From Isoptericola sp. AK164 (lineage in GTDB: Bacteria; Actinomycetota; Actinomycetes; Actinomycetales; Cellulomonadaceae), in NCBI RefSeq assembly GCF_029643425.1, contig NZ_CP119106.1, positions 2,914,001 through 2,978,000 of the forward strand: DNA of 64,000 nt, given 5' to 3'. Position numbers and translations under genes: made by a program. The first letter of the stretch is position 1. Every line of letters begins with the position of its first letter. Shown here piece by piece: positions 1 through 64,000 of this stretch. The notes beneath the pieces are model-generated. The model searched no databases, had not been told where the DNA came from, and saw nothing but the letters and a program-made list of their open reading frames with translations.

Positions 1-427
1 TGACGAACGGCACCTGGTTGCGTTCCGCCACCGACGCGACGTTCGCGCTGGTGCCGCTCTGGAAGGTGCCGAGCAGCGCGACGGCCCCCTCCTCGATGAG
101 GCGGGTGGCCTCGCTCTGTCCCGTCTCGGCCTCGCCCTGGGTGTCCGCCGAGTCGAGGACGAGCTCGGCCCCGCCGAGCGACTCGATGCCCCCGGCCTCG
201 TTGACGGCGTCGACGGCCATCTGGGCCGCAGCGGCCATCTGCTGGCCGTCCGCGGCGTTGGACCCGGTGAGCGGGTGCAGGGCGCCGATGTGGATCTCGG
301 CCACGTCCTCGGTGGTGGCCTCCGCGTCGCCGCCGGCCGCGCTGACGGCCGAGCCGGCGCACCCGCTCAGTGCGAGCGTCGCTCCGGCCAGTCCGACCAC
401 GGACCAGTTCCGCAGGCTGCGCTTCAT
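1..427 (-). CDS. ABC transporter substrate-binding lipoprotein, branched-chain amino acid type (partial, C-terminus beyond left edge)
   Basis: About 142 N-terminal residues are visible; the rest lies outside the window. The start ATG follows an AGGAGG ribosome-binding site. Residues 1-23 form a lipoprotein signal ending in the lipobox LSGC, so the mature protein should be anchored on the outer face of the membrane. The mature part reads IHIGALHPLTGSNA, then DAVNEAGGIE and a stretch rich in small residues, which is the opening of the Leu/Ile/Val-type periplasmic-binding fold (Peripla_BP_6). It is divergent from the IclR gene, with a TGTTCC-N7-GGAACA palindrome 21 bp upstream of its start. I infer that it binds an organic acid or aromatic solute controlled by that regulator; the ligand cannot be read from the sequence. 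Confidence 0.85.
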   Translation of the reverse strand, partial: MKRSLRNWSVVGLAGATLALSGCAGSAVSAAGGDAEATTEDVAEIHIGALHPLTGSNAADGQQMAAAAQMAVDAVNEAGGIESLGGAELVLDSADTQGEAETGQSEATRLIEEGAVALLGTFQSGTSANVASVAERNQVPFV

Positions 428-447
428 GTCTCCTCCTGGGGTGGGCT

Positions 448-466
448 TGTTCCGAGAAACGGAACA
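448..466. promoter_or_regulatory. Operator-like palindrome 1 of the IclR module
   Basis: TGTTCCGAGAAACGGAACA is a perfect inverted repeat with 7-bp arms and a 5-bp centre, lying 21 bp upstream of the binding-protein gene. The same 19-bp architecture occurs at three other places around the IclR and tannase genes. IclR-family proteins bind short palindromes of this kind; assignment to the adjacent regulator is inferred from position and recurrence. Confidence 0.7.
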
Positions 467-601
467 TTTGTCGATCCGCCACACGATCCGAGGCGTCTCG
501 GCTCGCATCAAAGTTCTGGCGTGATTGCTCGCCCAATCTAGGCTCCACCAACCACTTGGTTGGTTTCTAGGCTGTTAAGTCTTGGTTTCCATGCGCCTAC
601 A

Positions 602-620
602 CGTTCCGATCAATGGAACA
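602..620. promoter_or_regulatory. Operator-like palindrome 2, in front of iclR
   Basis: CGTTCCGATCAATGGAACA has GTTCC and GGAAC half-sites at the same 12-bp register as palindrome 1. It sits 43 bp upstream of the regulator start and so may mediate autoregulation. The arms are less perfect than in palindrome 1. Confidence 0.6.
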
Positions 621-662
621 CCAGCTGCTAGGGTCGGCAACACCACGACCAAGGAGGATCAC

Positions 663-1433
663 GTGCCCGAGGACCACCGTTCGTCGACGACGCACCGCGT
701 CGCACAGGTGCTGCTGGCGTTCACGGGGCAGCAGCGCTGGCTGGGTGTCACGGAGCTGGCCCGGCGGCTGGGGCTGGGCAAGGCCGTCGTGCACCGCATC
801 CTGCAGGCGCTGGTGGAGACGGGCCTCGTCCGCTACGACGAGAACCGCCGGCTGTACGCGCTCGGCCCCACGGCGGTGGCGCTGGGCCGCGGTGCGGACG
901 CCGGCAACGAGCTGCTCACCGCGGCACGCCCGGTGATCGCCCACCTCAGCCACGCCACCGGCGAGACGACCACCGTCACCCAGCGCACCGGGCACACCCG
1001 GACCTACGTCGGCCAGGTGGAGAGCGCCCAGCACATCCGGATCGCCATCACGCTCGGCGAGCACCAGCCGCTGACGAACGGCGCGAGCGGGCTGAGCATC
1101 CTGGCCTTCCTGCCCGAGGAGGATGTCGACCTGGTCCTCCAGGTGCCGCTGCCGCAGTTCACCCCCCGCACCGTCACCGACCCGGACGCCATCCGCGAGC
1201 GCCTGGCCGAGATCCGCGAGCGCGGCTGGGCCTACACGGCGTCCGAGCGCGTGCCGCACTCGAGCAGCGTGGCCGCGCCGATCCACGACGTCACCGGTGC
1301 CGCCGTCGGCTCCCTGTCCGTGGCCTACCTCGACTCGCGCTTCGACGAGCGCGAGGTGCCGCGCCTGGCCGACCTCGTCGTCGAGGCGGCGGAGTCGGCG
1401 ACGCAGCGGCTCGTCGCCGCCCAGCGCGGCTGA
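663..1433 (+). CDS. IclR family transcriptional regulator
   Basis: A 256-residue DNA-binding regulator. The GTG start at 663 follows AAGGAGG with good spacing; an in-frame ATG at 582 would add 27 unconserved residues and read through an operator. Residues 13-70 carry the winged helix-turn-helix (HRVAQVLLAFTGQQRW, ELARRLGLGKAVVHRILQAL), and residues about 80-250 form the IclR effector-binding domain (TGETTTVTQR, TNGASGLSILAFL, SVAAPIHD). Family members sense small carboxylates and aromatic acids. It is divergent from a solute-binding lipoprotein gene and convergent with a tannase/feruloyl esterase gene, and the shared palindromes suggest that it controls both and itself. The true effector is unknown. 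Confidence 0.9.
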   Translation: MPEDHRSSTTHRVAQVLLAFTGQQRWLGVTELARRLGLGKAVVHRILQALVETGLVRYDENRRLYALGPTAVALGRGADAGNELLTAARPVIAHLSHATGETTTVTQRTGHTRTYVGQVESAQHIRIAITLGEHQPLTNGASGLSILAFLPEEDVDLVLQVPLPQFTPRTVTDPDAIRERLAEIRERGWAYTASERVPHSSSVAAPIHDVTGAAVGSLSVAYLDSRFDEREVPRLADLVVEAAESATQRLVAAQRG

Positions 1434-1442
1434 GCAGGACGG

Positions 1443-1474
1443 CGCCCCGGGATCCCGTGCGGGATCCCGGGGCG
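1443..1474. terminator. Bidirectional terminator hairpin between iclR and tannase
   Basis: A perfect 14-bp GC-rich stem (left arm CGCCCCGGGATCCC) with a 4-nt GTGC loop starts 9 bp after the iclR stop and ends 48 bp from the tannase stop. There is no clear T-tract, which is common for hairpin terminators in high-GC actinobacteria. Confidence 0.7.
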
Positions 1475-1522
1475 TCGTCCGGCGGGACCGCCCGAGGGCG
1501 GGCCCGCCGGTCGTCACGCGCC

Positions 1523-3199
1523 TCAGCCGTCGTGACGTCCCGCGGCGGCCACGGTGAGCCCGGGGGCCGTGCCGGCCCGGCCGGGCGCGGTCCCGCCGTG
1601 GCCGGGGTTCTGCCCGGTGCGGCCCGGGGCGTCGCCGGACGCGCCCGGGGCCGGGGCCTGCGGCGCACCGATCCAGTCGACCGTCTCGACGCCGCCGGAC
1701 TCGTACCGCTCGACCACGCGGGTCGCGCCGTTGCCGGTCGCGGTGACGGACTCGGGGGCGACGTCGTCCTCGACCCAGGCGGAGATCGCGGACATCCAGT
1801 CGACCTCGTCCTGCCCGGGGCCGCCGCTGCAGTGGTAGACGCCCGGCAGCATGAAGGTGCGCAGGTAGGAGTCGGTCACGCGCGCCCCGCCGTCGGCGTC
1901 GACCACGCGCTCGTAGTAGTCGAGGGTGCCGTACGGCGTGATGAGCGGGTCGGCCCAGCCGTGCCAGAGGATGAGCTTGCCGCCGCGCTCGCGGAACGCC
2001 GACAGGTCGACGTCGTCGGCGTTGTAGACCGCGGCCTGGGTGTGCAGCAGGTCGGCCTCGGTCGACGGGTCGAAGTCACCCAGGGAGTACGCGGCGCCCG
2101 GGTCCTCGGGGAAGGCCAGGTAGCGCAGCACGTTCTGGGCGTAGTCGCCGCTGATGGACATCGAGCCCTCGCTCGTGGCCACGGTCATGAACGGCCAGCC
2201 GGCCTCCGAGCCGAGGGCGAGGCCGTCGGGGTAGAGCAGCTCGCCGTCGTCGGTGGTGGGCGCGCTGTAGAGCGCCTCGAGGGTCTCGACCTGGGTGGCG
2301 GTCAGGCAGTCCGTGCCGTCCCCGCCGTCGGCGCACAGCAGGGTCGCCGGGTCGAAGGCGCAGGACAGCGGGTCCCCCACGACGCCGTCGGCCCGGCCGT
2401 CGTCGAGGTCGCAGGACGCCAGCACGGCGTCGGACACCAGGCCCACGTCGGTCGTGTCGAGGATCAGGCCCCCGTCGGCGTCCCGGTTGGCGGTCTCGAA
2501 GTGCCCCTGGGAGAGCACCGCCAGGTAGTTCTGGTAGAGCGCGGGGGCGCCGGCGACGATCCCGTCGAAGTCCTCCGGGTAGCGCTGGGCCTCGCTGAGG
2601 GCCTGGCGACCGCCTGTGGAGCAGCCCATGAAGTACGAGGACGACGGCGGCGTGCCGTACAGCTCGGCGAGGGTGGCCTTGGCGACGACGGCGAGCACGT
2701 GCGGGGACCGGTAGCCCCAGTCCGCCTCGGCCTGGGCGTCGTCGAGGAACGCGTCGGCGCTGGAGCCGACGTGCCCGGTGTTCTCGGCCCCGACGGCGAA
2801 CCCGTCGGCGAGCGGCTCGGCGCAGTCCGCGATGGGCACGTAGCCGCAGAAGCCGCCGCAGCCCGTCTGGAAGTAGCGGCCGTTCCAGTCCTCCAGCGGC
2901 AGCTGCAGGGTGAAGCCGACGGTGCCGCCGGCCGTCCCGCTCAGCGCGCAGGACCCGTCGACGACCTCGGCGGTCTCGACGTCGGCGGACAGCGTGCCGG
3001 ACTCCTCGGCGTCGTCGGGGGCGGTGATGGTGGTGCCGGCCATGGCGGTGCAGTCGGCGGCGGCGAGCGTCACGTCGACCGTGTCGGCCGCATCGGTGGC
3101 CGTCGCGGGGGCGAGCGGCGCGGCGAGCGCCAGCATCGCGGCCAGCGCGGCGACGAGGCGTGCGCCGTGGCGCAGGCGAGATCGGGGATGGTTCGTCAT
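1523..3199 (-). CDS. Secreted tannase/feruloyl esterase family alpha/beta hydrolase
   Basis: A 558-residue exported esterase of the tannase family (PF07519), whose members release phenolic acids such as gallate or ferulate from esters. The first ~35 residues are a typical signal peptide (RLVAALAAMLALAAPLAPATA). The nucleophile motif GCSTGGRQ places Ser at about residue 194 next to Cys 193, and YHCSGG holds the catalytic His at about 456. The Cys before Ser and the Cys after His match the disulfide that joins the triad in this family. HGWADPLITP is a likely Asp-bearing segment. The ATG at 3199 is chosen because the longer reading frame lacks a signal peptide at its start. Two operator-like palindromes lie upstream. 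Substrate identity is inferred only at family level. Confidence 0.88.
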   Translation of the reverse strand: MTNHPRSRLRHGARLVAALAAMLALAAPLAPATATDAADTVDVTLAAADCTAMAGTTITAPDDAEESGTLSADVETAEVVDGSCALSGTAGGTVGFTLQLPLEDWNGRYFQTGCGGFCGYVPIADCAEPLADGFAVGAENTGHVGSSADAFLDDAQAEADWGYRSPHVLAVVAKATLAELYGTPPSSSYFMGCSTGGRQALSEAQRYPEDFDGIVAGAPALYQNYLAVLSQGHFETANRDADGGLILDTTDVGLVSDAVLASCDLDDGRADGVVGDPLSCAFDPATLLCADGGDGTDCLTATQVETLEALYSAPTTDDGELLYPDGLALGSEAGWPFMTVATSEGSMSISGDYAQNVLRYLAFPEDPGAAYSLGDFDPSTEADLLHTQAAVYNADDVDLSAFRERGGKLILWHGWADPLITPYGTLDYYERVVDADGGARVTDSYLRTFMLPGVYHCSGGPGQDEVDWMSAISAWVEDDVAPESVTATGNGATRVVERYESGGVETVDWIGAPQAPAPGASGDAPGRTGQNPGHGGTAPGRAGTAPGLTVAAAGRHDG

Positions 3200-3209
3200 G
3201 ATGACCCTT

Positions 3210-3228
3210 TGTTTCGATGAACGGAACA
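3210..3228. promoter_or_regulatory. Operator-like palindrome 3, at the tannase start
   Basis: TGTTTCGATGAACGGAACA repeats the 19-bp architecture with one arm mismatch. It ends 11 bp upstream of the tannase start codon, so bound protein would block transcription or initiation. Confidence 0.65.
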
Positions 3229-3300
3229 GTCCCCTCGTGGGTTCACGACAGTAGGTCGGCATCTCAGATCGATGGTTACCAGTCGGTAAACTTGTCGCTT

Positions 3301-3319
3301 TGTTCCCCCTGGTGGAACA
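3301..3319. promoter_or_regulatory. Operator-like palindrome 4, upstream of tannase and the XPB helicase
   Basis: TGTTCCCCCTGGTGGAACA again has GTTCC and GGAAC at a 12-bp register. It lies about 100 bp upstream of both the leftward tannase gene and the rightward helicase gene. Pairing with palindrome 3 at roughly 91 bp could allow cooperative binding; this is inference. Confidence 0.6.
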
Positions 3320-3416
3320 GATCCGGCATCGCGGCGGACGCGCAGGAACACGACGGCGCCGCGCGACGTTGGCATCCTGGACGCCTGCCCGGCGTCCAGC
3401 CCGCGGAAGGACACGC

Positions 3417-5096
3417 ATGCCCGACGGCCCCCTGATCGTCCAGAGCGACAAGTCGATCCTGCTCGAGGTCGACCACGCGCGCGCCGAGGAGGCGCGCCGC
3501 GCCATCGCGCCGTTCGCCGAGCTCGAGCGCGCCCCCGAGCACGTGCACACCTACCGGCTGACGAACCTCGGCCTGTGGAACGCGCGCGCCGCCGGCCACG
3601 ACGCCGAGCAGGTCGTCGACACCCTCATCGCGTACTCGCGCTACCCCGTCCCGCACTCGCTGCTGGTCGACGTCGCCGAGACGATGGGCCGCTACGGCCG
3701 CCTGACCCTGCACTCCCACCCCACGCACGGGCTCGTGCTGGAGTCCACCGACGCCGCGGTGCTGGCCGAGGTGCTGAAGTCCAAGCGGACCACCGGGCTC
3801 GTGGGCGAGCGGGTCGACGGCAGCTCCGTGGTCGTGCACCCCTCCGAGCGCGGCAACCTCAAGCAGGCCCTGGTCAAGCTCGGCTGGCCCGCCGAGGACC
3901 TCGCCGGGTACGTCGACGGCGAGGCGCACGCGATCGACCTGCGGACCACCACGACGCCGGTCTACCCGGGCGAGGAGGCCTCCGACTGGACGCCGCGGCC
4001 CTACCAGCAGCAGGCCGTCGACGGGTTCTTCCACGGCGGGTCCGGCGTCGTCGTGCTGCCCTGCGGTGCCGGCAAGACGATCGTCGGGGCCGGGGCGATG
4101 GCCGAGGCGAAGACCACCACGCTGATCCTGGTGACCAACACCGTCTCCGCGCGCCAGTGGCGCGACGAGCTGGTGCGCCGGACCTCGCTCACCGAGGACG
4201 AGATCGGCGAGTACTCGGGCTCGCGCAAGGAGATCCGCCCGGTCACCATCGCGACCTACCAGGTGCTGACGACCAAGCGGAAGGGCGTCTACACCCACCT
4301 GGAGCTGCTCGACGCCCGCGACTGGGGCCTCATCGTCTACGACGAGGTGCACCTGCTGCCCGCCCCGATCTTCCGCATGACCGCCGACCTGCAGGCCCGG
4401 CGTCGGCTCGGCCTGACGGCGACGCTCGTGCGCGAGGACGGCCGCGAGGACGAGGTGTTCTCCCTCATCGGCCCCAAGCGGTACGACGCGCCGTGGAAGG
4501 ACATCGAGGCGCAGGGCTACATCGCGCCCGCCGACTGCGTCGAGGTGCGGCTCACCCTGCCCGAGCACGAGCGGATGCTGTACGCGACGGCCGAGCCGGA
4601 GGACAAGTACCGGCTCGCCGCGTGCGCCCCGGGCAAGAACCGCGTCGTCGAGCAGATCGTCGCCGACCACCCCGACGACCAGGTGCTGGTGATCGGCCAG
4701 TACATCGACCAGCTCGAGGAGCTCGCCGAGCACCTGGACTCCCCGCTGATCACCGGGTCGACCACCGTCCGCGAGCGCCAGAAGCTGTTCGCGGCGTTCC
4801 GGGCCGGCGAGATCTCCCGGCTCGTGGTGAGCAAGGTCGCGAACTTCTCCATCGACCTGCCCGAGGCGTCGGTGGCGATCCAGGTCTCCGGGTCGTTCGG
4901 CTCCCGGCAGGAGGAGGCCCAGCGCCTCGGCCGGGTCATGCGCCCCAAGCAGGACGGCCGCACGGCGCACTTCTACGCCGTCGTCGCCCGGGACACCGTC
5001 GACCAGGACTTCGCGGCGCACCGCCAGCGGTTCCTGGCCGAGCAGGGCTACGCCTACCGCATCGTCGACGCCGAGGACCTGGACACCGTGCCGTAG
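3417..5096 (+). CDS. XPB-type DNA repair helicase (SF2)
   Basis: A 559-residue superfamily 2 helicase like the actinobacterial XPB orthologues. The ATG at 3417 sits 6 bp after GAAGGA and begins the conserved PLIVQSDKSILLEVDH segment; the longer frame upstream is unconserved. The N-terminal ~190 residues form the bacterial XPB damage-recognition region, followed by Walker A PCGAGKT (Lys about 220), the DEVH box at about 309, LGLTATLVREDG (motif III), and a C-terminal helicase lobe with QVSGSFGSRQEEAQRLGRVMRP (motifs V-VI). Family members unwind DNA 3'-5' and are thought to act in excision repair. It appears to be a single transcription unit ending at a palindromic repeat. Confidence 0.93.
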   Translation: MPDGPLIVQSDKSILLEVDHARAEEARRAIAPFAELERAPEHVHTYRLTNLGLWNARAAGHDAEQVVDTLIAYSRYPVPHSLLVDVAETMGRYGRLTLHSHPTHGLVLESTDAAVLAEVLKSKRTTGLVGERVDGSSVVVHPSERGNLKQALVKLGWPAEDLAGYVDGEAHAIDLRTTTTPVYPGEEASDWTPRPYQQQAVDGFFHGGSGVVVLPCGAGKTIVGAGAMAEAKTTTLILVTNTVSARQWRDELVRRTSLTEDEIGEYSGSRKEIRPVTIATYQVLTTKRKGVYTHLELLDARDWGLIVYDEVHLLPAPIFRMTADLQARRRLGLTATLVREDGREDEVFSLIGPKRYDAPWKDIEAQGYIAPADCVEVRLTLPEHERMLYATAEPEDKYRLAACAPGKNRVVEQIVADHPDDQVLVIGQYIDQLEELAEHLDSPLITGSTTVRERQKLFAAFRAGEISRLVVSKVANFSIDLPEASVAIQVSGSFGSRQEEAQRLGRVMRPKQDGRTAHFYAVVARDTVDQDFAAHRQRFLAEQGYAYRIVDAEDLDTVP

Positions 5097-5127
5097 CGGG
5101 TCAGGGCCGAGGAACGAGGCCTTCGAC

Positions 5128-5189
5128 GTTGTGGGCGTGAAATCTGCAGTTCTGAACCGGTTCAGAACTGCAGATTTCATGCCCACAAC
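5128..5189. repeat. Dispersed palindrome family P, copy A
   Basis: Two 31-bp arms meet with no spacer. The arms differ at one position, where TGGGCGTG faces TGGGCATG; this would be a G-U wobble in RNA. The core TGTGGGCRTGAAAT recurs at 22425 and 35885. It lies 31 bp after the XPB stop codon and 45 bp before the next start, so it may end transcription, but the long, moderately AT-containing stem and the recurrence point to a mobile or REP-like palindrome. Confidence 0.85.
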
Positions 5190-5234
5190 GGGCGGGGGCG
5201 GGCGCCGTCGGGCGCGGGGCCATACGGTGCTGGC

Positions 5235-6488
5235 ATGGCCGATGACGACGCCGCCCCGGAGACGGAACCGGACGCGGCAGAGACCGGTTCGCCGGCAGCA
5301 CCGCCGCACGACGACGACCGCCCGCTCCAGCACGACGACCGGCGTCCGCCGCGCTGGGTGCCGCGCGTGCTCGTCATGGGCGCCGCCGCCGTGTTCGCCG
5401 CCGTCTGGGTCTGGGGGGCGATCCAGCAGCTCAACACCCTCTTCGTCTATCTGCTCATCGCAGGCTTCGTCGCCCTCGCCCTCGAACCGGTCGTCGTGTG
5501 GCTCGTGCGGCACGGCTGGCGGCGCGGTGTCGCGGCCGCCGCCGCGTTCTTCGGGTCCGTCCTCCTCGGGATCGGGATCCTGGCACTGTTCGGCAACCTG
5601 TTCATCCAGCAGCTGATCCAGCTCGTCGGCACCCTGCCCGACGTCTACGTGGCGGCCCAGGAACGCCTGCAGGCCAACCTCGACGTCGAGCTGCCGTCCT
5701 CCGACGACCTCCTGCAGCAGCTCGTCGAGGAGTACGGCTCCGACGTCGCGTCCGGCACCCTCGCCGTCGGCACCACCGTCGTCGGGTTCGTGTTCGCCGC
5801 GCTGACGATCGGGCTCGTCACCTACTACCTCATGGCGGCCGGGCCGCAGTTCCGCGCCGCCGTGTGCCGGTGGCTCAGCCCGGACCGGCAGACCGAGGTG
5901 CTGCGGATGTGGGAGATCACGCAGGTGAAGGTCTCGGACTTCATCAGCTCCCGCGTCGTGCTCGCGGCGCTGTCGGCGGCGTTCACCGCGGTGTTCCTCA
6001 TCATCCTCGGCACGCCCTACGCGCTCCCGCTGGCCCTGTTCACCGGACTGGTCTCGCAGTTCATCCCCACCATCGGCACGTACATCGGCGGCGCGCTGCC
6101 CGTCGCCGTCGCACTGACCTCGCAGGGCGTGCCCCAGGCCCTCGCCGTGCTGGCCTTCATCATCGCCTACCAGCAGCTGGAGAACCTGTACTTCTCACCG
6201 AAGATCTCCGCACGGGCGCTGGAGATGAACCCCGCCGTCAGCTTCGTCGTCGTGCTCGCGTTCGGGGCGGTGTTCGGTGCGCTGGGGGCGTTCCTGGCAC
6301 TGCCGGTGGCTGCGACCATCCAGGCGATCGCCAACACCTACCTGACGCGGCACGAGCTGGTCGACTCCGACATGCTGCGGGACCCGGACCGGCAGCCGCC
6401 GAAGGGGTCACGCCGGTCGCGCAACCTGCACGCCGCGCGGGAGGCCGCGCGCACGGTCGCCGAGCGCCGGGCCGACGGCGTCGAGTGA
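5235..6488 (+). CDS. AI-2E family transporter (YhhQ/YdiK-type membrane permease)
   Basis: A 417-residue integral membrane protein of the AI-2E transporter family (PF01594). About 50 hydrophilic N-terminal residues precede the first membrane segment (VLVMGAAAVFAAVWVWGAI). Further hydrophobic segments follow, with the family-typical GLVSQFIPTIGTYIGGALP loop and QQLENLYFSPKISARALEMNP near residues 310-330, then a basic C-terminal tail. Family members export small molecules or ions, and the autoinducer role applies only to a few. No partner gene adjoins it, so a specific substrate cannot be given. It converges on the lipoprotein gene, with only 18 bp between stop codons. Confidence 0.88.
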   Translation: MADDDAAPETEPDAAETGSPAAPPHDDDRPLQHDDRRPPRWVPRVLVMGAAAVFAAVWVWGAIQQLNTLFVYLLIAGFVALALEPVVVWLVRHGWRRGVAAAAAFFGSVLLGIGILALFGNLFIQQLIQLVGTLPDVYVAAQERLQANLDVELPSSDDLLQQLVEEYGSDVASGTLAVGTTVVGFVFAALTIGLVTYYLMAAGPQFRAAVCRWLSPDRQTEVLRMWEITQVKVSDFISSRVVLAALSAAFTAVFLIILGTPYALPLALFTGLVSQFIPTIGTYIGGALPVAVALTSQGVPQALAVLAFIIAYQQLENLYFSPKISARALEMNPAVSFVVVLAFGAVFGALGAFLALPVAATIQAIANTYLTRHELVDSDMLRDPDRQPPKGSRRSRNLHAAREAARTVAERRADGVE

Positions 6489-6506
6489 CGTCCGGACCGG
6501 CCCGGC

Positions 6507-7286
6507 TCAGCCCATCAGCTCGCCGTAGTCGGTGACCCGGTCGGCGGGCGGCGCCTCGATCTCGACCGGCTCGCCCCAGCCCGAGAAGGTGGTCGCAGTC
6601 ACGAGCTCCTGACCGTCGATCTCCACCGTCGTGTCCACCGCCAGCGGCAGGCCGTCCTCGGTGACGCGGAACTCCGCCGTCATGTCGTCCATCTGGTCGA
6701 CGGCCGCCGGCGCGGCTCCGGCCGCGGCCTCGAGACGTGTCGGGTCGAGCGTCATCGTGTACACGTCCACCGTCCGCCCGTCGAGCTCCTCGGTGCCCCC
6801 GTGCGCGAACGCCGTCACGGCGTCGGCCATCATCTCCGCCTGCCCGGCGGGGTCCATCGCGAGCATCGAGTCCATGGTCCCGGCGAACGTCGGGTCCTGG
6901 GCGACCTCGTCCGCCGACATCGCGACCCAGTCGACCTCGCCGCCGCTGAGGGCGCTCATGTCGACGTACACGGTGCCCTCGAGCAGGATCATCTCCAGCT
7001 CGGTCCCCACCGCGCCGATCGACATCGCGAAGGCGGAGTCCTCGAGGCCCTCACCGACGATCACGTCCCCGCTCTGCGCGGACTCGGTCATCCCGGTCCG
7101 CTCGGCGAGCTCCCCGGCGAAGGTGGTCTCGACGTGCACCGACCCCTGCTCGGCCTGCGCCTCGTCCATCCGGAGCGACAGCGCCGCCAGGTCGACGACG
7201 TCGGCCCCCTCGTCGGCTCCGCAGCCGGTCAGCACCAGCGTCACGGCCCCGGCGCCCAGCAGGGCGGTGGTTGCGGTTCTCAGCAC
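6507..7286 (-). CDS. LppX/LprG-like lipoprotein
   Basis: A 259-residue exported lipoprotein. It begins with GTG; the signal has a hydrophobic core (TALLGAGAVTLVLTGC) with the lipobox LTGC, cysteine near residue 22. The mature protein has alternating beta-type segments including VHVETTFAGE, VYVDMSAL, ELDGRTVDVYTMTLD and FRVTEDGLPLAVDTTVEIDG, which resembles the LppX/LprAFG or LolA-like half-barrel that holds lipid in mycobacteria. I see no catalytic motif. The gene stands alone, divergent from the TPM-domain gene. Lipid carriage is a family-level guess and the assignment is moderate. Confidence 0.65.
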   Translation of the reverse strand: MLRTATTALLGAGAVTLVLTGCGADEGADVVDLAALSLRMDEAQAEQGSVHVETTFAGELAERTGMTESAQSGDVIVGEGLEDSAFAMSIGAVGTELEMILLEGTVYVDMSALSGGEVDWVAMSADEVAQDPTFAGTMDSMLAMDPAGQAEMMADAVTAFAHGGTEELDGRTVDVYTMTLDPTRLEAAAGAAPAAVDQMDDMTAEFRVTEDGLPLAVDTTVEIDGQELVTATTFSGWGEPVEIEAPPADRVTDYGELMG

Positions 7287-7434
7287 GTCTCAGCTCTTCC
7301 CTCGTCGATCGACGGGTCCACGGAACGACCCGCCCCCCATCGAAGCAGCACCAGGTCACGCCCACGTCACGACCGCGCCGCCGGGGCGAACGTCACCCGC
7401 CCCGCGATTGCATCGCACCAGGGGTCGCGCAACG

Positions 7435-9591
7435 ATGCAGATCGTGATCCCCTCTCTCCGGACCGGACGGCGACGCCCGGTCTCACCGGCCGTCGCCGTC
7501 CTGACGCTCGCCGCCGCGGTCGCCGCCCTCGGGGCGGTCGCCACCGGGCCCGCCCACGCCGTCGGCCCCGTGACCGCCGAGGCTCCGCTCTCCGAGCTCG
7601 ACGGAGACGTCACCGACGTCGCCGGCGTGCTGGACGAGACCGGTGCCGCCGCCGTGCAGAGCTCCCTGGACGAGCTCGCCACGGAGACGCCGTACCAGCT
7701 GTTCGTCGTCTACGTCGACCGGTTCGACGGTCTCGACGGCCGCGAGTGGGCGGACGCCACCGCGAACAATGCCCGGCTCGGCACCGAGGACGTCCTGCTC
7801 GCCGTCGCGACCGAGGACCGGCTGTACGGCATGAGCTGGGACAACAACATCGACCTGAGCGAGCAGCAGCTCGACGCCGTCCGCGACGCCGCCGTCGACG
7901 CGCTGCGCGCCGACGACTGGGCCGGTGCCACCGTCGCCGCCGTCGACACCCTGCTCGCCGTCACCGGGTCCGGCGGCGCCTCCAGCGGGGCCGCCGCCGG
8001 GACGGACGCCGGCGCCGACGGCGGCGGCGTCCCCGGGATCCTCGTGTGGGTCGCGATCGGCGCCGTGGTCGTCGTCGGCGGGTTCTTCCTCGTGCGCCGC
8101 GCCCGGCAGAAGGACGCCGACCTCACCCGGCGCGGGGCCGCCGCGGCGGCACGCCGACGTCGGAACGCCGCCTCCGCCGCGACGCGCCCCGGTCGGGGTC
8201 GCGCCGCGGGACCCGACCCGGAGCGCTTCGCCGGTCTCGGCCTGGAGGAGATGCGGCAGCGGGCCGGCAGCGCACTGGTGGCGGTCGACGACGCGGTCAA
8301 GACCTCCGAGCAGGAGCTCGCGTTCGCCGAGGCCGAGTTCGGCGTCGAGGAGACCCGCGAGTTCAGCGCCGCTCTGGAGGCCGCACGTCAGGAGGTCGCC
8401 GCGGCCTTCCACGCCCGCCAGGTCCTCGAGGAGACACCGGACGACACGTTCGGCGAGCACGAGGAGCTGGCGGCGATCATCACCCGCTGCGAGACCGCCG
8501 CCGCCTCCCTGGACGCCCAGACCGACGCCTTCGACGAGCTGCGGCGCATCCGGGCCCGCGCGCCGGAGATCCTCGACGACGCCGAGCGGCGCGCCGGGGA
8601 GATCACCGCGCGCATCGAGATCGCCCGTCGCACCCTCGCGGGGCTGGCCGCGACCTATCCGGCCTCGGCACTGGCCTCGATCAGCACCAACCCCGACCAG
8701 GCCGAGTCGCTGGTGGCCAACGCCCGCGAGATCGTCGCCTCCGGCCGCGAGGCGCTGCGGCGGCGCAAGCGGGCCGTCGCCGTCACCGACGCGCGGGCCG
8801 CCCAGAACGCGCTCGGCCAGGCCATGACCCTGCTCGAGTCCGTCGCAAGCGCCGGGGACGTCCTCGCCGACGCCGGCACCCGCCTCGAGACGGGGATCGC
8901 CTCCATCACCCAGGACGTCGTCGACGCCGACCGGCTGGCCCCCGGCGACGAGCGGGTCCGGTCCGCCGCCGCCGAGGCCCGCGAGGCCGCGGACCAGGCC
9001 CGGGACGCGAAGGCCGGCGGAGACCCCCTGGCCGCCCTCACCCGGCTCGCCGCGGCCGAGGCCGCCCTCGACGACGCCCTCGCCCCGTCACGGCAGCAGG
9101 CCGAGTCCGACGCCCGCGCCCGCGCCCTGCTGCGCGACGTCCTCGGGCGCACCGAGTCCCACCTGCGCTCCACGCGGGACTACATCACCACCCGGCGTGG
9201 CGCCGTCGGACCCGACGCCCGCACCCGGCTGGCCGAGGCCGACCGGCTCGTCGCCGAGGCCCGGTCGCTGCAGCGCACCGACCCGCAGGCGGCCCTGGCC
9301 GCCGCCCAGCAGGCCGAGCGCTACGGGCAGCAGGCCGCGCAGATGGCCCAGCAGGACACCACCGGGTGGGACATGCGCTACGGCAGCGGCGGGCCACGCC
9401 GGGGTGCCGACGTCGGCGGCATGATCCTCGGCGGCATCCTCATCGACTCGATGATGCGCGGCGGGCGGCGGCGAGGCCGCTTCGGCTCGACCGGCGGGTT
9501 CGGCGGCGGCTTCGGCGGCGGCTTCGGTGGCGGCGGCCGCGGTGGCTTCGGCGGAGGCTTCGGTGGCGGCGGAGCCGGAGGCCGGTTCTGA
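7435..9591 (+). CDS. TPM-domain membrane protein with coiled-coil body and glycine-rich tail
   Basis: A 718-residue protein. The ATG at 7435 starts a signal-like segment (VAVLTLAAAVAALGAVATGPAHA). Residues about 45-165 are a TPM domain (VTDVAGVLDETGAAAV, YQLFVVYVDRFDGLDGREWA, NARLGTEDVLLAVATEDR), which is extracytoplasmic in known proteins. A single membrane helix follows (ILVWVAIGAVVVVGGFFLV, about 200-220), then about 400 residues of charged Ala-rich coiled coil and a tail of repeated GGFGGGFGG. The topology puts the coiled coil in the cytoplasm. The PspA gene begins 79 bp downstream, so the two probably act together at the membrane. The exact role is not established. Confidence 0.88.
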   Translation: MQIVIPSLRTGRRRPVSPAVAVLTLAAAVAALGAVATGPAHAVGPVTAEAPLSELDGDVTDVAGVLDETGAAAVQSSLDELATETPYQLFVVYVDRFDGLDGREWADATANNARLGTEDVLLAVATEDRLYGMSWDNNIDLSEQQLDAVRDAAVDALRADDWAGATVAAVDTLLAVTGSGGASSGAAAGTDAGADGGGVPGILVWVAIGAVVVVGGFFLVRRARQKDADLTRRGAAAAARRRRNAASAATRPGRGRAAGPDPERFAGLGLEEMRQRAGSALVAVDDAVKTSEQELAFAEAEFGVEETREFSAALEAARQEVAAAFHARQVLEETPDDTFGEHEELAAIITRCETAAASLDAQTDAFDELRRIRARAPEILDDAERRAGEITARIEIARRTLAGLAATYPASALASISTNPDQAESLVANAREIVASGREALRRRKRAVAVTDARAAQNALGQAMTLLESVASAGDVLADAGTRLETGIASITQDVVDADRLAPGDERVRSAAAEAREAADQARDAKAGGDPLAALTRLAAAEAALDDALAPSRQQAESDARARALLRDVLGRTESHLRSTRDYITTRRGAVGPDARTRLAEADRLVAEARSLQRTDPQAALAAAQQAERYGQQAAQMAQQDTTGWDMRYGSGGPRRGADVGGMILGGILIDSMMRGGRRRGRFGSTGGFGGGFGGGFGGGGRGGFGGGFGGGGAGGRF

Positions 9592-9670
9592 TCCCCGGCC
9601 GTCGGGAACGTCCGGGGCACCGCCGTCGTCGGACGTAGTGACGGGCAACTTGGCACCAGAAAGGCACCTC

Positions 9671-10411
9671 ATGAACCAGAAGCAGAGCATCCTCGGCCGG
9701 ATCGGCCAGCTCGCGAAGGCGAACATCAACGCGCTCATCGACCGCGCCGAGGACCCGCAGAAGATGCTCGACCAGCTCATCCGCGACTACACGAACAACA
9801 TCGCCGAGGCCGAGCAGGCGATCGCCCAGACCATCGGCAACCTGCGCATGGCCGAGCAGGACTACCACGAGGACACCCAGTCGGTGCAGGAGTGGGGCGC
9901 CAAGGCGCTGGCGGCCTCGCGCAAGGCCGACGAGCGGCGTGCGGCCGGCGACACCCCGAACGCCGACAAGTTCGACCAGCTCGCGAAGATCGCGCTGCGC
10001 AAGCAGCTCGACGCCGAGAACGAGGTCACCACCGCCCGGCCGATGATCGAGCAGCAGCGGGTCACGGTCGAGAAGCTCAAGACCGGCCTGGCGCAGATGA
10101 AGGACAAGCTGGTCGACCTCAAGTCCAAGCGCGACCAGCTCGTCGCGCGGCAGAAGGCGGCCGAGGCGCAGCAGACCGTGCAGGGTGCGATCAGCTCGAT
10201 CAACGTCATGGACCCGACCAGCGAGCTCAACCGCTTCGAGGAGGCCGTCCGGCGCGAGGAGGCGCAGGCCATGGGGCAGGCGGAGATCGCGGCGTCGTCG
10301 CTGGACTCGCAGTTCGCCGAGCTGGAGGGGTCGATGGAGGACCTCGAGCTCGAGGCCCGGCTCGCGGCCCTGAAGTCCGGGTCCCCGCAGCCGGGACAGA
10401 TCGAGTCCTGA
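9671..10411 (+). CDS. pspA: PspA/IM30 family membrane-stress protein
   Basis: A 246-residue PspA/IM30 (ESCRT-III-like) protein. The start is set by an AAAGG site 6 bp before the ATG. The opening SILGRIGQLAKANINALIDRAEDPQKMLDQLIRDY is the conserved amphipathic and first helical segment, followed by long coiled-coil helices to about residue 225. Family members polymerise on the inner membrane face to limit damage. It follows the TPM-domain gene and likely shares its transcript; the TPM protein's cytoplasmic coiled coil is a plausible partner. No PspF-type regulator is present. The gene ends 29 bp before a 20-bp-period repeat array. Confidence 0.93.
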   Translation: MNQKQSILGRIGQLAKANINALIDRAEDPQKMLDQLIRDYTNNIAEAEQAIAQTIGNLRMAEQDYHEDTQSVQEWGAKALAASRKADERRAAGDTPNADKFDQLAKIALRKQLDAENEVTTARPMIEQQRVTVEKLKTGLAQMKDKLVDLKSKRDQLVARQKAAEAQQTVQGAISSINVMDPTSELNRFEEAVRREEAQAMGQAEIAASSLDSQFAELEGSMEDLELEARLAALKSGSPQPGQIES

Positions 10412-10440
10412 GGCGCTGGTGCACCCGCCCCGATCCCCGC

Positions 10441-10710
10441 GAGGTAGGCATCTCCTCGCCCAGGTAGGCAACCTCCCGGCGAGGTAGGCAACTCCTCGCC
10501 CAGGTAGGCAACCTCCCGGCGAGGTAGGCAACTCCTCGCCCAGGTAGGCAACCTCCCGGCGAGGTAGGCAACTCCTCGCCCAGGTAGGCAACCTTCTGGC
10601 GAGGTAGAGCGCGGCGACCTTGCCTACCTCACGAGCGAATGGCCTACCTCGCGGGTAAGTCGCCTACCTCGCGGGGAACGTGCCTACCTCGGCGGAAAGT
10701 TGCCTACCTC
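10441..10710. repeat. 3'-end array 1 of family G (GAGGTAGGCAAC, 20-bp period), two-way
   Basis: This fills the 310-bp gap between pspA and the convergent amidotransferase gene. Forward units begin at 10441, 10461, 10481, 10501, 10521, 10541, 10561 and 10581, with a decayed one at 10601. Reverse units (core GCCTACCTC) begin at 10621, 10641, 10661, 10681 and 10701. The 20-bp step never slips, even across the switch. Forward units alternate between GAGGTAGGCAACTCCTCGCC and CAGGTAGGCAACCTCCCGGC, giving a 40-bp super-repeat. In the forward half GGCGAGG and CCTCGCC flank a TAGGCAACT loop, so each pair of units can form local hairpins in RNA, and the two halves can pair with each other. Confidence 0.95.
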
Positions 10711-10721
10711 GCGGGAGGGCG

Positions 10722-11573
10722 TCAGGCGGCCTCGGCGTCGGTCGGCGTCTCGACGGCCCGCTCGTCCTCGTGCCCGACGTCGTCGCCCGCGTCGTCTGCC
10801 CGCGCGTCGGCGCCCCGTCCGACGCCGGCGGCCACCTGGCCCAGGAACGCCTCGGCCAGCATCGCCCCCGAGCGCGCGAGCTCGACGTCGTGCTCGACCA
10901 TCTGCGCGTGCACGGCAGCCGTCTCCACGTCGACGTGCGCGAGCGCCCAGCGCACCGCCGTCGTCGGGCCGGCCTCGGGGTGGAACTGCACGCCGAGCGC
11001 CGACCCCCACCGGAACGCCTGGTAGGGGTACATCTCCGACCACGCCAGCCACTGCGCGTCCTGCGGCGGCTCGATCACGGCGTCGGCGTGCATCTGCACG
11101 AACGACGTCGCGGCGCCCCGACCGTCGAGGTCCTCGGTGTCCTCGGCGCCGGCGGCCCGCGCGAGCGGGGCGACGACGGGGTCGGCGAGGGCCTCGGTGC
11201 GCCAGTAGACGGGGACGACGCCGGCCTCGCGCCCGGGCGGGGCGGCCACGGTCACGGTGCCCCCGCCGGCCACGGCCAGGAGCTGCGCCCCGAGGCAGAC
11301 CCCGAGAGTGGGCAGGTCGGCGGCGACGGCCTCGGCCAGGAGCGACCGGACGCCGGGCAGCCAGGGGGCCTCGTCGTCGGCGTAGGCGTTCATCTGGCCG
11401 CCCAGCACCACGAGACCGTCGCCGCACTCGGCGAGCGTCGGGACGGGCTCGCCGGCGAACAGCCGGACCACGCGGGTGTCGCCGAGCGCCGACCGCCACC
11501 GGTCGACGGGGACGTCGGAGCTGTGCTGCAGGACGGTGACTCGAGGCACCGCGGAGAACTCGAACTCGGACAC
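10722..11573 (-). CDS. Class I glutamine amidotransferase-like protein
   Basis: A 283-residue protein of the type 1 glutamine amidotransferase fold (GATase). The nucleophile elbow is LGVCLGAQLLAVAGGG (Cys near residue 94) and the His-Glu pair is in VQFHPEA (about 197-199), so the catalytic triad looks complete. GLVVLGGQMNAYADDEAPWLPGV is typical of stand-alone GMP-synthase-like amidotransferases of unknown acceptor. The last ~60 residues are charged and Ala-rich. The GTG at 11573 is used; a second GTG at 11549 is possible and no clear ribosome-binding site separates them. Its 3' end faces the reverse half of repeat array 1. Confidence 0.85.
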   Translation of the reverse strand: MSEFEFSAVPRVTVLQHSSDVPVDRWRSALGDTRVVRLFAGEPVPTLAECGDGLVVLGGQMNAYADDEAPWLPGVRSLLAEAVAADLPTLGVCLGAQLLAVAGGGTVTVAAPPGREAGVVPVYWRTEALADPVVAPLARAAGAEDTEDLDGRGAATSFVQMHADAVIEPPQDAQWLAWSEMYPYQAFRWGSALGVQFHPEAGPTTAVRWALAHVDVETAAVHAQMVEHDVELARSGAMLAEAFLGQVAAGVGRGADARADDAGDDVGHEDERAVETPTDAEAA

Positions 11574-11643
11574 GAGCGACGAGACTACTCCGCACGCGCC
11601 CGTCGGTCACCCCCCGTCACGCCCCCGCGCGTACGCTGTGCCC

Positions 11644-12246
11644 ATGGCCTCCCCCTTCTCCGAGCCGACCACCGTGCCGGCGCGCGGCACCGCGCGCACC
11701 ACCTACCTGCTGGTGGACGGCGAGAACATCGACGCCACCCTCGGCATGAACGTCCTCAACCGTCGTCCGAACCCCGAGGAGCGGCCCCGCTGGGACCGGA
11801 TCACCGGGTTCGCCCAGCGCGTCTGGGGGCAGGACGTCGTCCCCCTGTTCTTCCTCAACGCCACCAACGGCCAGATGCCGATGTCGTTCGTCCAGGCGCT
11901 GCTGGCGATGGGCTACCGTCCGATCCCGCTGGCCGCCAGCGGGGACGAGAAGGTCGTCGACGTCGGTATCCAGCGCACCCTGGAGGCCATCGCCGACCGC
12001 GACGCGGACGTGCTGCTGGCCAGCCACGACGGCGACTTCCTGCCGCAGATCGAGCGGCTCCTCGACGAGGACCGGCGGGTCGGCCTGCTGGCGTTCCGCG
12101 AGTTCGTCAACATGCAGCTCGCGGGGCTGACCACCTCCGGCCTGGAGATCTTCGACCTGGAGGGCGACGTGGACGCGTTCACGAGCCCGCTGCCGCGTGT
12201 GCGGATCATCCCGATCGACGAGTTCGACCCGCTGCGCTTCCTCTGA
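11644..12246 (+). CDS. NYN-domain (LabA/DUF88-like) protein, putative RNase
   Basis: A 200-residue protein with the NYN/PIN-like nuclease fold: acidic motifs YLLVDGENIDATLG near the N-terminus, SGDEKVVDVGIQRTL in the middle and LLASHDGDFLPQI after it, which together would bind the metal ion. FREFVNMQL and EIFDLEGDVDAF form the C-terminal part. Members of the family cut or process RNA, but the target is unknown here. The ATG lies 10 bp after a TACGCT -10-like box with no ribosome-binding site, which suggests a leaderless transcript; an in-frame GTG six bases upstream is an alternative. It converges with the membrane protein gene at 12335. Confidence 0.85.
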   Translation: MASPFSEPTTVPARGTARTTYLLVDGENIDATLGMNVLNRRPNPEERPRWDRITGFAQRVWGQDVVPLFFLNATNGQMPMSFVQALLAMGYRPIPLAASGDEKVVDVGIQRTLEAIADRDADVLLASHDGDFLPQIERLLDEDRRVGLLAFREFVNMQLAGLTTSGLEIFDLEGDVDAFTSPLPRVRIIPIDEFDPLRFL

Positions 12247-12334
12247 CCGGCGTCCGACCGGACCCGCGGCCCCCCGGGCCGCCCTTGTCCCCCGGGCCGC
12301 CCAGGTCCCCCGGACCGGGGGCCGCGTCGTCGCG

Positions 12335-13726
12335 CTACGCGACGTCGGCGGGCACGTCCCGCCGGCGCTCGCCGGGCAGCGCCGCGGACCGCTGGGCGAT
12401 CGTGATCGCCCACAGCGCCGCGATCGCGCCCAGGACGGTCAGCACGAGCACCACCCACAGGAAGCCGGTCAGGACCACGACGAGGACGGCCGCGACCAGC
12501 ACGGCGACGCGCAGCGCGTCGGCGTGCGCGCCGACCCAGCGGGCGAGCCGGCCGTCCTGGGCGGTGACCGTGGCCACCCACGGCCAGCGGCGGCCCGCAG
12601 CGACCAGCCAGCGCGGACGACCGAGCAGCACGCCGACCACGACGGTCACGACCGCGACGACACCCACGAGCCAGAAGATCTCGTGGATCTCCCCCGCGAC
12701 GGCCTCGTAGAGGGTGGTCGCGACCCGCTCGCCGTCCGCAGTGCGCGCCACGTCCACCACCAGGGTGCGCAGCTGGGCGACGAGCGCCGTGACCACGACG
12801 ACGCCGGCGAGCACCCCGAGGGCGAGCTGGACGGCGCCGCGGCGCCGGTCCGGCGCGACCCACACCGTGGCCACGATCGCCAGCACCGTCAGCGCCACCA
12901 GCGCCCACACGGCCCGGTCCACGAGCGTCACCGCGCCCTGGACCCCGTCGAAGGTCTCCCGGTCCATCAGCTCCACCTGGCCGAAGCCCTCGGGGAGCTG
13001 CCGGCCGAGCGCCTCGACGAGCTGCTCCCGCGCCTCCGGCGCCCGCTCGGACACCGCGTCCGGCACGGGGATGTCGCCGACGACGGCCCCCGCCTCCCCG
13101 AGCGACTCGCGCAGCGCGTCGGCGACCAACGGCAGCGTGTTGAGCATGACCGCGTCGTCGGTCAGGTAGACGTTCGGTCGTTCGTCGACGTCGGCCCGGG
13201 CCACGGCGACCACCCCGGCGTGCGCACGCTCGACGAGCTGCGGCACCCGGTCCGCGACGGCGTCGGAGGTGAGGGCGCGGTCCACGGCGGAGTCGACCCG
13301 CTCCTCGAGCGGTTCGACGATCAACGGGGTCAGGGCGGCGAGCGACGGCCGCTCGACCTGCCCGCCCAGCGCCTCCAGCAGCGGACCGGGTTCGACGTCG
13401 ACACGGGCCGCCAGGGCTGCCACGAGCGCGGCGTCGAGCTGGTCGAGACGCTCCGCGACCCGGGTGTCGAGGTCGAGCGCGAGCAGCACCTCGTCGGAGA
13501 CGGTGTCGGCCAGGGCGTCGTAGAACGCCGGGTCGTCGAGGGCGGGCTCGACGGTGTCCATGAACTGGTCGGTGTCGAGCACCGTGCGGTGGGCCCACAG
13601 GGCGAGGCAGGAAGCCACCACCAGCAACGTGGTGATCACGACCATCGAGCCGGCGACCCAGCGGCGGACGACGGGTCCGCGGCCGACGGGACGGACGGGC
13701 TGCTCGGGCGGGGACTGCTGGGTCAC
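12335..13726 (-). CDS. Polytopic membrane protein of unknown function
   Basis: A 463-residue protein that I do not recognise. The GTG at 13726 is chosen because GGGAGGA lies 8 bp before it. One membrane helix lies at about residues 25-47 (SMVVITTLLVVASCLALWA). An Ala/Asp/Glu-rich extracytoplasmic region of about 230 residues follows, with repeated short helices (DTDQFMDTVEPALDD, SDAVADRVPQLV). Four or five further membrane helices lie between about 280 and 445, including a closely spaced pair near the end. The gene is divergent from a two-component regulator gene, sharing a 132-bp intergenic region, so it may be a target or signal input of that system. No enzymatic motif is visible. Confidence 0.8.
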   Translation of the reverse strand: MTQQSPPEQPVRPVGRGPVVRRWVAGSMVVITTLLVVASCLALWAHRTVLDTDQFMDTVEPALDDPAFYDALADTVSDEVLLALDLDTRVAERLDQLDAALVAALAARVDVEPGPLLEALGGQVERPSLAALTPLIVEPLEERVDSAVDRALTSDAVADRVPQLVERAHAGVVAVARADVDERPNVYLTDDAVMLNTLPLVADALRESLGEAGAVVGDIPVPDAVSERAPEAREQLVEALGRQLPEGFGQVELMDRETFDGVQGAVTLVDRAVWALVALTVLAIVATVWVAPDRRRGAVQLALGVLAGVVVVTALVAQLRTLVVDVARTADGERVATTLYEAVAGEIHEIFWLVGVVAVVTVVVGVLLGRPRWLVAAGRRWPWVATVTAQDGRLARWVGAHADALRVAVLVAAVLVVVLTGFLWVVLVLTVLGAIAALWAITIAQRSAALPGERRRDVPADVA

Positions 13727-13858
13727 GAGGGTGTCCTCCCTGGTGGTGGCTGCCGGGACGAGCCTACCGACGTCGGGCACCGTGCGGCGCGCGCTGCCCG
13801 CACCGCGGACCGGGCCGGCGTTCAGGAAACTTCCAGCCCCACGGCGCACACTGGAGAC

Positions 13859-14605
13859 ATGGCCACCACCGACGCCAACGCACCCGAGGCACGCCTCGTC
13901 GTCGTCGACGACGAGCCCAACATCCGCGAGCTGCTGTCCACCTCGCTGCGCTTCGCCGGCTTCGAGGTGCACGCCGCCGAGGACGGGGCCGGTGCGTTGC
14001 AGCTGGTGCGGGACACCGAGCCGGACCTGGTGGTGCTCGACGTGATGCTGCCCGACATGGACGGGTTCACCGTCACCCGACGCATGCGCGCCACCGGACG
14101 GCACACCCCGGTGCTGTTCCTGACCGCGCGCGACGACACCCAGGACAAGGTCCAGGGGCTGACGGTCGGCGGCGACGACTACGTGACCAAGCCGTTCAGC
14201 CTCGAGGAGGTCGTGGCGCGCATCCGTGCCGTCCTGCGCCGCACGGCCGGCGGCGAGCCCGAGGACGACGCCGTGCTGCGCGTGGGGGACCTGGAGCTCG
14301 ACGAGGACTCCCACGAGGTGCACCGTGCCGGGGTCGAGATCGACCTCTCCCCCACCGAGTTCAAGCTGCTGCGCTACCTCATGCTCAACGCCGGCCGGGT
14401 GCTGTCCAAGGCGCAGATCCTCGACCACGTCTGGCAGTACGACTGGGGCGGGGACGCCAACATCGTCGAGTCCTACATCTCGTACCTGCGCCGCAAGATC
14501 GACCACGTGACGGTCCCGGGACCCGACGGCGCCGACGTCGACCTCCCGGCCCTCATCCACACCAAGCGGGGCGTGGGCTACCTGCTGCGGACCCCGCCGC
14601 GATGA
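13859..14605 (+). CDS. OmpR-family response regulator
   Basis: A 248-residue two-component response regulator. The receiver domain spans about residues 13-125, with acidic pair VVDDEPN, the phospho-acceptor Asp in VVLDVMLPDMDG, the Thr in LFLTARDD and the Lys in YVTKPFS. The winged-helix DNA-binding domain follows (LSPTEFKLLRYLMLNAGRV, IVESYISYLRRKID, LIHTKRGVGYLLR). It overlaps the histidine kinase start by 4 bp, so the two are coupled. It resembles the MtrA/PhoP/TcrX group but cannot be placed more precisely. The divergent membrane protein gene is the most obvious nearby candidate target. Confidence 0.93.
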   Translation: MATTDANAPEARLVVVDDEPNIRELLSTSLRFAGFEVHAAEDGAGALQLVRDTEPDLVVLDVMLPDMDGFTVTRRMRATGRHTPVLFLTARDDTQDKVQGLTVGGDDYVTKPFSLEEVVARIRAVLRRTAGGEPEDDAVLRVGDLELDEDSHEVHRAGVEIDLSPTEFKLLRYLMLNAGRVLSKAQILDHVWQYDWGGDANIVESYISYLRRKIDHVTVPGPDGADVDLPALIHTKRGVGYLLRTPPR

Positions 14606-16095
14606 CGGACCCGCGTCCCGACGGCGAGCGCCGCTGGAGCTGGGTCGCGCGCACGCCCCTGCGCGTCCGTCTGGTGGCGATCATCGTCCTGCTGCTCGGC
14701 GCCGGGCTCGTGCTGGCCGGGCTGACGACCCGGACGGTGGTGTCGAACTACCTCGTCGACGAGCTGGACAACCAGCTCACCCAGTCCGCCCAGAGCGTGG
14801 CGCGCCTGACGACGCTGAACCCGGCCGAGGGCGGCCAGCGCATCCCCAGCGACTACGCGGTGACGCTGCGCAGCTGCAACGGGCTCGACGGCGGCCCGGT
14901 GGGCTGGGAGGAGACCCTCGACCGCTTCGGCGAACCGGAGATCCCCGACGAGTCGCTGGACACCGTCGTGGCCCGCGGGATCAAGCCGTTCACGGTGGGC
15001 TCCTCCGGCGGCGGCGACCCGTCCCAGTGGCGCGTCGTGTCGATCCCGTGCAGCCCGTTCCGCGGCGCGGAGGTGCAGGGCGCCGCCTACGTCGCGCTGC
15101 CGATGGCGGACGTCGAGGAGACGAGCGAGTACCTGGGCCGTTCGCTGCTGTGGATCGGTCTCGGCATCGTGCTGCTCGGCGGGGCCCTGGCGCTGTGGCT
15201 GGTGCAGCGCGCCTTCCGGCCGCTGCGCCGCATCGAGGCGACGGCGGCCGCGATCGCCGAGGGCGACCTGTCGCAGCGCGTGCCGGAGGACCAGCCCGCC
15301 AGCACCGAGGTCGGGTCGCTCTCGCTGTCGTTGAACGCGATGCTCACCCAGATCGAGGCGGCGTTCGCCGCCCAGGAGGCCTCGGAGCAGCGCATGCGTC
15401 GGTTCGTCTCGGACGCCAGCCACGAGCTGCGCACGCCGCTGGCCACGGTCAAGGGGTACGGCGAGCTCTACCGGATGGGCGCCCTGGACTCGCCCGACAA
15501 GGTCGAGGACACCATGGGCCGGATCGAGGACTCGGCACGCCGGATGGGCTCGCTGGTGAACGACCTGCTGGTGCTCGCCCGGCTGGACGAGGGCCGTCCG
15601 CTGCGCCGGGAGCCCGTGGACCTGGCCGCCCTGGCCCGGGACACCGCCCAGGACCTGCACGCCCTGGACCCGGGACGCACCGTCCACGTGACCGGACTGC
15701 GGCCCGGCGAGCCCCCGCCGTCGTCCCTGCCGGTCACGGGTGACGCCGACCGGCTGCGGCAGGTGCTGACCAACCTGGTGGGCAACGTCGCCCGGCACAC
15801 GCCGGCCGGCTCGCCGGCGGAGCTGGCCGTGGGCACGTCGCCCGAGGGCGACGCCGTGGTCGAGGTCCGCGACCACGGACCGGGGGTCTCCGCGGAGCAG
15901 GCGGACAAGATCTTCGAACGGTTCTACCGGGCGGACTCCTCGCGCAACCGGGAGTCCGGGGGCTCGGGCCTCGGCCTGGCGATCGTGGCCGCGATCCTGG
16001 GGGCCCACGGCGGCAGCACCTCGGTGCACGAGACGCCCGGCGGCGGTCTGACCGTGCGGGTTCAGCTTCCGCGCGCGGGCGGCTACGATGCGTGA
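14602..16095 (+). CDS. Two-component sensor histidine kinase
   Basis: A 497-residue membrane kinase, partner of the preceding regulator (ATGA overlap). Two membrane helices, at about 30-50 and 180-200, enclose a sensor loop of roughly 130 residues. A HAMP domain follows (RAFRPLRRIEATAAAIAEGDLSQRV), then the H-box SDASHELRTPLATVKGYGEL, and an ATPase domain with LTNLVGNVARHTP (N-box), VEVRDHGPGVS (G1), FERFYRADSS and SGGSGLGLAIV (G2). It autophosphorylates on the H-box His and passes phosphate to the regulator. The sensed signal cannot be deduced from the loop. All catalytic motifs are intact. Confidence 0.93.
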   Translation: MTDPRPDGERRWSWVARTPLRVRLVAIIVLLLGAGLVLAGLTTRTVVSNYLVDELDNQLTQSAQSVARLTTLNPAEGGQRIPSDYAVTLRSCNGLDGGPVGWEETLDRFGEPEIPDESLDTVVARGIKPFTVGSSGGGDPSQWRVVSIPCSPFRGAEVQGAAYVALPMADVEETSEYLGRSLLWIGLGIVLLGGALALWLVQRAFRPLRRIEATAAAIAEGDLSQRVPEDQPASTEVGSLSLSLNAMLTQIEAAFAAQEASEQRMRRFVSDASHELRTPLATVKGYGELYRMGALDSPDKVEDTMGRIEDSARRMGSLVNDLLVLARLDEGRPLRREPVDLAALARDTAQDLHALDPGRTVHVTGLRPGEPPPSSLPVTGDADRLRQVLTNLVGNVARHTPAGSPAELAVGTSPEGDAVVEVRDHGPGVSAEQADKIFERFYRADSSRNRESGGSGLGLAIVAAILGAHGGSTSVHETPGGGLTVRVQLPRAGGYDA

Positions 16096-16198
16096 CGGCC
16101 TGGTTCCGGGTCGCCCGACGGCAACGTCGGCGGGGCGGCGTAATCTGGAACTACGGCTGGTCACAACATCCGGCCCCTAGGTGAAGGTCTTGATAGCG

Positions 16199-16927
16199 AT
16201 GGGCGTGCTCCACGCCGACGCACCACAGTGGTTCCTCTCCGCGTTCGTCCGGACGTGTCACGGAGCCGGCGCCACCGCCTCGGAGGACGACGTCCGAGCG
16301 GTCGGGACCGAGCTCATCGACCGATGGTCGGAGACGGATCGCCACTTCCACAACCTGCGCCATCTCGCCGCCGTCCTGCACCGGGTCGACGAGCTCGCGC
16401 ACGAGACGCACGAGCCGGACCTGGTCCGCCTCGCGGCCTGGTACCACGGCGCCGTGTTCGACGCCGACCGCAAGATCGCCTACGCGACGCGCGGCGGCGA
16501 GCAGACCACGCTGAGCGCCGAGCTGGCACGCGACCAGCTCACCGGGCTCGGAGTGCCCGCCCCGCGGGCCGATCGCGTCGCCGAGCTGGTCGAGACCATG
16601 GCCCGCCACAAGGCGCTGCCGGGGGACTTCGACTCGGCGGTGCTCAACGACGCCGACCTCGGCATGCTGGCCGCGGAGCCGCAGCGCTACAAGGAGTACG
16701 TGGCGGCGATCCGCGCCGAGTACGCGCACATCCCGCTCCCGGACTACCTCGACGCGCGGATCAAGGTGATCTCGAAGCTGCTCGGGCGGCCGCAGCTCTT
16801 CGTCAGCCCGCTGGGGCTGACGTGGGAGGAGCCGGCCCGGCAGAACCTCGACGCGGAGCTCCACCGGCTGGTCAAGGAGCGTCGTCGGCTCGAGGCCCAG
16901 ACCCCCGCGGGGCCGGCCCGCCAGTAG
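16199..16927 (+). CDS. HD-domain-like protein of unknown substrate
   Basis: A protein of 242 residues. HFHNLRHLAAVL and AAWYHGAVFD, about 50 residues apart, resemble the metal-binding H...HD pattern of the HD phosphohydrolase superfamily, and the second segment has His followed by an Asp a few residues on. VLNDADLGMLAAEP continues the helical core. Many actinobacteria have this stand-alone protein and no function is established that I know of. The ATG at 16199 is used because AAGGT precedes it by 11 bp; a GTG at 16181 in the same frame would add six residues. The 3' end runs directly into repeat array 2. Confidence 0.7.
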   Translation: MGVLHADAPQWFLSAFVRTCHGAGATASEDDVRAVGTELIDRWSETDRHFHNLRHLAAVLHRVDELAHETHEPDLVRLAAWYHGAVFDADRKIAYATRGGEQTTLSAELARDQLTGLGVPAPRADRVAELVETMARHKALPGDFDSAVLNDADLGMLAAEPQRYKEYVAAIRAEYAHIPLPDYLDARIKVISKLLGRPQLFVSPLGLTWEEPARQNLDAELHRLVKERRRLEAQTPAGPARQ

Positions 16928-16948
16928 CCCCAGCAGCCGCCGCTCGCC

Positions 16949-17040
16949 GAGGTAGGCAACTCCGGGCCGAGGTAGGCAACCCCTCGGCGAGGTAGGCAAC
17001 TCCGGGCCGAGGTAGGCAACCCCTCGGCGAGGTAGGCCGT
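16949..17040 (+). repeat. 3'-end array 2 of family G, one-way
   Basis: Five units of GAGGTAGGCAAC begin at 16949, 16969, 16989, 17009 and 17029 (the last decays after GAGGTAGGC), all in the sense direction of the HD-type gene that ends 21 bp upstream. The spacers alternate TCCGGGCC and CCCTCGGC. GCCGAGG and CCTCGGC therefore flank a 9-nt TAGGCAACC loop and can form 7-bp hairpins in the transcript. Confidence 0.93.
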
Positions 17041-17063
17041 CGTCCACAGGCTGTGGACGACGG
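17037..17063. repeat. Short perfect palindrome at the end of array 2
   Basis: Arms CCGTCGTCCACAG and CTGTGGACGACGG flank a single G. It begins inside the last array unit and lies 75 bp before the WXG100 start. It could cap the array as a hairpin terminator for the HD-type gene or form part of the downstream promoter region; nothing in the sequence decides. Confidence 0.6.
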
Positions 17064-17137
17064 CGGCGCGCCCGCACGCACCCGCCTAGCGTCGTGAGCA
17101 GCCCGGTCCACCGGGACCCACGACGAAGGAGCAGCAC

Positions 17138-17428
17138 GTGCGATACGAGGTCGACAGCGATCGGGTGGCGCAGGCGAGCGCGGCGGTGAACGGTTCCGTC
17201 GGGGCGATCCGCGCCGAGGTCGGGGCGATGATGCGTCACCTGCAGGATCTCCAGGCGAGCTGGCACGGCAGCGCGGCGACGTCGTTCGCCGGCGTGATGA
17301 CGCAGTGGCAGTCCGCCCAGACCCAGGTCGAGACCGCCCTGGACTCGGTCACCACCGCTCTGCAGGCGGCGTCGCAGACCTACTCCGACGCGGAGAGCCA
17401 GGCGACCCGCCTCTTCGCGACCCGCTGA
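17138..17428 (+). CDS. WXG100 family protein (ESAT-6-like)
   Basis: A 96-residue helical hairpin protein. The GTG start follows AAGGAG. The turn motif WHG lies at about residues 43-45 (LQASWHGSAATSFAG) between two Ala/Gln-rich helices, and YSDAES near the C-terminus fits the YxxxD/E export signal of type VII substrates. Such proteins are secreted by ESX-type machines, usually as dimers. There is only one copy here and no FtsK/SpoIIIE-type ATPase (EccC) or other secretion gene in the window, so it is an orphan that must use machinery elsewhere or work alone. Confidence 0.9.
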   Translation: MRYEVDSDRVAQASAAVNGSVGAIRAEVGAMMRHLQDLQASWHGSAATSFAGVMTQWQSAQTQVETALDSVTTALQAASQTYSDAESQATRLFATR

Positions 17429-17447
17429 CCCGCACCAGCGCCCCCAC

Positions 17448-17497
17448 GCACGACGGCGGCCGGCCACCTCCGCAGAGGTGACCGGCCGCCGTCGTGC
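17448..17497. terminator. Bidirectional hairpin between WXG100 gene and groEL
   Basis: A 23-bp stem with one mismatch and a CGCA loop sits 20 bp after the WXG100 stop and 38 bp from the groEL stop. The arms begin GCACGACGGCGGCCGG. Its position between two convergent genes supports two-way termination. Confidence 0.75.
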
Positions 17498-17535
17498 AGC
17501 GAGACGCGGTCAGGACCGCGCCGGGCGCGTCGGGA

Positions 17536-19239
<1,704 letters not shown>

Positions 19240-19297
19240 TCACATCACGCGCGGAGGCGAGCCTCACCGTTCGACCGAGTGGGTCACTCCGGGTCGA

Positions 19298-19324
19298 CTG
19301 TCACTCGACAGTCGAGAGTGCTAA
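19298..19324 (-). promoter_or_regulatory. CIRCE operator 1 of groEL (degenerate half)
   Basis: The half-sites CTGTCACTC and GAGTGCTAA flank exactly 9 bp. The right half matches the CIRCE consensus fully and the left half differs at three positions. A separate 9-bp perfect palindrome (arms TCGACTGTC/GACAGTCGA, 19294-19315) overlaps it. HrcA repressor binding is predicted. Confidence 0.75.
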
Positions 19325-19327
19325 GAC

Positions 19328-19357
19328 ATTATTGGCACTCTCGCCCCGAGAGTGCAA
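19328..19357 (-). promoter_or_regulatory. groEL promoter
   Basis: On the minus strand TTGCAC (19352-19357) and AATAAT (19328-19333) are 18 bp apart, giving a strong housekeeping-type promoter. The -35 lies in CIRCE 2 and the expected start site lies in CIRCE 1, so the repressor would cover the promoter. Confidence 0.75.
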
Positions 19358-19358
19358 G
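19332..19358 (-). promoter_or_regulatory. CIRCE operator 2 of groEL
   Basis: TTGGCACTC and GAGTGCAAG flank 9 bp; each half is within one or two bases of the CIRCE consensus. It is the better of the two copies and overlaps the -35 element. Confidence 0.85.
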
Positions 19359-19403
19359 ATGTTCGCCCGCGGCGCACAGCGCCGTGGACCGCGGACGACG
19401 AAG

Positions 19404-19443
19404 GCCGGCACCCGCGACGCGTGGGGCGTCGTCGGGCACCGGC
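19404..19443 (-). terminator. Putative terminator of the LytR_C gene
   Basis: An imperfect GC-rich stem (arms GCCGGCACCCGCGACGC and its near complement, one bulge) lies 30 bp downstream of the LytR_C stop. The rest of the 306-bp gap holds the groEL control region. Confidence 0.5.
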
Positions 19444-19473
19444 CTCCGCTCCCCCGCGGGGGACGCGTGGGTG

Positions 19474-20133
19474 CTACGGCATCTCGTGCAGGATGGCGAG
19501 CACGTCACCGCTGGCCACGGCGACCTCCGTGACGTTCTCGGCGGGGATGCCGAAGGAGCTCGCCACCGCGAGCGCCGTGTCCTCGTCCTCGGCCGTCGCG
19601 TACCAGATCGTGTCGACCTCGGGCGGCGTCTGGCCCTCCGGGTAGTCCTCCGGCGAGACGTTGGTGTACCCCTCACCGGCGAGGACGTCGGCGTTGGCGC
19701 CGGCCAGGCCCGGGGTGCCGGCCGCGTTGAGCACCCGCACGAACGCGTCGTAGTTCGGCTCGGGGGCCGGTTCCTCCGTCGGCTCCTCCGTGGGCTCCTC
19801 GGTGGGCTCCTCGGTGGACTCGCCCTCACCGGACCCCTCGGTCGACCCGTCGCCGGAGGCCTCGCCGCCGTCGCCCTCGGACGCCTCCGGGCTGGCGGAG
19901 GTCTCCGGCGCGGCCGACTCCTGCTGCGCGGCCGGCGGGTTGTCGGTGCCCCGGCCGTCGGACAGGAAGGACACGATGCCGACCGCCAGCCCGGCGAAGA
20001 CGACGGCGACCAGCAGGAACGGCCAGGCAGAGCTCCACCCGCTGCGGGGCTCGCGGTGCACGCCCACGGGCGACCCCTCGGGACCGCGGACGTCGAACTC
20101 GTCGGGCGGGTACGGGTAGTGGCTCTTCGTCAC
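19474..20133 (-). CDS. LytR C-terminal domain membrane protein
   Basis: A 219-residue protein with a cytoplasmic N-terminus of about 35 residues, one membrane helix (AWPFLLVAVVFAGLAVGIVSFL), a long acidic linker with the run TEEPTEEPTEEPTEEP and a C-terminal LytR_C domain (PF13399) containing VRVLNAAGTPGLAGANADVL and TIWYATAEDEDTALAVA. The domain is thus outside the cell, probably near the wall, but it lacks the LytR-CpsA-Psr catalytic domain. It starts at GTG 20133. The function of stand-alone LytR_C proteins is unknown. It reads toward groEL and has its own likely terminator. Confidence 0.85.
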   Translation of the reverse strand: MTKSHYPYPPDEFDVRGPEGSPVGVHREPRSGWSSAWPFLLVAVVFAGLAVGIVSFLSDGRGTDNPPAAQQESAAPETSASPEASEGDGGEASGDGSTEGSGEGESTEEPTEEPTEEPTEEPAPEPNYDAFVRVLNAAGTPGLAGANADVLAGEGYTNVSPEDYPEGQTPPEVDTIWYATAEDEDTALAVASSFGIPAENVTEVAVASGDVLAILHEMP

Positions 20134-20214
20134 GCCGCACAGGGTAGCGGGTCGAGATGGGCACGAGTACAGAGCTTGTTCAGCACGGTGCCAAACCTGT
20201 TCAGCGCCGTGGCA

Positions 20215-20529
20215 TCAGCCCCGCGTGCCGTCGAGGCGACGCGAGCTGCGGGCGCGCTGACGGGTCGACCGCATGCGGCGCAGCCGCTTGACCAGCATCG
20301 GGTCGTGGGCGAGCGCCTCGGGGGTGTCGATCAGCGCGTTGAGCACCTGGTAGTAGCGCGTCGCGGACAGGTCGAACAGCTCGCGCACCGCCTGCTCCTT
20401 GGAGCCGGCGTACTTCCACCACTGCTTCTCGAAGGCGAGGATCTCGCGGTCGCGGTCGGACAGCGCCTCGGCGGCGTCCGACGACGGAGCCTGCGTGGAG
20501 TCGACCTCGTGGACCAGCATCTCGCTCAT
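20215..20529 (-). CDS. DUF3263 small DNA-binding-like protein
   Basis: A 104-residue protein beginning [12 protein letters not shown] at ATG 20529. The core [28 protein letters not shown], followed by [19 protein letters not shown], matches the actinobacterial DUF3263 family, which looks like a sigma-region-4-type helix-turn-helix. The tail is very basic ([21 protein letters not shown]), which also fits nucleic acid binding. It is divergent from the uracil-DNA glycosylase gene. No target is known. The longer open frame upstream is a shadow of that neighbour. Confidence 0.85.
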
Positions 20530-20617
20530 GCGCCCCAGTATGGGGCACTTCGGACGCCGTCCCGGGGAGCCCGGCCCGCGCGTCGCCCCTCCCCCGGGCC
20601 CTGCTAGCGTCGCCGTC

Positions 20618-21385
20618 GTGGAGACGACGCCGGACCCTGCCGCCACCGCACCGCCCGCGCCCCCCGCGGCGCCGCCGTCGGGCACCCCCGCCCCCGGGGC
20701 CCCGCCGTCGGGCCGCCCGCCGCTGGACCAGGTCATGGCGCCCGACTGGGCCGCCGCCCTGGCCGACGTCGAGCCGCAGATCCACGCCATGGGCGACTTC
20801 CTGCGCGCCGAGGTCGCCGCCGGCCGCCAGTACCTGCCGGCCCCGGGCGACGTCTTCGCGGCGTTCCGGCGCCCGCTCGCGGACGTCAGGGTGCTGGTGG
20901 TGGGCCAGGACCCGTACCCCACGCCCGGCCACCCCATGGGACTGTCGTTCTCGGTCCAGCCGGACGTGCGACCGCTGCCGAAGTCGCTGGTCAACATCTT
21001 CACCGAGCTCGCCGACGACGTCGGCGCACCGGCACCGAGCACCGGCGACCTGAGCCCGTGGGCGGACCAGGGCGTGATGATGCTCAACCGGGTGCTGACG
21101 GTGCAGCCGGGCCGGCCGGCATCGCACCGGGGCCAGGGCTGGGAACAGGTCACCGAGGCGGCGATCAAGGCGCTGGTGGCCCGCGGCGGCCCCCTGGTGG
21201 CCATCCTGTGGGGCCGCGATGCGGCGTCGCTCACACCCTGGCTCGGCGGCACCCCGACCGTGGAGTCGGCGCACCCCAGCCCGCTGGCGGCCTACCGCGG
21301 GTTCTTCGGCTCGAAGCCGTTCTCGCGCGTCAACGCCCTGCTCGAGCAGCAGGGCGGGACACCCGTGGACTGGCGACTGCCCTGA
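20618..21385 (+). CDS. ung: Uracil-DNA glycosylase (family 1)
   Basis: A 255-residue enzyme that removes uracil from DNA at the start of base excision repair. Motif [10 protein letters not shown] places the catalytic Asp at residue 98; [20 protein letters not shown] and the DNA-intercalating [21 protein letters not shown] are all present. The GTG at 20618 is used; it follows a TAGCGT -10-like box within 10 bp, hinting at a leaderless transcript. The first ~35 residues are a Pro/Ala/Gly-rich extension not needed for the fold. It is divergent from the DUF3263 gene. Confidence 0.94.
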
Positions 21386-21420
21386 GCAACCGTCGGCACG
21401 AACGGGTGCAGAATGGTCGC

Positions 21421-22254
21421 GTGGCTTCGCACGACAGCATCCCCCCGTGGTCCCGCTACGTCGCGATCGGCGACTCGTTCTCCGAGGGCCTGTGGGACCC
21501 GTACCCGTACGACGACGGCACCCGCGCCCCCGCCGGCACCGAGACGACCGCGGTGCAGCGCGGCTGGACGGACCGGCTCGCCGACCACCTGGCCGAGCGC
21601 CGGGGCGACGAGGGTCTGGAGTACGCCAACCTCGCGATCCGCGGCAAGAAGCTGCGCCAGATCGTCGACGAGCAGCTCGACGTCGCCCTCGCGATGCAGC
21701 CGGACCTCGTCTCGATCGTCGGCGGCGGCAACGACATCCTGCGCCCTCAGGCGGACATCGACGGCCTGACGGCGACCCTGGAGGACGCCGTGGCCCGCCT
21801 GCGCGCGTCCGGGGCGGACGTGCTGATGGGCACCGGCTTCCGGGCCGGCGGCGCCCTGAGCCTCACCAGCGGACGGGTCGGGCAGTACAACGCCACGATC
21901 TGGTCGATCGCGCGGCGCCACGGCGCGTACGTGCTGGACAACTGGGGCCTCGGCGCGCTGCACGACTGGCGCCTGTGGTCCGACGACCGCATCCACCTGA
22001 CCGACGAGGGGCACCGCCGCGTGGCGAACGCCGCCCTGGTCGGGCTCGGCCTCGCGCCGGACGACGACACCTTCGACGACGTGCTGCCGGCGGCCACGGC
22101 GCGGCGCCTGCGCGAGCGCGCCCGGGAGGACGCCCAGTGGGCGCGGGCGCACGTGATGCCGTGGGTGCAGCGGCGGCTGCGCGGGACGTCCAGCGGCGAC
22201 GGCCGGACGCCGAAGTGGCCGACGCCGCTGCCGTGGCCCCCGTCGGAGCGCTGA
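21421..22254 (+). CDS. SGNH/GDSL-family hydrolase
   Basis: A 277-residue esterase-type hydrolase. Block I is AIGDSFSEGL with the nucleophile Ser near residue 17, block III is VGGGNDILRP and block V is DRIHLTDEGH, giving the Ser-Asp-His set. There is no signal peptide, so it acts in the cytoplasm. A charged C-terminal extension follows the fold (REDAQWARAHVMPWVQRRL). The GTG start is 35 bp after the ung stop, so the two may be co-transcribed. The substrate is unknown; the family includes lipases, thioesterases and acetyl-esterases. Confidence 0.88.
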   Translation: MASHDSIPPWSRYVAIGDSFSEGLWDPYPYDDGTRAPAGTETTAVQRGWTDRLADHLAERRGDEGLEYANLAIRGKKLRQIVDEQLDVALAMQPDLVSIVGGGNDILRPQADIDGLTATLEDAVARLRASGADVLMGTGFRAGGALSLTSGRVGQYNATIWSIARRHGAYVLDNWGLGALHDWRLWSDDRIHLTDEGHRRVANAALVGLGLAPDDDTFDDVLPAATARRLRERAREDAQWARAHVMPWVQRRLRGTSSGDGRTPKWPTPLPWPPSER

Positions 22255-22308
22255 GCCCGGCGCAGGACCCGTCCGGGACGGGGACCCGCGTGGCGCGGGG
22301 AGGGGTGG

Positions 22309-22381
22309 AGCCGCCTGTCGGGTTCGAACCGACGACCTTCCGTTTACAAGACGGGAGCTCTACCAGCTGAGCTAAGGCGGC
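22309..22381 (-). tRNA. tRNA-Thr (anticodon TGT)
   Basis: Reading leftward, a 73-nt cloverleaf has acceptor arms GCCGCCT/AGGCGGC, D-arm GCTC/GAGC, anticodon loop CTTGTAA (TGT, reads ACA) and T-arm GTCGG-TTCGAAC-CCGAC. The discriminator T is followed by an encoded CCA (22306-22308). The first anticodon-stem pair is a C-A mismatch. No integrase or attachment site is next to it. Confidence 0.95.
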
Positions 22382-22424
22382 GGGGCGGGACCCATCGTAC
22401 CGAGCACGACGGCCCCGCCGAAGC

Positions 22425-22485
22425 GCTGTGGGCATGAAATATGCAGCCCGGCTCGCGCTCAGGCTGCATATTTCATACCCACAGC
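22425..22485. repeat. Dispersed palindrome family P, copy B
   Basis: Two 24-bp arms (left begins GCTGTGGGCATGAAATATGC) with a single mismatch flank a 13-bp loop. The core is shared with copies at 5128 and 35885. It sits 8 bp downstream of the DsbA-like gene's stop, between that gene and the tRNA. Confidence 0.85.
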
Positions 22486-22492
22486 GAAGGGG

Positions 22493-23362
22493 TTACTCGT
22501 CGGCGGACTCGTCCTCGGTCGCCGTGTCGCCCGCGGCACCGCCGCCCTGCACCGCCGCGAGCAGCGCACCGGGCTGGTTCCAGGTCTCGAAGCGCTCGCC
22601 GTCCACCAGGATGGTCGGCGTGCCGAAGCCGCCGTTGGCGTTCCACAGGTCCTCGTTCGCCGAGGCCTCGTTCGTCAGCGAGAACACGTACTGGCCGAAG
22701 GTGGCGCGGGCCGTCCCGTCGGCGATGCCGGCGGCGACGTCGGCCGGGACGCCGGCCTGCTCGGCGATCGCGGCCATCTCGTCGTCGCTCAGCCCGGAGG
22801 TGTTCTCCGACGGCTGGTTGGCGAACAGCGCCTCGTTGAAGGCGTAGAAGGACTCCGGCGCGCGGTCGGCCACCCAGTACGCCGCCGAGGCCGAGCGCGT
22901 CGAGAAGTCCGACCCGCTGGACATCCGGTCCAGGATCGACACCGGGTGGAAGACGACGGTCGCGTCACCCTCGGTGAGCATGGTCTCGACGTCGGCGCCG
23001 TTGATGTCCTCGAACTGGCCGCAGATGGGGCACATGTAGTCGAGGTACTCGTCGACGACGGGCACGCCCTCGTTCTCGCCGCCGGCCACGAGATCCGCGC
23101 CGACGGGGATGCCGCCGCCCTCGAGCGCCGTCGCGGGCACGTTCTCGACCTCGGCGAGCGGGACGTCGTCCACGGCCGTCCGCTCCGCCTCGTTCATGAG
23201 GATGAAGACGGCGACGGCGACCAGCGCCGCGACGGCCACGCCGAGCGCGCCGAAGACGATCAGCCGGTTGCGGCGGTCGCGCTGCGCCTGCTGCTGCTGG
23301 ATGGCGAGCGCCTGGGCACGGGCCTCGTCACGGCGCTGCGCCTTGTTCTGCTTGTTGGACAT
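22493..23362 (-). CDS. Membrane-anchored DsbA-family thioredoxin-fold protein
   Basis: A 289-residue extracytoplasmic thiol oxidoreductase. A basic, Gln-rich cytoplasmic segment of about 32 residues leads to one membrane helix (LIVFGALGVAVAALVAVAVFILM). The thioredoxin-like domain (DsbA type, PF13462) starts near residue 95 with the active-site CPIC in VDEYLDYMCPICGQFED; the cis-Pro loop is GGFGTPTILVDGERF. Such proteins form or reshuffle disulfides in exported proteins. The C-terminal ~20 residues are acidic and probably disordered. It starts at ATG 23362 and ends at palindrome copy B. Confidence 0.92.
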   Translation of the reverse strand: MSNKQNKAQRRDEARAQALAIQQQQAQRDRRNRLIVFGALGVAVAALVAVAVFILMNEAERTAVDDVPLAEVENVPATALEGGGIPVGADLVAGGENEGVPVVDEYLDYMCPICGQFEDINGADVETMLTEGDATVVFHPVSILDRMSSGSDFSTRSASAAYWVADRAPESFYAFNEALFANQPSENTSGLSDDEMAAIAEQAGVPADVAAGIADGTARATFGQYVFSLTNEASANEDLWNANGGFGTPTILVDGERFETWNQPGALLAAVQGGGAAGDTATEDESADE

Positions 23363-23510
23363 CTCGGTGCGGGTCCTTCGGGTCGTGACGGGCGGGGCGA
23401 TCCGGCGGCCAGCCTACCGGTGCGGCCGGGAGGGTGACCGGGGCGCTCGCGGGCACTGCCCGCGCCACGACGCTAGGGAGAGAACCTGGACGGAACCTGG
23501 GAAACAGGTC

Positions 23511-25388
23511 TCAGAACAGTGACGGCGGCCCGTTCATCGGCCACCAGACGATCTCGACGGGGTCGGTGAGCAGCTCGGAGTACAGCACCCACGAGCCGAC
23601 CAGGCAGATCGCGATCACGACGACGGCCCCCACCAGCCCGGGAGCGAGGTTGTTGAGCAGCCGCCGGGCGCCGTCGCGGGCGGTGCGACCGGCCGGTCCG
23701 AACCAGGTCGCCACGACGGCGAGCAGCATGGCCCCCGCGAGCACCCCGGCGAAGACGATGGGAGCGTTGCGTCCGCCGACGGACCGGGACTCGACGTCCT
23801 CCAGTGGCGCCACGATCCAGTTGCCGTCCCCGAACAGCCAGTAGCCGCCCATCATCGCCAGCAGGCCGACGCAGCCGCCGACCACCGCCGCGGGGATGAC
23901 CCCGAGGGCGCCGATCACGGCGTGGTACGGCAGCAGCAGGCCGGCCACCCAGCCGTCGGAGGACCGCACCCCGCGCCGCTCGCGCCGCTCGTGGAACCGC
24001 TGGGACGACGTCCCCACGATCCGGCACAGCACGGTCACCCCGCACAGGGCCCCGAACGCCACCAGCGGGTAGAAGGCCGCGAGCACCACGAACGGCACCC
24101 CGAGCGCGAGCACGGTGCCCCACCGCCGCCGGTGGACCGGCGGGACGTAGGGGCCCTGCGGTTCCTCGGGGGTGGGGTCGACGTCCTCGGCCGCGTCCGC
24201 GATCTCCTCGTACGTCCGGTACCGCACCTCGCCGAGCGGGATCGCGCGCGTGGCGCCGTCCTGCGCCCCGGCGCGGGCCCGCTCCTCGGAGGTCATGGTC
24301 TGCGCGGTGCCGGCCGGCGCCTCCGCCGGCGGCACGGGCGGGCCGACGACGGCGGTCTCGTCGGGTGCGGGCGACGCGGTCGGCGAGCCCGCCCCGGGCG
24401 ACCCCTCCTCCGGCGTGCCGGCGCTGCCGAGGGCGCCGGCCGCCGTCGCCGCCGTCGCGGCACCGGCCGCGACGACGATCCGCTGCGTGGCCTGCGGGTC
24501 CGCCTCGATGTCGACGACCTCCCCGGCCCCCTCCTCGAGGTCGCGGCGGATCGCCCGCACCACGTCGGTCGGACCCCACCGCTGAGCCGGGTCGGGCTGC
24601 AGGGCCCCCGCCAGCGCGCGGGCCGTGCGGGCCGGCACCCCGACGAGGTCCGCGCGACCCTGCCGGGACCGCTGCAGCACGACGTCGGTGGGCCGCACCC
24701 CGAACGGCGACCGGCCCGTCGCGGCGAACGCGAGCAGGGCTGCCCAGCTCCACCAGTCCGTCTCGGGGACCGGGTCGCCGCCGTCGAGCAGCTCGGGGGC
24801 GATGTAGCCGGGAGTCCCCATGACGAAGCCGGTCATCGTGGTCCGGGTGTCGCCGGAACTCTGCGAGATCCCGAAGTCGATGAGGCTGGGCCCGTCCCCC
24901 GTGACCATCACGTTGGAGGGCTTCAGGTCCCGGTGCACGACCCCGGCGGCGTGCACGGACTCCAGGGCGTCGGCGAGCTGGTCGGCCAGGGAGAACAGGT
25001 CGGACACGTCCAGCGGGCCGCGGGCGTCGATCTCCTCCTCGAGGGTGAGCCCCTCGACGAGCTCGGTGACGACGAACGCGTGCGGCCCCTCGAACTCGGC
25101 GTCGAGCACCTGGGCCACGGCCGGGTGCCGCAGGCGCTGCAGGGCGGCGACCTCGCGGCGCAGCCGCTGGCGTCCGGCCGGATCGGCGTCGACGTGGGCG
25201 TGCAGGACCTTCAGGGCCACCCGTTCGCCCGCGCCGTCCCGGGCCTCGTAGACGGCGCCCATGGCACCGCGGCCGAGCGCGGCGACGACGGTGTACCCGC
25301 CGACGTCCGTCCCCGGGGCCAGACCACCGTCCGGTCCGGGCGCGGCCGTCTCCTGGGTCAGTACCTCCGCGTCGTCACCCACAGCCAT
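23511..25388 (-). CDS. Membrane serine/threonine protein kinase with polytopic C-terminus
   Basis: A 625-residue Hanks-type kinase. The N-terminal ~270 residues hold the glycine loop LGRGAMGAVYEA, Lys in VALKVLHAHVD, HRDLKPSNVM, the DFG equivalent LIDFGIS, and the APE-like GYIAPELL, so the kinase is intact. A Pro/Ala/Gly-rich linker of about 170 residues follows. The C-terminal ~200 residues hold about five membrane helices rather than the usual single helix with extracellular PASTA repeats. The ATG at 25388 is chosen; a GTG nine bases upstream overlaps a TACGGT -10-like box. It could sense a membrane state, but the ligand and substrates are unknown. Confidence 0.9.
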   Translation of the reverse strand: MAVGDDAEVLTQETAAPGPDGGLAPGTDVGGYTVVAALGRGAMGAVYEARDGAGERVALKVLHAHVDADPAGRQRLRREVAALQRLRHPAVAQVLDAEFEGPHAFVVTELVEGLTLEEEIDARGPLDVSDLFSLADQLADALESVHAAGVVHRDLKPSNVMVTGDGPSLIDFGISQSSGDTRTTMTGFVMGTPGYIAPELLDGGDPVPETDWWSWAALLAFAATGRSPFGVRPTDVVLQRSRQGRADLVGVPARTARALAGALQPDPAQRWGPTDVVRAIRRDLEEGAGEVVDIEADPQATQRIVVAAGAATAATAAGALGSAGTPEEGSPGAGSPTASPAPDETAVVGPPVPPAEAPAGTAQTMTSEERARAGAQDGATRAIPLGEVRYRTYEEIADAAEDVDPTPEEPQGPYVPPVHRRRWGTVLALGVPFVVLAAFYPLVAFGALCGVTVLCRIVGTSSQRFHERRERRGVRSSDGWVAGLLLPYHAVIGALGVIPAAVVGGCVGLLAMMGGYWLFGDGNWIVAPLEDVESRSVGGRNAPIVFAGVLAGAMLLAVVATWFGPAGRTARDGARRLLNNLAPGLVGAVVVIAICLVGSWVLYSELLTDPVEIVWWPMNGPPSLF

Positions 25389-25542
25389 GACGGACACCGT
25401 AGCGTCGCGCCACCGGCCGCGCGCCCCGGCCCGCCGCGGTTCACCCCGCGCGTCGCCGCGAGAGCCTGGATAAGGTGCGCCCAGGACTCCGCACTACCCT
25501 GTGCATCGGGTCGGCGTCCACCAACCTTGGGAGAGAACACCT

Positions 25543-27007
<1,465 letters not shown>

Positions 27008-27015
<8 letters not shown>

Positions 27016-27835
27016 TCGGCACGACCAGGACTTGGCGGAGACCCTGCTCGGCGCGCTCGACCGCTTCGCCGTCGACGACGGCGCGGCCCTGCTCGTCGCC
27101 CTCGACTTCGACGGCACGCTCGCCCCGCTGGTGGACGACCCGACGGCCTCGCGCATGACCCCGGCCGCCCGGGACGCCGTCGACGCCCTCGGGGCGACGG
27201 CCGCGGAGCGGGTGCGCCTGGCGTTCGTCTCCGGACGGGACCTGGAGGACCTCGCGCTGCGCGCCGCTCCCCCGGTCGGCTCCTACCTGGTGGGCAGCCA
27301 CGGCGCCCAGACGGGGCACGCGACACCCGACGGGCTCGAGGCGGTGCCCCTGGAGCTCACGGCCGAGGAGCACGAGACGCTCACCGCGCTGCGGGCCGCC
27401 CTGGACGAGGCGGTGTCCGGCCGCGAGGGCGCCTGGGTGCAGCACAAGCCGAGCGCCGCCGTCCTGCACACCCGCCTGGCCGGCCCGCAGGACACCGGGG
27501 CCGCGGTCGAGGCCGCGGACGCGGCCGCCGCCCGGCTCGGGCTGGAGGCCATGCACGGCAAGGACGTCGTCGAGATCGCGGTGCTGCACACGTCCAAGGG
27601 CGAGGCGCTGGAACGGCTGCGCGACGTCGTCGGGCACGACGTCGGCACCGACCGCGTGCGCGTGCTGTACGCGGGGGACGACACCACCGACGAGAAGGCC
27701 TTCGCCGTGCTGGAGGCCGGGGACCTGGCGCTCAAGGTCGGTGACGGGGACACCCTCGCGCCGCACCGCGTCGCAGGGGCCGACGACGTCGCCGCGGTGC
27801 TGGACCGGCTGCGCGCGTCGTTCGCGGCGCGCTGA
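27008..27835 (+). CDS. otsB: Trehalose-6-phosphate phosphatase
   Basis: A 275-residue HAD-superfamily phosphatase that removes phosphate from trehalose 6-phosphate. Motif I is DFDGTLAPLV with the nucleophile Asp near residue 37, motif II FVSGRDLEDL, and motif IV YAGDDTTDEKAF. VQHKPSAAVLHTR is the typical cap region. It overlaps otsA by 8 bp and is the second gene of the two-gene operon. No terminator is obvious after it; the 214-bp gap carries the promoter and leader of the next gene. Confidence 0.94.
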
Positions 27836-27880
27836 CCCGTCCGGGCACCGAGACGCCGGACGTGTGACCTGCACGATGGC

Positions 27881-27907
27881 GTGATCCGGGTCACGGCCGT
27901 GTACTAT
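27881..27907 (+). promoter_or_regulatory. Promoter with CRP/GlxR-like site for the sugar-ABC ATPase gene
   Basis: GTGATCCGGGTCAC (27881-27894) is a perfect GTGA-N6-TCAC palindrome, the form bound by CRP/FNR-type regulators such as GlxR. It is followed by TACTAT (27902-27907) as a -10 box. The site overlaps the expected -35, so binding would repress. The leader to the start codon is about 135 nt and contains a small hairpin (27923-27940, arms CGCCGGA/TCCGGCG). No known riboswitch is recognisable in it. Confidence 0.55.
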
Positions 27908-28049
27908 CAATCCGCGCGACGCCGCCGGAACGGTCCGGCGAAGCCGCGCACACAACACAATGTGTCGCCGCTGACACGCCAGTCGTGAACGCAGCACACC
28001 CGACCACAACGGATCGTCCGGCACGTACCTGCCGGTGGAGGGAATCATC

Positions 28050-29171
<1,122 letters not shown>

Positions 29172-29187
29172 GCTGCTGACCTCTGAC

Positions 29188-29231
29188 ACGACGGGGCGGG
29201 TCCGGCCGGTGCGCCGGGCCCGCCCCGTCGT
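29188..29231. terminator. Hairpin terminator after the sugar-ABC ATPase gene
   Basis: A 19-bp stem (left arm ACGACGGGGCGGGTCCGGC, one G-U pair in RNA) with a 6-nt loop lies 16 bp after the stop codon. Confidence 0.8.
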
Positions 29232-29333
29232 CGTCTAGGCTGACAGCCCGTCCCTCGTCGCTGGTGGCGGGGAACGTTCAGGGTCCGCCGCGACGCGGCG
29301 ACGTCCCCGACCCGCAACAGACCTGGAGGTGCC

Positions 29334-30620
29334 GTGGAGCAGCTCAAGATCACCTCCGCGACCCCGAACTCCGCGCTGCTGGACCTGCCGTGGCGCCTCC
29401 CGCTGATCGACTGGCCGTCCGACGTCCTCGCGGCGCTCCCGCGAGGCATCTCGCGGCACGTGGTCCGCTTCGTCCGGCTCGACGGCCGCGTGCTGGCGAT
29501 CAAGGAGATCAGCCAGGACGTCGCCTTCCGCGAGTACGGGATGCTGCGACAGCTGCGCAAGCTCGAGATCCCGTCCGTGCGCCCCGTCGGGGTCGTCACC
29601 GGTCGGACCTCCGACAGCGGTGAGCCGCTCGAGGCCGCCCTGGTCACCGAGCACCTGGCGTTCTCGTTGCCGTACCGGTCGGTGTTCAGCCAGTGGCTGC
29701 GCGACGAGACCGCGAACCGGCTCATCGACGCGCTCGCCGTCCTGATCGTGCGCCTGCACCTCGCGGGCTTCTTCTGGGGCGACGTCTCGCTGTCCAACAC
29801 GCTGTTCCGCCGCGACGCCGAGCAGTTCGCCGCCTACCTCGTCGACGCCGAGACCGGTGCCCTGCACCGCGAGCTCACGCGGGGCCAGCGCGAGCACGAC
29901 CTCGAGATCGCCCGCGTCAACATCATCGGCGAGCTCATGGACCTGGCGGCCGGCGAGCTGCTCGACAGCGAGATCGACGAGGTGGCCTTCGGCAACTCCC
30001 TGGTCGACCGCTACCGCGACCTGTGGGAGGCCCTGACCGGCGTCGAGGCCTTCGCGTCCGACGAGCGGTGGCGCGTCGCCGCCCGCATCGAGCGGCTCAA
30101 CGCCCTCGGGTTCGACGTCGGCGAGCTCGACATCACCACGGACATCGACGGCACGACGGTGCGCATCCAGCCCCAGGTGGTCGACGCCGGTCACCACTCC
30201 CGCCGGCTGCTGAAGCTGACCGGGCTGGACGTGCAGGACAACCAGGCGCGGCGGCTGCTCAACGACCTGGACTCGTACCAGGCGGCGACGGACCGGCAGG
30301 AGGACGACCCCCAGCTCGTCGCCCACGACTGGCTGCAGAACGTCTTCCACCCCACGGTCCGGGCGGTCCCCCGCGAGCTGCGGCGCAAGCTCGAGCCGGC
30401 GCAGCTGTACCACGAGATCCTCGACCACCGCTGGTTCATCTCCGAGCAGTCCGGGCACGACGTCCCGATGCCGGAGACGGTGGCGTCGTACGTGAAGAAC
30501 GTCCTGCGCTACCGCCCGGACGAGAAGGCGATCCTCGGCATGGAGCCGGGCGACGAGCCCGAGGGGCCGGAGGCGGACTACTTCCACTACGCCGCGGCCG
30601 AGCCGGGCGACCGCGACTGA
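29334..30620 (+). CDS. DUF4032 domain protein, kinase-fold-like
   Basis: A 428-residue cytoplasmic protein of the actinobacterial DUF4032 family (PF13224). The N-terminal half looks like a lipopolysaccharide-kinase-type fold: VLAIKEISQDVAFREYGML has the Lys and Glu of a kinase N-lobe, and LHLAGFFWGDVSLSNTLF resembles an HxD...N catalytic loop with D replacing the usual base position, followed by YLVDAETG. This similarity is visual. The C-terminal half is the family-specific domain. GTG 29334 follows GGAGGT. The substrate is unknown. The 3' end is five bases from repeat array 3. Confidence 0.8.
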   Translation: MEQLKITSATPNSALLDLPWRLPLIDWPSDVLAALPRGISRHVVRFVRLDGRVLAIKEISQDVAFREYGMLRQLRKLEIPSVRPVGVVTGRTSDSGEPLEAALVTEHLAFSLPYRSVFSQWLRDETANRLIDALAVLIVRLHLAGFFWGDVSLSNTLFRRDAEQFAAYLVDAETGALHRELTRGQREHDLEIARVNIIGELMDLAAGELLDSEIDEVAFGNSLVDRYRDLWEALTGVEAFASDERWRVAARIERLNALGFDVGELDITTDIDGTTVRIQPQVVDAGHHSRRLLKLTGLDVQDNQARRLLNDLDSYQAATDRQEDDPQLVAHDWLQNVFHPTVRAVPRELRRKLEPAQLYHEILDHRWFISEQSGHDVPMPETVASYVKNVLRYRPDEKAILGMEPGDEPEGPEADYFHYAAAEPGDRD

Positions 30621-30624
30621 TCGC

Positions 30625-30787
30625 GAGGTAGGCAACTCTCAGCCGAGGTAGGCAAGTTTCTGCCGAGGTAGGCAAGATCTCAGCCAGGTAGGCACACTCC
30701 GGCCGACGGAGGGGCGTTACCTACCTCGCGGGAACCTTGCCTACCTCGCGGGAACCTTGCCTACCTCGGCGGAAGGTCGCCTACTTC
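30625..30787. repeat. 3'-end array 3 of family G, two-way
   Basis: It fills the gap between the convergent DUF4032 and rlmB genes. Forward units start at 30625, 30645, 30665 and 30685 (a decayed one near 30705). Reverse units (core GCCTACCTC) start at 30718, 30738, 30758 and 30778. The last reverse unit contains the rlmB stop codon. Each half reads in the sense direction of the gene it follows. The half-arrays are each in strict 20-bp register but, unlike array 1, the register shifts at the switch. Confidence 0.94.
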
Positions 30788-31767
30788 GCGGCGCGGGCCT
30801 GTGCGACCTCGTACAGCGTGATCCCGGCCGCGACACCGGCGTTGAGCGACTCCACGTCCGACGAGATCGGGATCGACGCCACGGCGTCGCACGTCTCGCG
30901 CACCAGGCGCGAGAGCCCCTTGCCCTCGGACCCGACCACGACCACCAGCGGGTCCGTGGCGAACGCCAGGTCGCGCACGGCGACGTCACCGCCGGCGTCG
31001 AGCCCGACGACGAACAGGCCGGACTTCTTCAGGTCGGCGAGCGTGCGCGACAGGTTGGTCTCCTTGGCGACCGGCACCCGTGCGGCGGCACCGGCGGACA
31101 CCTTCCACGCCGACGCCGTCACCGAGGCCGTGCGCCGCGACGGCACCAGGACGCCGTGCGCACCGAACGCCCCGGCGGACCGCAGCACGGCCCCCAGGTT
31201 GCGCGGGTCGGTGATCGAGTCGAGCGCCACGATCAGCGGCGGCTCGCCCGCCTGCGCCGCGGCGTCCAGGAGGTCGTCCACCGACGCGTAGTCGTACGGC
31301 GGCACCTCCAGGGCGACACCCTGGTGCACGGACCCCTCGGTGAGCTGGTCGAGCGCGCCGCGCGAGCTCTCCAGCACCTGGGCGCCCTGGATCGAGGCGA
31401 GCTCGAGGATCTCCCGGGTGCGGTCGTCGTGGTCGATGCGCTCGGCCAGGTGGACGGCGGTCACCGGCACCTGGGAGCGCAGCGCCTCGAGCACGGCGTT
31501 GCGGCCGGCCACGACCTCCGCGCCGCCGGTAGCCTTGCGCGTGCCCCGGGCCACGCCCTTGCGGGCACCCGTGGGCGCCTGCGCCGCGGCACGTTTCTCG
31601 GCCGCGACCTTGCGCTTGTACGCCGGGTGGTACGTGCGCTCCTCGGCCTTCGGCGTCGGCCCCTTGCCCTGCAGGCCCTTGCGGCGCTGACCGCCGCTGC
31701 CGACCTGCGCGCCCTTCTTGGTGCCCGCCTTGCGCTTGGCACCGGGTCGCTGCGAGTTCCCCGCCAT
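30781..31767 (-). CDS. rlmB: 23S rRNA (guanosine-2'-O-)-methyltransferase RlmB
   Basis: A 328-residue SpoU/TrmH-family enzyme that methylates a guanosine ribose in the 23S rRNA. The first ~75 residues are a very basic Lys/Arg/Gly extension. The substrate-binding domain starts at VVAGRNAVLEALRS, and the SPOUT knot has DSITDPRNLGAVLRSAGAFGAHGV (motif 1), VVVVGSEGKGLSRLV (motif 2) and IPISSDVESLNAGVAAGITLYE (motif 3). It overlaps the cysS stop; the second of two ATGs is preferred because GGGGG is then 5 bp away. The stop codon TAG lies inside the terminal repeat of array 3. Confidence 0.95.
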   Translation of the reverse strand: MAGNSQRPGAKRKAGTKKGAQVGSGGQRRKGLQGKGPTPKAEERTYHPAYKRKVAAEKRAAAQAPTGARKGVARGTRKATGGAEVVAGRNAVLEALRSQVPVTAVHLAERIDHDDRTREILELASIQGAQVLESSRGALDQLTEGSVHQGVALEVPPYDYASVDDLLDAAAQAGEPPLIVALDSITDPRNLGAVLRSAGAFGAHGVLVPSRRTASVTASAWKVSAGAAARVPVAKETNLSRTLADLKKSGLFVVGLDAGGDVAVRDLAFATDPLVVVVGSEGKGLSRLVRETCDAVASIPISSDVESLNAGVAAGITLYEVAQARAAK

Positions 31768-33197
31768 CATTCCCCCTTCGCGTCGGCCAGCGTCCAGCGG
31801 GCGCCGTCCGGTGAGTCCTGCACGACGACGCCGGCCGCCGCGAGGCGGTCCCGGATCGCGTCGCTCGTGGCGTAGTCCTTGGCGGCCCGGGCCGCGGAGC
31901 GTGCGTCGAGCTCGGCCTGCACGACGGCGTCGAGCGCGTCGGCCACGCGCGTGTCGGCGGCGCTGGCCCACTGCGGGTCGGCCGGGTCGAGCCCGAGCAC
32001 GTCCAGCATCCCCCGCAGCGCGACGAGCGCGTCGCGCGCCGCGGAGTCGTCGGAGGAGGCGAGCGCCGAGTTGCCCGCCTTGAGCGTCTCGTGCACGACG
32101 GCGAGCGCCGCGGGCACGTTGAGGTCGTCGTCCATCGCGGTGACGAACCCGGCGGGCAGGTCGGCGGCGAGGACCTCCGCCCGCGGGACCTCCCCGACGC
32201 GCTCGCCCGCCCGGGCGACGAACCCGGTCAGCCGCTCCCACGTGGCCCGGGCCTCGTCGAGCGTGTCCGGGCTCCACTCGAGCATGGAGCGGTACTGCAC
32301 GGCCACGAGGGCGTAGCGCACGACGGCGGCCGGGACCTGGGTGAGCAGCTCGCTCATGAGCAGCCCGTTGCCGAGCGACTTGCTCATCTTCACGCCCTGC
32401 TGGGTGACCCAGGCGGAGTGCATCCAGCGGTCCGCGAACCCGTACCCGGCGGCACGGGACTGCGCCTGCTCGTTCTCGTGGTGCGGGAAGCGCAGGTCGA
32501 GGCCGCCGCCGTGGATGTCGAACGCCTCGCCGAGGTAGCGGTGCGCCATGGCCGAGCACTCCAGGTGCCAGCCGGGACGTCCGCGCCCGAAGGGCGTGTC
32601 CCAGGCGGCGGTCTCGGGCTCGCCGGGGCGGGAGGCCTTCCAGAGCGCGAAGTCGTGCGGGTCGCGCTTCTCGGACGTGACGGCGTCGTCCCCGCCCTCG
32701 GGGTTGAGGTCCTCGAGCCGCTGGGTGGTCAGCTCGCCGTAGGCGGGCCAGGAACGGACGTCGAACCAGACGTTGCCGGGGCTGCTGCTGTAGGCGTGCC
32801 CCCGCTCGACGAGCCGCTGCATGAGCGCGACCATCTGCGGCACGTGGCCGGTGGCGCGGGGCTCGTAGGTGGGCGGCAGCACGCCGAGGGCGTCGTAGGC
32901 GGCGGTGAACGCGCGCTCGTAGGTGGCGGCGTGCGCCCACCACTCCACGCCGGCGGCCTCGGCCTTGGCGAGGATCTTGTCGTCGATGTCGGTGACGTTC
33001 CGGATCAGGGTCACGTCGAGCCCCGACCGGGTCAGCCAGCGGCGCAGCACGTCGAAGGCGACGGCGGGGCGCAGGTGGCCCACGTGGGGCGCCGACTGGA
33101 CGGTGGCGCCACAGAGGTAGATGCCGACCTTGCCGGGTGTCCGAGGTGCGAACTCGCGCACGGAGCGCGTGGCGGTGTCGAAAAGCTGCAAGGTCAC
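31767..33197 (-). CDS. cysS: Cysteinyl-tRNA synthetase
   Basis: A 476-residue class I aminoacyl-tRNA synthetase that charges tRNA-Cys. The HIGH signature appears as PHVGHLR, zinc ligands begin with Cys in YLCGATVQ and include [10 protein letters not shown] and [11 protein letters not shown], and the KMSKS loop is [12 protein letters not shown]. It starts at GTG 33197. Its stop overlaps the rlmB start (ATGA), so cysS-rlmB is one coupled operon, a common pairing in actinobacteria. The homologous MshC of mycothiol synthesis is a different, shorter protein; this one has the full-length C-terminal anticodon region. Confidence 0.95.
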
Positions 33198-33239
33198 CGG
33201 TCCAGGGTACCGGTCAGGTCCTCGAGGACCTGCTCCGGC

Positions 33240-34424
33240 TCAGCCGAAGGCCTGTCCTTCGCCGCGGTAGGTCGGGACGGTGCCGACGACCTCGTCGCCG
33301 CGCACGAGGTGCACCGTCGCGAACCGCTCCATCAGCTCGCCGGCCTTGGCGTGCCGGAACCAGACCCGGTCCCCGACGCGCAGGTCGCGCCCGCCGCGCC
33401 GGAGCCGCAGCGGCGTCTGCACCTCGCCGGCGCCCTCGCGGCGCGTCAGCGCCCAGCCGGGCGTGGCCACCCGGGGCAGGCGGGACGGCCCGGCGGGGCC
33501 GGAGGCGACGTACCCGCCGCCGAACGCCGTCGCCCAGCCCGGTCCGGGGGTGCGCACCACGTCGAGGCCGAAGAACGCGGCCGGACGCGCCTCGAAGGAC
33601 CGGTAGTGGTCGAACGTGCCGGGGACGAACAGGCCCGACCCGGCGCTCACCTCGGTGACCCCGGTGCCGGCGGCGGAGGACTCCAGCGACCCCGTGCCCC
33701 CGGCGTTGACGAGCTCGACGTCCCGGCCGACGGCGGTCCGCACGGCGGCGAGCACGTCACGTCGGCGACGGTCGACGTCGGGGACCGACAGCCGCTTCAC
33801 GGCCCGCACCGCCGGGCTCTCGTCGGGCAGCCCGGCGACCTGGGCCTCGTAGAACATCAGCCCGCGCACGCGCAGCCCGTCGGTGGACTCGACGGCGCCG
33901 GCCAGGTCCGCGACCTGCTCGGCCGTCCGCAGCGGCGAGCGGCGGGTGCCCAGGTGCGCCCGCCACCGCCCGACGCCGAGCCGGAGCGAGCAGTCGACGT
34001 CGAGGCAGACCGAGCCCGCCGGTCCGGCGGCGGGGGCGTCGCGCAGGGCCGCGGACGCGAGCGCGACCTGGGCGACGTCGTCGGCCATGAGGGTGATCTC
34101 GCGACGGGCGACGGGGTCGGCCGCCCACCGGGCGAGGGCGTCGGTGTCGACGGTCGGGTAGCCGACGAGGACGTCCCGGGTGCCGCCGCCGACCAGCCAG
34201 AGCGCCTCGGCGAGGGAGAAGGCCATGACACCGGTGAACCCGGCCTCCCCCGCGCGGTCGAGGAGGGCGCGCACGCGCACGGACTTCGCGGCCACGCGTA
34301 CGGGGGTGCCGGCGGCCCGCCGCAGCAGGTCGGCCGCGTTGACGTCGAAGGTGTCCAGGTCGACGACGGCGAGCGGTCCGGGCAGCCCGGCGGTGGCGCG
34401 GGACAGCCGGTCCGTCAGCCTCAT
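33240..34424 (-). CDS. Alanine racemase-fold PLP enzyme (amino acid deaminase/aldolase type)
   Basis: A 394-residue fold-type III PLP enzyme. The N-terminal barrel has VVDLDTFDVNAADL and the cofactor lysine in RVAAKSVRVRALL, then GVMAFSLAEALWLV, CLDVDCSLRLG and LVNAGGTGSLESS. The C-terminal part (GDRVWFRHAKAGELMERF) matches the D-serine dehydratase/D-threonine aldolase-like domain rather than a true alanine racemase. The reaction may be retro-aldol cleavage or deamination of a D-hydroxy-amino acid; the substrate is not readable. Start ATG 34424 is chosen; a GTG nine bases upstream is in a TACGGT box. It is divergent from the lactone oxidase gene with only 45 bp between them. Confidence 0.85.
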   Translation of the reverse strand: MRLTDRLSRATAGLPGPLAVVDLDTFDVNAADLLRRAAGTPVRVAAKSVRVRALLDRAGEAGFTGVMAFSLAEALWLVGGGTRDVLVGYPTVDTDALARWAADPVARREITLMADDVAQVALASAALRDAPAAGPAGSVCLDVDCSLRLGVGRWRAHLGTRRSPLRTAEQVADLAGAVESTDGLRVRGLMFYEAQVAGLPDESPAVRAVKRLSVPDVDRRRRDVLAAVRTAVGRDVELVNAGGTGSLESSAAGTGVTEVSAGSGLFVPGTFDHYRSFEARPAAFFGLDVVRTPGPGWATAFGGGYVASGPAGPSRLPRVATPGWALTRREGAGEVQTPLRLRRGGRDLRVGDRVWFRHAKAGELMERFATVHLVRGDEVVGTVPTYRGEGQAFG

Positions 34425-34469
34425 GGCCGTCACCGTACACGGGCGTCCGGCCGTGGCAGAGTGTCCGCT

Positions 34470-35837
34470 GTGAACTTCACCACCTGGGGTCGCACCTACG
34501 CCGCCGCACCCGCCCGGCACGCGGAACCGCAGGTCGAGGCCGAGCTGCGCGCCCTCGTCGCCCGCGCCGCCGCGGACGGGCTGCGCGTCCGGGCGGTCGG
34601 CGCCGGCCACTCGTTCACGGACGCCGCCGTCACCGACGGTCTGATGCTCGGACTCGACCACCTCAGCGGGCTGGAGTCCCTGCAGCGGCGGCCGGACGGC
34701 ACCGCCCTCGTCACCGTCGGCGCCGGTACGCGGCTGCACCGGCTCAACCGGCTGCTCGCGTCGTGGGGACTGGCGATGCGCAACCTCGGCGACATCGACC
34801 GCCAGTCGATCGCGGGGGCGATCTCCACCGGCACGCACGGCACCGGCGCACGTCTCGGCGGGCTCGCCACGCAGGTGCGCGGGGTGCGCCTGGTGCTGCC
34901 GGACGGGTCGGTGCGGTCGGTGTCCGACGGCGACGCCCCGGGGTCGCCCGACCGCGAGCTGTTCGAGGTCGCGCGGCTCGGGCTGGGCTCGGTCGGGATC
35001 CTGTCGGCGGTGACGCTCGAGGTCGTGCCGGCCTATCTGCTGCGCTCGACCGAGCGGGTGCGCCCGTGGGACGAGGTGGTCGGCGGCATCGACGCGCTGT
35101 TCGACGGCCACGACCGGTTCGACGCCTACTGGTTCCCGGGCACCGACCGGATGCTCACCTGGAGCCACGACCGCGTCTCCGCCGCCGACCGGGCCGAGCA
35201 CGAGGCCTCCCGCCGCGGGCCGACCGGTGCGCTCCGGACGGCCGGGGCCGCCGCACGGTCCTTCCTCGACGACGAGGTGCTGGCCAACGGGGTCCTCGGC
35301 GGGGTCATGCAGGTGGCGGCCGCCGCTCCGGGCACGGTGCCCCGGCTCAACGCCGCGTGCGCGGCGGTCCTCGGCGACCGGACCCACGTGGCGCCGTCGG
35401 ACCGGGTCATGGTGACGCGCCGACGGGTGCGGTTCGCGGAGATGGAGTACGCCCTGCCGCGCGCCGCGCTGGCCGAGGTGCTACGCGAGCTGGACCGCTG
35501 GCTGCGGGCCTCGGGCGAGCCGGTGCCGTTCCCGGTCGAGGTGCGCTGCACGGCGGCGGACGACGTGTGGCTGTCCACCGCCCGGGGCCGGGACACCGCC
35601 TACGTGGCGGTGCACCAGTACCACCGGATGCCGCGCGAGAGGTACTTCCGGGCGGCGGAGGAGATCTTCGTCGCGGCCGGCGGGCGCCCGCACTGGGGCA
35701 AGCTGCACACGCGCACGGCAGCGGACCTGGCCGACCACTACCCGCTGGACGACGTCGCGCGGGTGCGGGCCGCCGTCGACCCGGGCGGGGTGCTGCGCAA
35801 CGACTACACCGACCGGGTGCTCGGCGTCCCCGGCTGA
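34470..35837 (+). CDS. FAD-linked sugar 1,4-lactone oxidase (D-arabinono-1,4-lactone oxidase family)
   Basis: A 455-residue flavoprotein. The FAD-binding PCMH domain includes RVRAVGAGHSFTDAAVTDGLML, DIDRQSIAGAISTGTHGTG and GLGSVGILSAVTLEVVP; the ALO domain (PF04030) contains AYWFPGTDRMLTW, FPVEVRCTAADDVWLS and the C-terminal RPHWGKLHTRTAADL with the HWGK motif. Family members oxidise aldonolactones or xylitol-type polyols with oxygen. GTG 34470 gives the conserved NFTTWGRTYAA start; the much longer frame upstream is a shadow of cysS and its neighbour. A signal peptide is absent. It ends at palindrome copy C. Confidence 0.9.
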   Translation: MNFTTWGRTYAAAPARHAEPQVEAELRALVARAAADGLRVRAVGAGHSFTDAAVTDGLMLGLDHLSGLESLQRRPDGTALVTVGAGTRLHRLNRLLASWGLAMRNLGDIDRQSIAGAISTGTHGTGARLGGLATQVRGVRLVLPDGSVRSVSDGDAPGSPDRELFEVARLGLGSVGILSAVTLEVVPAYLLRSTERVRPWDEVVGGIDALFDGHDRFDAYWFPGTDRMLTWSHDRVSAADRAEHEASRRGPTGALRTAGAAARSFLDDEVLANGVLGGVMQVAAAAPGTVPRLNAACAAVLGDRTHVAPSDRVMVTRRRVRFAEMEYALPRAALAEVLRELDRWLRASGEPVPFPVEVRCTAADDVWLSTARGRDTAYVAVHQYHRMPRERYFRAAEEIFVAAGGRPHWGKLHTRTAADLADHYPLDDVARVRAAVDPGGVLRNDYTDRVLGVPG

Positions 35838-35884
35838 CTGCCTCGTGCCGCCGCGGTCGCGCCCCACCGACGCACCCCACCGAC

Positions 35885-35946
35885 GTTGTGGGCGTGAAAT
35901 CTGCAGCCCCGACCCCGTCGCAGACGGCAGATTTCATGCCCACAAC
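35885..35946. repeat. Dispersed palindrome family P, copy C
   Basis: Arms of 20 bp (left begins GTTGTGGGCGTGAAATCTGC) flank a 22-bp centre and differ at one G/A position, the same one as in copy A. It lies between two convergent genes, 47 bp after the lactone oxidase stop and 13 bp from the ispF stop, so it may end both transcripts. Confidence 0.85.
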
Positions 35947-35959
35947 GACAGGGGCGGGG

Positions 35960-36442
35960 TCAGCGGGGGACGACGAGGGCCGTGGCGATCGCGGCGATCC
36001 CCTCGCCGCGGCCGGTCAGGCCCAGCCCGTCGGTGGTGGTCGCGCTGACGGCGACCGGCGCCCCGGCGGCCTCGCTCAGCGCCGCCTCGGCCTCGGTGCG
36101 CCGCGGTTCGATCTTCGGTCGGTTGCCGACGACCTGGACGGCGACGTTGCCGATCTCGAACCCGGCCTCGCGCACCCGTCGCGCGGCCTCCGCGAGCAGC
36201 ACGGCGCCGCTCGCCCCGGCCCACTCGGGCTCGCTGGTGCCGAAGTGCGTGCCCAGCCCGCCGAGACCGGCCGCCGAGAAGAGCGCGTCGGCGGCGGCGT
36301 GCGCGGCCACGTCGGCGTCGGAGTGCCCCTCCAGGCCCCGCTCCCCCGGCCAGCGCAGCCCGGCGACCCACAGCTCGCGGTCGGAGCCCTCGGGGGCGAC
36401 GGCGTGCACGTCGACACCGATCCCGGTACGCGGCAGGATCAT
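35960..36442 (-). CDS. ispF: 2-C-methyl-D-erythritol 2,4-cyclodiphosphate synthase
   Basis: A 160-residue trimeric enzyme of the MEP isoprenoid pathway that cyclises CDP-methylerythritol 2-phosphate. Metal ligands lie in GIGVDVHAV (Asp, His) and [31 protein letters not shown] (His); RPKIEPRR and [18 protein letters not shown] complete the active site. It overlaps ispD by 4 bp and is the last gene of carD-ispD-ispF. The length matches the family. Confidence 0.95.
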
Positions 36443-37176
36443 CGGCCCTCCAGCAGCAGCTCGGCCACCGCCAGGTCGTGCGCGGTGGTGATCTTCAGGG
36501 CGGCGGCGTCGCCCCGCACCATGTGCACCGGGACGCCGAGCGCCTCGACCAGCCCGGCGTCGTCGGTCGCCGCCAGGTGCTCGGCAGCCGCCCGGGCCGC
36601 CCCCTCGGCGTGCGCGCGCTGCAGCAGCTCGCGGTCGAAGCCCTGAGGGGTCTGCACGGCCCTCAGCGCCGTCCGGTCGAGGGTGTCGACGACGCGCTCG
36701 ACCGGCTGGGCGGACTCCCCGCCGGGTGCGGCCGGGCTGCCGCCGTCGGGCACCACGCGCTTGATCGTGTCCGTCACGGGCAGACCGGGGACGACGGCGG
36801 ACCGGCCGCTGCGCACCGCGGTGACGACCCGCTCGACCAGCGCCGGCGGGGCGAGCGGGCGGGCGGCGTCGTGCACGAGGACGACGTCGGTGGCGGCGTC
36901 GGCGCGGTCGAGACCGGCCGCGACGGACGCCTGCCGGGTGGCGCCGCCCTCGACGACGTCGCAGGGGACCGAGAGAGGGCCGACGGCGGCGACCATGTCC
37001 GCGGACCGTCCGGGCGGCGCGGTGATCACCACCGCGTCGACGACGCCGGAGGCCGCGAGGCCACGCGCCGCCAGGGCGATCATGGGCACGCCACCGACGT
37101 CGACGAACGCCTTGGGGATCTCCCGCCCGAGCCGCGTGCCGGAACCGGCCGCGGTGAGGATCGCGAGGGTCGTCAG
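36439..37176 (-). CDS. ispD: 2-C-methyl-D-erythritol 4-phosphate cytidylyltransferase, CTG start
   Basis: A 245-residue enzyme that attaches CMP to methylerythritol phosphate. The nucleotide-binding motif [20 protein letters not shown], essential in this family, lies upstream of the first in-frame GTG (37089). Walking back in frame, the only plausible initiation codon before it is CTG at 37176, which overlaps the carD stop (CTGA) and has GAGGTG about 9 bp upstream; further upstream the frame has no ATG, GTG or TTG near. Other motifs: [34 protein letters not shown] and [11 protein letters not shown]. Without the CTG start the protein would lack its CTP site. A sequencing error is the alternative. 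Confidence 0.88.
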
Positions 37177-37655
37177 GAGGCGAGCACCTCGTCGATGATG
37201 GCGCCGGCCTTCTCCTCGTCCACGCCCTCGGCGAGGGCGACCTCGGACTCGAGGATCTGGCGGGCCTTGGCCAGCATGCGCTTCTCGCCGGCGCTCAGGC
37301 CACGGTCGGAGTCGCGGCGGGACAGGTCGCGCACGACCTCGCCCACCTTGATGACGTCGCCCGACGCCAGCTTCTCCAGGTTGGCCTTGTACCGGCGCGA
37401 CCAGTTCGTGGGCTCCTCGGTGTACGGCGCGCGCAGCACGTCGAACACCTTGTCCAGGCCCTCCTGGTCCACCACGTCACGCACCCCGACGAGGTCGACG
37501 TTGTCCGCCGGGACCTCGATCGTCAGGTCGCCCTGGGCGACCTTGAGCTTGAGGTACATCTTCTCTTCGCCACGGATCTTCCGGGTCTTGACCTCTTCGA
37601 TCAGCGCGGCGCCGTGATGAGGGTAGACAACCGTCTCGCCTACTGTGAACGTCAT
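37173..37655 (-). CDS. carD: CarD family RNA polymerase-binding transcription regulator
   Basis: A 160-residue global regulator that stabilises the open complex at rRNA and other promoters. The RNA-polymerase-interacting Tudor-like domain is [20 protein letters not shown] to about residue 60; the helical DNA-binding domain has [17 protein letters not shown] with the conserved Trp, and ends in [19 protein letters not shown] 37655 begins the conserved region. A TAGACT -10 box lies at 37684-37689. It is the first gene of carD-ispD-ispF, the same order as in mycobacteria. Confidence 0.96.
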
Positions 37656-37900
37656 CTTCAGATGTCCCCTTTCCCAGTGGCCGAGTCTATCACGGAGGGT
37701 GCCGCCCACCGTGGGCCCCCGGGCGCCCGCCACACTCCCCCACACCCTGTTTTCGCAGGTCAGAGCGGTGACGCGAGACGGCTGGGTCTGCGCCCCCGGG
37801 CCCCACTAAGATGGGGCGGGGCGCGTCGCGTCCTGCACCCTGTGACACCTCGTGCGAGCGGGTCCGACTCCGCCGCACCGCTCCAGCAGAAGGAGAGCAC

Positions 37901-38365
37901 GTGGCTCGCTCCGCCCGCACCGCCCGTACCGCACTCGCCGCCGGCGTCGCCGTCGGGGCGCTGACGCTCGGCGCCTGCGCACCGATCACCACCGAGCTGC
38001 CCTATGCTCCGTCGGACGGCACCCGGGTCGACTTCGACGACCCGGAGGTGCGCGGGCTGAACCTGCTGGTCATCGCCACCGAGGAAGGTGGCGACGGCAA
38101 CCTGCTGGGCGCGCTGGCCAACAACAGCGGCGAGGACGTCGAGTTCACCCTGACCGCCAGCGGTGCGGCGCCCGTCACGGTCGCGGTGCCCGCCGAGGAG
38201 ACGGTCTACCTGGGCACCGACGGCGAGGAGACCCTGCTCAGCCCGGTCGCCACGATCCCCGGCGGGAACCTCGAGGCCACCCTCGAGGTCGCCGGCCAGA
38301 GCGAGCCGTTCTACCTGCCCGTGTTCGACGGCACGCTGCCGGAGTACGCCGACTACCTGCCCTGA
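37901..38365 (+). CDS. LpqE-like lipoprotein
   Basis: A 154-residue exported lipoprotein. GTG 37901 follows AAGGAG. The signal has a lipobox LGAC with the Cys near residue 26. The mature protein is a single beta-sandwich-like domain: VRGLNLLVIATEEGGDGNLLGALANNSGEDVEFTL resembles the LpqE/PCu(A)C-like group. In mycobacteria lpqE is divergent from carD, as here, which supports the name. The function is unknown; copper-binding Met/His motifs are absent. A strong terminator follows 54 bp after the stop. Confidence 0.8.
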   Translation: MARSARTARTALAAGVAVGALTLGACAPITTELPYAPSDGTRVDFDDPEVRGLNLLVIATEEGGDGNLLGALANNSGEDVEFTLTASGAAPVTVAVPAEETVYLGTDGEETLLSPVATIPGGNLEATLEVAGQSEPFYLPVFDGTLPEYADYLP

Positions 38366-38418
38366 GCCCCGGCGTCGGCCGGCGGGCCCACCCGCCCCGG
38401 CAGCCGCCGTCAGGCAGC

Positions 38419-38460
38419 ACGAAGGCCCCTGCGCTCCCTCAGGAGCGCAGGGGCCTTCGT
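38419..38460. terminator. Bidirectional hairpin between LpqE-like gene and pstB
   Basis: A perfect 19-bp stem (left arm ACGAAGGCCCCTGCGCTCC) and a 4-nt loop lie between the convergent gene ends. The right arm ends in CCTTCGT, and both ends are mildly T/A-bearing. Confidence 0.88.
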
Positions 38461-38502
38461 CGTGCGGGTCCGGCCGCCCCGCCGGGGCGACCGGACGACG
38501 GA

Positions 38503-39282
38503 TCACCCGAAGCGGCCGGAGACGTAGTCCTCGGTGGCCTTCTCGGCCGGCGCGGAGAAGATCGTCGCCGTGTCGTCCATCTCGATCAGCTTGCCCGGCT
38601 TGCCGGTGCCCGCGATGTTGAAGAAGCCGGTCCGGTCGCTCACGCGCGCCGCCTGCTGCATGTTGTGGGTCACGATGACGATCGTGTACTCCTGCTTGAG
38701 CTCACCGATCAGGTCCTCGATCGCGATGGTCGAGATCGGGTCGAGCGCCGAGCAGGGCTCGTCCATGAGCAGCACCTGGGGCTTGATCGCGATCGCGCGG
38801 GCGATGCACAGCCGCTGCTGCTGACCGCCGGAGAGGCCCGAACCCGGCTTGTCGAGCCGGTCCTTGACCTCGTTCCACAGGTTCGCGCCGTGCAGCGAGG
38901 ACTCGACGAGGTCGTCGGCCTCCGCCTTCGAGATGCGCTTGTTGTTCAGCTTCACCCCGGCCAGGACGTTGTCCCGGATGGACATCGTCGGGAACGGGTT
39001 GGGGCGCTGGAAGACCATGCCGACGTTCTTGCGCACGGCGACCGGGTCGACGTTCGGGCCGTACAGGTCCACGCCGTCCATCTCGACACGGCCCTCGACC
39101 CGGGCGCCCGGGATGACCTCGTGCATGCGGTTGAGCGTGCGCAGGAAGGTCGACTTGCCGCAGCCGGACGGCCCGATGAGCGCCGTGACCGACTTGGGCT
39201 CGATCGTCATGTTGACGTCCTGCACGGCGAGGAAGTCGCCGTAGTAGATGTTCAGATCCTTGGTGTCGATGCGCTGTGCCAT
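38503..39282 (-). CDS. pstB: Phosphate ABC transporter ATP-binding protein
   Basis: A 259-residue ATPase of the high-affinity phosphate importer. Walker [14 protein letters not shown]-loop [13 protein letters not shown], signature [14 protein letters not shown], Walker [14 protein letters not shown] and the H-loop IVTHNMQQA are intact, and [14 protein letters not shown] is typical of PstB. It is the last gene of pstS-pstC-pstA-pstB, starting 44 bp after pstA. Confidence 0.97.
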
Positions 39283-39326
39283 CGTCGTTTCTTCCTTCGT
39301 GAGTGTGGCTGATCGTCGGCTGCGCG

Positions 39327-40286
39327 TCAGCCCAGCTTGGGGGCGAACCAGCGAGTGATCAGGCGGCCGATCAGGTTGAGTGCCAGGACCATGACGATCA
39401 GCACGAGTGCCGCGCCCCAGGCGTTCTGCGAGGCGATGTCGGCGACACAGGTCGCGGAGTCTCCCCCGGGGCAGGGTGCGTCACCCTGCGAGTACTGACG
39501 ATAGGCGAACACCGGCAGCGTCATCATGCGGCCGTCGAACGGGTTGGCGTTGATCGAGTCGGTGACGCCGACGGTGACCAGCAGCGGGGCCGTCTCACCG
39601 ATGACGCGGGCGACCGCGAGCAGCACGCCGGTGGTCAGCCCGGCGACCGAGGTGCGCAGCACCACCTTGATGATGGTCAGCCACTTCGGGACGCCCAGCG
39701 CGTAGGAGGCCTCGCGGAGCTCGTTCGGCACGAGCTTGAGCATCTCCTCGCAGGAGCGCACGACGACCGGGATCATCAGCACCGACAGGGCCACCGCGCC
39801 CATGATCCCGATGCGGACCGCGGGCCCGAAGATCAGCGCGAAGAGCGAGAAAGCGAACAGACCGGCGACGATCGACGGGATGCCCGTCATGACGTCGACG
39901 AAGAACGTCACCGCGCGGGCCAGCCAGCCCTTGCCGTACTCCACCAGGTAGATCGCGGTCAGGATGCCGATCGGCACGGAGATGACCGTGGCCAGCGCCG
40001 TGATGACGACGGTGCCGAGGATCGCGTGGTAGATCCCGCCGCGCGGGTCACCGCCGAAGATGTTGCGCATCGACTGCATCAGGAAGTCCATGCTGATCCG
40101 GTCACCACCCTGGGCGACGACCGTGAAGATCAGCCAGCCGAGCGGGATCATCGCCAGCGCGAAGGCGATGTAGATCAGCACCTGCATGGCACGGTCGGTG
40201 CGACGACGTCCCGTGTCGACGGTGGAGAGCAGCCGGGCGGTCTCGGAGCTGCCGCCCGGGGAGGTGTGGTCAGTAGCGGCACTCAT
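39327..40286 (-). CDS. pstA: Phosphate ABC transporter permease PstA
   Basis: A 319-residue permease with six membrane helices, the first at about residues 34-57 after a hydrophilic N-terminus. The coupling segment is [22 protein letters not shown] (the EAA loop), and [15 protein letters not shown] matches the PstA family. An extracellular Cys pair lies in [14 protein letters not shown] near residue 280. Its ATG overlaps the pstC stop (ATGA), so the two permease halves are coupled. Confidence 0.95.
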
Positions 40287-41269
40287 CAGTTGGCTCCCGA
40301 GAAGTCCTTGCGGCGGGCCACGACCCAGCGCGCGGCCATGTTGACGGCCAGCGTGATCACGAACAGGGCGAGGCCGGCGGCGATCAGCGTGTTGACACCG
40401 AGCCCGGTCGACTCCGGGAAGTCGGCCGCGATGTAGGCCGCGATGGTCTGGTGCTGGCCGGCGGCCAGGATGTCGAGGCTGTACGTGAATCCCGGCGACA
40501 GGATCATCAGCACCGCCATCGTCTCGCCGAGCGCGCGGCCCAGGCCGAGCATCGACGCGGAGATGACGCCCGAGCGGCCGAACGGCAGCACGGCGGTCTT
40601 GACGACCTCCCAGCGGGTGGCGCCGAGGGCCAGCGCCGCCTCCTCGTGCAGCTTCGGCGTCTGCAGGAAGACCTCGCGCGAGACGGCGGTGATGATCGGC
40701 AGGATCATGATCGCCAGGACGACGCCGACCGTGGCCATGGACCGGCCCGTCGGCGAGGCGTTCCCGCCCCAGAGGGGGATCCAGCCGAGGTTGTCGTTGA
40801 GCCACATCCAGATCGGCGTCAGCACGGGCGCCAGCGTGAAGAAGCCCCACAGGCCGTAGATCACCGAGGGGATCGCGGCCAGCAGGTCGACCAGGGCACC
40901 GAGGAGCTGGGAGAGCCGGCGCGGCGCGTAGTGCGAGATGAACAGCGCGATGCCCATCGAGATCGGCACCGCGAGGAACAGCGCCAGCACCGCGGCGAGG
41001 ATCGTCCCGTAGATCAGCGGCCCGAGGTAGGCCAGCAGGGAGGTGTCCTCCGGGTAGCGCGGGACGCCCTCGGCGAGCTCCTCGGGGCTGGCCATGATGG
41101 CCGGCCAGGCCTCGGAGACCAGGAAGAGCGCGACCGCGGCCAGGACCGCCAGGATCGTGGCTCCGGCCCCGACGGCGATCCATCGGAAGACGCGGTTGAA
41201 ACCCCGGTCGGTGTTGCCGCTGCGGCGTCGCCGGGAACCCTGGGCGGGTGGACTGACGGTGGTACTCAC
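40286..41269 (-). CDS. pstC: Phosphate ABC transporter permease PstC
   Basis: A 327-residue permease. GTG 41269 is set by GAGGGG just upstream and gives a ~30-residue basic N-terminus before the first helix. Family segments include IPSVIYGLWGFFTLAPVLTPI, the EAA loop EEAALALGATRWEVVKTAVLP and LGRALGETMAVLMI. It forms the membrane channel with PstA. It follows pstS after 136 bp that contain a hairpin, which would lower its expression relative to pstS. Confidence 0.95.
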   Translation of the reverse strand: MSTTVSPPAQGSRRRRSGNTDRGFNRVFRWIAVGAGATILAVLAAVALFLVSEAWPAIMASPEELAEGVPRYPEDTSLLAYLGPLIYGTILAAVLALFLAVPISMGIALFISHYAPRRLSQLLGALVDLLAAIPSVIYGLWGFFTLAPVLTPIWMWLNDNLGWIPLWGGNASPTGRSMATVGVVLAIMILPIITAVSREVFLQTPKLHEEAALALGATRWEVVKTAVLPFGRSGVISASMLGLGRALGETMAVLMILSPGFTYSLDILAAGQHQTIAAYIAADFPESTGLGVNTLIAAGLALFVITLAVNMAARWVVARRKDFSGAN

Positions 41270-41342
41270 AAGGACCCCTCGTTGGTGCTCGGGCACGGGA
41301 CTCGGCTCGGTGTCGGGCGCCGGACGGCCGGTACCGGCGGCC

Positions 41343-41372
41343 GGTCGGGACGCTGCGGTGAGCGTCCCGACC
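41343..41372 (-). terminator. Attenuator-like hairpin between pstS and pstC
   Basis: A perfect 12-bp stem (GGTCGGGACGCT/AGCGTCCCGACC, 6-nt loop) lies 34 bp after pstS. Binding-protein genes of importers commonly have such a partial terminator or mRNA-stabilising hairpin, giving more PstS than permease. Confidence 0.7.
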
Positions 41373-41405
41373 GACCGCCGGTGGCCGGTCGGTCGACGAC
41401 TCGGA

Positions 41406-42536
41406 TCAGCCCGCGGAGATCGACTCGATGCCGGGCAGGACGGCCTCGCGGATGGTGTCCGACAGCGGCGCGGAGCCGGCGGCCTCCGAGGCGGCCTGCT
41501 GGCCCTCCTCGGAGACGAGGTAGGACAGGAAGCCCTTGACGAGCTCGGCGGTCTGCTCGTCGGCGTAGGTGGTGCAGGCCAGCGAGTAGGAGACCAGAGC
41601 GATGGGGTAGGTACCCGGGATGTCACGCTCGAGCTCGATCGTGTAGACGTACTCGCTGGTGCCCTCGGTCCGCGGCGACTGGGCCACGACCTCGGCCGCC
41701 GCCTCGGCGGAGTACTCGATGAACTCCCCACCGACGCCGACCGCGACGGAGCCGAGGTCGCCGACCTGCGAGGCGTCGGCGTAGGTGATGGTGCCCTGGC
41801 CGGCCTGGACCGCGCCCACGACGCCGGAGTTGCCCTGCGCCGACTCCTGGCCGTCCACCGGCCACACGCCGGACGGCTCCGCCGTCCAGACGTCCGGTGC
41901 CGCGGCGTAGAGGTACTCCTCGAAGTTCTCGGTGGTGCCCGACTCGTCGGAACGGTGCACGACCGTGATGTCGGTGCTCGGCAGGTCGGCGTCCGGGTTG
42001 TCCGCGGCAATCGCCTCGTCGTCCCAGGAGGTGATCTCGCCGAGGAAGACGTTGGCGATCGTCTCGGGGGCCATGTTCAGCGAGTCGACACCGTCGAGGT
42101 TGAAGGCGACGGCGACCGGGGAGACGTATCCCGGGAACTCGATGACGCCACCCTCGCCGCACTGGGACTCCGCGGCGGCCATCTCCTCGTCGTCCAGCGG
42201 GGCGTCCGAACCGGCGAACTTGTAGGAGCCGTCGCCGAAGCCGGTGCGGCCGCCGCCGGAACCGACGGGGTCGTAGTTCACGGTCGCCTCGGGGTTGGCC
42301 TCCTGGAAGCCGGCGCGCCAGGCGTTCATGGCGGCCTCCTGCGAGGAGGCGCCGCCGCCGGAGACCGTGCCCGACAGGCCGCCCTCCATGTCGTCGCCGG
42401 ACTCCTCCGACGCCTCGGTGGTCTCGTCGCCGGAGGAGCCCGCGGGCTCCGGGTCCGAGCCGCAGGCGGCGAGGCTGAAGGCCAGCGCGCCGACGGCGAC
42501 GGCAGATCCGGCACGGGTGAATCGGCTGAGGTTCAC
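41406..42536 (-). CDS. pstS: Phosphate ABC transporter substrate-binding lipoprotein PstS
   Basis: A 376-residue phosphate-binding lipoprotein. The signal ends in the lipobox LAAC. Phosphate-site segments are SGTVSGGGASSQEAAMNAW, KFAGSDAPLDDEE, VHRSDESGTTENFEEYL and QGNSGVVGAVQ, as in PstS. GTG 42536 is chosen because GGATGG lies about 9 bp upstream; an ATG at 42548 and a GTG at 42557 are in frame and would lengthen the signal. A PHO box lies about 93-114 bp upstream of the chosen start. It is the first gene of pstSCAB. Confidence 0.96.
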   Translation of the reverse strand: MNLSRFTRAGSAVAVGALAFSLAACGSDPEPAGSSGDETTEASEESGDDMEGGLSGTVSGGGASSQEAAMNAWRAGFQEANPEATVNYDPVGSGGGRTGFGDGSYKFAGSDAPLDDEEMAAAESQCGEGGVIEFPGYVSPVAVAFNLDGVDSLNMAPETIANVFLGEITSWDDEAIAADNPDADLPSTDITVVHRSDESGTTENFEEYLYAAAPDVWTAEPSGVWPVDGQESAQGNSGVVGAVQAGQGTITYADASQVGDLGSVAVGVGGEFIEYSAEAAAEVVAQSPRTEGTSEYVYTIELERDIPGTYPIALVSYSLACTTYADEQTAELVKGFLSYLVSEEGQQAASEAAGSAPLSDTIREAVLPGIESISAG

Positions 42537-42628
42537 GAGTCGTTCCATCCTGTTCACACGTTGGTGGCACCGGCGGGTGCCGGCGTTCGGTGGGAACGTT
42601 AGGGACGCCAGGTGGCCCGTCGGCCAGG

Positions 42629-42650
42629 AGCAGGTGAACGAACGATGAAC
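42629..42650 (-). promoter_or_regulatory. PHO box upstream of pstS
   Basis: On the minus strand two adjacent 11-bp direct units read GTTCATCGTTC and GTTCACCTGCT, matching the GTTCACC-type units bound by PhoP/RegX3-class regulators in actinobacteria. The adjacent SenX3-RegX3 pair is the expected controller. Confidence 0.8.
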
Positions 42651-42737
42651 AGCGATCGGACCCTCAGCAAGGTCCAGATCACGGTGCGGTCACGCCGGTG
42701 CGCCCGCACTGCACGGCCCTGCCGGACCAGGGGTCGG

Positions 42738-42830
42738 GCCGCGCCTGCGCTCGCACGCCCGCTCCGGCTCAGCCCACAGGACCGACGACCGAGCCGCGCC
42801 TGCACTCGCACGCTCGCTCCGGCTCAGCCC
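42738..42830. repeat. Imperfect 38-bp direct duplication at the regX3 3' end
   Basis: Copies at 42738-42775 and 42793-42830 (both beginning GCCGCGCCTGC and ending GGCTCAGCCC) differ at two bases. The second copy spans the regX3 stop codon, so the first is a duplicated piece of the gene's last codon, stop and trailer. It lies in the 275-bp gap between pstS and regX3. Confidence 0.85.
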
Positions 42831-43534
42831 TCGGTGTCGGCGAACTTGTAGCCGAGCCCGCGCACCGTCAGCAGCAGGCTCGGCGCCCCGGGGTCGGGCT
42901 CGATCTTGGACCGGATGCGCTTGACGTGGACGTCCAGCGTCTTGGTGTCACCGACGTAGTCGGCGCCCCAGACGCGGTCGATGAGCTGACCGCGGGTCAG
43001 CACGCGACCGGCGTTGCGCAGCAGCAGCTCGAGCAGGTCGAACTCCTTCAGCGGCAGCGAGACCGAGTCGCCGCGCACGGCCACGGTGTGGCGCTCGACG
43101 TCCATGCGCACCGGGCCGACCTCGAGGACGGACTCGCCGTCGTCGTCCGGGCTGCTGCCGACGTCCCCCGCGGGACCACGGCGACGCATCACCGCGCGCA
43201 TGCGCGCGAGGAGCTCGCGGAACGAGTACGGCTTGGTGACGTAGTCGTCCGCCCCCAGCTCGAGCCCCACGACCTTGTCGATCTCGGAGTCCTTCGCCGT
43301 GAGCATGATGATCGGCACCTCGCCGCGCTGGCGCAGCTCGCGGCAGACCTCCGTGCCGCTGAGGCCGGGAAGCATCAGGTCGAGCAGCACCAGGTCCGCC
43401 CCGCCGTCGTCGAACCGCTCGAGCGCGTCGTGACCGTTCGACGTCGCGACGACGTCGTAACCCTCGCGGGTCAGCTGATACGTCAGCGGGTCGCGGTACG
43501 ACTCCTCGTCCTCGACCACCAGGATGCGCGTCAC
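42824..43534 (-). CDS. regX3: Phosphate-responsive response regulator RegX3
   Basis: A 236-residue OmpR-type regulator. The receiver domain has VVEDEESYRDPL, phospho-Asp in VLLDLMLPGLSG, IMLTAKDSE and YVTKPYSFREL. The winged-helix domain has LPLKEFDLLELLLRNAGRV, YVGDTKTLDVHVKRIRSKIE and LLTVRGLGYKF. The sequence and its place beside senX3, pst and phoU identify it as RegX3. It overlaps senX3 by 4 bp. A linker rich in Asp/Ser/Gly separates the domains. Confidence 0.94.
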   Translation of the reverse strand: MTRILVVEDEESYRDPLTYQLTREGYDVVATSNGHDALERFDDGGADLVLLDLMLPGLSGTEVCRELRQRGEVPIIMLTAKDSEIDKVVGLELGADDYVTKPYSFRELLARMRAVMRRRGPAGDVGSSPDDDGESVLEVGPVRMDVERHTVAVRGDSVSLPLKEFDLLELLLRNAGRVLTRGQLIDRVWGADYVGDTKTLDVHVKRIRSKIEPDPGAPSLLLTVRGLGYKFADTEG

Positions 43535-44847
43535 GCGCCTACCTCCTCGTTCCTCGGGCCGTCTCCGGCACCGTGCTGTGGGCGTCCGCCCCGGCCGTCT
43601 CGCGGCCCGGCGGACACGTCGCCGTCCGGATCGTCGGACGGGACGCCGTCGTCCGGACCGCCGTCGGCCGGGCCCCCGTCGGGGGTCGAGGCCGAGGCGT
43701 CCAGCGCACCCGCCGCGAGGTCCGCGGCCGGGATGCGCAAGGTGAAGGTGGAGCCCTTGCCGGGCTGGGACCAGACCCGCACGTCGCCGCCGTGGTCGGC
43801 AGCCACGTGCTTGACGATGCTCAGGCCCAGGCCGGTCCCGCCCGTGTCGCGCGACCGGGCCGGGTCCACGCGGTAGAAGCGCTCGAACACGCGCTGCTGG
43901 GCCTCCGTGGAGATGCCGACGCCCTGGTCGACGACGTCGATCTCGACCAGGCCGTCCCGCTCGTGGACGCCGAGGCCGACGCGGGTGTTCTCCCCCGAGT
44001 ACGACACGGCGTTGTCCAGCAGGTTGCGGACCGCGGTGACGAGCAGGTTGTGGTCGCCGAAGACGATGCTGTCGGTCCCCCCGCCCACCGTGATCGCGAT
44101 GTTCTTCGCCTGCGCCTTGGTTTGGGCGCGGTCGACCGCCTCGTCGACGACGTCGCGCACCGCGACCGGACGGATCTCCTGCAGCGCGCCGGCCACCTGG
44201 AGCCGGGAGAGCTCGATGATCTCGTGCACCAGCGCCGAGAGCCGGGTGGCCTCCGCCTGCATCCGCTCGGTGAACCGGCGCACGGCCTCCGGGTCGTCGG
44301 CGGCGTCCTGGACCGTCTCGGCCAGCAGCGCCAGCGCACCGACCGGCGTCTTGAGCTCGTGCGAGACGTTGACGACGAAGTCGCGACGGATCGCCTCCAC
44401 GCGACGCGCCTCCGTCCGGTCCTCGGCGAGGACCAGCAGCTTGTCCATCCCCAGCGGCGCCGCGCGGACCTGCAGCAGCACCGTCCCCGACCCGATGGGG
44501 CCGCGGGGCAGCTCCAGCTCACGCTCACGGATGACGCCGTCGCGCCGCACCTCGTGCACGAGGTCCACGACGGCGGCGTGCGCCAGCGCGTCGTTGCGCA
44601 CCACCCCCAGGGCGTACGCGGGCGGGGAGGCCCGCACGACCTCGTCGTCGTCGTCGATCACGACGGCGGCGGAGCGCAGCACGGAGAGCACGCGCACCAG
44701 GCCCTGGTCGAGCTCGGCCGAGTCCGTCTCGGCCTCCCGCTGCTGGGCGCGGTCGGAGAGGCGGAAGGCCAGGGCAGCGACGACTCCGACCACGACGCCG
44801 AGACCTCCGGCGACGACGGCCGTCACACCCTGGATGATTCCTTCCAC
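43531..44847 (-). CDS. senX3: Phosphate-sensing histidine kinase SenX3
   Basis: A 438-residue kinase. An N-terminal membrane helix (TAVVAGGLGVVVGVVAALAF), a PAS-like segment (LRSAAVVIDDDDEVVRASPPAYALG), the H-box VVNVSHELKTPVGALALLAE and the ATPase domain (AVRNLLDNAVSYS, VDQGVGIS, FERFYRVDPARS, TGGTGLGLSIV) are intact. As in SenX3 there is no large extracellular sensor, since the signal comes through the Pst transporter and PhoU. The C-terminal ~60 residues are Gly/Asp/Pro-rich and likely disordered. It starts at GTG 44847. Confidence 0.94.
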   Translation of the reverse strand: MEGIIQGVTAVVAGGLGVVVGVVAALAFRLSDRAQQREAETDSAELDQGLVRVLSVLRSAAVVIDDDDEVVRASPPAYALGVVRNDALAHAAVVDLVHEVRRDGVIRERELELPRGPIGSGTVLLQVRAAPLGMDKLLVLAEDRTEARRVEAIRRDFVVNVSHELKTPVGALALLAETVQDAADDPEAVRRFTERMQAEATRLSALVHEIIELSRLQVAGALQEIRPVAVRDVVDEAVDRAQTKAQAKNIAITVGGGTDSIVFGDHNLLVTAVRNLLDNAVSYSGENTRVGLGVHERDGLVEIDVVDQGVGISTEAQQRVFERFYRVDPARSRDTGGTGLGLSIVKHVAADHGGDVRVWSQPGKGSTFTLRIPAADLAAGALDASASTPDGGPADGGPDDGVPSDDPDGDVSAGPRDGRGGRPQHGAGDGPRNEEVGA

Positions 44848-44920
44848 AGGTGTCAGCCTAGGTTGCGGACGACTCTCTGCCGTGCCACGGCGGCAATTGC
44901 TCCCTGACGCGTCGCCCAGT

Positions 44921-44953
44921 GTTCACCTCGTGACCGCGTCGAGTTCACCTGAC
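44921..44953 (+). promoter_or_regulatory. PHO box upstream of phoU
   Basis: Three 11-bp units in direct register read GTTCACCTCGT, GACCGCGTCGA and GTTCACCTGAC; the outer two match the unit consensus well and the middle poorly. It lies between the divergent senX3 and phoU genes and could serve both. Confidence 0.75.
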
Positions 44954-45005
44954 CGCCTGGGCCGCCTGTGAAACTTGGTCAGCACCGATTTTCGAGAGGA
45001 CACCC

Positions 45006-45674
45006 ATGCGAGAGATCTTCGACGCCGAGCTGAAGCAGATCGGCGACGGTCTGGTCGAGATGAGCCGGCTCGTCGAGTCCGCGATCACGCGGGCCGGCGC
45101 GGCCCTGCTCGACGGCGAGCACCAGCTCGCACAGGACGTCATCGCCTCCGACCACGAGATCGACCGGCTCGAGCGCGAGCTGGACGAGCGGTGCGTGCAC
45201 GTGCTCGCCCAGCAGGCACCGGTCGCCACCGACCTGCGGGTGGTCATCACCGCGCTGCGCATCAGCTCCACGCTGGAGCGGATGGGCGACCTGGCGCGGC
45301 ACGTGGCCGAGGTGGCGCGCGGCCGGTACCCGGCGCTCGCCGTGCCGGACGCGGCCCGCGAGACCTTCGTGGAGATCAACCAGTCGGCCGCGCTCGTCGC
45401 CCGTCGCACCAGCGAGCTGCTCGCCACGCGGGACGTCGCGCTGGCCGAGGAGATCGAGCGGGGCGACGACGTCATCGACCGCCTGCACCAGGACACCTTC
45501 GCCGCGACGCTGTCGCCGGACTGGAGCGGCACCTCCCAGGAGACGATCGACGTCACGCTGCTGGCCCGCTACTACGAGCGGTTCGGCGACCACGGCGTGT
45601 CGGTCGCGCGCCGCATCACCTACCTGGTGACCGGCGACTTCGAGGCGGAGCAGCACGCTCCCGCCGACGTCTGA
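45006..45674 (+). CDS. phoU: Phosphate transport system regulator PhoU
   Basis: A 222-residue protein of two related three-helix bundles. The first repeat holds FDAELKQIGDGLVEMSRLVESAI and ITALRISSTLERMGDLARHVAEVA; the second holds ETIDVTLLARYYERFGDHGVSVARRITYLVTG. The E/DxxxD-type metal-binding motifs (ERMGD, ERFGD) are present. PhoU links Pst activity to the SenX3 kinase. ATG 45006 follows GAGAGGA. It is divergent from senX3-regX3 and is followed by a strong terminator. Confidence 0.96.
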   Translation: MREIFDAELKQIGDGLVEMSRLVESAITRAGAALLDGEHQLAQDVIASDHEIDRLERELDERCVHVLAQQAPVATDLRVVITALRISSTLERMGDLARHVAEVARGRYPALAVPDAARETFVEINQSAALVARRTSELLATRDVALAEEIERGDDVIDRLHQDTFAATLSPDWSGTSQETIDVTLLARYYERFGDHGVSVARRITYLVTGDFEAEQHAPADV

Positions 45675-45675
45675 C

Positions 45676-45708
45676 CCGGCGTCCGACCGGCGTCCGACCG
45701 GCGTCCGA
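45676..45708. repeat. Tandem triplication of an 11-bp unit after phoU
   Basis: CCGGCGTCCGA is repeated three times without change, one base after the phoU stop codon, and a partial fourth unit (CCG) follows. A single copy of the similar CCGGCGTCCGACC occurs after the NYN gene (12248). It is probably slipped-strand expansion; no function is apparent. Confidence 0.85.
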
Positions 45709-45727
45709 CCGAGAGGTCGGCACCGGC

Positions 45728-45782
45728 CCGGACGCACGAAGGGGCCCTTCCCGCGGTGGGAAGGGCCCCTTCGTGCGTCCGG
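45728..45782. terminator. Strong bidirectional terminator between phoU and gpmA
   Basis: A perfect 25-bp stem with a 5-nt GCGGT loop (left arm begins CCGGACGCACGAAGGGG) lies between the convergent phoU and gpmA genes. Confidence 0.9.
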
Positions 45783-45793
45783 CGGGCGAGCGG

Positions 45794-46534
45794 CTACTTG
45801 CCCTGGCTGGCCACGGCCGCGATCGCGTCCTTGGCCGCCTCCGGGTCGAGGTAGGTGCCGCCCGGGTTGGTCGGCTTCAGCGTCTCCGGGTCCAGCTCGT
45901 AGACCAGCGGGATGCCCGTGGGGATGTTGAGGCCGGCGATGGTCTCGTCGTCGATGCCGTCGAGGTGCTTGACCAGCGCGCGCAGCGAGTTGCCGTGCGC
46001 GGCGACCAGGACGGTCTTGCCGTCCTGCAGGTCCGGCACGATCGCCGACTCCCAGTACGGCAGCGCCCGCTCGAGGACCTGCTTGAGCGCCTCGGTCCGC
46101 GGGATCGGCTCGCCGGCGTAGCGCACGTCGGCGTCCTGGGAGAACTCCGAGCCCAGCTCGATCTCGGGCGGCGGCACGTCGTAGGAACGGCGCCAGAGCA
46201 TGAACTGCTCCTCGCCGTACTGGTCGCGGACCTGCTTCTTGTCCTTGCCCTGCAGGTCGCCGTAGTGACGCTCGTTGAGACGCCAGCTGCGCTTGACCGG
46301 GATCCAGTGCCGGTCGGCGGTGTCGAGGGCGAGGTTCGCCGTCATGATCGCGCGGCGCAGCAGCGAGGTGTGCAGGATGTCCGGCGTCACGCCGGCGTCC
46401 TTCAGGAGCTCACCACCACGCTTCGCCTCCTCGGTGCCCTTCTCCGACAGGGGCACGTCGACCCAGCCGGTGAAGAGGTTCTTCGCGTTCCACTCGCTCT
46501 CGCCGTGGCGGAGCAGCACGAGGGTGTAGGTCAT
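45794..46534 (-). CDS. gpmA: 2,3-bisphosphoglycerate-dependent phosphoglycerate mutase
   Basis: A 246-residue glycolytic enzyme that interconverts 3- and 2-phosphoglycerate. The phospho-histidine motif is [12 protein letters not shown] (His near residue 9), with [41 protein letters not shown] and the second active His in [13 protein letters not shown]. The ATG at 46534 begins the conserved region; the longer frame upstream is not conserved. Confidence 0.96.
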
Positions 46535-46678
46535 GGCCCCATCCTGCCCTGCCGGGGCGCCCGTGTGCACCACGGGCCGCGATGCGGACCCGGATGTGGT
46601 CGCACCACAGGGCGTGGTGTTCGCCACGCGTGTTCTGACGTCCGCCCCGCCGGGCTCCGCCCGTCTTGACGCACCCGC

Positions 46679-46717
46679 GACGACGGGCCGCACGTCATGA
46701 CAGCGCGGCCCGTCGTC
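46679..46717 (-). terminator. Hairpin terminator after the Ddn-like gene
   Basis: A perfect 13-bp stem (GACGACGGGCCGC/GCGGCCCGTCGTC) with a 13-nt loop begins 4 bp after the stop codon, between this gene and gpmA. The rest of the 186-bp gap should hold the gpmA promoter. Confidence 0.7.
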
Positions 46718-46720
46718 CGG

Positions 46721-47155
46721 TCAGTCGCGCTCGAGGACGAAGACGGGGATCTCGCGGTCGGTCTTGCGCTGGTAGTCCGCGTAGTCGGGCCACGCCTCGA
46801 CGGCCCGCTCCCACCAGACGGCCTTCTCGTCGCCGGTGACCTCCCGGGCCACGTAGGTGTGCTTCTCCGGACCGTCCTGGAGCTCCACGCGGGGGTTCGC
46901 CACGATGTTGTGGAACCACACGGGGTGCTGCGGGGCGCCGCCCATCGAGGCGACGACGGCGTAGGCACCGTCGTGCTCGACCCGCATCAGCGGGATCTTG
47001 CGCACCTTGCCGGACTTCGCGCCGACGGTCGTGAGGATGATGACCGGCTTGTCGCGCATCGTGGTGCCCTCGGTGCCTCCCGAGGCCTCGTAGGTCTCGA
47101 CGTGGTTCGCCACGAACTCGGACGGGCTGGGGACGTACTCTCCGGTGATCGCCAT
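46721..47155 (-). CDS. Deazaflavin (F420)-dependent nitroreductase family protein (Ddn-like)
   Basis: A 144-residue split-beta-barrel protein of the Ddn family. [58 protein letters not shown] is the family core, with the cofactor phosphate-binding GAKSGK-R motif. Members use F420H2 to reduce quinones and other substrates. The start at ATG 47155 gives the usual [15 protein letters not shown] opening; an upstream ATG adds 11 residues. Neither has a strong ribosome-binding site. Repeat array 4 lies upstream. Confidence 0.9.
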
Positions 47156-47217
47156 GCCCGGGGCAACATCGGTGCCGGGCGCGGGCATTCCCGCCGGGCC
47201 CCTCCCGACGGCCCGAC

Positions 47218-47309
47218 GTTGCCTACCTCGGCAGAACGTTGCCTACCTGGGCTGAGAGTTGCCTACCTCGCCGGGAGGTTGCCTACCTCGGCGGAGGGTT
47301 GCCTCCCTC
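47218..47309 (-). repeat. 3'-end array 4 of family G, one-way
   Basis: Five units begin on the plus strand at 47218, 47238, 47258, 47278 and 47298. On the minus strand they read GAGGTAGGCAAC, in the sense direction of mshA, whose stop codon overlaps the last (decayed, GAGGGAGGCAAC) unit. Two units carry GAGGTAGGCAACCTC, a small self-complementary hairpin. There are no opposite-orientation units, and no gene ends from the other side. Confidence 0.93.
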
Positions 47310-48630
47310 AGCGGGCGCGGCGGACCTTCGCGGCCTGGGAGTACACGTCCAGCATCGCCGCCGCTGCACGGTCCCAGGAGAACCGCTCGCTCGCCCGCCG
47401 GGCTCCGGCCGCGAGCCGCTCGCGCCGCGCCTCGTCGCCCAGCAGCGCGCCGAGCTCGGCCGCCCACGTCCACGGGCTGTGGTCGTCGACCAGCACCCCG
47501 GAGACGTCGTCGATCACCACGGTCCGCAGCCCGCCCACGGCCGCCGCCACGACCGGCGTACCGCAGGCCTGCGCCTCGGCCGCCACCAGCCCGAAGGACT
47601 CGTTGTGCGACGGCACCGCCACGACGTCGGCCGCCCGGTACCAGTCGGCCAGCTCCGCCCGCGAGACCGGCGGTCGCACGACGACGTGGTCCGTCACGCC
47701 CATCTGGTGGGCCAGCGCCTCCAGCTCGCGCACCGCCGTCGGACGTCCGCTGGCACCGCCCAGCACCGCCAGGGTCGGCACCCGCGACCCCCCGCCGTCG
47801 CGCAGGGCGTCCGGGTCGGCGACGGTCGCGGCGTGGTCGGCCATCACGCCCAGGGCGCGCACCAGCACGTCCGGACCCTTGAGGAGCTGAACACGGCCCG
47901 CGAACAGCACCACGGGACGGTCCGTGGGCAGCCCGAGCCGCTCGCGCAGCGCCCGCCGCGCCTGCGCCGTCGTCTCCCCCGGACCAGGTTCCAGCGGGGC
48001 GTAGGTGGCCAGGTCGACGCCCGGGGCCACGACGTGCACGCGGTCCGGGTCGGCGCCGTAGTGGCCCACCAGGTCCTCGGCCTCCTCGGTCGTGGAGGCG
48101 ACCAGCGCGTCGGACTCGGCGACGACCTGCTCCTCGCCGATGACGCGGCTGTGCGGCTCGGGGGTGTCCCCCGGGGCCAGCGCGGCGTTCTTGACCCGCG
48201 CCATCGTGTGCATCGTGTGCACCAGCGGCACGTCCCAGCGGTCGGCGCCGAGCCAGCCCACCTGCCCCGACAGCCAGTAGTGCGAGTGCACGACGTCGTA
48301 CCAGCCGGCGGGGCGGTGCGCCTCGGCCCGCAGCACCCCGGCGCTGAAGAAGCACAGCTGCGCCGGCAGGTCGTTCTTGTCCAGGCCCTCGTACGGTCCC
48401 GCGGCGACGTGCACGACGCGGATGCCCGGCTCCGCCTGGACCACCTTGGGCTGCGCCGACGACGTGGCGCGCGTGTAGATCTCCACCTCGGCCCCGCGGC
48501 GGGCCAGGGCCCGGGACAGCTCGAGGACGTAGACGTTCATCCCGCCGGCGTCCCCGGTGCCGGGCTGGTCCAGGGGCGAGGTGTGCACCGAGATCATCGC
48601 CACCCGCGGCCCCTCGCGGTCCGTGCTCAC
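47308..48630 (-). CDS. mshA: D-inositol-3-phosphate glycosyltransferase (mycothiol synthesis)
   Basis: A 440-residue GT4 glycosyltransferase that joins N-acetylglucosamine to inositol 3-phosphate, the first step of mycothiol synthesis. The motif [44 protein letters not shown] and the donor site [20 protein letters not shown] and [22 protein letters not shown] are typical of MshA. GTG 48630 overlaps the lactonase stop by 4 bp. The terminal codons run into repeat array 4. The presence of mshA confirms a mycothiol-using actinobacterium. Confidence 0.95.
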
Positions 48631-49718
48631 CCGGCCTCCAGCACGCACGACGGCGGCGTGGCCCACGGCGCGCGGTCGACGACCTCGCCCGCTCCGGAGG
48701 CCGTGTCGATCCGCACCGTGACGAGCTCGCTCGTGCCCTGCAGGGCCACCACGGCCAGCTCGGTCCCGTCGGCGCCGGCGAGGACCTCGTGGTGCCGCGG
48801 CCAGCCACCCTCGCCGAGCGCGACGTCGGCGAGGTGCGTGATCTGCGGGGACTCGCCGTCGGACACCGCATGCACCGCCAGCAGGTCCGGGCCACGCACG
48901 CCGACGTGGAGCCGGCGGCCGTCGGCGCTGAGCGTGAGGTGACCGGGGAACGCCTCCCCGACCGGCGCCTGCGGGGACACCGGGACGCTGCCCACGTGCC
49001 GCCACGCGCCGCCCTCGGCCGGCAGCAGCAGGTGCAGGCGGGCGTCGAGCTCGCCGGCCACGACCAGCCCTCCGCCGGGCAGCACGACGAGATGCCGGGG
49101 TCCGGTACCGGCGGGCAGCCAGGCCGCGACCGAGCCGCCGTCGTCGGGCAGGAGCCCGTGGTCGCCGGGCGCCGGGTCCAGGGGGTAGCTCCGCACGACG
49201 TCGGCGCCCAGGTCCGTGACGAGCACCCGGCGACCGGTCATCGTCACCTGGTGGGCGTGCGGGCCCTCCTGCCGGTCCGTGACCGGTCCGGCGCCCGAGC
49301 CCGCGTGCAGGGACCGGTGCTCCGGCGTGGGCGCGCCGTCGGCGGCCAGGCCCAGGGCCGCGGCGACGCCGTCGCCGTAGTTCGCGACCCACACGGTCCG
49401 GTCCGCGGCGGCGACGTGGCAGGGGTCGTCCCCGCCGGAGCCGACGGACGACAGCACCGCCAGCGCGCCGTCACCGCCGTCCTGCAGGGCGGTGAGCGCG
49501 CCGTGCGGCGTCTCGGTCACGGCGTACAGGACCGGGGCGGACGGGTGACGGGCGAGGAACGACGGCGAGGCCAGCTCGGTGGCGAGCCACGGCTCGCCGA
49601 GCGACCCGTCACCGCGGTCCAGGTCGACGCGCCAGACGCCCTCGCCGCTCCCGGCGGCTGCGCCGGCCGCGGGATAGGTCCCGACCCACAGCGGCACGGA
49701 GGCGCTCGAAGTGGTCAT
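48627..49718 (-). CDS. Lactonase family (seven-bladed beta-propeller) protein
   Basis: A 363-residue protein of the lactonase family (PF10282), related to YbhE-type 6-phosphogluconolactonase. It opens with [24 protein letters not shown] and has propeller-type repeats, including [63 protein letters not shown] and [11 protein letters not shown]. The start is ATG 49718. It overlaps mshA by 4 bp, an unexplained operon partner. Enzymatic activity is inferred only from the family; many members are unproved. Confidence 0.88.
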
Positions 49719-49797
49719 GGGTCCAGCGTAGGCGTCCGACGGCGGTGCTCCCGGCGGTGCGCCGGCGGGCGGGCCGCCGGGCCCCGGACAGCACCGC

Positions 49798-49825
49798 GCC
49801 CCGACCGGGCAGTGCCGATCGGGGC
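49798..49825 (-). terminator. Hairpin terminator after lsr2
   Basis: An 11-bp stem with one mismatch (GCCCCGACCGG/CCGATCGGGGC) and a 6-nt loop lies 20 bp after the lsr2 stop. Confidence 0.6.
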
Positions 49826-49844
49826 GAGGGCGGTCGGTGGCGGC

Positions 49845-50177
49845 TCAGTGCGCCGCTTCGTAGGCCTCCAGCACGCGCGCCGGGATCCGGCCGCGGTCGT
49901 TCACCTCGTGGCCGTTCTCGCGTGCCCACTCGCGGATCTTCTGCAGCTGCGCACGGTCCGTGCGGCCGCGGCGCGGGCCTGCCGCGCGGGTCGCGGTCTT
50001 CGGGCCGGACTTGCGGCCGTGCCCGATCCACTTCGCCAAGGACTCCCGCAGCTCGGCCGCGTGGGCCGAGGTGAGGTCGATCTCGTAGGAGACGCCGTCC
50101 AGCGCAAAAGTGACGGTCTCGTCACCCTCCGTGCCGTCGATGTCATCCAACAGCACGACCTGGGTCTTCTGGACCAC
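49845..50177 (-). CDS. lsr2: Nucleoid-associated protein Lsr2
   Basis: A 110-residue H-NS-like protein that coats AT-rich DNA. The N-terminal dimerisation and bridging domain is [33 protein letters not shown]; the DNA-binding domain includes [28 protein letters not shown] with the RGR minor-groove motif. GTG 50177 follows GAGAAGGG. Its promoter region is unusually AT-rich for this genome, so autoregulation is likely. Confidence 0.97.
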
Positions 50178-50218
50178 GTTGCCACCCTTCTCAGGATCCG
50201 AAATGCAATGACGATTAA

Positions 50219-50248
50219 AGGATGCCCGAATCAGGAATGCAATGTCAA
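50219..50248 (-). promoter_or_regulatory. lsr2 promoter in an AT-rich patch
   Basis: On the minus strand a consensus TTGACA (50243-50248) is followed after 18 bp by CATCCT (50219-50224). The surrounding 50200-50290 is far richer in A and T than neighbouring DNA and contains the direct repeat AATGCAATG twice (50201 and 50236). This is the DNA type Lsr2 itself prefers. Confidence 0.6.
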
Positions 50249-50281
50249 CTCACGCGCGATGGAATGAAGAGATGACCTGAG

Positions 50282-50446
50282 TCAATCATTCATGTCCGCG
50301 CGCTCGGAACGCGCCTGCTCGAACTGCTGCTGCGCGGCCCGTTCATTCCGGTCGGCCCGCACGATCTTGCGCATGGCGAACCAGAAGAGGAGTCCGACAC
50401 CGATCGACGGCACGAGACCCGCGACGACTGCCCAGAAAGTGTCCAC
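50282..50446 (-). CDS. Small single-pass membrane protein
   Basis: A 54-residue protein that is easily missed. GTG 50446 follows GAGGAAGG at ideal spacing. One membrane helix (FWAVVAGLVPSIGVGLLFWFAM) is followed by a basic segment (RKIVRADRNERAAQQQFEQARSERADMND) expected to be a cytoplasmic helix. It starts 11 bp after the lysS stop and is co-directional, so it is probably the last gene of the lysS unit. I do not recognise a function. Confidence 0.75.
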   Translation of the reverse strand: MDTFWAVVAGLVPSIGVGLLFWFAMRKIVRADRNERAAQQQFEQARSERADMND

Positions 50447-50457
50447 GATCGCCTTCC

Positions 50458-51972
50458 TCAGTGCGTGGGCTTGACGAGGGGGAAGAGGATCGTCTCCCGG
50501 ATTCCCGCCCCCGTGAGAGCCATGAGAAGTCGGTCGACACCCATCCCCATGCCGCCGGCCGGCGGCATGGCGTACTCCATCGCGGTGAGGAAGTCCTCGT
50601 CGAGCGCCATCGCCTCGTCGTCGCCGGCCGCGGCGAGCCGCGCCTGCTCGGCGAACCGCTCGCGCTGCACGACCGGGTCCACGAGCTCGGAGTAGGCCGT
50701 GGCGAGCTCGAAACCGCGCACGTACAGGTCCCACTTCTCCACCACGCCCGGGATGGTGCGGTGGGCGCGGGTCAGCGGCGAGGTCTCCACCGGGAAGTCG
50801 CGCACGAAAGTCGGCGCGTACAGGTGGTTGCCGACGTGGTGCTCCCACAGCTCCTCGACCAGCTTGCCGTGGATCATCTGCTTCGGGTCGATCGAGATGT
50901 CCACCTTCTCGGCGAGCTCGTTGAGGTGCTCGACCGAGGTCTCGGGCGTGATTTCCTCACCGACCGCCTCGGAAAGGGATCCGTACATCGTGATGTGCGC
51001 CCATTCGCCGCCGAGGTCGTACTCCTCGCCGTCCGGGAGCGTCACCACGGTCGTGCCGAGCGCTTCGCGCGCGGCGGTCTGCACGAGGTCCTGCGTGAGG
51101 GCCGCCATGGTGTCGTAATCACCGTAGGCCTCATAGGCCTCGAGCATCGCGAACTCCGGGGAGTGCGACGAGTCCGCACCTTCGTTGCGGAAGTTGCGAT
51201 TGATCTCGAAGACGCGTTCCACGCCACCCACGACGGCTTCCTTGAGGAACAGCTCCGGCGCGATACGCAGGAACAGCTCCATGTCGTAGGCATTCATGTG
51301 GGTCGCGAAAGGACGCGCCGAGGCACCCGAGGCGACGGTCTGCAGCATCGGCGTCTCGACCTCGAGGAAGTCGCGGGCGTGGAAGTTCTCGCGCAGCGAG
51401 CGCACGACGGCGGCACGCAGGCGGACCATGTCCCGGGCCGCCGGGCGCGCGATGAGGTCGACGTACCGCTGACGGACCCGCGCCTCCTCGGAGAGCTCCT
51501 TGTGCAGCACCGGCAACGGGCGCAGCGCCTTCGAGGCGAGCTGCCAGGAGTCGGCGAAGATGCTCAGCTCCCCGCGCCGCGAGGCCCCCACGCGGCCGTG
51601 GACGAACACGTGGTCGCCGAGATCGACGTCACCCTTGAACGCGGTGAGCGCCTCCTCCCCCACCACCTTCTGGCTGAGCATGGCCTGCAGCCGGTTGCCC
51701 TCGCCGTCCTGGAGGGCGACGAAGCAGAGCTTGCCCGTGTTGCGCAGGAACACGACCCGGCCGGCGACACCGGCGAGGTCGTCGGTCTCCTGACCGGCCT
51801 CCAGGTGGTCGTAGGCGGCGCGGACCTGCGCGATCGTGTGCGTGATCGGCAGGTTGACCGGGTAGGCCTCGCCGCCGGAAGCGATGATCCGGTCGCGCTT
51901 CTCACGGCGGACCCGGAGCTGCTCGGGCAGGTCGTCGGACACGGCGGAGTCGACATTCTCGGGGGTGGTCAC
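50458..51972 (-). CDS. lysS: Lysyl-tRNA synthetase (class II)
   Basis: A 504-residue class II synthetase that charges tRNA-Lys. The OB-fold anticodon domain covers about residues 60-165 ([21 protein letters not shown]). Class II motif 1 is around [10 protein letters not shown], motif 2 [20 protein letters not shown], and motif 3 [28 protein letters not shown] 51972 gives about 20 residues before the conserved start. A stretch of the gene (about 50930-51300) has slightly more A+T at third codon positions than its neighbours. A long perfect palindrome lies upstream. Confidence 0.97.
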
Positions 51973-52010
51973 CGTCCGATTCTACGGTCCGGCGCCAAAC
52001 CGCCCGTGAC

Positions 52011-52078
52011 CGGGTTCGGTCGAGCGGAACGGGTTCGGTCAGCATCTCGACCGAACCCGTTCCGCTCGACCGAACCCG
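52011..52078. repeat. 30-bp perfect palindrome between lysS and nadC
   Basis: Two perfect 30-bp arms (left begins CGGGTTCGGTCGAGCGGAAC) flank an 8-bp loop AGCATCTC. Each arm itself contains GGGTTCGGTC twice, so four copies of the decamer GGTTCGGTC-type element are packed in 68 bp. It lies in the 140-bp region between two divergent genes, where a terminator is not expected. Confidence 0.9.
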
Positions 52079-52112
52079 ACCCAGGGGGACCCGCGGGCAG
52101 TACCGTGTCGCC

Positions 52113-53051
52113 GTGAGCACGCCCGAGCACCCCCTCCCGGTCCACGCCTCGCCGTCCGCCGTGGATCCCACCCTCGACCCGGCGTGGACCCGCCGCGCCG
52201 TCGAGATCGCCCTGGAGGAGGACCTCGGCCCCGCACCCGGCCGGGACGTGACCTCCCAGGCGACCATCCCCGCGTCCGACGTCGGCACGGCCGACCTGGT
52301 GGCGCGCGAGGCCGGGACGGTGGCCGGCCTCGTCGTCGTCGACGAGACGCTGGCGCAGACCGCGACACGGCTCGGGCTGCCCGCCCCCGCGGCGACGTTC
52401 CACGCCCAGGACGGCGACGCCGTCGTGCCCGGGCAGGTGCTGGCCCGGCTCACCGGGCCGGTGCAGGTGCTGCTCGTGGCCGAGCGCACCCTGCTCAACC
52501 TGGCCTCCCGCGCGTCGGGCGTGGCCACGGCGACGGCGGAGTTCGCCCGCGAGCTGGCCGGCACCGGGGCGCAGGTGCTCGACACCCGCAAGACGACGCC
52601 GGGGCTGCGCGCCCTGGACAAGTACGCCGTGCGGGCCGGCGGCGGGACGAACAAGCGCATGGGCCTGTACGACGTCGCGATGGTCAAGGACAACCACGTC
52701 GTGGCCGCGGGCTCGGTGCGCGGCGCCGTCGAGGCCGTGCGACGCACCTTCCCCGACGTGCTCGTGCAGGTCGAGGCCGACACCACCGACCAGGCCCTGG
52801 AGGCGCTCGACGCCGGGGCGGACTTCCTGCTGCTGGACAACATGCCGACGCCGGTGCTCGCCGAGACGGTGGCCGCGGTGCGCGCCCGGGAGGGTCGCGA
52901 CGGGGTCCCGGAGCACGTCGAGCTCGAGGCCACCGGCAACCTCACCGTGGAGCGGGCGCGCGAGGTCGCGAGCACCGGGGTGGACTACCTGTCCGTGGGG
53001 GCGCTGACGCACTCGGCACCGATCCTCGACCTGGCGCTCGACCTGCGCTGA
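52113..53051 (+). CDS. nadC: Nicotinate-nucleotide pyrophosphorylase (quinolinate phosphoribosyltransferase)
   Basis: A 312-residue enzyme that turns quinolinate and PRPP into nicotinate mononucleotide. ALEEDLGPAPGRDVTSQATIP, TLLNLASRASGVAT, LDTRKTTPGLRALDKYAVRAGGGTNKRMGLYD, VEADTTDQALEAL and LDNMP are the conserved segments with the substrate-binding Arg and Lys residues. GTG 52113 is 12 bp after a TACCGT -10-like box with no ribosome-binding site, which suggests a leaderless transcript. It converges on nadB, which makes the preceding product, so NAD synthesis genes here are on opposite strands. Confidence 0.95.
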   Translation: MSTPEHPLPVHASPSAVDPTLDPAWTRRAVEIALEEDLGPAPGRDVTSQATIPASDVGTADLVAREAGTVAGLVVVDETLAQTATRLGLPAPAATFHAQDGDAVVPGQVLARLTGPVQVLLVAERTLLNLASRASGVATATAEFARELAGTGAQVLDTRKTTPGLRALDKYAVRAGGGTNKRMGLYDVAMVKDNHVVAAGSVRGAVEAVRRTFPDVLVQVEADTTDQALEALDAGADFLLLDNMPTPVLAETVAAVRAREGRDGVPEHVELEATGNLTVERAREVASTGVDYLSVGALTHSAPILDLALDLR

Positions 53052-53110
53052 GCCGAGCCCTCGCGCCAGCAGGGGACGACGGCGAACCAACGGGACGTCG
53101 TCGTCCCGCG

Positions 53111-53182
53111 GTGCCCTACCTCGGCGGGAACTTGCCTACCTCGGCCGGACGTTGCCTACCTCGGCGGGAGGTTGCCTACCTC
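53111..53182 (-). repeat. 3'-end array 5 of family G, one-way
   Basis: Four units begin on the plus strand at 53111, 53131, 53151 and 53171. On the minus strand they read GAGGTAGGCAAC, sense for nadB. The nadB stop TAG lies inside the first unit met (AGGTAGGC). Although nadC converges from the left, 60 bp after its stop, no forward-orientation units are present. Confidence 0.93.
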
Positions 53183-54852
53183 GTGACGAGGGTCCCGTCG
53201 TCCTCCAGGGCCACGGTCACGCGACGCTCCCCGGCCGGGTCCCGGTCCGGGAAGTCCGCGCGGAAGTGGCCGCCACGGCTCTCGGCGCGCTCGGCGGCAG
53301 CCCGCACCAGCGCCCGGGCCACCTGGTGGATGTTCGTCGTCTCCCACTCCGCGACCTGCGGGGCGGCCACCACCCCGGCGTCGCCGTGGGCCGACGTCGT
53401 CACGTCCGCCAGGGCCGCCTCCGCCTGCGCCAGGGACTCGGCGGTGCGGATCGGCCCGGCCCCCTCGGACGTGACCCGCTGGATCCGCGACCGCGCCGCG
53501 GCCGCGACCAGGGCGGCGCCGCCGGGGCGCTCGACGGGCTCGGGCGCCGACGACAGCTCGCCCGCCTCGAAGCGTGCGACGACGTCGGCGGCGGCCCGGT
53601 GGGCGAACACGAGCCCCTCGAGCAGCGAGTTCGAGGCCAGCCGGTTGGCACCGTGCACTCCCGTGCACGCGACCTCCCCGACGGCGTACAGCCCCGGGGC
53701 CGACGTGCGTCCGTGCAGGTCCGTGACGACACCGCCCGAGTGGTAGTGCTGGGCCGGGGCGACCGGCACGGGCTCCTCGGTCCAGTCGATGCCCTGCTCG
53801 AGCAGCCGGGCGGTGATCCCCGGGAACCGGCGGCGCAGGAAGTCCGCCCCGAGCGCCCGGGCGTCGAGCAGCACGTGGTCCGCGGAGGTCGCCGCCATCT
53901 GCCGCACGATGGCGTGCGCCACGACGTCGCGCGGGGCCAGCTCGGCCAGCTCGTGCACGTCCGGCATGAACCGGTGCCCGCGCACGTCGAGCAGCAGCGC
54001 CCCCTCGCCCCGCACGGCCTCGCTGATCAGCGGGAGCTGGCCCCGCGCGCCGGCGCCCAGCCAGAGCACCGTGGGGTGGAACTGCACGAACTCCAGGTCG
54101 CCCAGCACGGCACCGGCACGCAGCGCCGCGGCGATGCCGTCGGCGGTGGCCCCGGGCGGGTTCGTCGAGGACCGGAACACCTGCCCCACTCCCCCGGTGG
54201 CGAGCACCACCACGGGCGCCAGGGCGGCCCCGACGCCGTCGCGGGAGCCCGCGCCGCGCACGTGCAGGGTCACGCCGGCCACGGGCCGCTGACCGGAGGC
54301 GTCCGGCGCGCCGGTGAGCACGTCGAGCACGAGCGCGTTGGAGATCACCTCGATCCCCGGGTCGTGCTGCACGGCCTCGATCTGGGCGACCAGCGCGCGG
54401 GAGATCTCCGCCCCGGTGGCGTCGCCGCCGGCGTGCGCGATCCGGTCGGCCCGGTGGCCGCCCTCGCGGGTCAGGGCGATGCCGCCGTCGTCGGCGCGGT
54501 CGAAGCTCGCGCCGCGGGCCACCAGCTCGTGCACCCGCTGCGGGCCCTCGGTGACCAGCACGTCGGCGGCCTCGGGGTCGCTCAGGCCGCCGCCGGCCAC
54601 GAGCGTGTCGTGCCGGTGCGCCTCGGGGGTGTCGTCCGGGTGCAGCACCGCGGCGATGCCGCCCTGGGCCCACACGGTGGACCCGGAGGACAGCTCGCCC
54701 TTGGTCACCAGGAGCACGTGCGGCACCCGGGTGCGCAGCTCGAGGGCAGCCGTCAGCCCGGCGATCCCGGAGCCGACGACGACGGCGTCCGCGCGCGTCG
54801 TCCAGCCCGGGGCCGGGGCGACGAGGGAACGGGCGAGCCGGTCCGGGCTCAC
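53176..54852 (-). CDS. nadB: L-aspartate oxidase
   Basis: A 558-residue flavoenzyme that oxidises aspartate to iminoaspartate for quinolinate synthesis. The FAD-binding start is [20 protein letters not shown], with [67 protein letters not shown] and a C-terminal helical domain. ATG or GTG 54852 overlaps panD by 4 bp. nadA is not in the window. The stop codon TAG lies within repeat array 5. Confidence 0.95.
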
Positions 54853-55346
54853 CGCGCGCCGACGGGGATGCCGGAGCTGACGAGTCCGTAGCCGTCCGGG
54901 ACCTGGCCGGGGTCGTCGTGCACGTCGACGATCCTGTTCTCGCCGTCGACGAAGACGACGTGCGGCAGGAAGGATCGCGCGTCGGCGTCCGAGAGCATGC
55001 CGTAGGCGATGATGATGACGGTGTCGCCGGGGTGCACCAGGTGCGCGGCGGCGCCGTTGATGCTGATCTGGCCCGAGCCGGCCTCGCCGGGGATCACGTA
55101 GGTGGTGAGCCGGGCGCCGTTGTCGACGTCCACGACGTCGACCTGCTGGCCGGGGAGGAGGTCGGCGGCGTCCATGAGGTCGGTGTCGACCGTGATGGAT
55201 CCCACATAGTGCAGGTCGGCCTGCGTCACCGTCGCGCGATGGATCTTGCCGATCATCATCGGGCGCTGCAACGACGCCGGGCGGCGCGCACCGGTCCGGC
55301 GGTCCGTCGGGGTCGAGCCGACGGGCGATGCAGTCTGGTCAGTCAC
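54849..55346 (-). CDS. panD: Aspartate 1-decarboxylase precursor, with N-terminal extension
   Basis: A 165-residue pyruvoyl enzyme that makes beta-alanine for pantothenate. The usual protein starts at [24 protein letters not shown], where cleavage at Gly-Ser creates the pyruvoyl group. Here that Met is at residue 30-31; GTG 55346 is preferred because AGGAGG lies 7 bp before it, whereas the internal ATGs lack any ribosome-binding site. The 29-residue extension ([21 protein letters not shown]) looks disordered. It overlaps panC by 8 bp. Confidence 0.93.
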
Positions 55347-56304
55347 GGGTTGCCTCCTGGCCTGCGGTTTCGTCCTCGTCAGAGGACGCGACGACGTCCA
55401 CGGCCTGGTTGTCGATCAGTCGTGTGGTGCCCACGCGCGCGGCGACGAGCAGCAGGGCGGGCCCGGTGCGGTCACCGGGAACCTCCTCCACAGTATCCGG
55501 GTCGACGAGTGCCAGGTAGTCCACGACAACGTCGGGGACCGCGTTGAGGATTCCCGAGGCCGTCGCCAGGACCGCCGGCGCGCCGTGCCCGGCGGCGGCC
55601 TCCTCGGCCCCTCCCCGGAGCGCCCGCGACAGCGCCAGGGCGGCGTCCCGTTCGCCGTCGGACAGGTACGCGTTCCGCGACGACAGCGCCAGCCCGTCCG
55701 CGTCGCGCACGGTGGGCACGCCGACGATCTCGACCTCCAGGTCGAGGTCGCGCACCATGCGCCGCACGGCGAGGAGCTGCTGGGCGTCCTTCTCGCCGAA
55801 CAGCGCGACGTCCGGCCGCGTGAGCTGCATCAGCTTGAGCACCACGGTCAGCACGCCGTCGAGGTGGCCGGGCCGGAACGCACCCTCCAGCACCTCGCCG
55901 ATCCGTCCGGCCGAGACCCGCACGATCGGGTCGCCGTCGGGGTAGACCACGTCGGGCGTCGGGGCGAAGACGACGTCGGCCCCCACCTCGGCCAGCCGCT
56001 CCAGGTCCCCGGCGAGGTCGCGGGGGTAGGCGTCGAGGTCCTCCCCCTCGCCGAACTGCAGCGGGTTGACGAAGATCGTCACCACGACCTGGCCGCCGGG
56101 GCCGACCTCGGCACGCGCCCGACGGACCAGCTCCAGGTGCCCCTCGTGCAGTGCACCCATCGTCATCACCACGGCGCGTCGGTCGGTGGGGTCCGCGCCG
56201 CCGATCGTCCAGGCGGCGAGGGCGTCCCGCAGCTCGGCGCGGGTGTGCGCGACGACGCCGTCGGCGGGCGACGACGGCGTCGCACGGTCAGCAGGTGCGG
56301 TCAT
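55339..56304 (-). CDS. panC: Pantothenate synthetase (pantoate-beta-alanine ligase)
   Basis: A 321-residue ATP-dependent ligase that makes pantothenate from pantoate and beta-alanine. It has [20 protein letters not shown] (HIGH-type), [44 protein letters not shown] and [12 protein letters not shown] (KMSKS-like). Start ATG 56304 overlaps the upstream Rossmann gene stop (ATGA), and its 3' end overlaps panD, so panC-panD-nadB are tightly coupled. Confidence 0.95.
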
Positions 56305-57254
56305 CAGTGCTCCTTGGGCGGTTCGCCGAGGACGTCCAGCAGCGCCCGCGCCGCGGCGTCGTCGATGCGGTGGGCGGCCAGCGCGCGCCGGGCGGCGCCG
56401 CGGGCGAGCCCGGTGTAGCTGTCCGGGACGTCGGTCGCTCCGGTGCCGGCCGCGAGGTCGCCGAGCACCTCCAGGTGCCGGGCCACCGTGCCGGCGTCGC
56501 CGCGGGCGACCGGGCCGGTCAGGGCGGCGATCGCGCCGGGCCCCTCGCCGTCGCGCAGGTCTGCCGCCCGCGTGGCGCCGTCGAGGGCGGCACCCAGCAG
56601 CGGGGCGAGCACGCGCCCGGGGTGCTCCACGCCGGCGGCCTCGAGGGCCTGCGCCGCCTGCGCCACCAGCACCACGAGGTGGTTGGCGCCGTGCGCCAGG
56701 GCGGCGTGGTAGAGCCCGCGGGCCTGCTCGTCCACGACGACGGGTTCGCCGCCGATCTCGACGACGAGCGCCTGGCCGATGGGCAGCACCGCGGCCGGGG
56801 CGGTCACGGCGAACGTGCAGCCGGTCAGCCGGGCCAGGTCCAGCGAGGTCCCGGTGAACGTCATCGCCGGGTGCACGGCCAGGGGGATCGCTCCCGCCCG
56901 CTGGGCGGGGGCCAGCACCTCGGCCCCGTACCGGCCCGAGGTGTGCACGACGAGCTGGCCCGGCTGCCAGGCACCGACGTCGGCCAGCCCGGCCACGAGG
57001 CCCTCCAGGGCGTCGTCGGGCACCGCCAGCAGCACGAGCTCGGAGCGCTCGACGATCTCCGGCACGTCCAGGTGCGGCACGCCGGGCAGCATGGTCTCGA
57101 TCCGGTCCCGGGAGGCGTCCGAGACCCCGGATGCCCCGACGACGGCGTGCCCGGCCGAGCGCAGCGCGCTGCCGAGGACGGCGCCGACCCGCCCGGCGCC
57201 GACGACGCCGACCCCGAGGCGCCCGGGGCGTGCCGCGGTGTCCGGGGCCGTCAC
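56304..57254 (-). CDS. DUF2520 Rossmann-fold protein
   Basis: A 316-residue protein with an NAD(P)-binding N-terminus ([29 protein letters not shown]) and a C-terminal helical DUF2520 domain ([47 protein letters not shown]). It resembles the ketopantoate/pyrroline-5-carboxylate reductase layout. GTG 57254 follows GGAGGA. In actinobacteria it sits just before panC, and it has been proposed as a dehydrogenase for pantoate synthesis; nothing in the sequence proves this. Confidence 0.9.
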
Positions 57255-58858
57255 GGGCTGTCCTCCGGTCCGTCGCCCGGTGCCGCCGGGCGGGCCAGCG
57301 GCGCGACGCGCTCCATCCAGCGCTCCGGCGTCTGGTGCGACCGGGCCGCGCGGGCGCGCACCGACTGCTCGGCCAGCAGGTGCTGCGCGTCGGGGGTGTC
57401 GAGGTGGTGGGCACGGGTGGTGACCGGGCCCGGCGTGGAGTGCACCGCGAACGTCGTCAGTCCCCGCCGCCGCTGCCACGGCCCCTGCACGAGACCGAGG
57501 GACTGGGTGCGCTCGTGCGGGACGACGGACAGCCGCCGGGTCAGCCGTCCGCCGCGCAGCAGCAGCGCCCGGTCGGCGACGGCGAACCCGTTGCGGCGCC
57601 AGCTGATCGGGTCCAGCAGCCGGGCACGACGCGGGCTCGTGGTGAAGAAACGGTCCGTGCGCGCCTCCCCGGTCAGGGCCTCGTCGAGCAGCTCGGTCGC
57701 GTCCTCGGCCCCGAGGTCGGGCAGCACCAGCCACAGCGCCGCCATCGCCTCGGACCGCGGTCCGACCGGGAGGAGCACGTTCTGGGTGGCGTTCTGCTCC
57801 TCGCCGCCGTACCCGGCGACGTTGACCTTGATCCGCCACCAGTCCTTGCCGCGCCACCAGAAGCCCTGGGTGAGCTCCAGCGCCTGCACCCGTCCGGGCG
57901 GGATGGTCTGCGCGCGCGTCTCCAGCAGCCCGTGCCGCAGCCGGATCCCGTCCGGGGAGATCGCGGCCCGGAAGCCGAACTCCCCGGCGAACCGGTTGAA
58001 CAGGAACGTCGCGACGCCGAACGCCACCGGCAGCATGGAGACCAGCACGCCGACGGCGCGGGTGACCAGCACGAAGACCACGAGAGCGACGAGCACCGCG
58101 AGGGCGACCCAGACGGCGGGCAGCCGCAGCAGCGACACGACCAGCCGACCCGGGGGGACCTCGTAGACGAGGTTCTCCGGGGCCTCCTCGGCCGGCGGCG
58201 GCACCTCCGCCACGACCGGGCCGGTTGCGGCCGGCGACGGCTCGGTGGCGACGTCCGGGCCGGCGGGGCCGCCGTCCGCGGCGATGCCCACCGGGGAGGA
58301 GCCCGCCGGGGACGGCACCGTGCCACCGGCCCGCCGTGCCCTGACCCCGGCGGCGCGCGCCAGCAGCTCGGCACGGAGCTGCTTGGCGTCGTCGAGACGC
58401 AGGAACCCGATCACCACCCCGGAGTCCGACCCGCCGGCGACCTCCAGGGTCAGCTCGGCCAGCCCGAACAGCCGGGCGAGCAGGGGCTGACGGACGTCGA
58501 CGGCCTGCAGCCGATCGAGCCGCGCGTGCCGCTGCTGGCGGAACAGGATGCCCTTGCGCAGGTGGGCGGCGTCGTCGTCCACCGCGTAGGAGGTCATGCG
58601 CCAGGCGAGCGCGGAGACGCCGAAGATGACCGCCAGCACGACGAGGACCACCAGGACCGCGAGCCACCACACCCGGGTGACGCCGTCGACGACCTCGCCG
58701 GCGTACTCGAGGCTCTCGATCGCCTGCTGCCCGAGGACGAACAGCAGCACGGCGATGGCGGCCCAGCCCCGCACGACGGGCGTGATCGGGTGGACCCGTC
58801 GCCACTCGCGCGCCGGTGCCGTCCCCGTGGCCCCCGACGTCGGCTCCGCGGCGCTCAC
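57251..58858 (-). CDS. PH-domain (YdbT-like) membrane protein
   Basis: A 535-residue membrane protein with bacterial PH (bPH_2, formerly DUF304) domains. Helix pairs lie near residues 32-50 and 65-85, and again near 240-290. PH segments have the family signature: [45 protein letters not shown], then [25 protein letters not shown], and a third, [26 protein letters not shown] Pro/Ala-rich insert follows the first domain. It overlaps its smaller homologue (58855) and DUF2520 gene by 4 bp each. Function unknown; the pair resembles YdbS-YdbT. Confidence 0.9.
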
Positions 58859-59358
58859 AGCCCGGCCAGCCTCGCCTCGCCGCGCGCCGTCAGGCGGTCC
58901 CGCAGCCGCTCCGCCTCGTCCGGGGTCAGCCCCGGGATCTCGGCGTCCGTGCTGGCCGAGGCCGTGTGCAGCTGCACCGTGGCGATGTTCAGGCGGCGGT
59001 CCAGCGGACCGGCGGTGACGTCGACGAACTGCATGCGCCCGTACGGGACCACGACCAGCTCGCGGAAGAGGATGCCCTTGCGGATCAGCAGGTCGTCGTC
59101 ACGCTCGGCGTACCCGATCGCGCGGACCTGGCGCGGCACGAGCAGCCCGATCCACAGCAGCAGGAGGGCGCAGACGGCCGCCGGGATCCACAGCCATCCC
59201 GTGACCGCGAGCGCGAGGACCAGGCAGACCAGCAGCGGCAGCCCGAGCCAGAACCCCACGACGACCAGTCGCGCGGGGACCAGCCGGGGGGACACCCGGT
59301 CCCAGGTCACGTCCGGCGGGTCGAACGGGTCGGCCGGACCCGATGCGGGGTGTGTCAT
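58855..59358 (-). CDS. PH-domain (YdbS-like) membrane protein
   Basis: A 167-residue protein with two adjacent membrane helices (LVVVGFWLGLPLLVCLVLAL, WIPAAVCALLLLWIGLLV) and one bPH_2 domain (DDDLLIRKGILFRELVVVPYGRMQFVDVTAGPLDRRLNIATVQLHTA). Start ATG 59358. Its stop overlaps the start of the larger YdbT-like gene, so the two are made together and probably form a complex. Confidence 0.9.
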   Translation of the reverse strand: MTHPASGPADPFDPPDVTWDRVSPRLVPARLVVVGFWLGLPLLVCLVLALAVTGWLWIPAAVCALLLLWIGLLVPRQVRAIGYAERDDDLLIRKGILFRELVVVPYGRMQFVDVTAGPLDRRLNIATVQLHTASASTDAEIPGLTPDEAERLRDRLTARGEARLAGL

Positions 59359-59403
59359 GGGACCATCCTCGCAGAATCGCCGCCCACGACCGCTCCGGAC
59401 GCC

Positions 59404-59874
59404 TCAGGACGGGATCGCCTCGCGCCCCTCGTCCTCCTCGGGCGGGGGCGCCTCGCAGAACTTCTCGACGACGAGGCCGACGACGGCCAGACCGATCGCC
59501 GCCAGGGCCGCCACGCCCGAGGTGATGGCCACCTCCCGGCGGGGCTCGACGGCGAGCTGCGGCAGGACGAGCAGCACGGACGCGGTGTAGCGCCCCGTCA
59601 GCAGCGCTCCCGTGTACGCCGCGGCCTTGGCCATGGCGAAGGTGCGGGCGGCGCGCAGCGGGTCGAGGTCCGGCTTCTCGCCGCGCAGGTAGGCGCGGAC
59701 GGCCCACCCGGCCCACAGCACGAGGCCGGCGATGAGCACCAGCGCCACGACCTCCACCCACGCCGCTCCTGGCAGGTAGACCCCACGGGTCTCGAGCAGG
59801 CGCAGCAGCAAGGTCCCGACGGCGGCGACCCCGACCGCGACGGCGACCAGCGTGCGCACACGGGTCCGGCGCAC
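59404..59874 (-). CDS. DUF3180 membrane protein
   Basis: A 156-residue protein with four membrane helices (VAVAVGVAAVGTLLLRLL, WVEVVALVLIAGLVLWAGWAV, GALLTGRYTASVLLVLPQL, GVAALAAIGLAVVGLVV) and the conserved DPLRAARTFAMAKAAAYTGALL segment of DUF3180. It starts at GTG 59874, one base after the folBK stop. In actinobacteria it regularly follows the folate genes; the function is unknown. The C-terminal tail is acidic. Confidence 0.9.
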   Translation of the reverse strand: MRRTRVRTLVAVAVGVAAVGTLLLRLLETRGVYLPGAAWVEVVALVLIAGLVLWAGWAVRAYLRGEKPDLDPLRAARTFAMAKAAAYTGALLTGRYTASVLLVLPQLAVEPRREVAITSGVAALAAIGLAVVGLVVEKFCEAPPPEEDEGREAIPS

Positions 59875-59875
59875 G

Positions 59876-61387
59876 TCAGGCGCGTTCCGGGTGCTCGGCG
59901 TCCGGCGCGGGCGGGATCGGGGCGTGCATGCCGGCAGCGGCCACGAAACCGCGCGGCTCCTGCGCCGGCGGCACGTCGTCGGGCGGGTCCTGACGCGGCA
60001 CCGGCACCGACGGCGGCGCCTGGGCCGGGAAGGCCGCGGTGCTCGGCGCCTGCGGGGAGGGGTGCGACGGCGGTGCCGCGGGCACCGGCTGCGAGGAGGG
60101 CGCCTGCGGCGACGGTGCCGCCGGGACCGCGCCGCTCGAGGCCGGCTCGGTCAGCCAGTCGAGCGCGAGCCACCGGATGCCCGACCGGTCGGGCGCGGTG
60201 GCGGCGAGCTGGGCCACCGGGCCGCCGCCGAGACCGACGAGCACGCCCTGGGGATCCACCTCGGCCCACGGCACCAGCACGAACGCCCGTTCCCGCGCCC
60301 GCGGGTGCGGCAGCTCCAGGTCCTCCGCGGTCGACGTCAGGTCCCCGTACTGGACGACGTCCACGTCCAGCGTGCGCGGGCCCCACCGCTCGTCCCGCAC
60401 CCGGCCGTGCAGGAGCTCGACCTCCTGGCAGGCACCCAGCAGGTCGCGCGCGGGCAGCGTGGTGCGCACCAGGAGCACGGCGTTGAGGAAGTCGGGCTGC
60501 TCGGGTCCGACGGCGACGGTCCGGGCCAGCGGGGACACCTCCATGACCTGCACCCCGGGGATGCGGTCGATGTCGGTGACGGCGGCGCGCAGCGTGCCCT
60601 GGGCGTCGCCCAGGTTGGCCCCGAGGGCGAGCACCGCGTCCACGGGCGCCTCGGGGGCCTCGTCGAGCGGGTCGACGGCGGGGGGCGCCGGCGCGGACTC
60701 CGGGCCGGGGGCCTCCGGGCCCGGGACGGGTGCAGCGTCGACGGTGGTCGCGTCCGGGGCGGGAGGTGCCGGGACCGCCGTCTCGGCGACCGCGGGGGTC
60801 GGGAGCGAGGTCGCCGCGGGCACCGGGGTCGCGGCCTTGGGCTCGGGCGGCGCCGGCGGGGGCGGCACCGGCGGCGCGGGAACGGGCGCCGCCGCCGGCG
60901 CAGGAGCCGGCGCCGGCGCGGGGGCCGGTGCCGGCGCCGGGGAGACCTGCTGGTCCGTGCTCGTCGCGGCCGGCACGGCCGGCGGGTTCTCCCGGTCGCG
61001 GCGCACCACGACCTCGACGTCGTCGAACGGCACGGAGATCGGCGCCTGCGGCTTGTGCACGCGCACGTCGACGGCCCGCACCGCCGACCGGGACAGCACG
61101 ACGGCGGCGATCCGCTCGGCGAGCGTCTCGACGAGGTCCACCGGGGACCCCGAGAGCACGTCGTGGACGTCCTCGGCGACCTCGGCGTAGCTGACCGTCG
61201 CGGCGAGGTCGTCCGACCCGGCGGCGGGGCGCGCGTCCAGGTGCAGCACGACGTCGGCGCGGAAGGTCTGTCCCTCGACACGTTCCTGCGGCAGCACGCC
61301 GTGGTGACCGGTCGCGGTCACCCCGGTCAGCCGGATCTGGTCGAGGGGTCGGCCGTCCGACCCCGTCACGGCGTCGGCGAATGTCAC
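59876..61387 (-). CDS. folK: Bifunctional dihydroneopterin aldolase / HPPK, fusion with Pro/Ala-rich linker and tail
   Basis: A 503-residue fusion of two consecutive folate enzymes. Residues about 15-130 are FolB (IRLTGVTATGHHGVLPQERVEGQTF, the YAEVAEDVHDVL, DLVETLAERIA segments). Residues about 250-405 are FolK (VDAVLALGANLGDAQGTLRAAV, PDFLNAVLLVRT, LGACQEVELLHGRVRDERWGPRTLDVDVVQYGD, LPHPRARERAFVLVPWAEV). Between them lie about 115 residues of Pro/Ala repeats, and another ~90-residue Pro/Ala/Ser tail follows. The fusion makes two steps in one chain; the low-complexity segments are unusual in length. It overlaps folP by 4 bp. Confidence 0.94.
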   Translation of the reverse strand: MTFADAVTGSDGRPLDQIRLTGVTATGHHGVLPQERVEGQTFRADVVLHLDARPAAGSDDLAATVSYAEVAEDVHDVLSGSPVDLVETLAERIAAVVLSRSAVRAVDVRVHKPQAPISVPFDDVEVVVRRDRENPPAVPAATSTDQQVSPAPAPAPAPAPAPAPAAAPVPAPPVPPPPAPPEPKAATPVPAATSLPTPAVAETAVPAPPAPDATTVDAAPVPGPEAPGPESAPAPPAVDPLDEAPEAPVDAVLALGANLGDAQGTLRAAVTDIDRIPGVQVMEVSPLARTVAVGPEQPDFLNAVLLVRTTLPARDLLGACQEVELLHGRVRDERWGPRTLDVDVVQYGDLTSTAEDLELPHPRARERAFVLVPWAEVDPQGVLVGLGGGPVAQLAATAPDRSGIRWLALDWLTEPASSGAVPAAPSPQAPSSQPVPAAPPSHPSPQAPSTAAFPAQAPPSVPVPRQDPPDDVPPAQEPRGFVAAAGMHAPIPPAPDAEHPERA

Positions 61388-62277
61388 GCGGTGTCCTCCG
61401 TCGTCTCGGCCCGCCTCCAGGCGGCCGCCACTTGTACGGCGTCAACGCTCGCACGCGCGGCGTGCACGCGCACGCACCACGCCCCGGCGTGTGCGGCCAG
61501 CGCGGTGATCGCCGTCGTGGCGTCGTCCCGGCCCGCGGGCGGGACCGGCTCGTCCGCGGCGGCCCCGCGCACCCCCGCGAGGAGGTGGCCGAGGAACCGC
61601 TTGCGCGACGCACCGACCAGCAGGGGGCGGCCCAGGGCGTGCAGCGCGTCCAGGTGTGCCAGCAGCGGCCAGTTCAGCGCCCCGGACTTGGCGAAGCCGA
61701 GGCCCGGGTCGAGCACGATCTGCTCGTGCGCGACCCCGGCGTCGTGCAGAGCGGCGACCCGGGCGGCGAGCTCGTCGCGCACGTCCGCCACGACGTCGTC
61801 GTAGTCCTGCCGGGCGTCCATGACGTCGCTGTGCCCGCGCCAGTGCATCGCCACGTACGGCACGCCCGTCTCGGCCACGACGCCCGCCATGTCCGGGTCG
61901 GCCAGCCCGCCGGAGACGTCGTTGACCAGCCGCGCCCCGGCCGCCACCGCCCGCTCGGCCACGGCGGCCCGCGTGGTGTCGACGGACACGACCGCACCGG
62001 CGGCGGCCAGGCGCCCGATGACGGGGACGACGCGCCGCAGCTCCTCGGCCTCGGTCACCCGCTGGGCGCCGGGTCTGGTCGACTCCCCGCCCACGTCGAG
62101 GACGTCCGCGCCCTCGGCGAGCAGGTCGAGGCCGTGCTGGACGCCGGCCTCGGGCTCGAACCACTCCCCGCCGTCGGAGAACGAGTCCGGCGTGATGTTG
62201 ACCACGCCCATGACGAGGCAGCGGCCGGCGCCGGACAGCTCGGGCAGACCGGCGACCACGGCGTCGCGAGTGCTCAT
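61384..62277 (-). CDS. folP: Dihydropteroate synthase
   Basis: A 297-residue enzyme that condenses para-aminobenzoate with the pterin diphosphate; it is the sulfonamide target. The TIM-barrel motifs are VMGVVNITPDSFSDGGEW, ADVLDVGGESTRPGA, VSVDTTRAAVAERAVAAGARLVNDVSGG, IVLDPGLGFAKSGALNW and LLVGASRKRFLG. Start ATG 62277. It lies 3 bp after folE and overlaps folBK. Confidence 0.96.
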   Translation of the reverse strand: MSTRDAVVAGLPELSGAGRCLVMGVVNITPDSFSDGGEWFEPEAGVQHGLDLLAEGADVLDVGGESTRPGAQRVTEAEELRRVVPVIGRLAAAGAVVSVDTTRAAVAERAVAAGARLVNDVSGGLADPDMAGVVAETGVPYVAMHWRGHSDVMDARQDYDDVVADVRDELAARVAALHDAGVAHEQIVLDPGLGFAKSGALNWPLLAHLDALHALGRPLLVGASRKRFLGHLLAGVRGAAADEPVPPAGRDDATTAITALAAHAGAWCVRVHAARASVDAVQVAAAWRRAETTEDTA

Positions 62278-62280
62278 GCG

Positions 62281-62910
62281 TCAGTGCCCCAGGATCAGAC
62301 TCATCGCTTCGGACCGCGTGGCGGCGGTCTGCATGACGCCCCGCACGGCCGAGGTGACCGTCCGGGACCCGGGCTTGCGCACCCCGCGCATCGACATGCA
62401 CAGGTGCTCGCACTGCACGACGACGATGACGCCGCGCGGGTCGAGGATCCGCACCAGGGCGTCGGCGATCTGCGTGGTGAGGCGCTCCTGCACCTGGGGG
62501 CGCCGGGCGTAGACCTCGACCAGCCGGGCGAGCTTGGACAGCCCGGTGATCCGCCCCTCGGCGCTCGGGATGTAGCCGATGTGCGCGAGCCCGTGGAACG
62601 GGACCAGGTGGTGCTCGCACGTGGAGTACACCTCGATGTCCTTGACCAGCACCATCTCCTCGTGCCCGAGGTCGAAGGTGGTGGTCAGGACGTCCTCGGG
62701 CTCCTGGTGCAGGCCGGCGAAGATCTCCCGGTAGGCGCGCGCCACCCGCGCCGGGGTGTCGCGCAGCCCTTCGCGCTCCGGGTCCTCACCGACGGCGAGC
62801 AGCAGCTCGCGGATCGCCGCCTCGGCGCGCTCGGCGTCGTAGGGCGGCACGTCGGCCGCCGGCCGCATCCCCAGCGAGACCGGCGTCAGCGGCAGGTCCG
62901 GCTCCGTCAC
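62281..62910 (-). CDS. folE: GTP cyclohydrolase I
   Basis: A 209-residue enzyme that begins folate synthesis by converting GTP to dihydroneopterin triphosphate. Zinc-binding Cys and His lie in [14 protein letters not shown] and [36 protein letters not shown] and SAVRGVM complete the site. GTG 62910 immediately follows the ftsH stop (TGAGTG), so ftsH and the fol genes are one unit. Confidence 0.97.
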
Positions 62911-64000
62911 TCAGGTCTCCTCGCCGTCGGAGCGGCCGTCGGTGCGCTCCGCCGTCGCGCCGTCGTCGCCCGCGGGACGCTCGTGCGGGCGACGGGACGC
63001 CGCGGCCTCGGCCTCGACGTTGCCCACGACGGCGGCCTCGTCCTGCGGGAGACCGGCGTGGCCGTTCGTCGCGTACGCGGCCTGCTCGCCCTCGGTCATC
63101 ACCGGACCGCGGTCGTGGACGGTGCGCTCGGTGCTGGACAGCCAGACGTCCCGCGCGGGGCGCTTGCTCACCGGGGCGAAGACCGCGGCCAGCTCCTCCT
63201 GGTTGAGCGTCTCGTGCTCGAGCAGCTGCAGGACGAGGTCGTCGAGCACGTCGCGGTACTCGGACAGGACCTCCCACGCCTCGTCGTGCGCGGCCTCGAC
63301 GAGCTTGCGGACCTCGTGGTCCACGGTGCCCGCCACGGCCTCCGAGTAGTCGCGCTGGTGGCCCATGTCCTTGCCCAGGAACGGCTCGGAGGAGGCGGAC
63401 CCGAGCTTGAGCGCGCCGACCTTCTCGCTCATGCCGTACTCCATCACCATCTTGCGGGCGATGGCGGTGGCCTTCTCGATGTCGTTGCTGGCCCCGGTGG
63501 TGGGGTCGTGGAACACGATCTCCTCGGCCACGCGGCCGCCCATGGCGTAGGCGAGCTGGTCGAGGAGCTCGTTGCGGGTGGTGGAGTACTTGTCCTCGGT
63601 GGGCATGACCATCGTGTAGCCGAGGGCCCGCCCGCGCGGCAGGATCGTCACCTTCGTCACCGGGTCGGTGTACCGCATGGCGGCCGCCACCAGGGCGTGC
63701 CCGCCCTCGTGGTACGCGGTGATCTTCTGCTCCTTGATCTTCATCACCCGGGTGCGCTTCTGCGGACCCGCCAGCACGCGGTCGATCGCCTCGTCCAGCG
63801 CCCGGTCGTCGATGAGCTGGGCCCCGGAGCGGGCGGTCAGCAGCGCGGCCTCGTTGAGCACGTTGGCCAGGTCGGCACCGGTGAAGCCGGGCGTGCGGCG
63901 CGCCACGGCGGCGAGGTCGACGGTCTCGACCATCGGCTTGCCCTGGGCGTGCACCTGCAGGATGTGCTCGCGGCCCTTGAGGTCCGGCGCCTCGACGGCG
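62911..64000 (-). CDS. ftsH: ATP-dependent zinc metalloprotease FtsH (partial, N-terminus beyond right edge)
   Basis: About 362 C-terminal residues are visible. They cover the end of the AAA module ([19 protein letters not shown], sensor-2 region) and the whole M41 protease: zinc motif in [15 protein letters not shown] (HEGGH, a HExxH form), [31 protein letters not shown] and [11 protein letters not shown] with the third ligand. FtsH is membrane-bound and degrades misfolded and regulatory membrane proteins. A ~100-residue Glu/Gly/Ala-rich tail follows the protease. The membrane helices and Walker motifs lie outside the window. Confidence 0.97.

What the first reader, a model, noticed from the sequence alone, without database searches (positions are those of the whole stretch)
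10441..53182. Sense-oriented 20-bp-period arrays at seven gene ends: a likely undescribed 3'-end element family
Five intergenic arrays (10441-10710, 16949-17040, 30625-30787, 47218-47309, 53111-53182) share the core GAGGTAGGCAAC with an exact 20-bp step. They follow the stop codons of pspA, the amidotransferase, the HD-type gene, the DUF4032 gene, rlmB, mshA and nadB. In all seven cases the core reads in the sense direction of the gene that ends there. Convergent pairs get two-way arrays and single ends get one-way arrays, except nadC, which ends near array 5 without its own units. Strict orientation with respect to transcription implies that the element works in RNA or in termination. I know of no named family with this core; that needs a search.
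Basis: seen in the sequence. Interest (0 to 1): 0.93.

Follow-up and report, generated by a model that had tools for sequence, protein, structure and literature searches.

The report
Species-specific 20-bp arrays at gene ends
In the soil bacterium Isoptericola, many genes end in strings of a short DNA word repeated every 20 letters, and related species use a different word, sometimes at the very same gene ends, which suggests an unknown cell component that reads these words.

Summary
The genome is Isoptericola sp. AK164 (length match). A 45% sample holds 40 array arms at 26 gene-end sites; all 77 exact cores lie in arrays, and 120 of 129 core-to-core steps are exactly 20 bp. The claim of strict sense orientation fails: 10 of 40 arms are antisense, and between convergent genes any arm is "sense" by definition. 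What holds is absence from genes and from 241 divergent gaps, and a "-> <-" order in 14 of 14 two-way sites. Relatives show more: 14 of 18 genomes of the genus carry phased CGAGNYAG arrays, mostly with species-typical words. At one gene end AK164 and its closest held relative keep the same stop and nearly the same hairpin but different words between them. Neighbouring units differ at about 50% of spacer and 2% of core positions. No RAYT, reverse transcriptase, phage, plasmid or Rfam match. Best reading: phased sites for an unidentified factor at transcript ends. This is inferred; function is untested.

The parts
10441..10592 (+). array 1, forward arm, 8 units, 29 bp after the pspA stop
10619..10710 (-). 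array 1, reverse arm, 5 units, 11 bp after the stop of the glutamine amidotransferase gene
16949..17040 (+). array 2, one-way, 4 full units and 1 partial, between the stop of the 'HD-type' gene and a hairpin
17036..17064 (+). hairpin (13-bp stem, loop GGC) that ends array 2; the same hairpin follows the orthologous stop in G139 (no array), a nearly identical one in G146 (other word)
30625..30696 (+). array 3, forward arm, 4 units, 4 bp after the stop of the DUF4032 gene
30716..30787 (-). array 3, reverse arm, 4 units; the TAG of its first unit (GAAGTAG) is the rlmB stop codon
47218..47309 (-). array 4, one-way, 5 units after mshA (the stop overlaps the first unit by 2 bases)
53111..53182 (-). 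array 5, one-way, 4 units; the TAG of its first unit (GAGGTAG) is the nadB stop codon
53073..53107 (-). possible hairpin beyond array 5 (GGGACGACG..CGTCGTCCC, 9 bp); the stretch folds no better than shuffles (z -0.1)

Best explanation
Each array is a row of recognition sites set exactly 20 bp apart at the ends of transcription units; two-way sites enclose a hairpin-forming centre. A trans-acting, sequence-specific factor, probably a protein that binds DNA cooperatively, reads the word CGAGNYAG plus a species-typical extension. It helps to end or insulate transcription from both sides, as a roadblock or as an accessory to a terminator. Shown: position at gene ends, the word, the step, conserved core against free spacers, species-typical words, and different words at shared sites. 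Inferred: that a factor exists, that it binds DNA rather than RNA, and that the result is termination or insulation.
For: Selection on word and register: neighbouring units in an arm differ at 50% of spacer positions (13-19) but 2% of core positions (2-9). At in-register positions between the first and last unit, read without requiring a match, 94 of 95 have at most 3 mismatches and TAGGC (positions 5-9) is present in 95 of 95. Of 129 distances between successive cores (up to 2 mismatches, no phase required, within 120 bp) 120 are 20 and 6 are 40. All 77 exact cores of the sample lie in arrays. Place: gene ends only in AK164. Trans recognition: in the matrix GAGGTAGGCAAC occurs only in AK164 and I. 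chiayiensis (G134), GAGTCAGCGCA only in G136 and G141, GAGTCAGGAC only in G146. Closest held pair AK164/G146: 5 orthologous ends with arrays in both, 2 and 1 in one only, 126 in neither (p = 3.7e-7; see against). At the HD-gene end the same stop and nearly the same hairpin enclose different words. Link with termination: in G139 that end has the bare hairpin right after the stop. At the pspA end 8 of 9 readable array-free species have a stem of at least 12 bp with at most 1 mismatch and the ninth a long imperfect hairpin.
Against: No factor was looked for or identified, and there are no transcript data. The hairpin link is uneven: at rlmB only 2 of 7 and at nadB 0 of 9 array-free rows have a stem of at least 12 bp (some cut by contig ends), and at pspA 4 of 6 array species also have such a stem, three of them built from array units. 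Of 12 one-way arrays only 2 are followed within 70 bp by a fold with z below -2 (mean z -0.45). Arrays are dispensable at a given gene: sites in one species often face short array-free gaps in another (10 bp in AK164 and 6 bp in G146 against 209 bp in G150). Four of 18 genomes of the genus have no CGAGNYAG trimer at 20 bp. The G146 stretches holding the shared ends were fetched knowing that two of the three sites had arrays; without those two the test is 1/2/1/126, p = 0.046. Other pairs with AK164 are not significant (G150 p = 0.35, G136 p = 0.16, I. chiayiensis p = 0.27). Words are not strict everywhere: one 2-unit GAGGTAGCGCG array in G140 and two words in G143, mixed extensions in G137, G138, G140, G145 (listing). 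Two arrays elsewhere lie in divergent gaps.
Confidence: 0.38

Rival explanations
1. Arrays are a kind of mobile or selfish interspersed repeat (REP-like) that is tolerated only where it does not break genes or promoters; words differ because different elements spread in different species.
For: Shares with REPs a 3'-intergenic position, inverted pairs and a GTAG motif (PMC3733652, passages). In 5 of 6 compared ends the gap with the array is 92-446 bp longer than the gap without. Two arrays in divergent gaps elsewhere.
Against: No Y1 transposase (PF01797) and no reverse transcriptase (PF00078) in any of 18 genomes of the genus, while control genomes ring; other transposases were not searched. 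0 of 161 spacer-core-spacer 28-mers are shared between sites, although 21 of 113 single 8-bp spacers are. No exact core stands alone. Spacers are near saturation while cores are not, which an idle element would not show.
Confidence: 0.2
2. Arrays are simply intrinsic terminators: the two arms pair in RNA as a long hairpin.
For: 14 two-way sites fold far better than shuffles (mean z -11.3, all at or below -6.2), and two centres are perfect palindromes with 28- and 30-bp arms (L056, L062). In G137, G140, G141 and G144 units of the array form clean stems.
Against: 12 of 26 sites are one-way; those arrays fold little better than shuffles (mean z -0.9, range -3.9 to +2.7). Spacers at mirror positions are no more alike than spacers of different sites (0.34-0.48 for ranks 0-4 and 0.75 for the single pair of rank 5, against 0.46; 3 of 52 mirror pairs reach 7 of 8 against 107 of 3727), so pairing beyond the centre is not clearly kept. 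Pairing needs no genome-wide common word.
Confidence: 0.17
3. DUS-like words: a species-specific self-recognition sequence (for DNA uptake or the like) that has settled in terminators.
For: Word dialects with a shared core, inverted pairs at terminators and a stop codon inside the word are described for Neisseriaceae DUS (PMC3630211, passages).
Against: DUS occur as thousands of copies, commonly also in genes (1543-3770 in the genomes named in the passage). Here there are 266 copies with up to 1 mismatch in the genome, and all 77 exact ones in the sample stand in phased arrays outside genes. Competence was not examined.
Confidence: 0.08
4. Stop-codon arrays: each unit brings a stop, and as 20 and 22 are not multiples of 3 the stops fall in all frames, which catches ribosomes that read through.
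For: In 12 of 30 sense arms the TAG of the first unit is the gene's own stop (TAG is 157 of 1389 stops, p = 5e-5). TAG is present in 95 of 95 inner units. In G136 and G141 the reverse strand's TGA is used in the same way at 5 ends.
Against: In the GAGTCAG species many arms stand with no stop in the sense strand; 10 of 40 arms in AK164 are antisense.
Confidence: 0.07
5. The arrays are written from a template (a CRISPR- or telomerase-like activity of unknown enzymology), which would explain identical words, a fixed step, variable spacers, sharp edges and a different word throughout a sister genome.
For: Edges are sharp on the gene side: one step upstream of the first unit only 4 of 40 positions have 4-5 mismatches and the commonest number is 9 (3 or fewer is excluded by how arms are defined); downstream 16 of 40 have 4-5. 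No long copying between sites; different word at the same place.
Against: No reverse transcriptase. Spacers are not free: they follow N-YYYC-SSC. Repeated spacers within an arm look like ordinary slippage. No candidate enzyme.
Confidence: 0.05

Closest known systems
REP/BIME elements with RAYT transposases (GTAG-tagged REPs)
   Same: mostly downstream of genes, inverted pairs, GTAG tetranucleotide, many families found in particular species (PMC3733652 passages)
   Different: unit not palindromic, long head-to-tail rows at an exact 20-bp step with free spacers, no Y1 transposase in any of 18 genomes
DNA uptake sequences (DUS/USS) and their dialects
   Same: ~12-nt word, dialects with a shared core, inverted pairs at terminators, stop codon in the word (PMC3630211 passages)
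   Different: in the sample no exact copy stands alone or in a gene, strict 20-bp register, far fewer copies
TTF-I/Sal-box terminator repeats of animal rDNA (recalled; only a search listing seen)
   Same: works-like model: tandem short protein sites after a gene end that stop a polymerase; words differ between species (recalled)
   Different: one locus kind in eukaryotes against dozens of ordinary genes here; no known homologue; no bound protein known here
TAACTGA direct repeats of Beggiatoaceae
   Same: short intergenic word in direct repeats, unknown reader, patchy spread (PMC4679880 abstract)
   Different: 7-nt word, most copies just upstream of start codons in the main genome studied, the same word across distant groups
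CRISPR arrays
   Same: constant repeat with spacers of fixed length
   Different: 12 + 8 bp, dozens of sites, spacers follow a consensus, sited at gene ends; Cas genes were not looked for

Membership tests
REP/RAYT elements | GTAG tetranucleotide at one end of the unit | tested here: inconclusive
   GTAG is in the GGTAG words, but the GAGTCAG species lack it in their word
REP/RAYT elements | unit itself an imperfect palindrome | tested here: not met
   one-way arrays of units: mean z -0.9, n 12, range -3.9 to +2.7
REP/RAYT elements | Y1 tyrosine transposase (PF01797) in the genome | tested here: not met
   0 of 18 genus genomes; control rings in 5 of 14. REPs without a RAYT exist (recalled), so this alone is not exclusive
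REP/RAYT elements | 3'-intergenic, scarce between divergent genes | tested here: met
   0 of 241 divergent gaps in AK164; two exceptions in other species
DNA uptake sequences | many dispersed copies, also in coding DNA | tested here: not met
   77 of 77 exact cores of the sample in arrays, none in genes
DNA uptake sequences | species dialects with a common core | tested here: met
DNA uptake sequences | raises uptake of own DNA | not testable with these tools
   needs transformation assays
intrinsic terminators | stable RNA hairpin at the transcript end | tested here: inconclusive
   14 of 14 two-way sites fold strongly; one-way arrays mean z -0.9, and 2 of 12 are followed by a fold with z below -2
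intrinsic terminators | transcripts end there | not testable with these tools
   no transcript data
Rfam families | match above gathering score at the arrays | tested here: not met
   only a tRNA and msiK in the window
retroelements / reverse-transcriptase-written arrays | reverse transcriptase PF00078 | tested here: not met
   0 of 18 genomes; control rings in 3 of 14
phage- or plasmid-borne repeats | similar DNA in phages or plasmids | tested here: not met
   no match; one array and one word tried
CRISPR arrays | cas genes and foreign spacers | not tested
   not searched; size and place do not fit

The most novel reading that the evidence does not exclude
A bacterial 'gene-end code': phased rows of a species-specific DNA word read by an unknown factor at the ends of transcription units. 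Factor and word change together, so that closely related species rewrite the word at shared gene ends.
Probability: 0.42. Interest if true: 0.92.

Novelty: categorically new. Interest (0 to 1): 0.8.

Why it matters
High-GC actinobacteria have few classical U-tract terminators (recalled), and how most of their transcripts end is open. An element at gene ends through most of a genus, with a fixed 20-bp register and a word that differs between sister species while sites are shared, points to an unknown sequence-specific reader. It also offers clean experiments, because species exist with word A, with word B or with no array at the same gene end. If it is instead an unread repeat, it would be an unusual one: core and register kept, spacers free, no long copying trace, and none of the mobilising enzymes tried.

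Tried and rejected
Rejected: REP/RAYT membership (no PF01797 in any of 18 genomes; no palindromic unit). Reverse-transcriptase writing (no PF00078 in any of 18). Phage or plasmid origin. Rfam family. Paired-arm stem as the general function (mirror spacers not more alike than others; one-way arrays little structured). Recent copy-and-paste of array pieces between sites (0 of 161 shared 28-mers). Strict sense orientation. A purely translational stop array as a general rule.

Led nowhere or was weak: orthologous-end tests with G150, G136 and I. chiayiensis; arrays and hairpins as alternatives, which holds at pspA but not at rlmB or nadB; the rlmB ends of 24 other genera, with one GAGGTAG hairpin in g3 (L179) and a weak direct repeat in g16 (L173), three rows unreadable; literature searches, whose listings name no such arrays. 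I did not look for the reader protein, for Cas genes or for competence genes. The class search found matches only in AK164 and one other genome (1 hit, control 1) of 394.

Dropped or unresolved rows: G149 was left out of the tree (short). G138 and G143 could not be read at the pspA end. One array (L089) lies at a stretch edge. Three 'inside gene' matches, two in G146 and one in G150, 2 units each, were not followed. G215 (116 trimers, control 21) was not opened.

Full report
OBSERVATION. The core GAGGTAGGCAAC with up to 2 mismatches gives 38 hits in the window against 2.67 expected (0 of 100 shuffles reach 38); 33 of them make up the five arrays named, at exact 20-bp steps within each arm. The genome has 3,576,703 bp in one contig, the size printed for Isoptericola sp. 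AK164 in Table 1 of PMC10425560 (passages seen). That paper counts 566 tandem repeats; the passages I saw say no more about them. Genome-wide there are 266 cores with up to 1 mismatch against 9 for the reversed-pattern control.

SAMPLE. The spacing was fixed beforehand, not chosen for arrays. My own codon-based gene caller gave 1438 genes, 89.5% coding; all contexts below rest on it. In the sample lie 40 array arms at 26 sites: 6 two-way and 6 one-way between convergent genes, 8 two-way and 5 one-way between tandem genes, 1 at a stretch edge. None lies inside a gene and none in 241 divergent gaps of at least 30 bp, against 12 of 149 convergent and 13 of 475 tandem gaps (divergent against the rest p = 0.0004).

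ORIENTATION. In a convergent gap a '+' arm always follows the left gene in sense and a '-' arm the right gene. In tandem gaps all 8 two-way sites have one arm in sense and one in antisense, and one-way sites are 3 sense, 2 antisense. What holds is the order: all 14 two-way sites read '-> <-' (p = 0.0001). In G136 and G141, which have another word, 4 two-way sites read so and 2 the other way round.

STOP CODON. In 12 of 30 sense arms the TAG of the first unit is the gene's stop codon, while TAG makes up only 157 of 1389 stops (p = 5e-5). In G136 and G141, whose word is GAGTCAG, the reverse strand's TGA is used in the same way (5 ends at distance -8).

UNIT. Consensus over 174 units: C-G-AGGTAGGC-AAC, then N-YYYC-SSC. 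Of 129 distances between successive cores within 120 bp, found without any demand on phase, 120 are 20, six are 40, and 12, 21 and 72 occur once each. Neighbouring units of one arm differ at 50% of spacer positions and 2% of core positions. To lessen the bias of finding units by their core, I read all in-register positions between the first and last unit: 94 of 95 have at most 3 mismatches and TAGGC is present in 95 of 95. One step before the first unit only 4 of 40 positions have 4-5 mismatches and the commonest number is 9; one step after the last unit 16 of 40 have 4-5 (3 or fewer is excluded at both ends by how arms are defined). 0 of 77 exact cores stand outside arrays. No 28-mer spacer-core-spacer is shared between sites (0 of 161), though 21 of 113 single spacers recur at more than one site. 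The word and the register are thus kept while the spacers drift, which speaks for recognition and against recent copying.

STRUCTURE. Two-way sites fold far below shuffles (mean z -11.3, n 14); one-way arrays hardly (mean z -0.9, n 12, range -3.9 to +2.7), and the 70 bases after them hardly either (mean z -0.45; 2 of 12 below -2, among them window 17036-17064). Spacers at mirror positions are not more alike than spacers of different sites, so only the centres behave as kept hairpins.

RELATIVES. The same core search in 221 family genomes finds an expansion only in G000 (266) and G134 (297); the others have at most 51. G134 is Isoptericola chiayiensis KCTC 19740: its contig C1 and NZ_JABEZT010000001.1 have the same length. 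The surprise came from orthologous gene ends in the 18 genomes of the genus: other species carry arrays of other words at the ends of rlmB, nadB and pspA. In an unbiased count 20 is the highest of lags 14-30 in convergent gaps of all four sampled species, narrowly in G000 and G136. Repeated 8-mers at lag 20 number 1869, 112, 761 and 180 in G000, G146, G150 and G136, against at most 234, 63, 20 and 60 at lags 19, 21 and 22, and the commonest of them spell the species word.

WORDS. In the matrix GAGGTAGGCAAC occurs only in AK164 and I. chiayiensis, GAGTCAGCGCA only in G136 and G141, GAGTCAGGAC only in G146. GAGGTAGCGCG occurs in G148-150 and once, as 2 units, in G140. Words starting GAGGTAGT overlap between G137, G140, G143 and G145. 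GAGATAGAGAACC at a 22-bp step rests on one array of 3 units in G144 and one of 2 in G143; G144 also has 4 trimers at 20 bp. Listings show mixed extensions in G137, G138, G140 and G145. On a tree of three proteins AK164 and G146 are sisters (support 100) yet differ in word, while the more distant I. chiayiensis shares AK164's word.

SPREAD. CGAGNYAG three times at 20 bp occurs in 14 of 18 genomes of the genus (4 to 168 matches) and in 11 of 203 others in five further genera, 10 of these with 1-9 matches and G215 with 116; the reversed control hits G137 (1), G149 (2), G053 (1) and G215 (21). The loci opened from g3, g4, g6 and g16 lie at gene ends. In the order, GGTAG trimers occur in 4 of 396 genomes, all of this genus. 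In the class, the CGAGNYAG trimer occurs in 2 of 394, of which one has an equal control. So, as far as these patterns reach, the thing belongs to this family and is expanded in this genus. Contexts in nine other species of the genus (42 rows, a few sites listed twice): 27 convergent, 10 tandem, 3 inside genes (2 units each), 1 divergent, 1 at an edge.

SITES STAY, WORDS CHANGE. G146 is the closest of the 17 other genomes by three proteins (96, 94 and 97% identical); in DNA pspA is 93% and the HD gene 90% identical, third positions 83% and 74%. Between AK164 and G146 5 orthologous ends have arrays in both, 2 only in AK164, 1 only in G146, 126 in neither. Two of the three shared sites were known when I chose the stretches; with them left out the test is 1/2/1/126, p = 0.046. 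The clearest case is that third site, window 16927: in G139 the stop is followed at once by the hairpin ..GTCGTCCACAGGCTGTGGACGAC..; in AK164 four and a part units of GGTAGGCAAC stand between stop and hairpin; in G146 three and a part units of GTCAGGAC stand between the same stop and nearly the same hairpin. Farther species share fewer sites, none significantly, and in 5 of 6 compared ends the array makes the gap 92-446 bp longer.

MECHANISM. Shown are place, word, register, selection on both, dialects and different words at shared sites. From this I infer a factor that reads the rows. That it ends or insulates transcription is a weaker step. For it: the place, the hairpin centres, the HD-gene end, and the pspA end, where 8 of 9 array-free species have a stem of at least 12 bp and the ninth a long imperfect one. 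Against it: at rlmB 2 of 7 and at nadB 0 of 9 array-free rows have such a stem, 4 of 6 array species at pspA have one too, and most one-way arrays run into no clear hairpin. DNA binding fits best because both arm directions occur and 20 bp is about two helical turns; a transcribed position before a hairpin leaves RNA binding open.

KNOWN FAMILIES. REP elements (PMC3733652, passages) share the place, the inverted pairs and GTAG, but their palindromic unit and their transposase are not met here. DUS dialects (PMC3630211, passages) are the nearest parallel in evolution, but copies alone or in genes are absent in the sample. TAACTGA repeats (PMC4679880, abstract) sit mostly before start codons. 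Searches of the open-access library (listings) showed no report of these arrays; most subscription papers are not covered.

EXCEPTIONS. Arrays in divergent gaps: L145 in G150, 7 bp before the nadC start, and L281 in G144. One-way antisense arrays: L096 and L106 in AK164 (the gene beside L096 is a weak call), L220 in G150. Four genomes of the genus lack trimers.

Noticed in passing
L129, L157, L158, L161, L264 (8573 ff.), L265 (~8.0 kb), L266 (18620 ff.): A second gene-end family in the genus: long near-perfect hairpins whose base reads CTGTGGG(T/C) or GTTGTGRGCGCGAT.
   Followed up: no
intergenic DNA of G000 and G136 samples: At a lag of 19 bp the 8-mers GTTCGGTC/GACCGAAC recur in both species; another short phased repeat.
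   Followed up: no
L034:2690-3180 (I. chiayiensis): About three tandem copies of a ~66-bp hairpin unit directly beside a two-way array.
   Followed up: no
G215 (genus g24 of the family): 116 CGAGNYAG trimers at 20 bp but also 21 in the reversed control; perhaps another 20-bp tandem repeat.
   Followed up: no
L122 and L125: The centres of two-way arrays in G145 and G141 share a long hairpin with GCACGGTCGCGTTCACGGGC and CCCTCCACTTCGGG although their array words differ.
   Followed up: no
L130, L132, L133: Array centres in G150, G148, G149 share CGCTCGRATGAATCGGTCGCTGCGCTCCCTCTGCTCTCGCGCGCAC.
   Followed up: no
window 27991-28050 (+) and 22309-22381 (-): msiK RNA motif (RF01747) and a tRNA.
   Followed up: no
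L145:348-458 and L281: Arrays in divergent gaps of G150 and G144, against the gene-end rule.
   Followed up: partly
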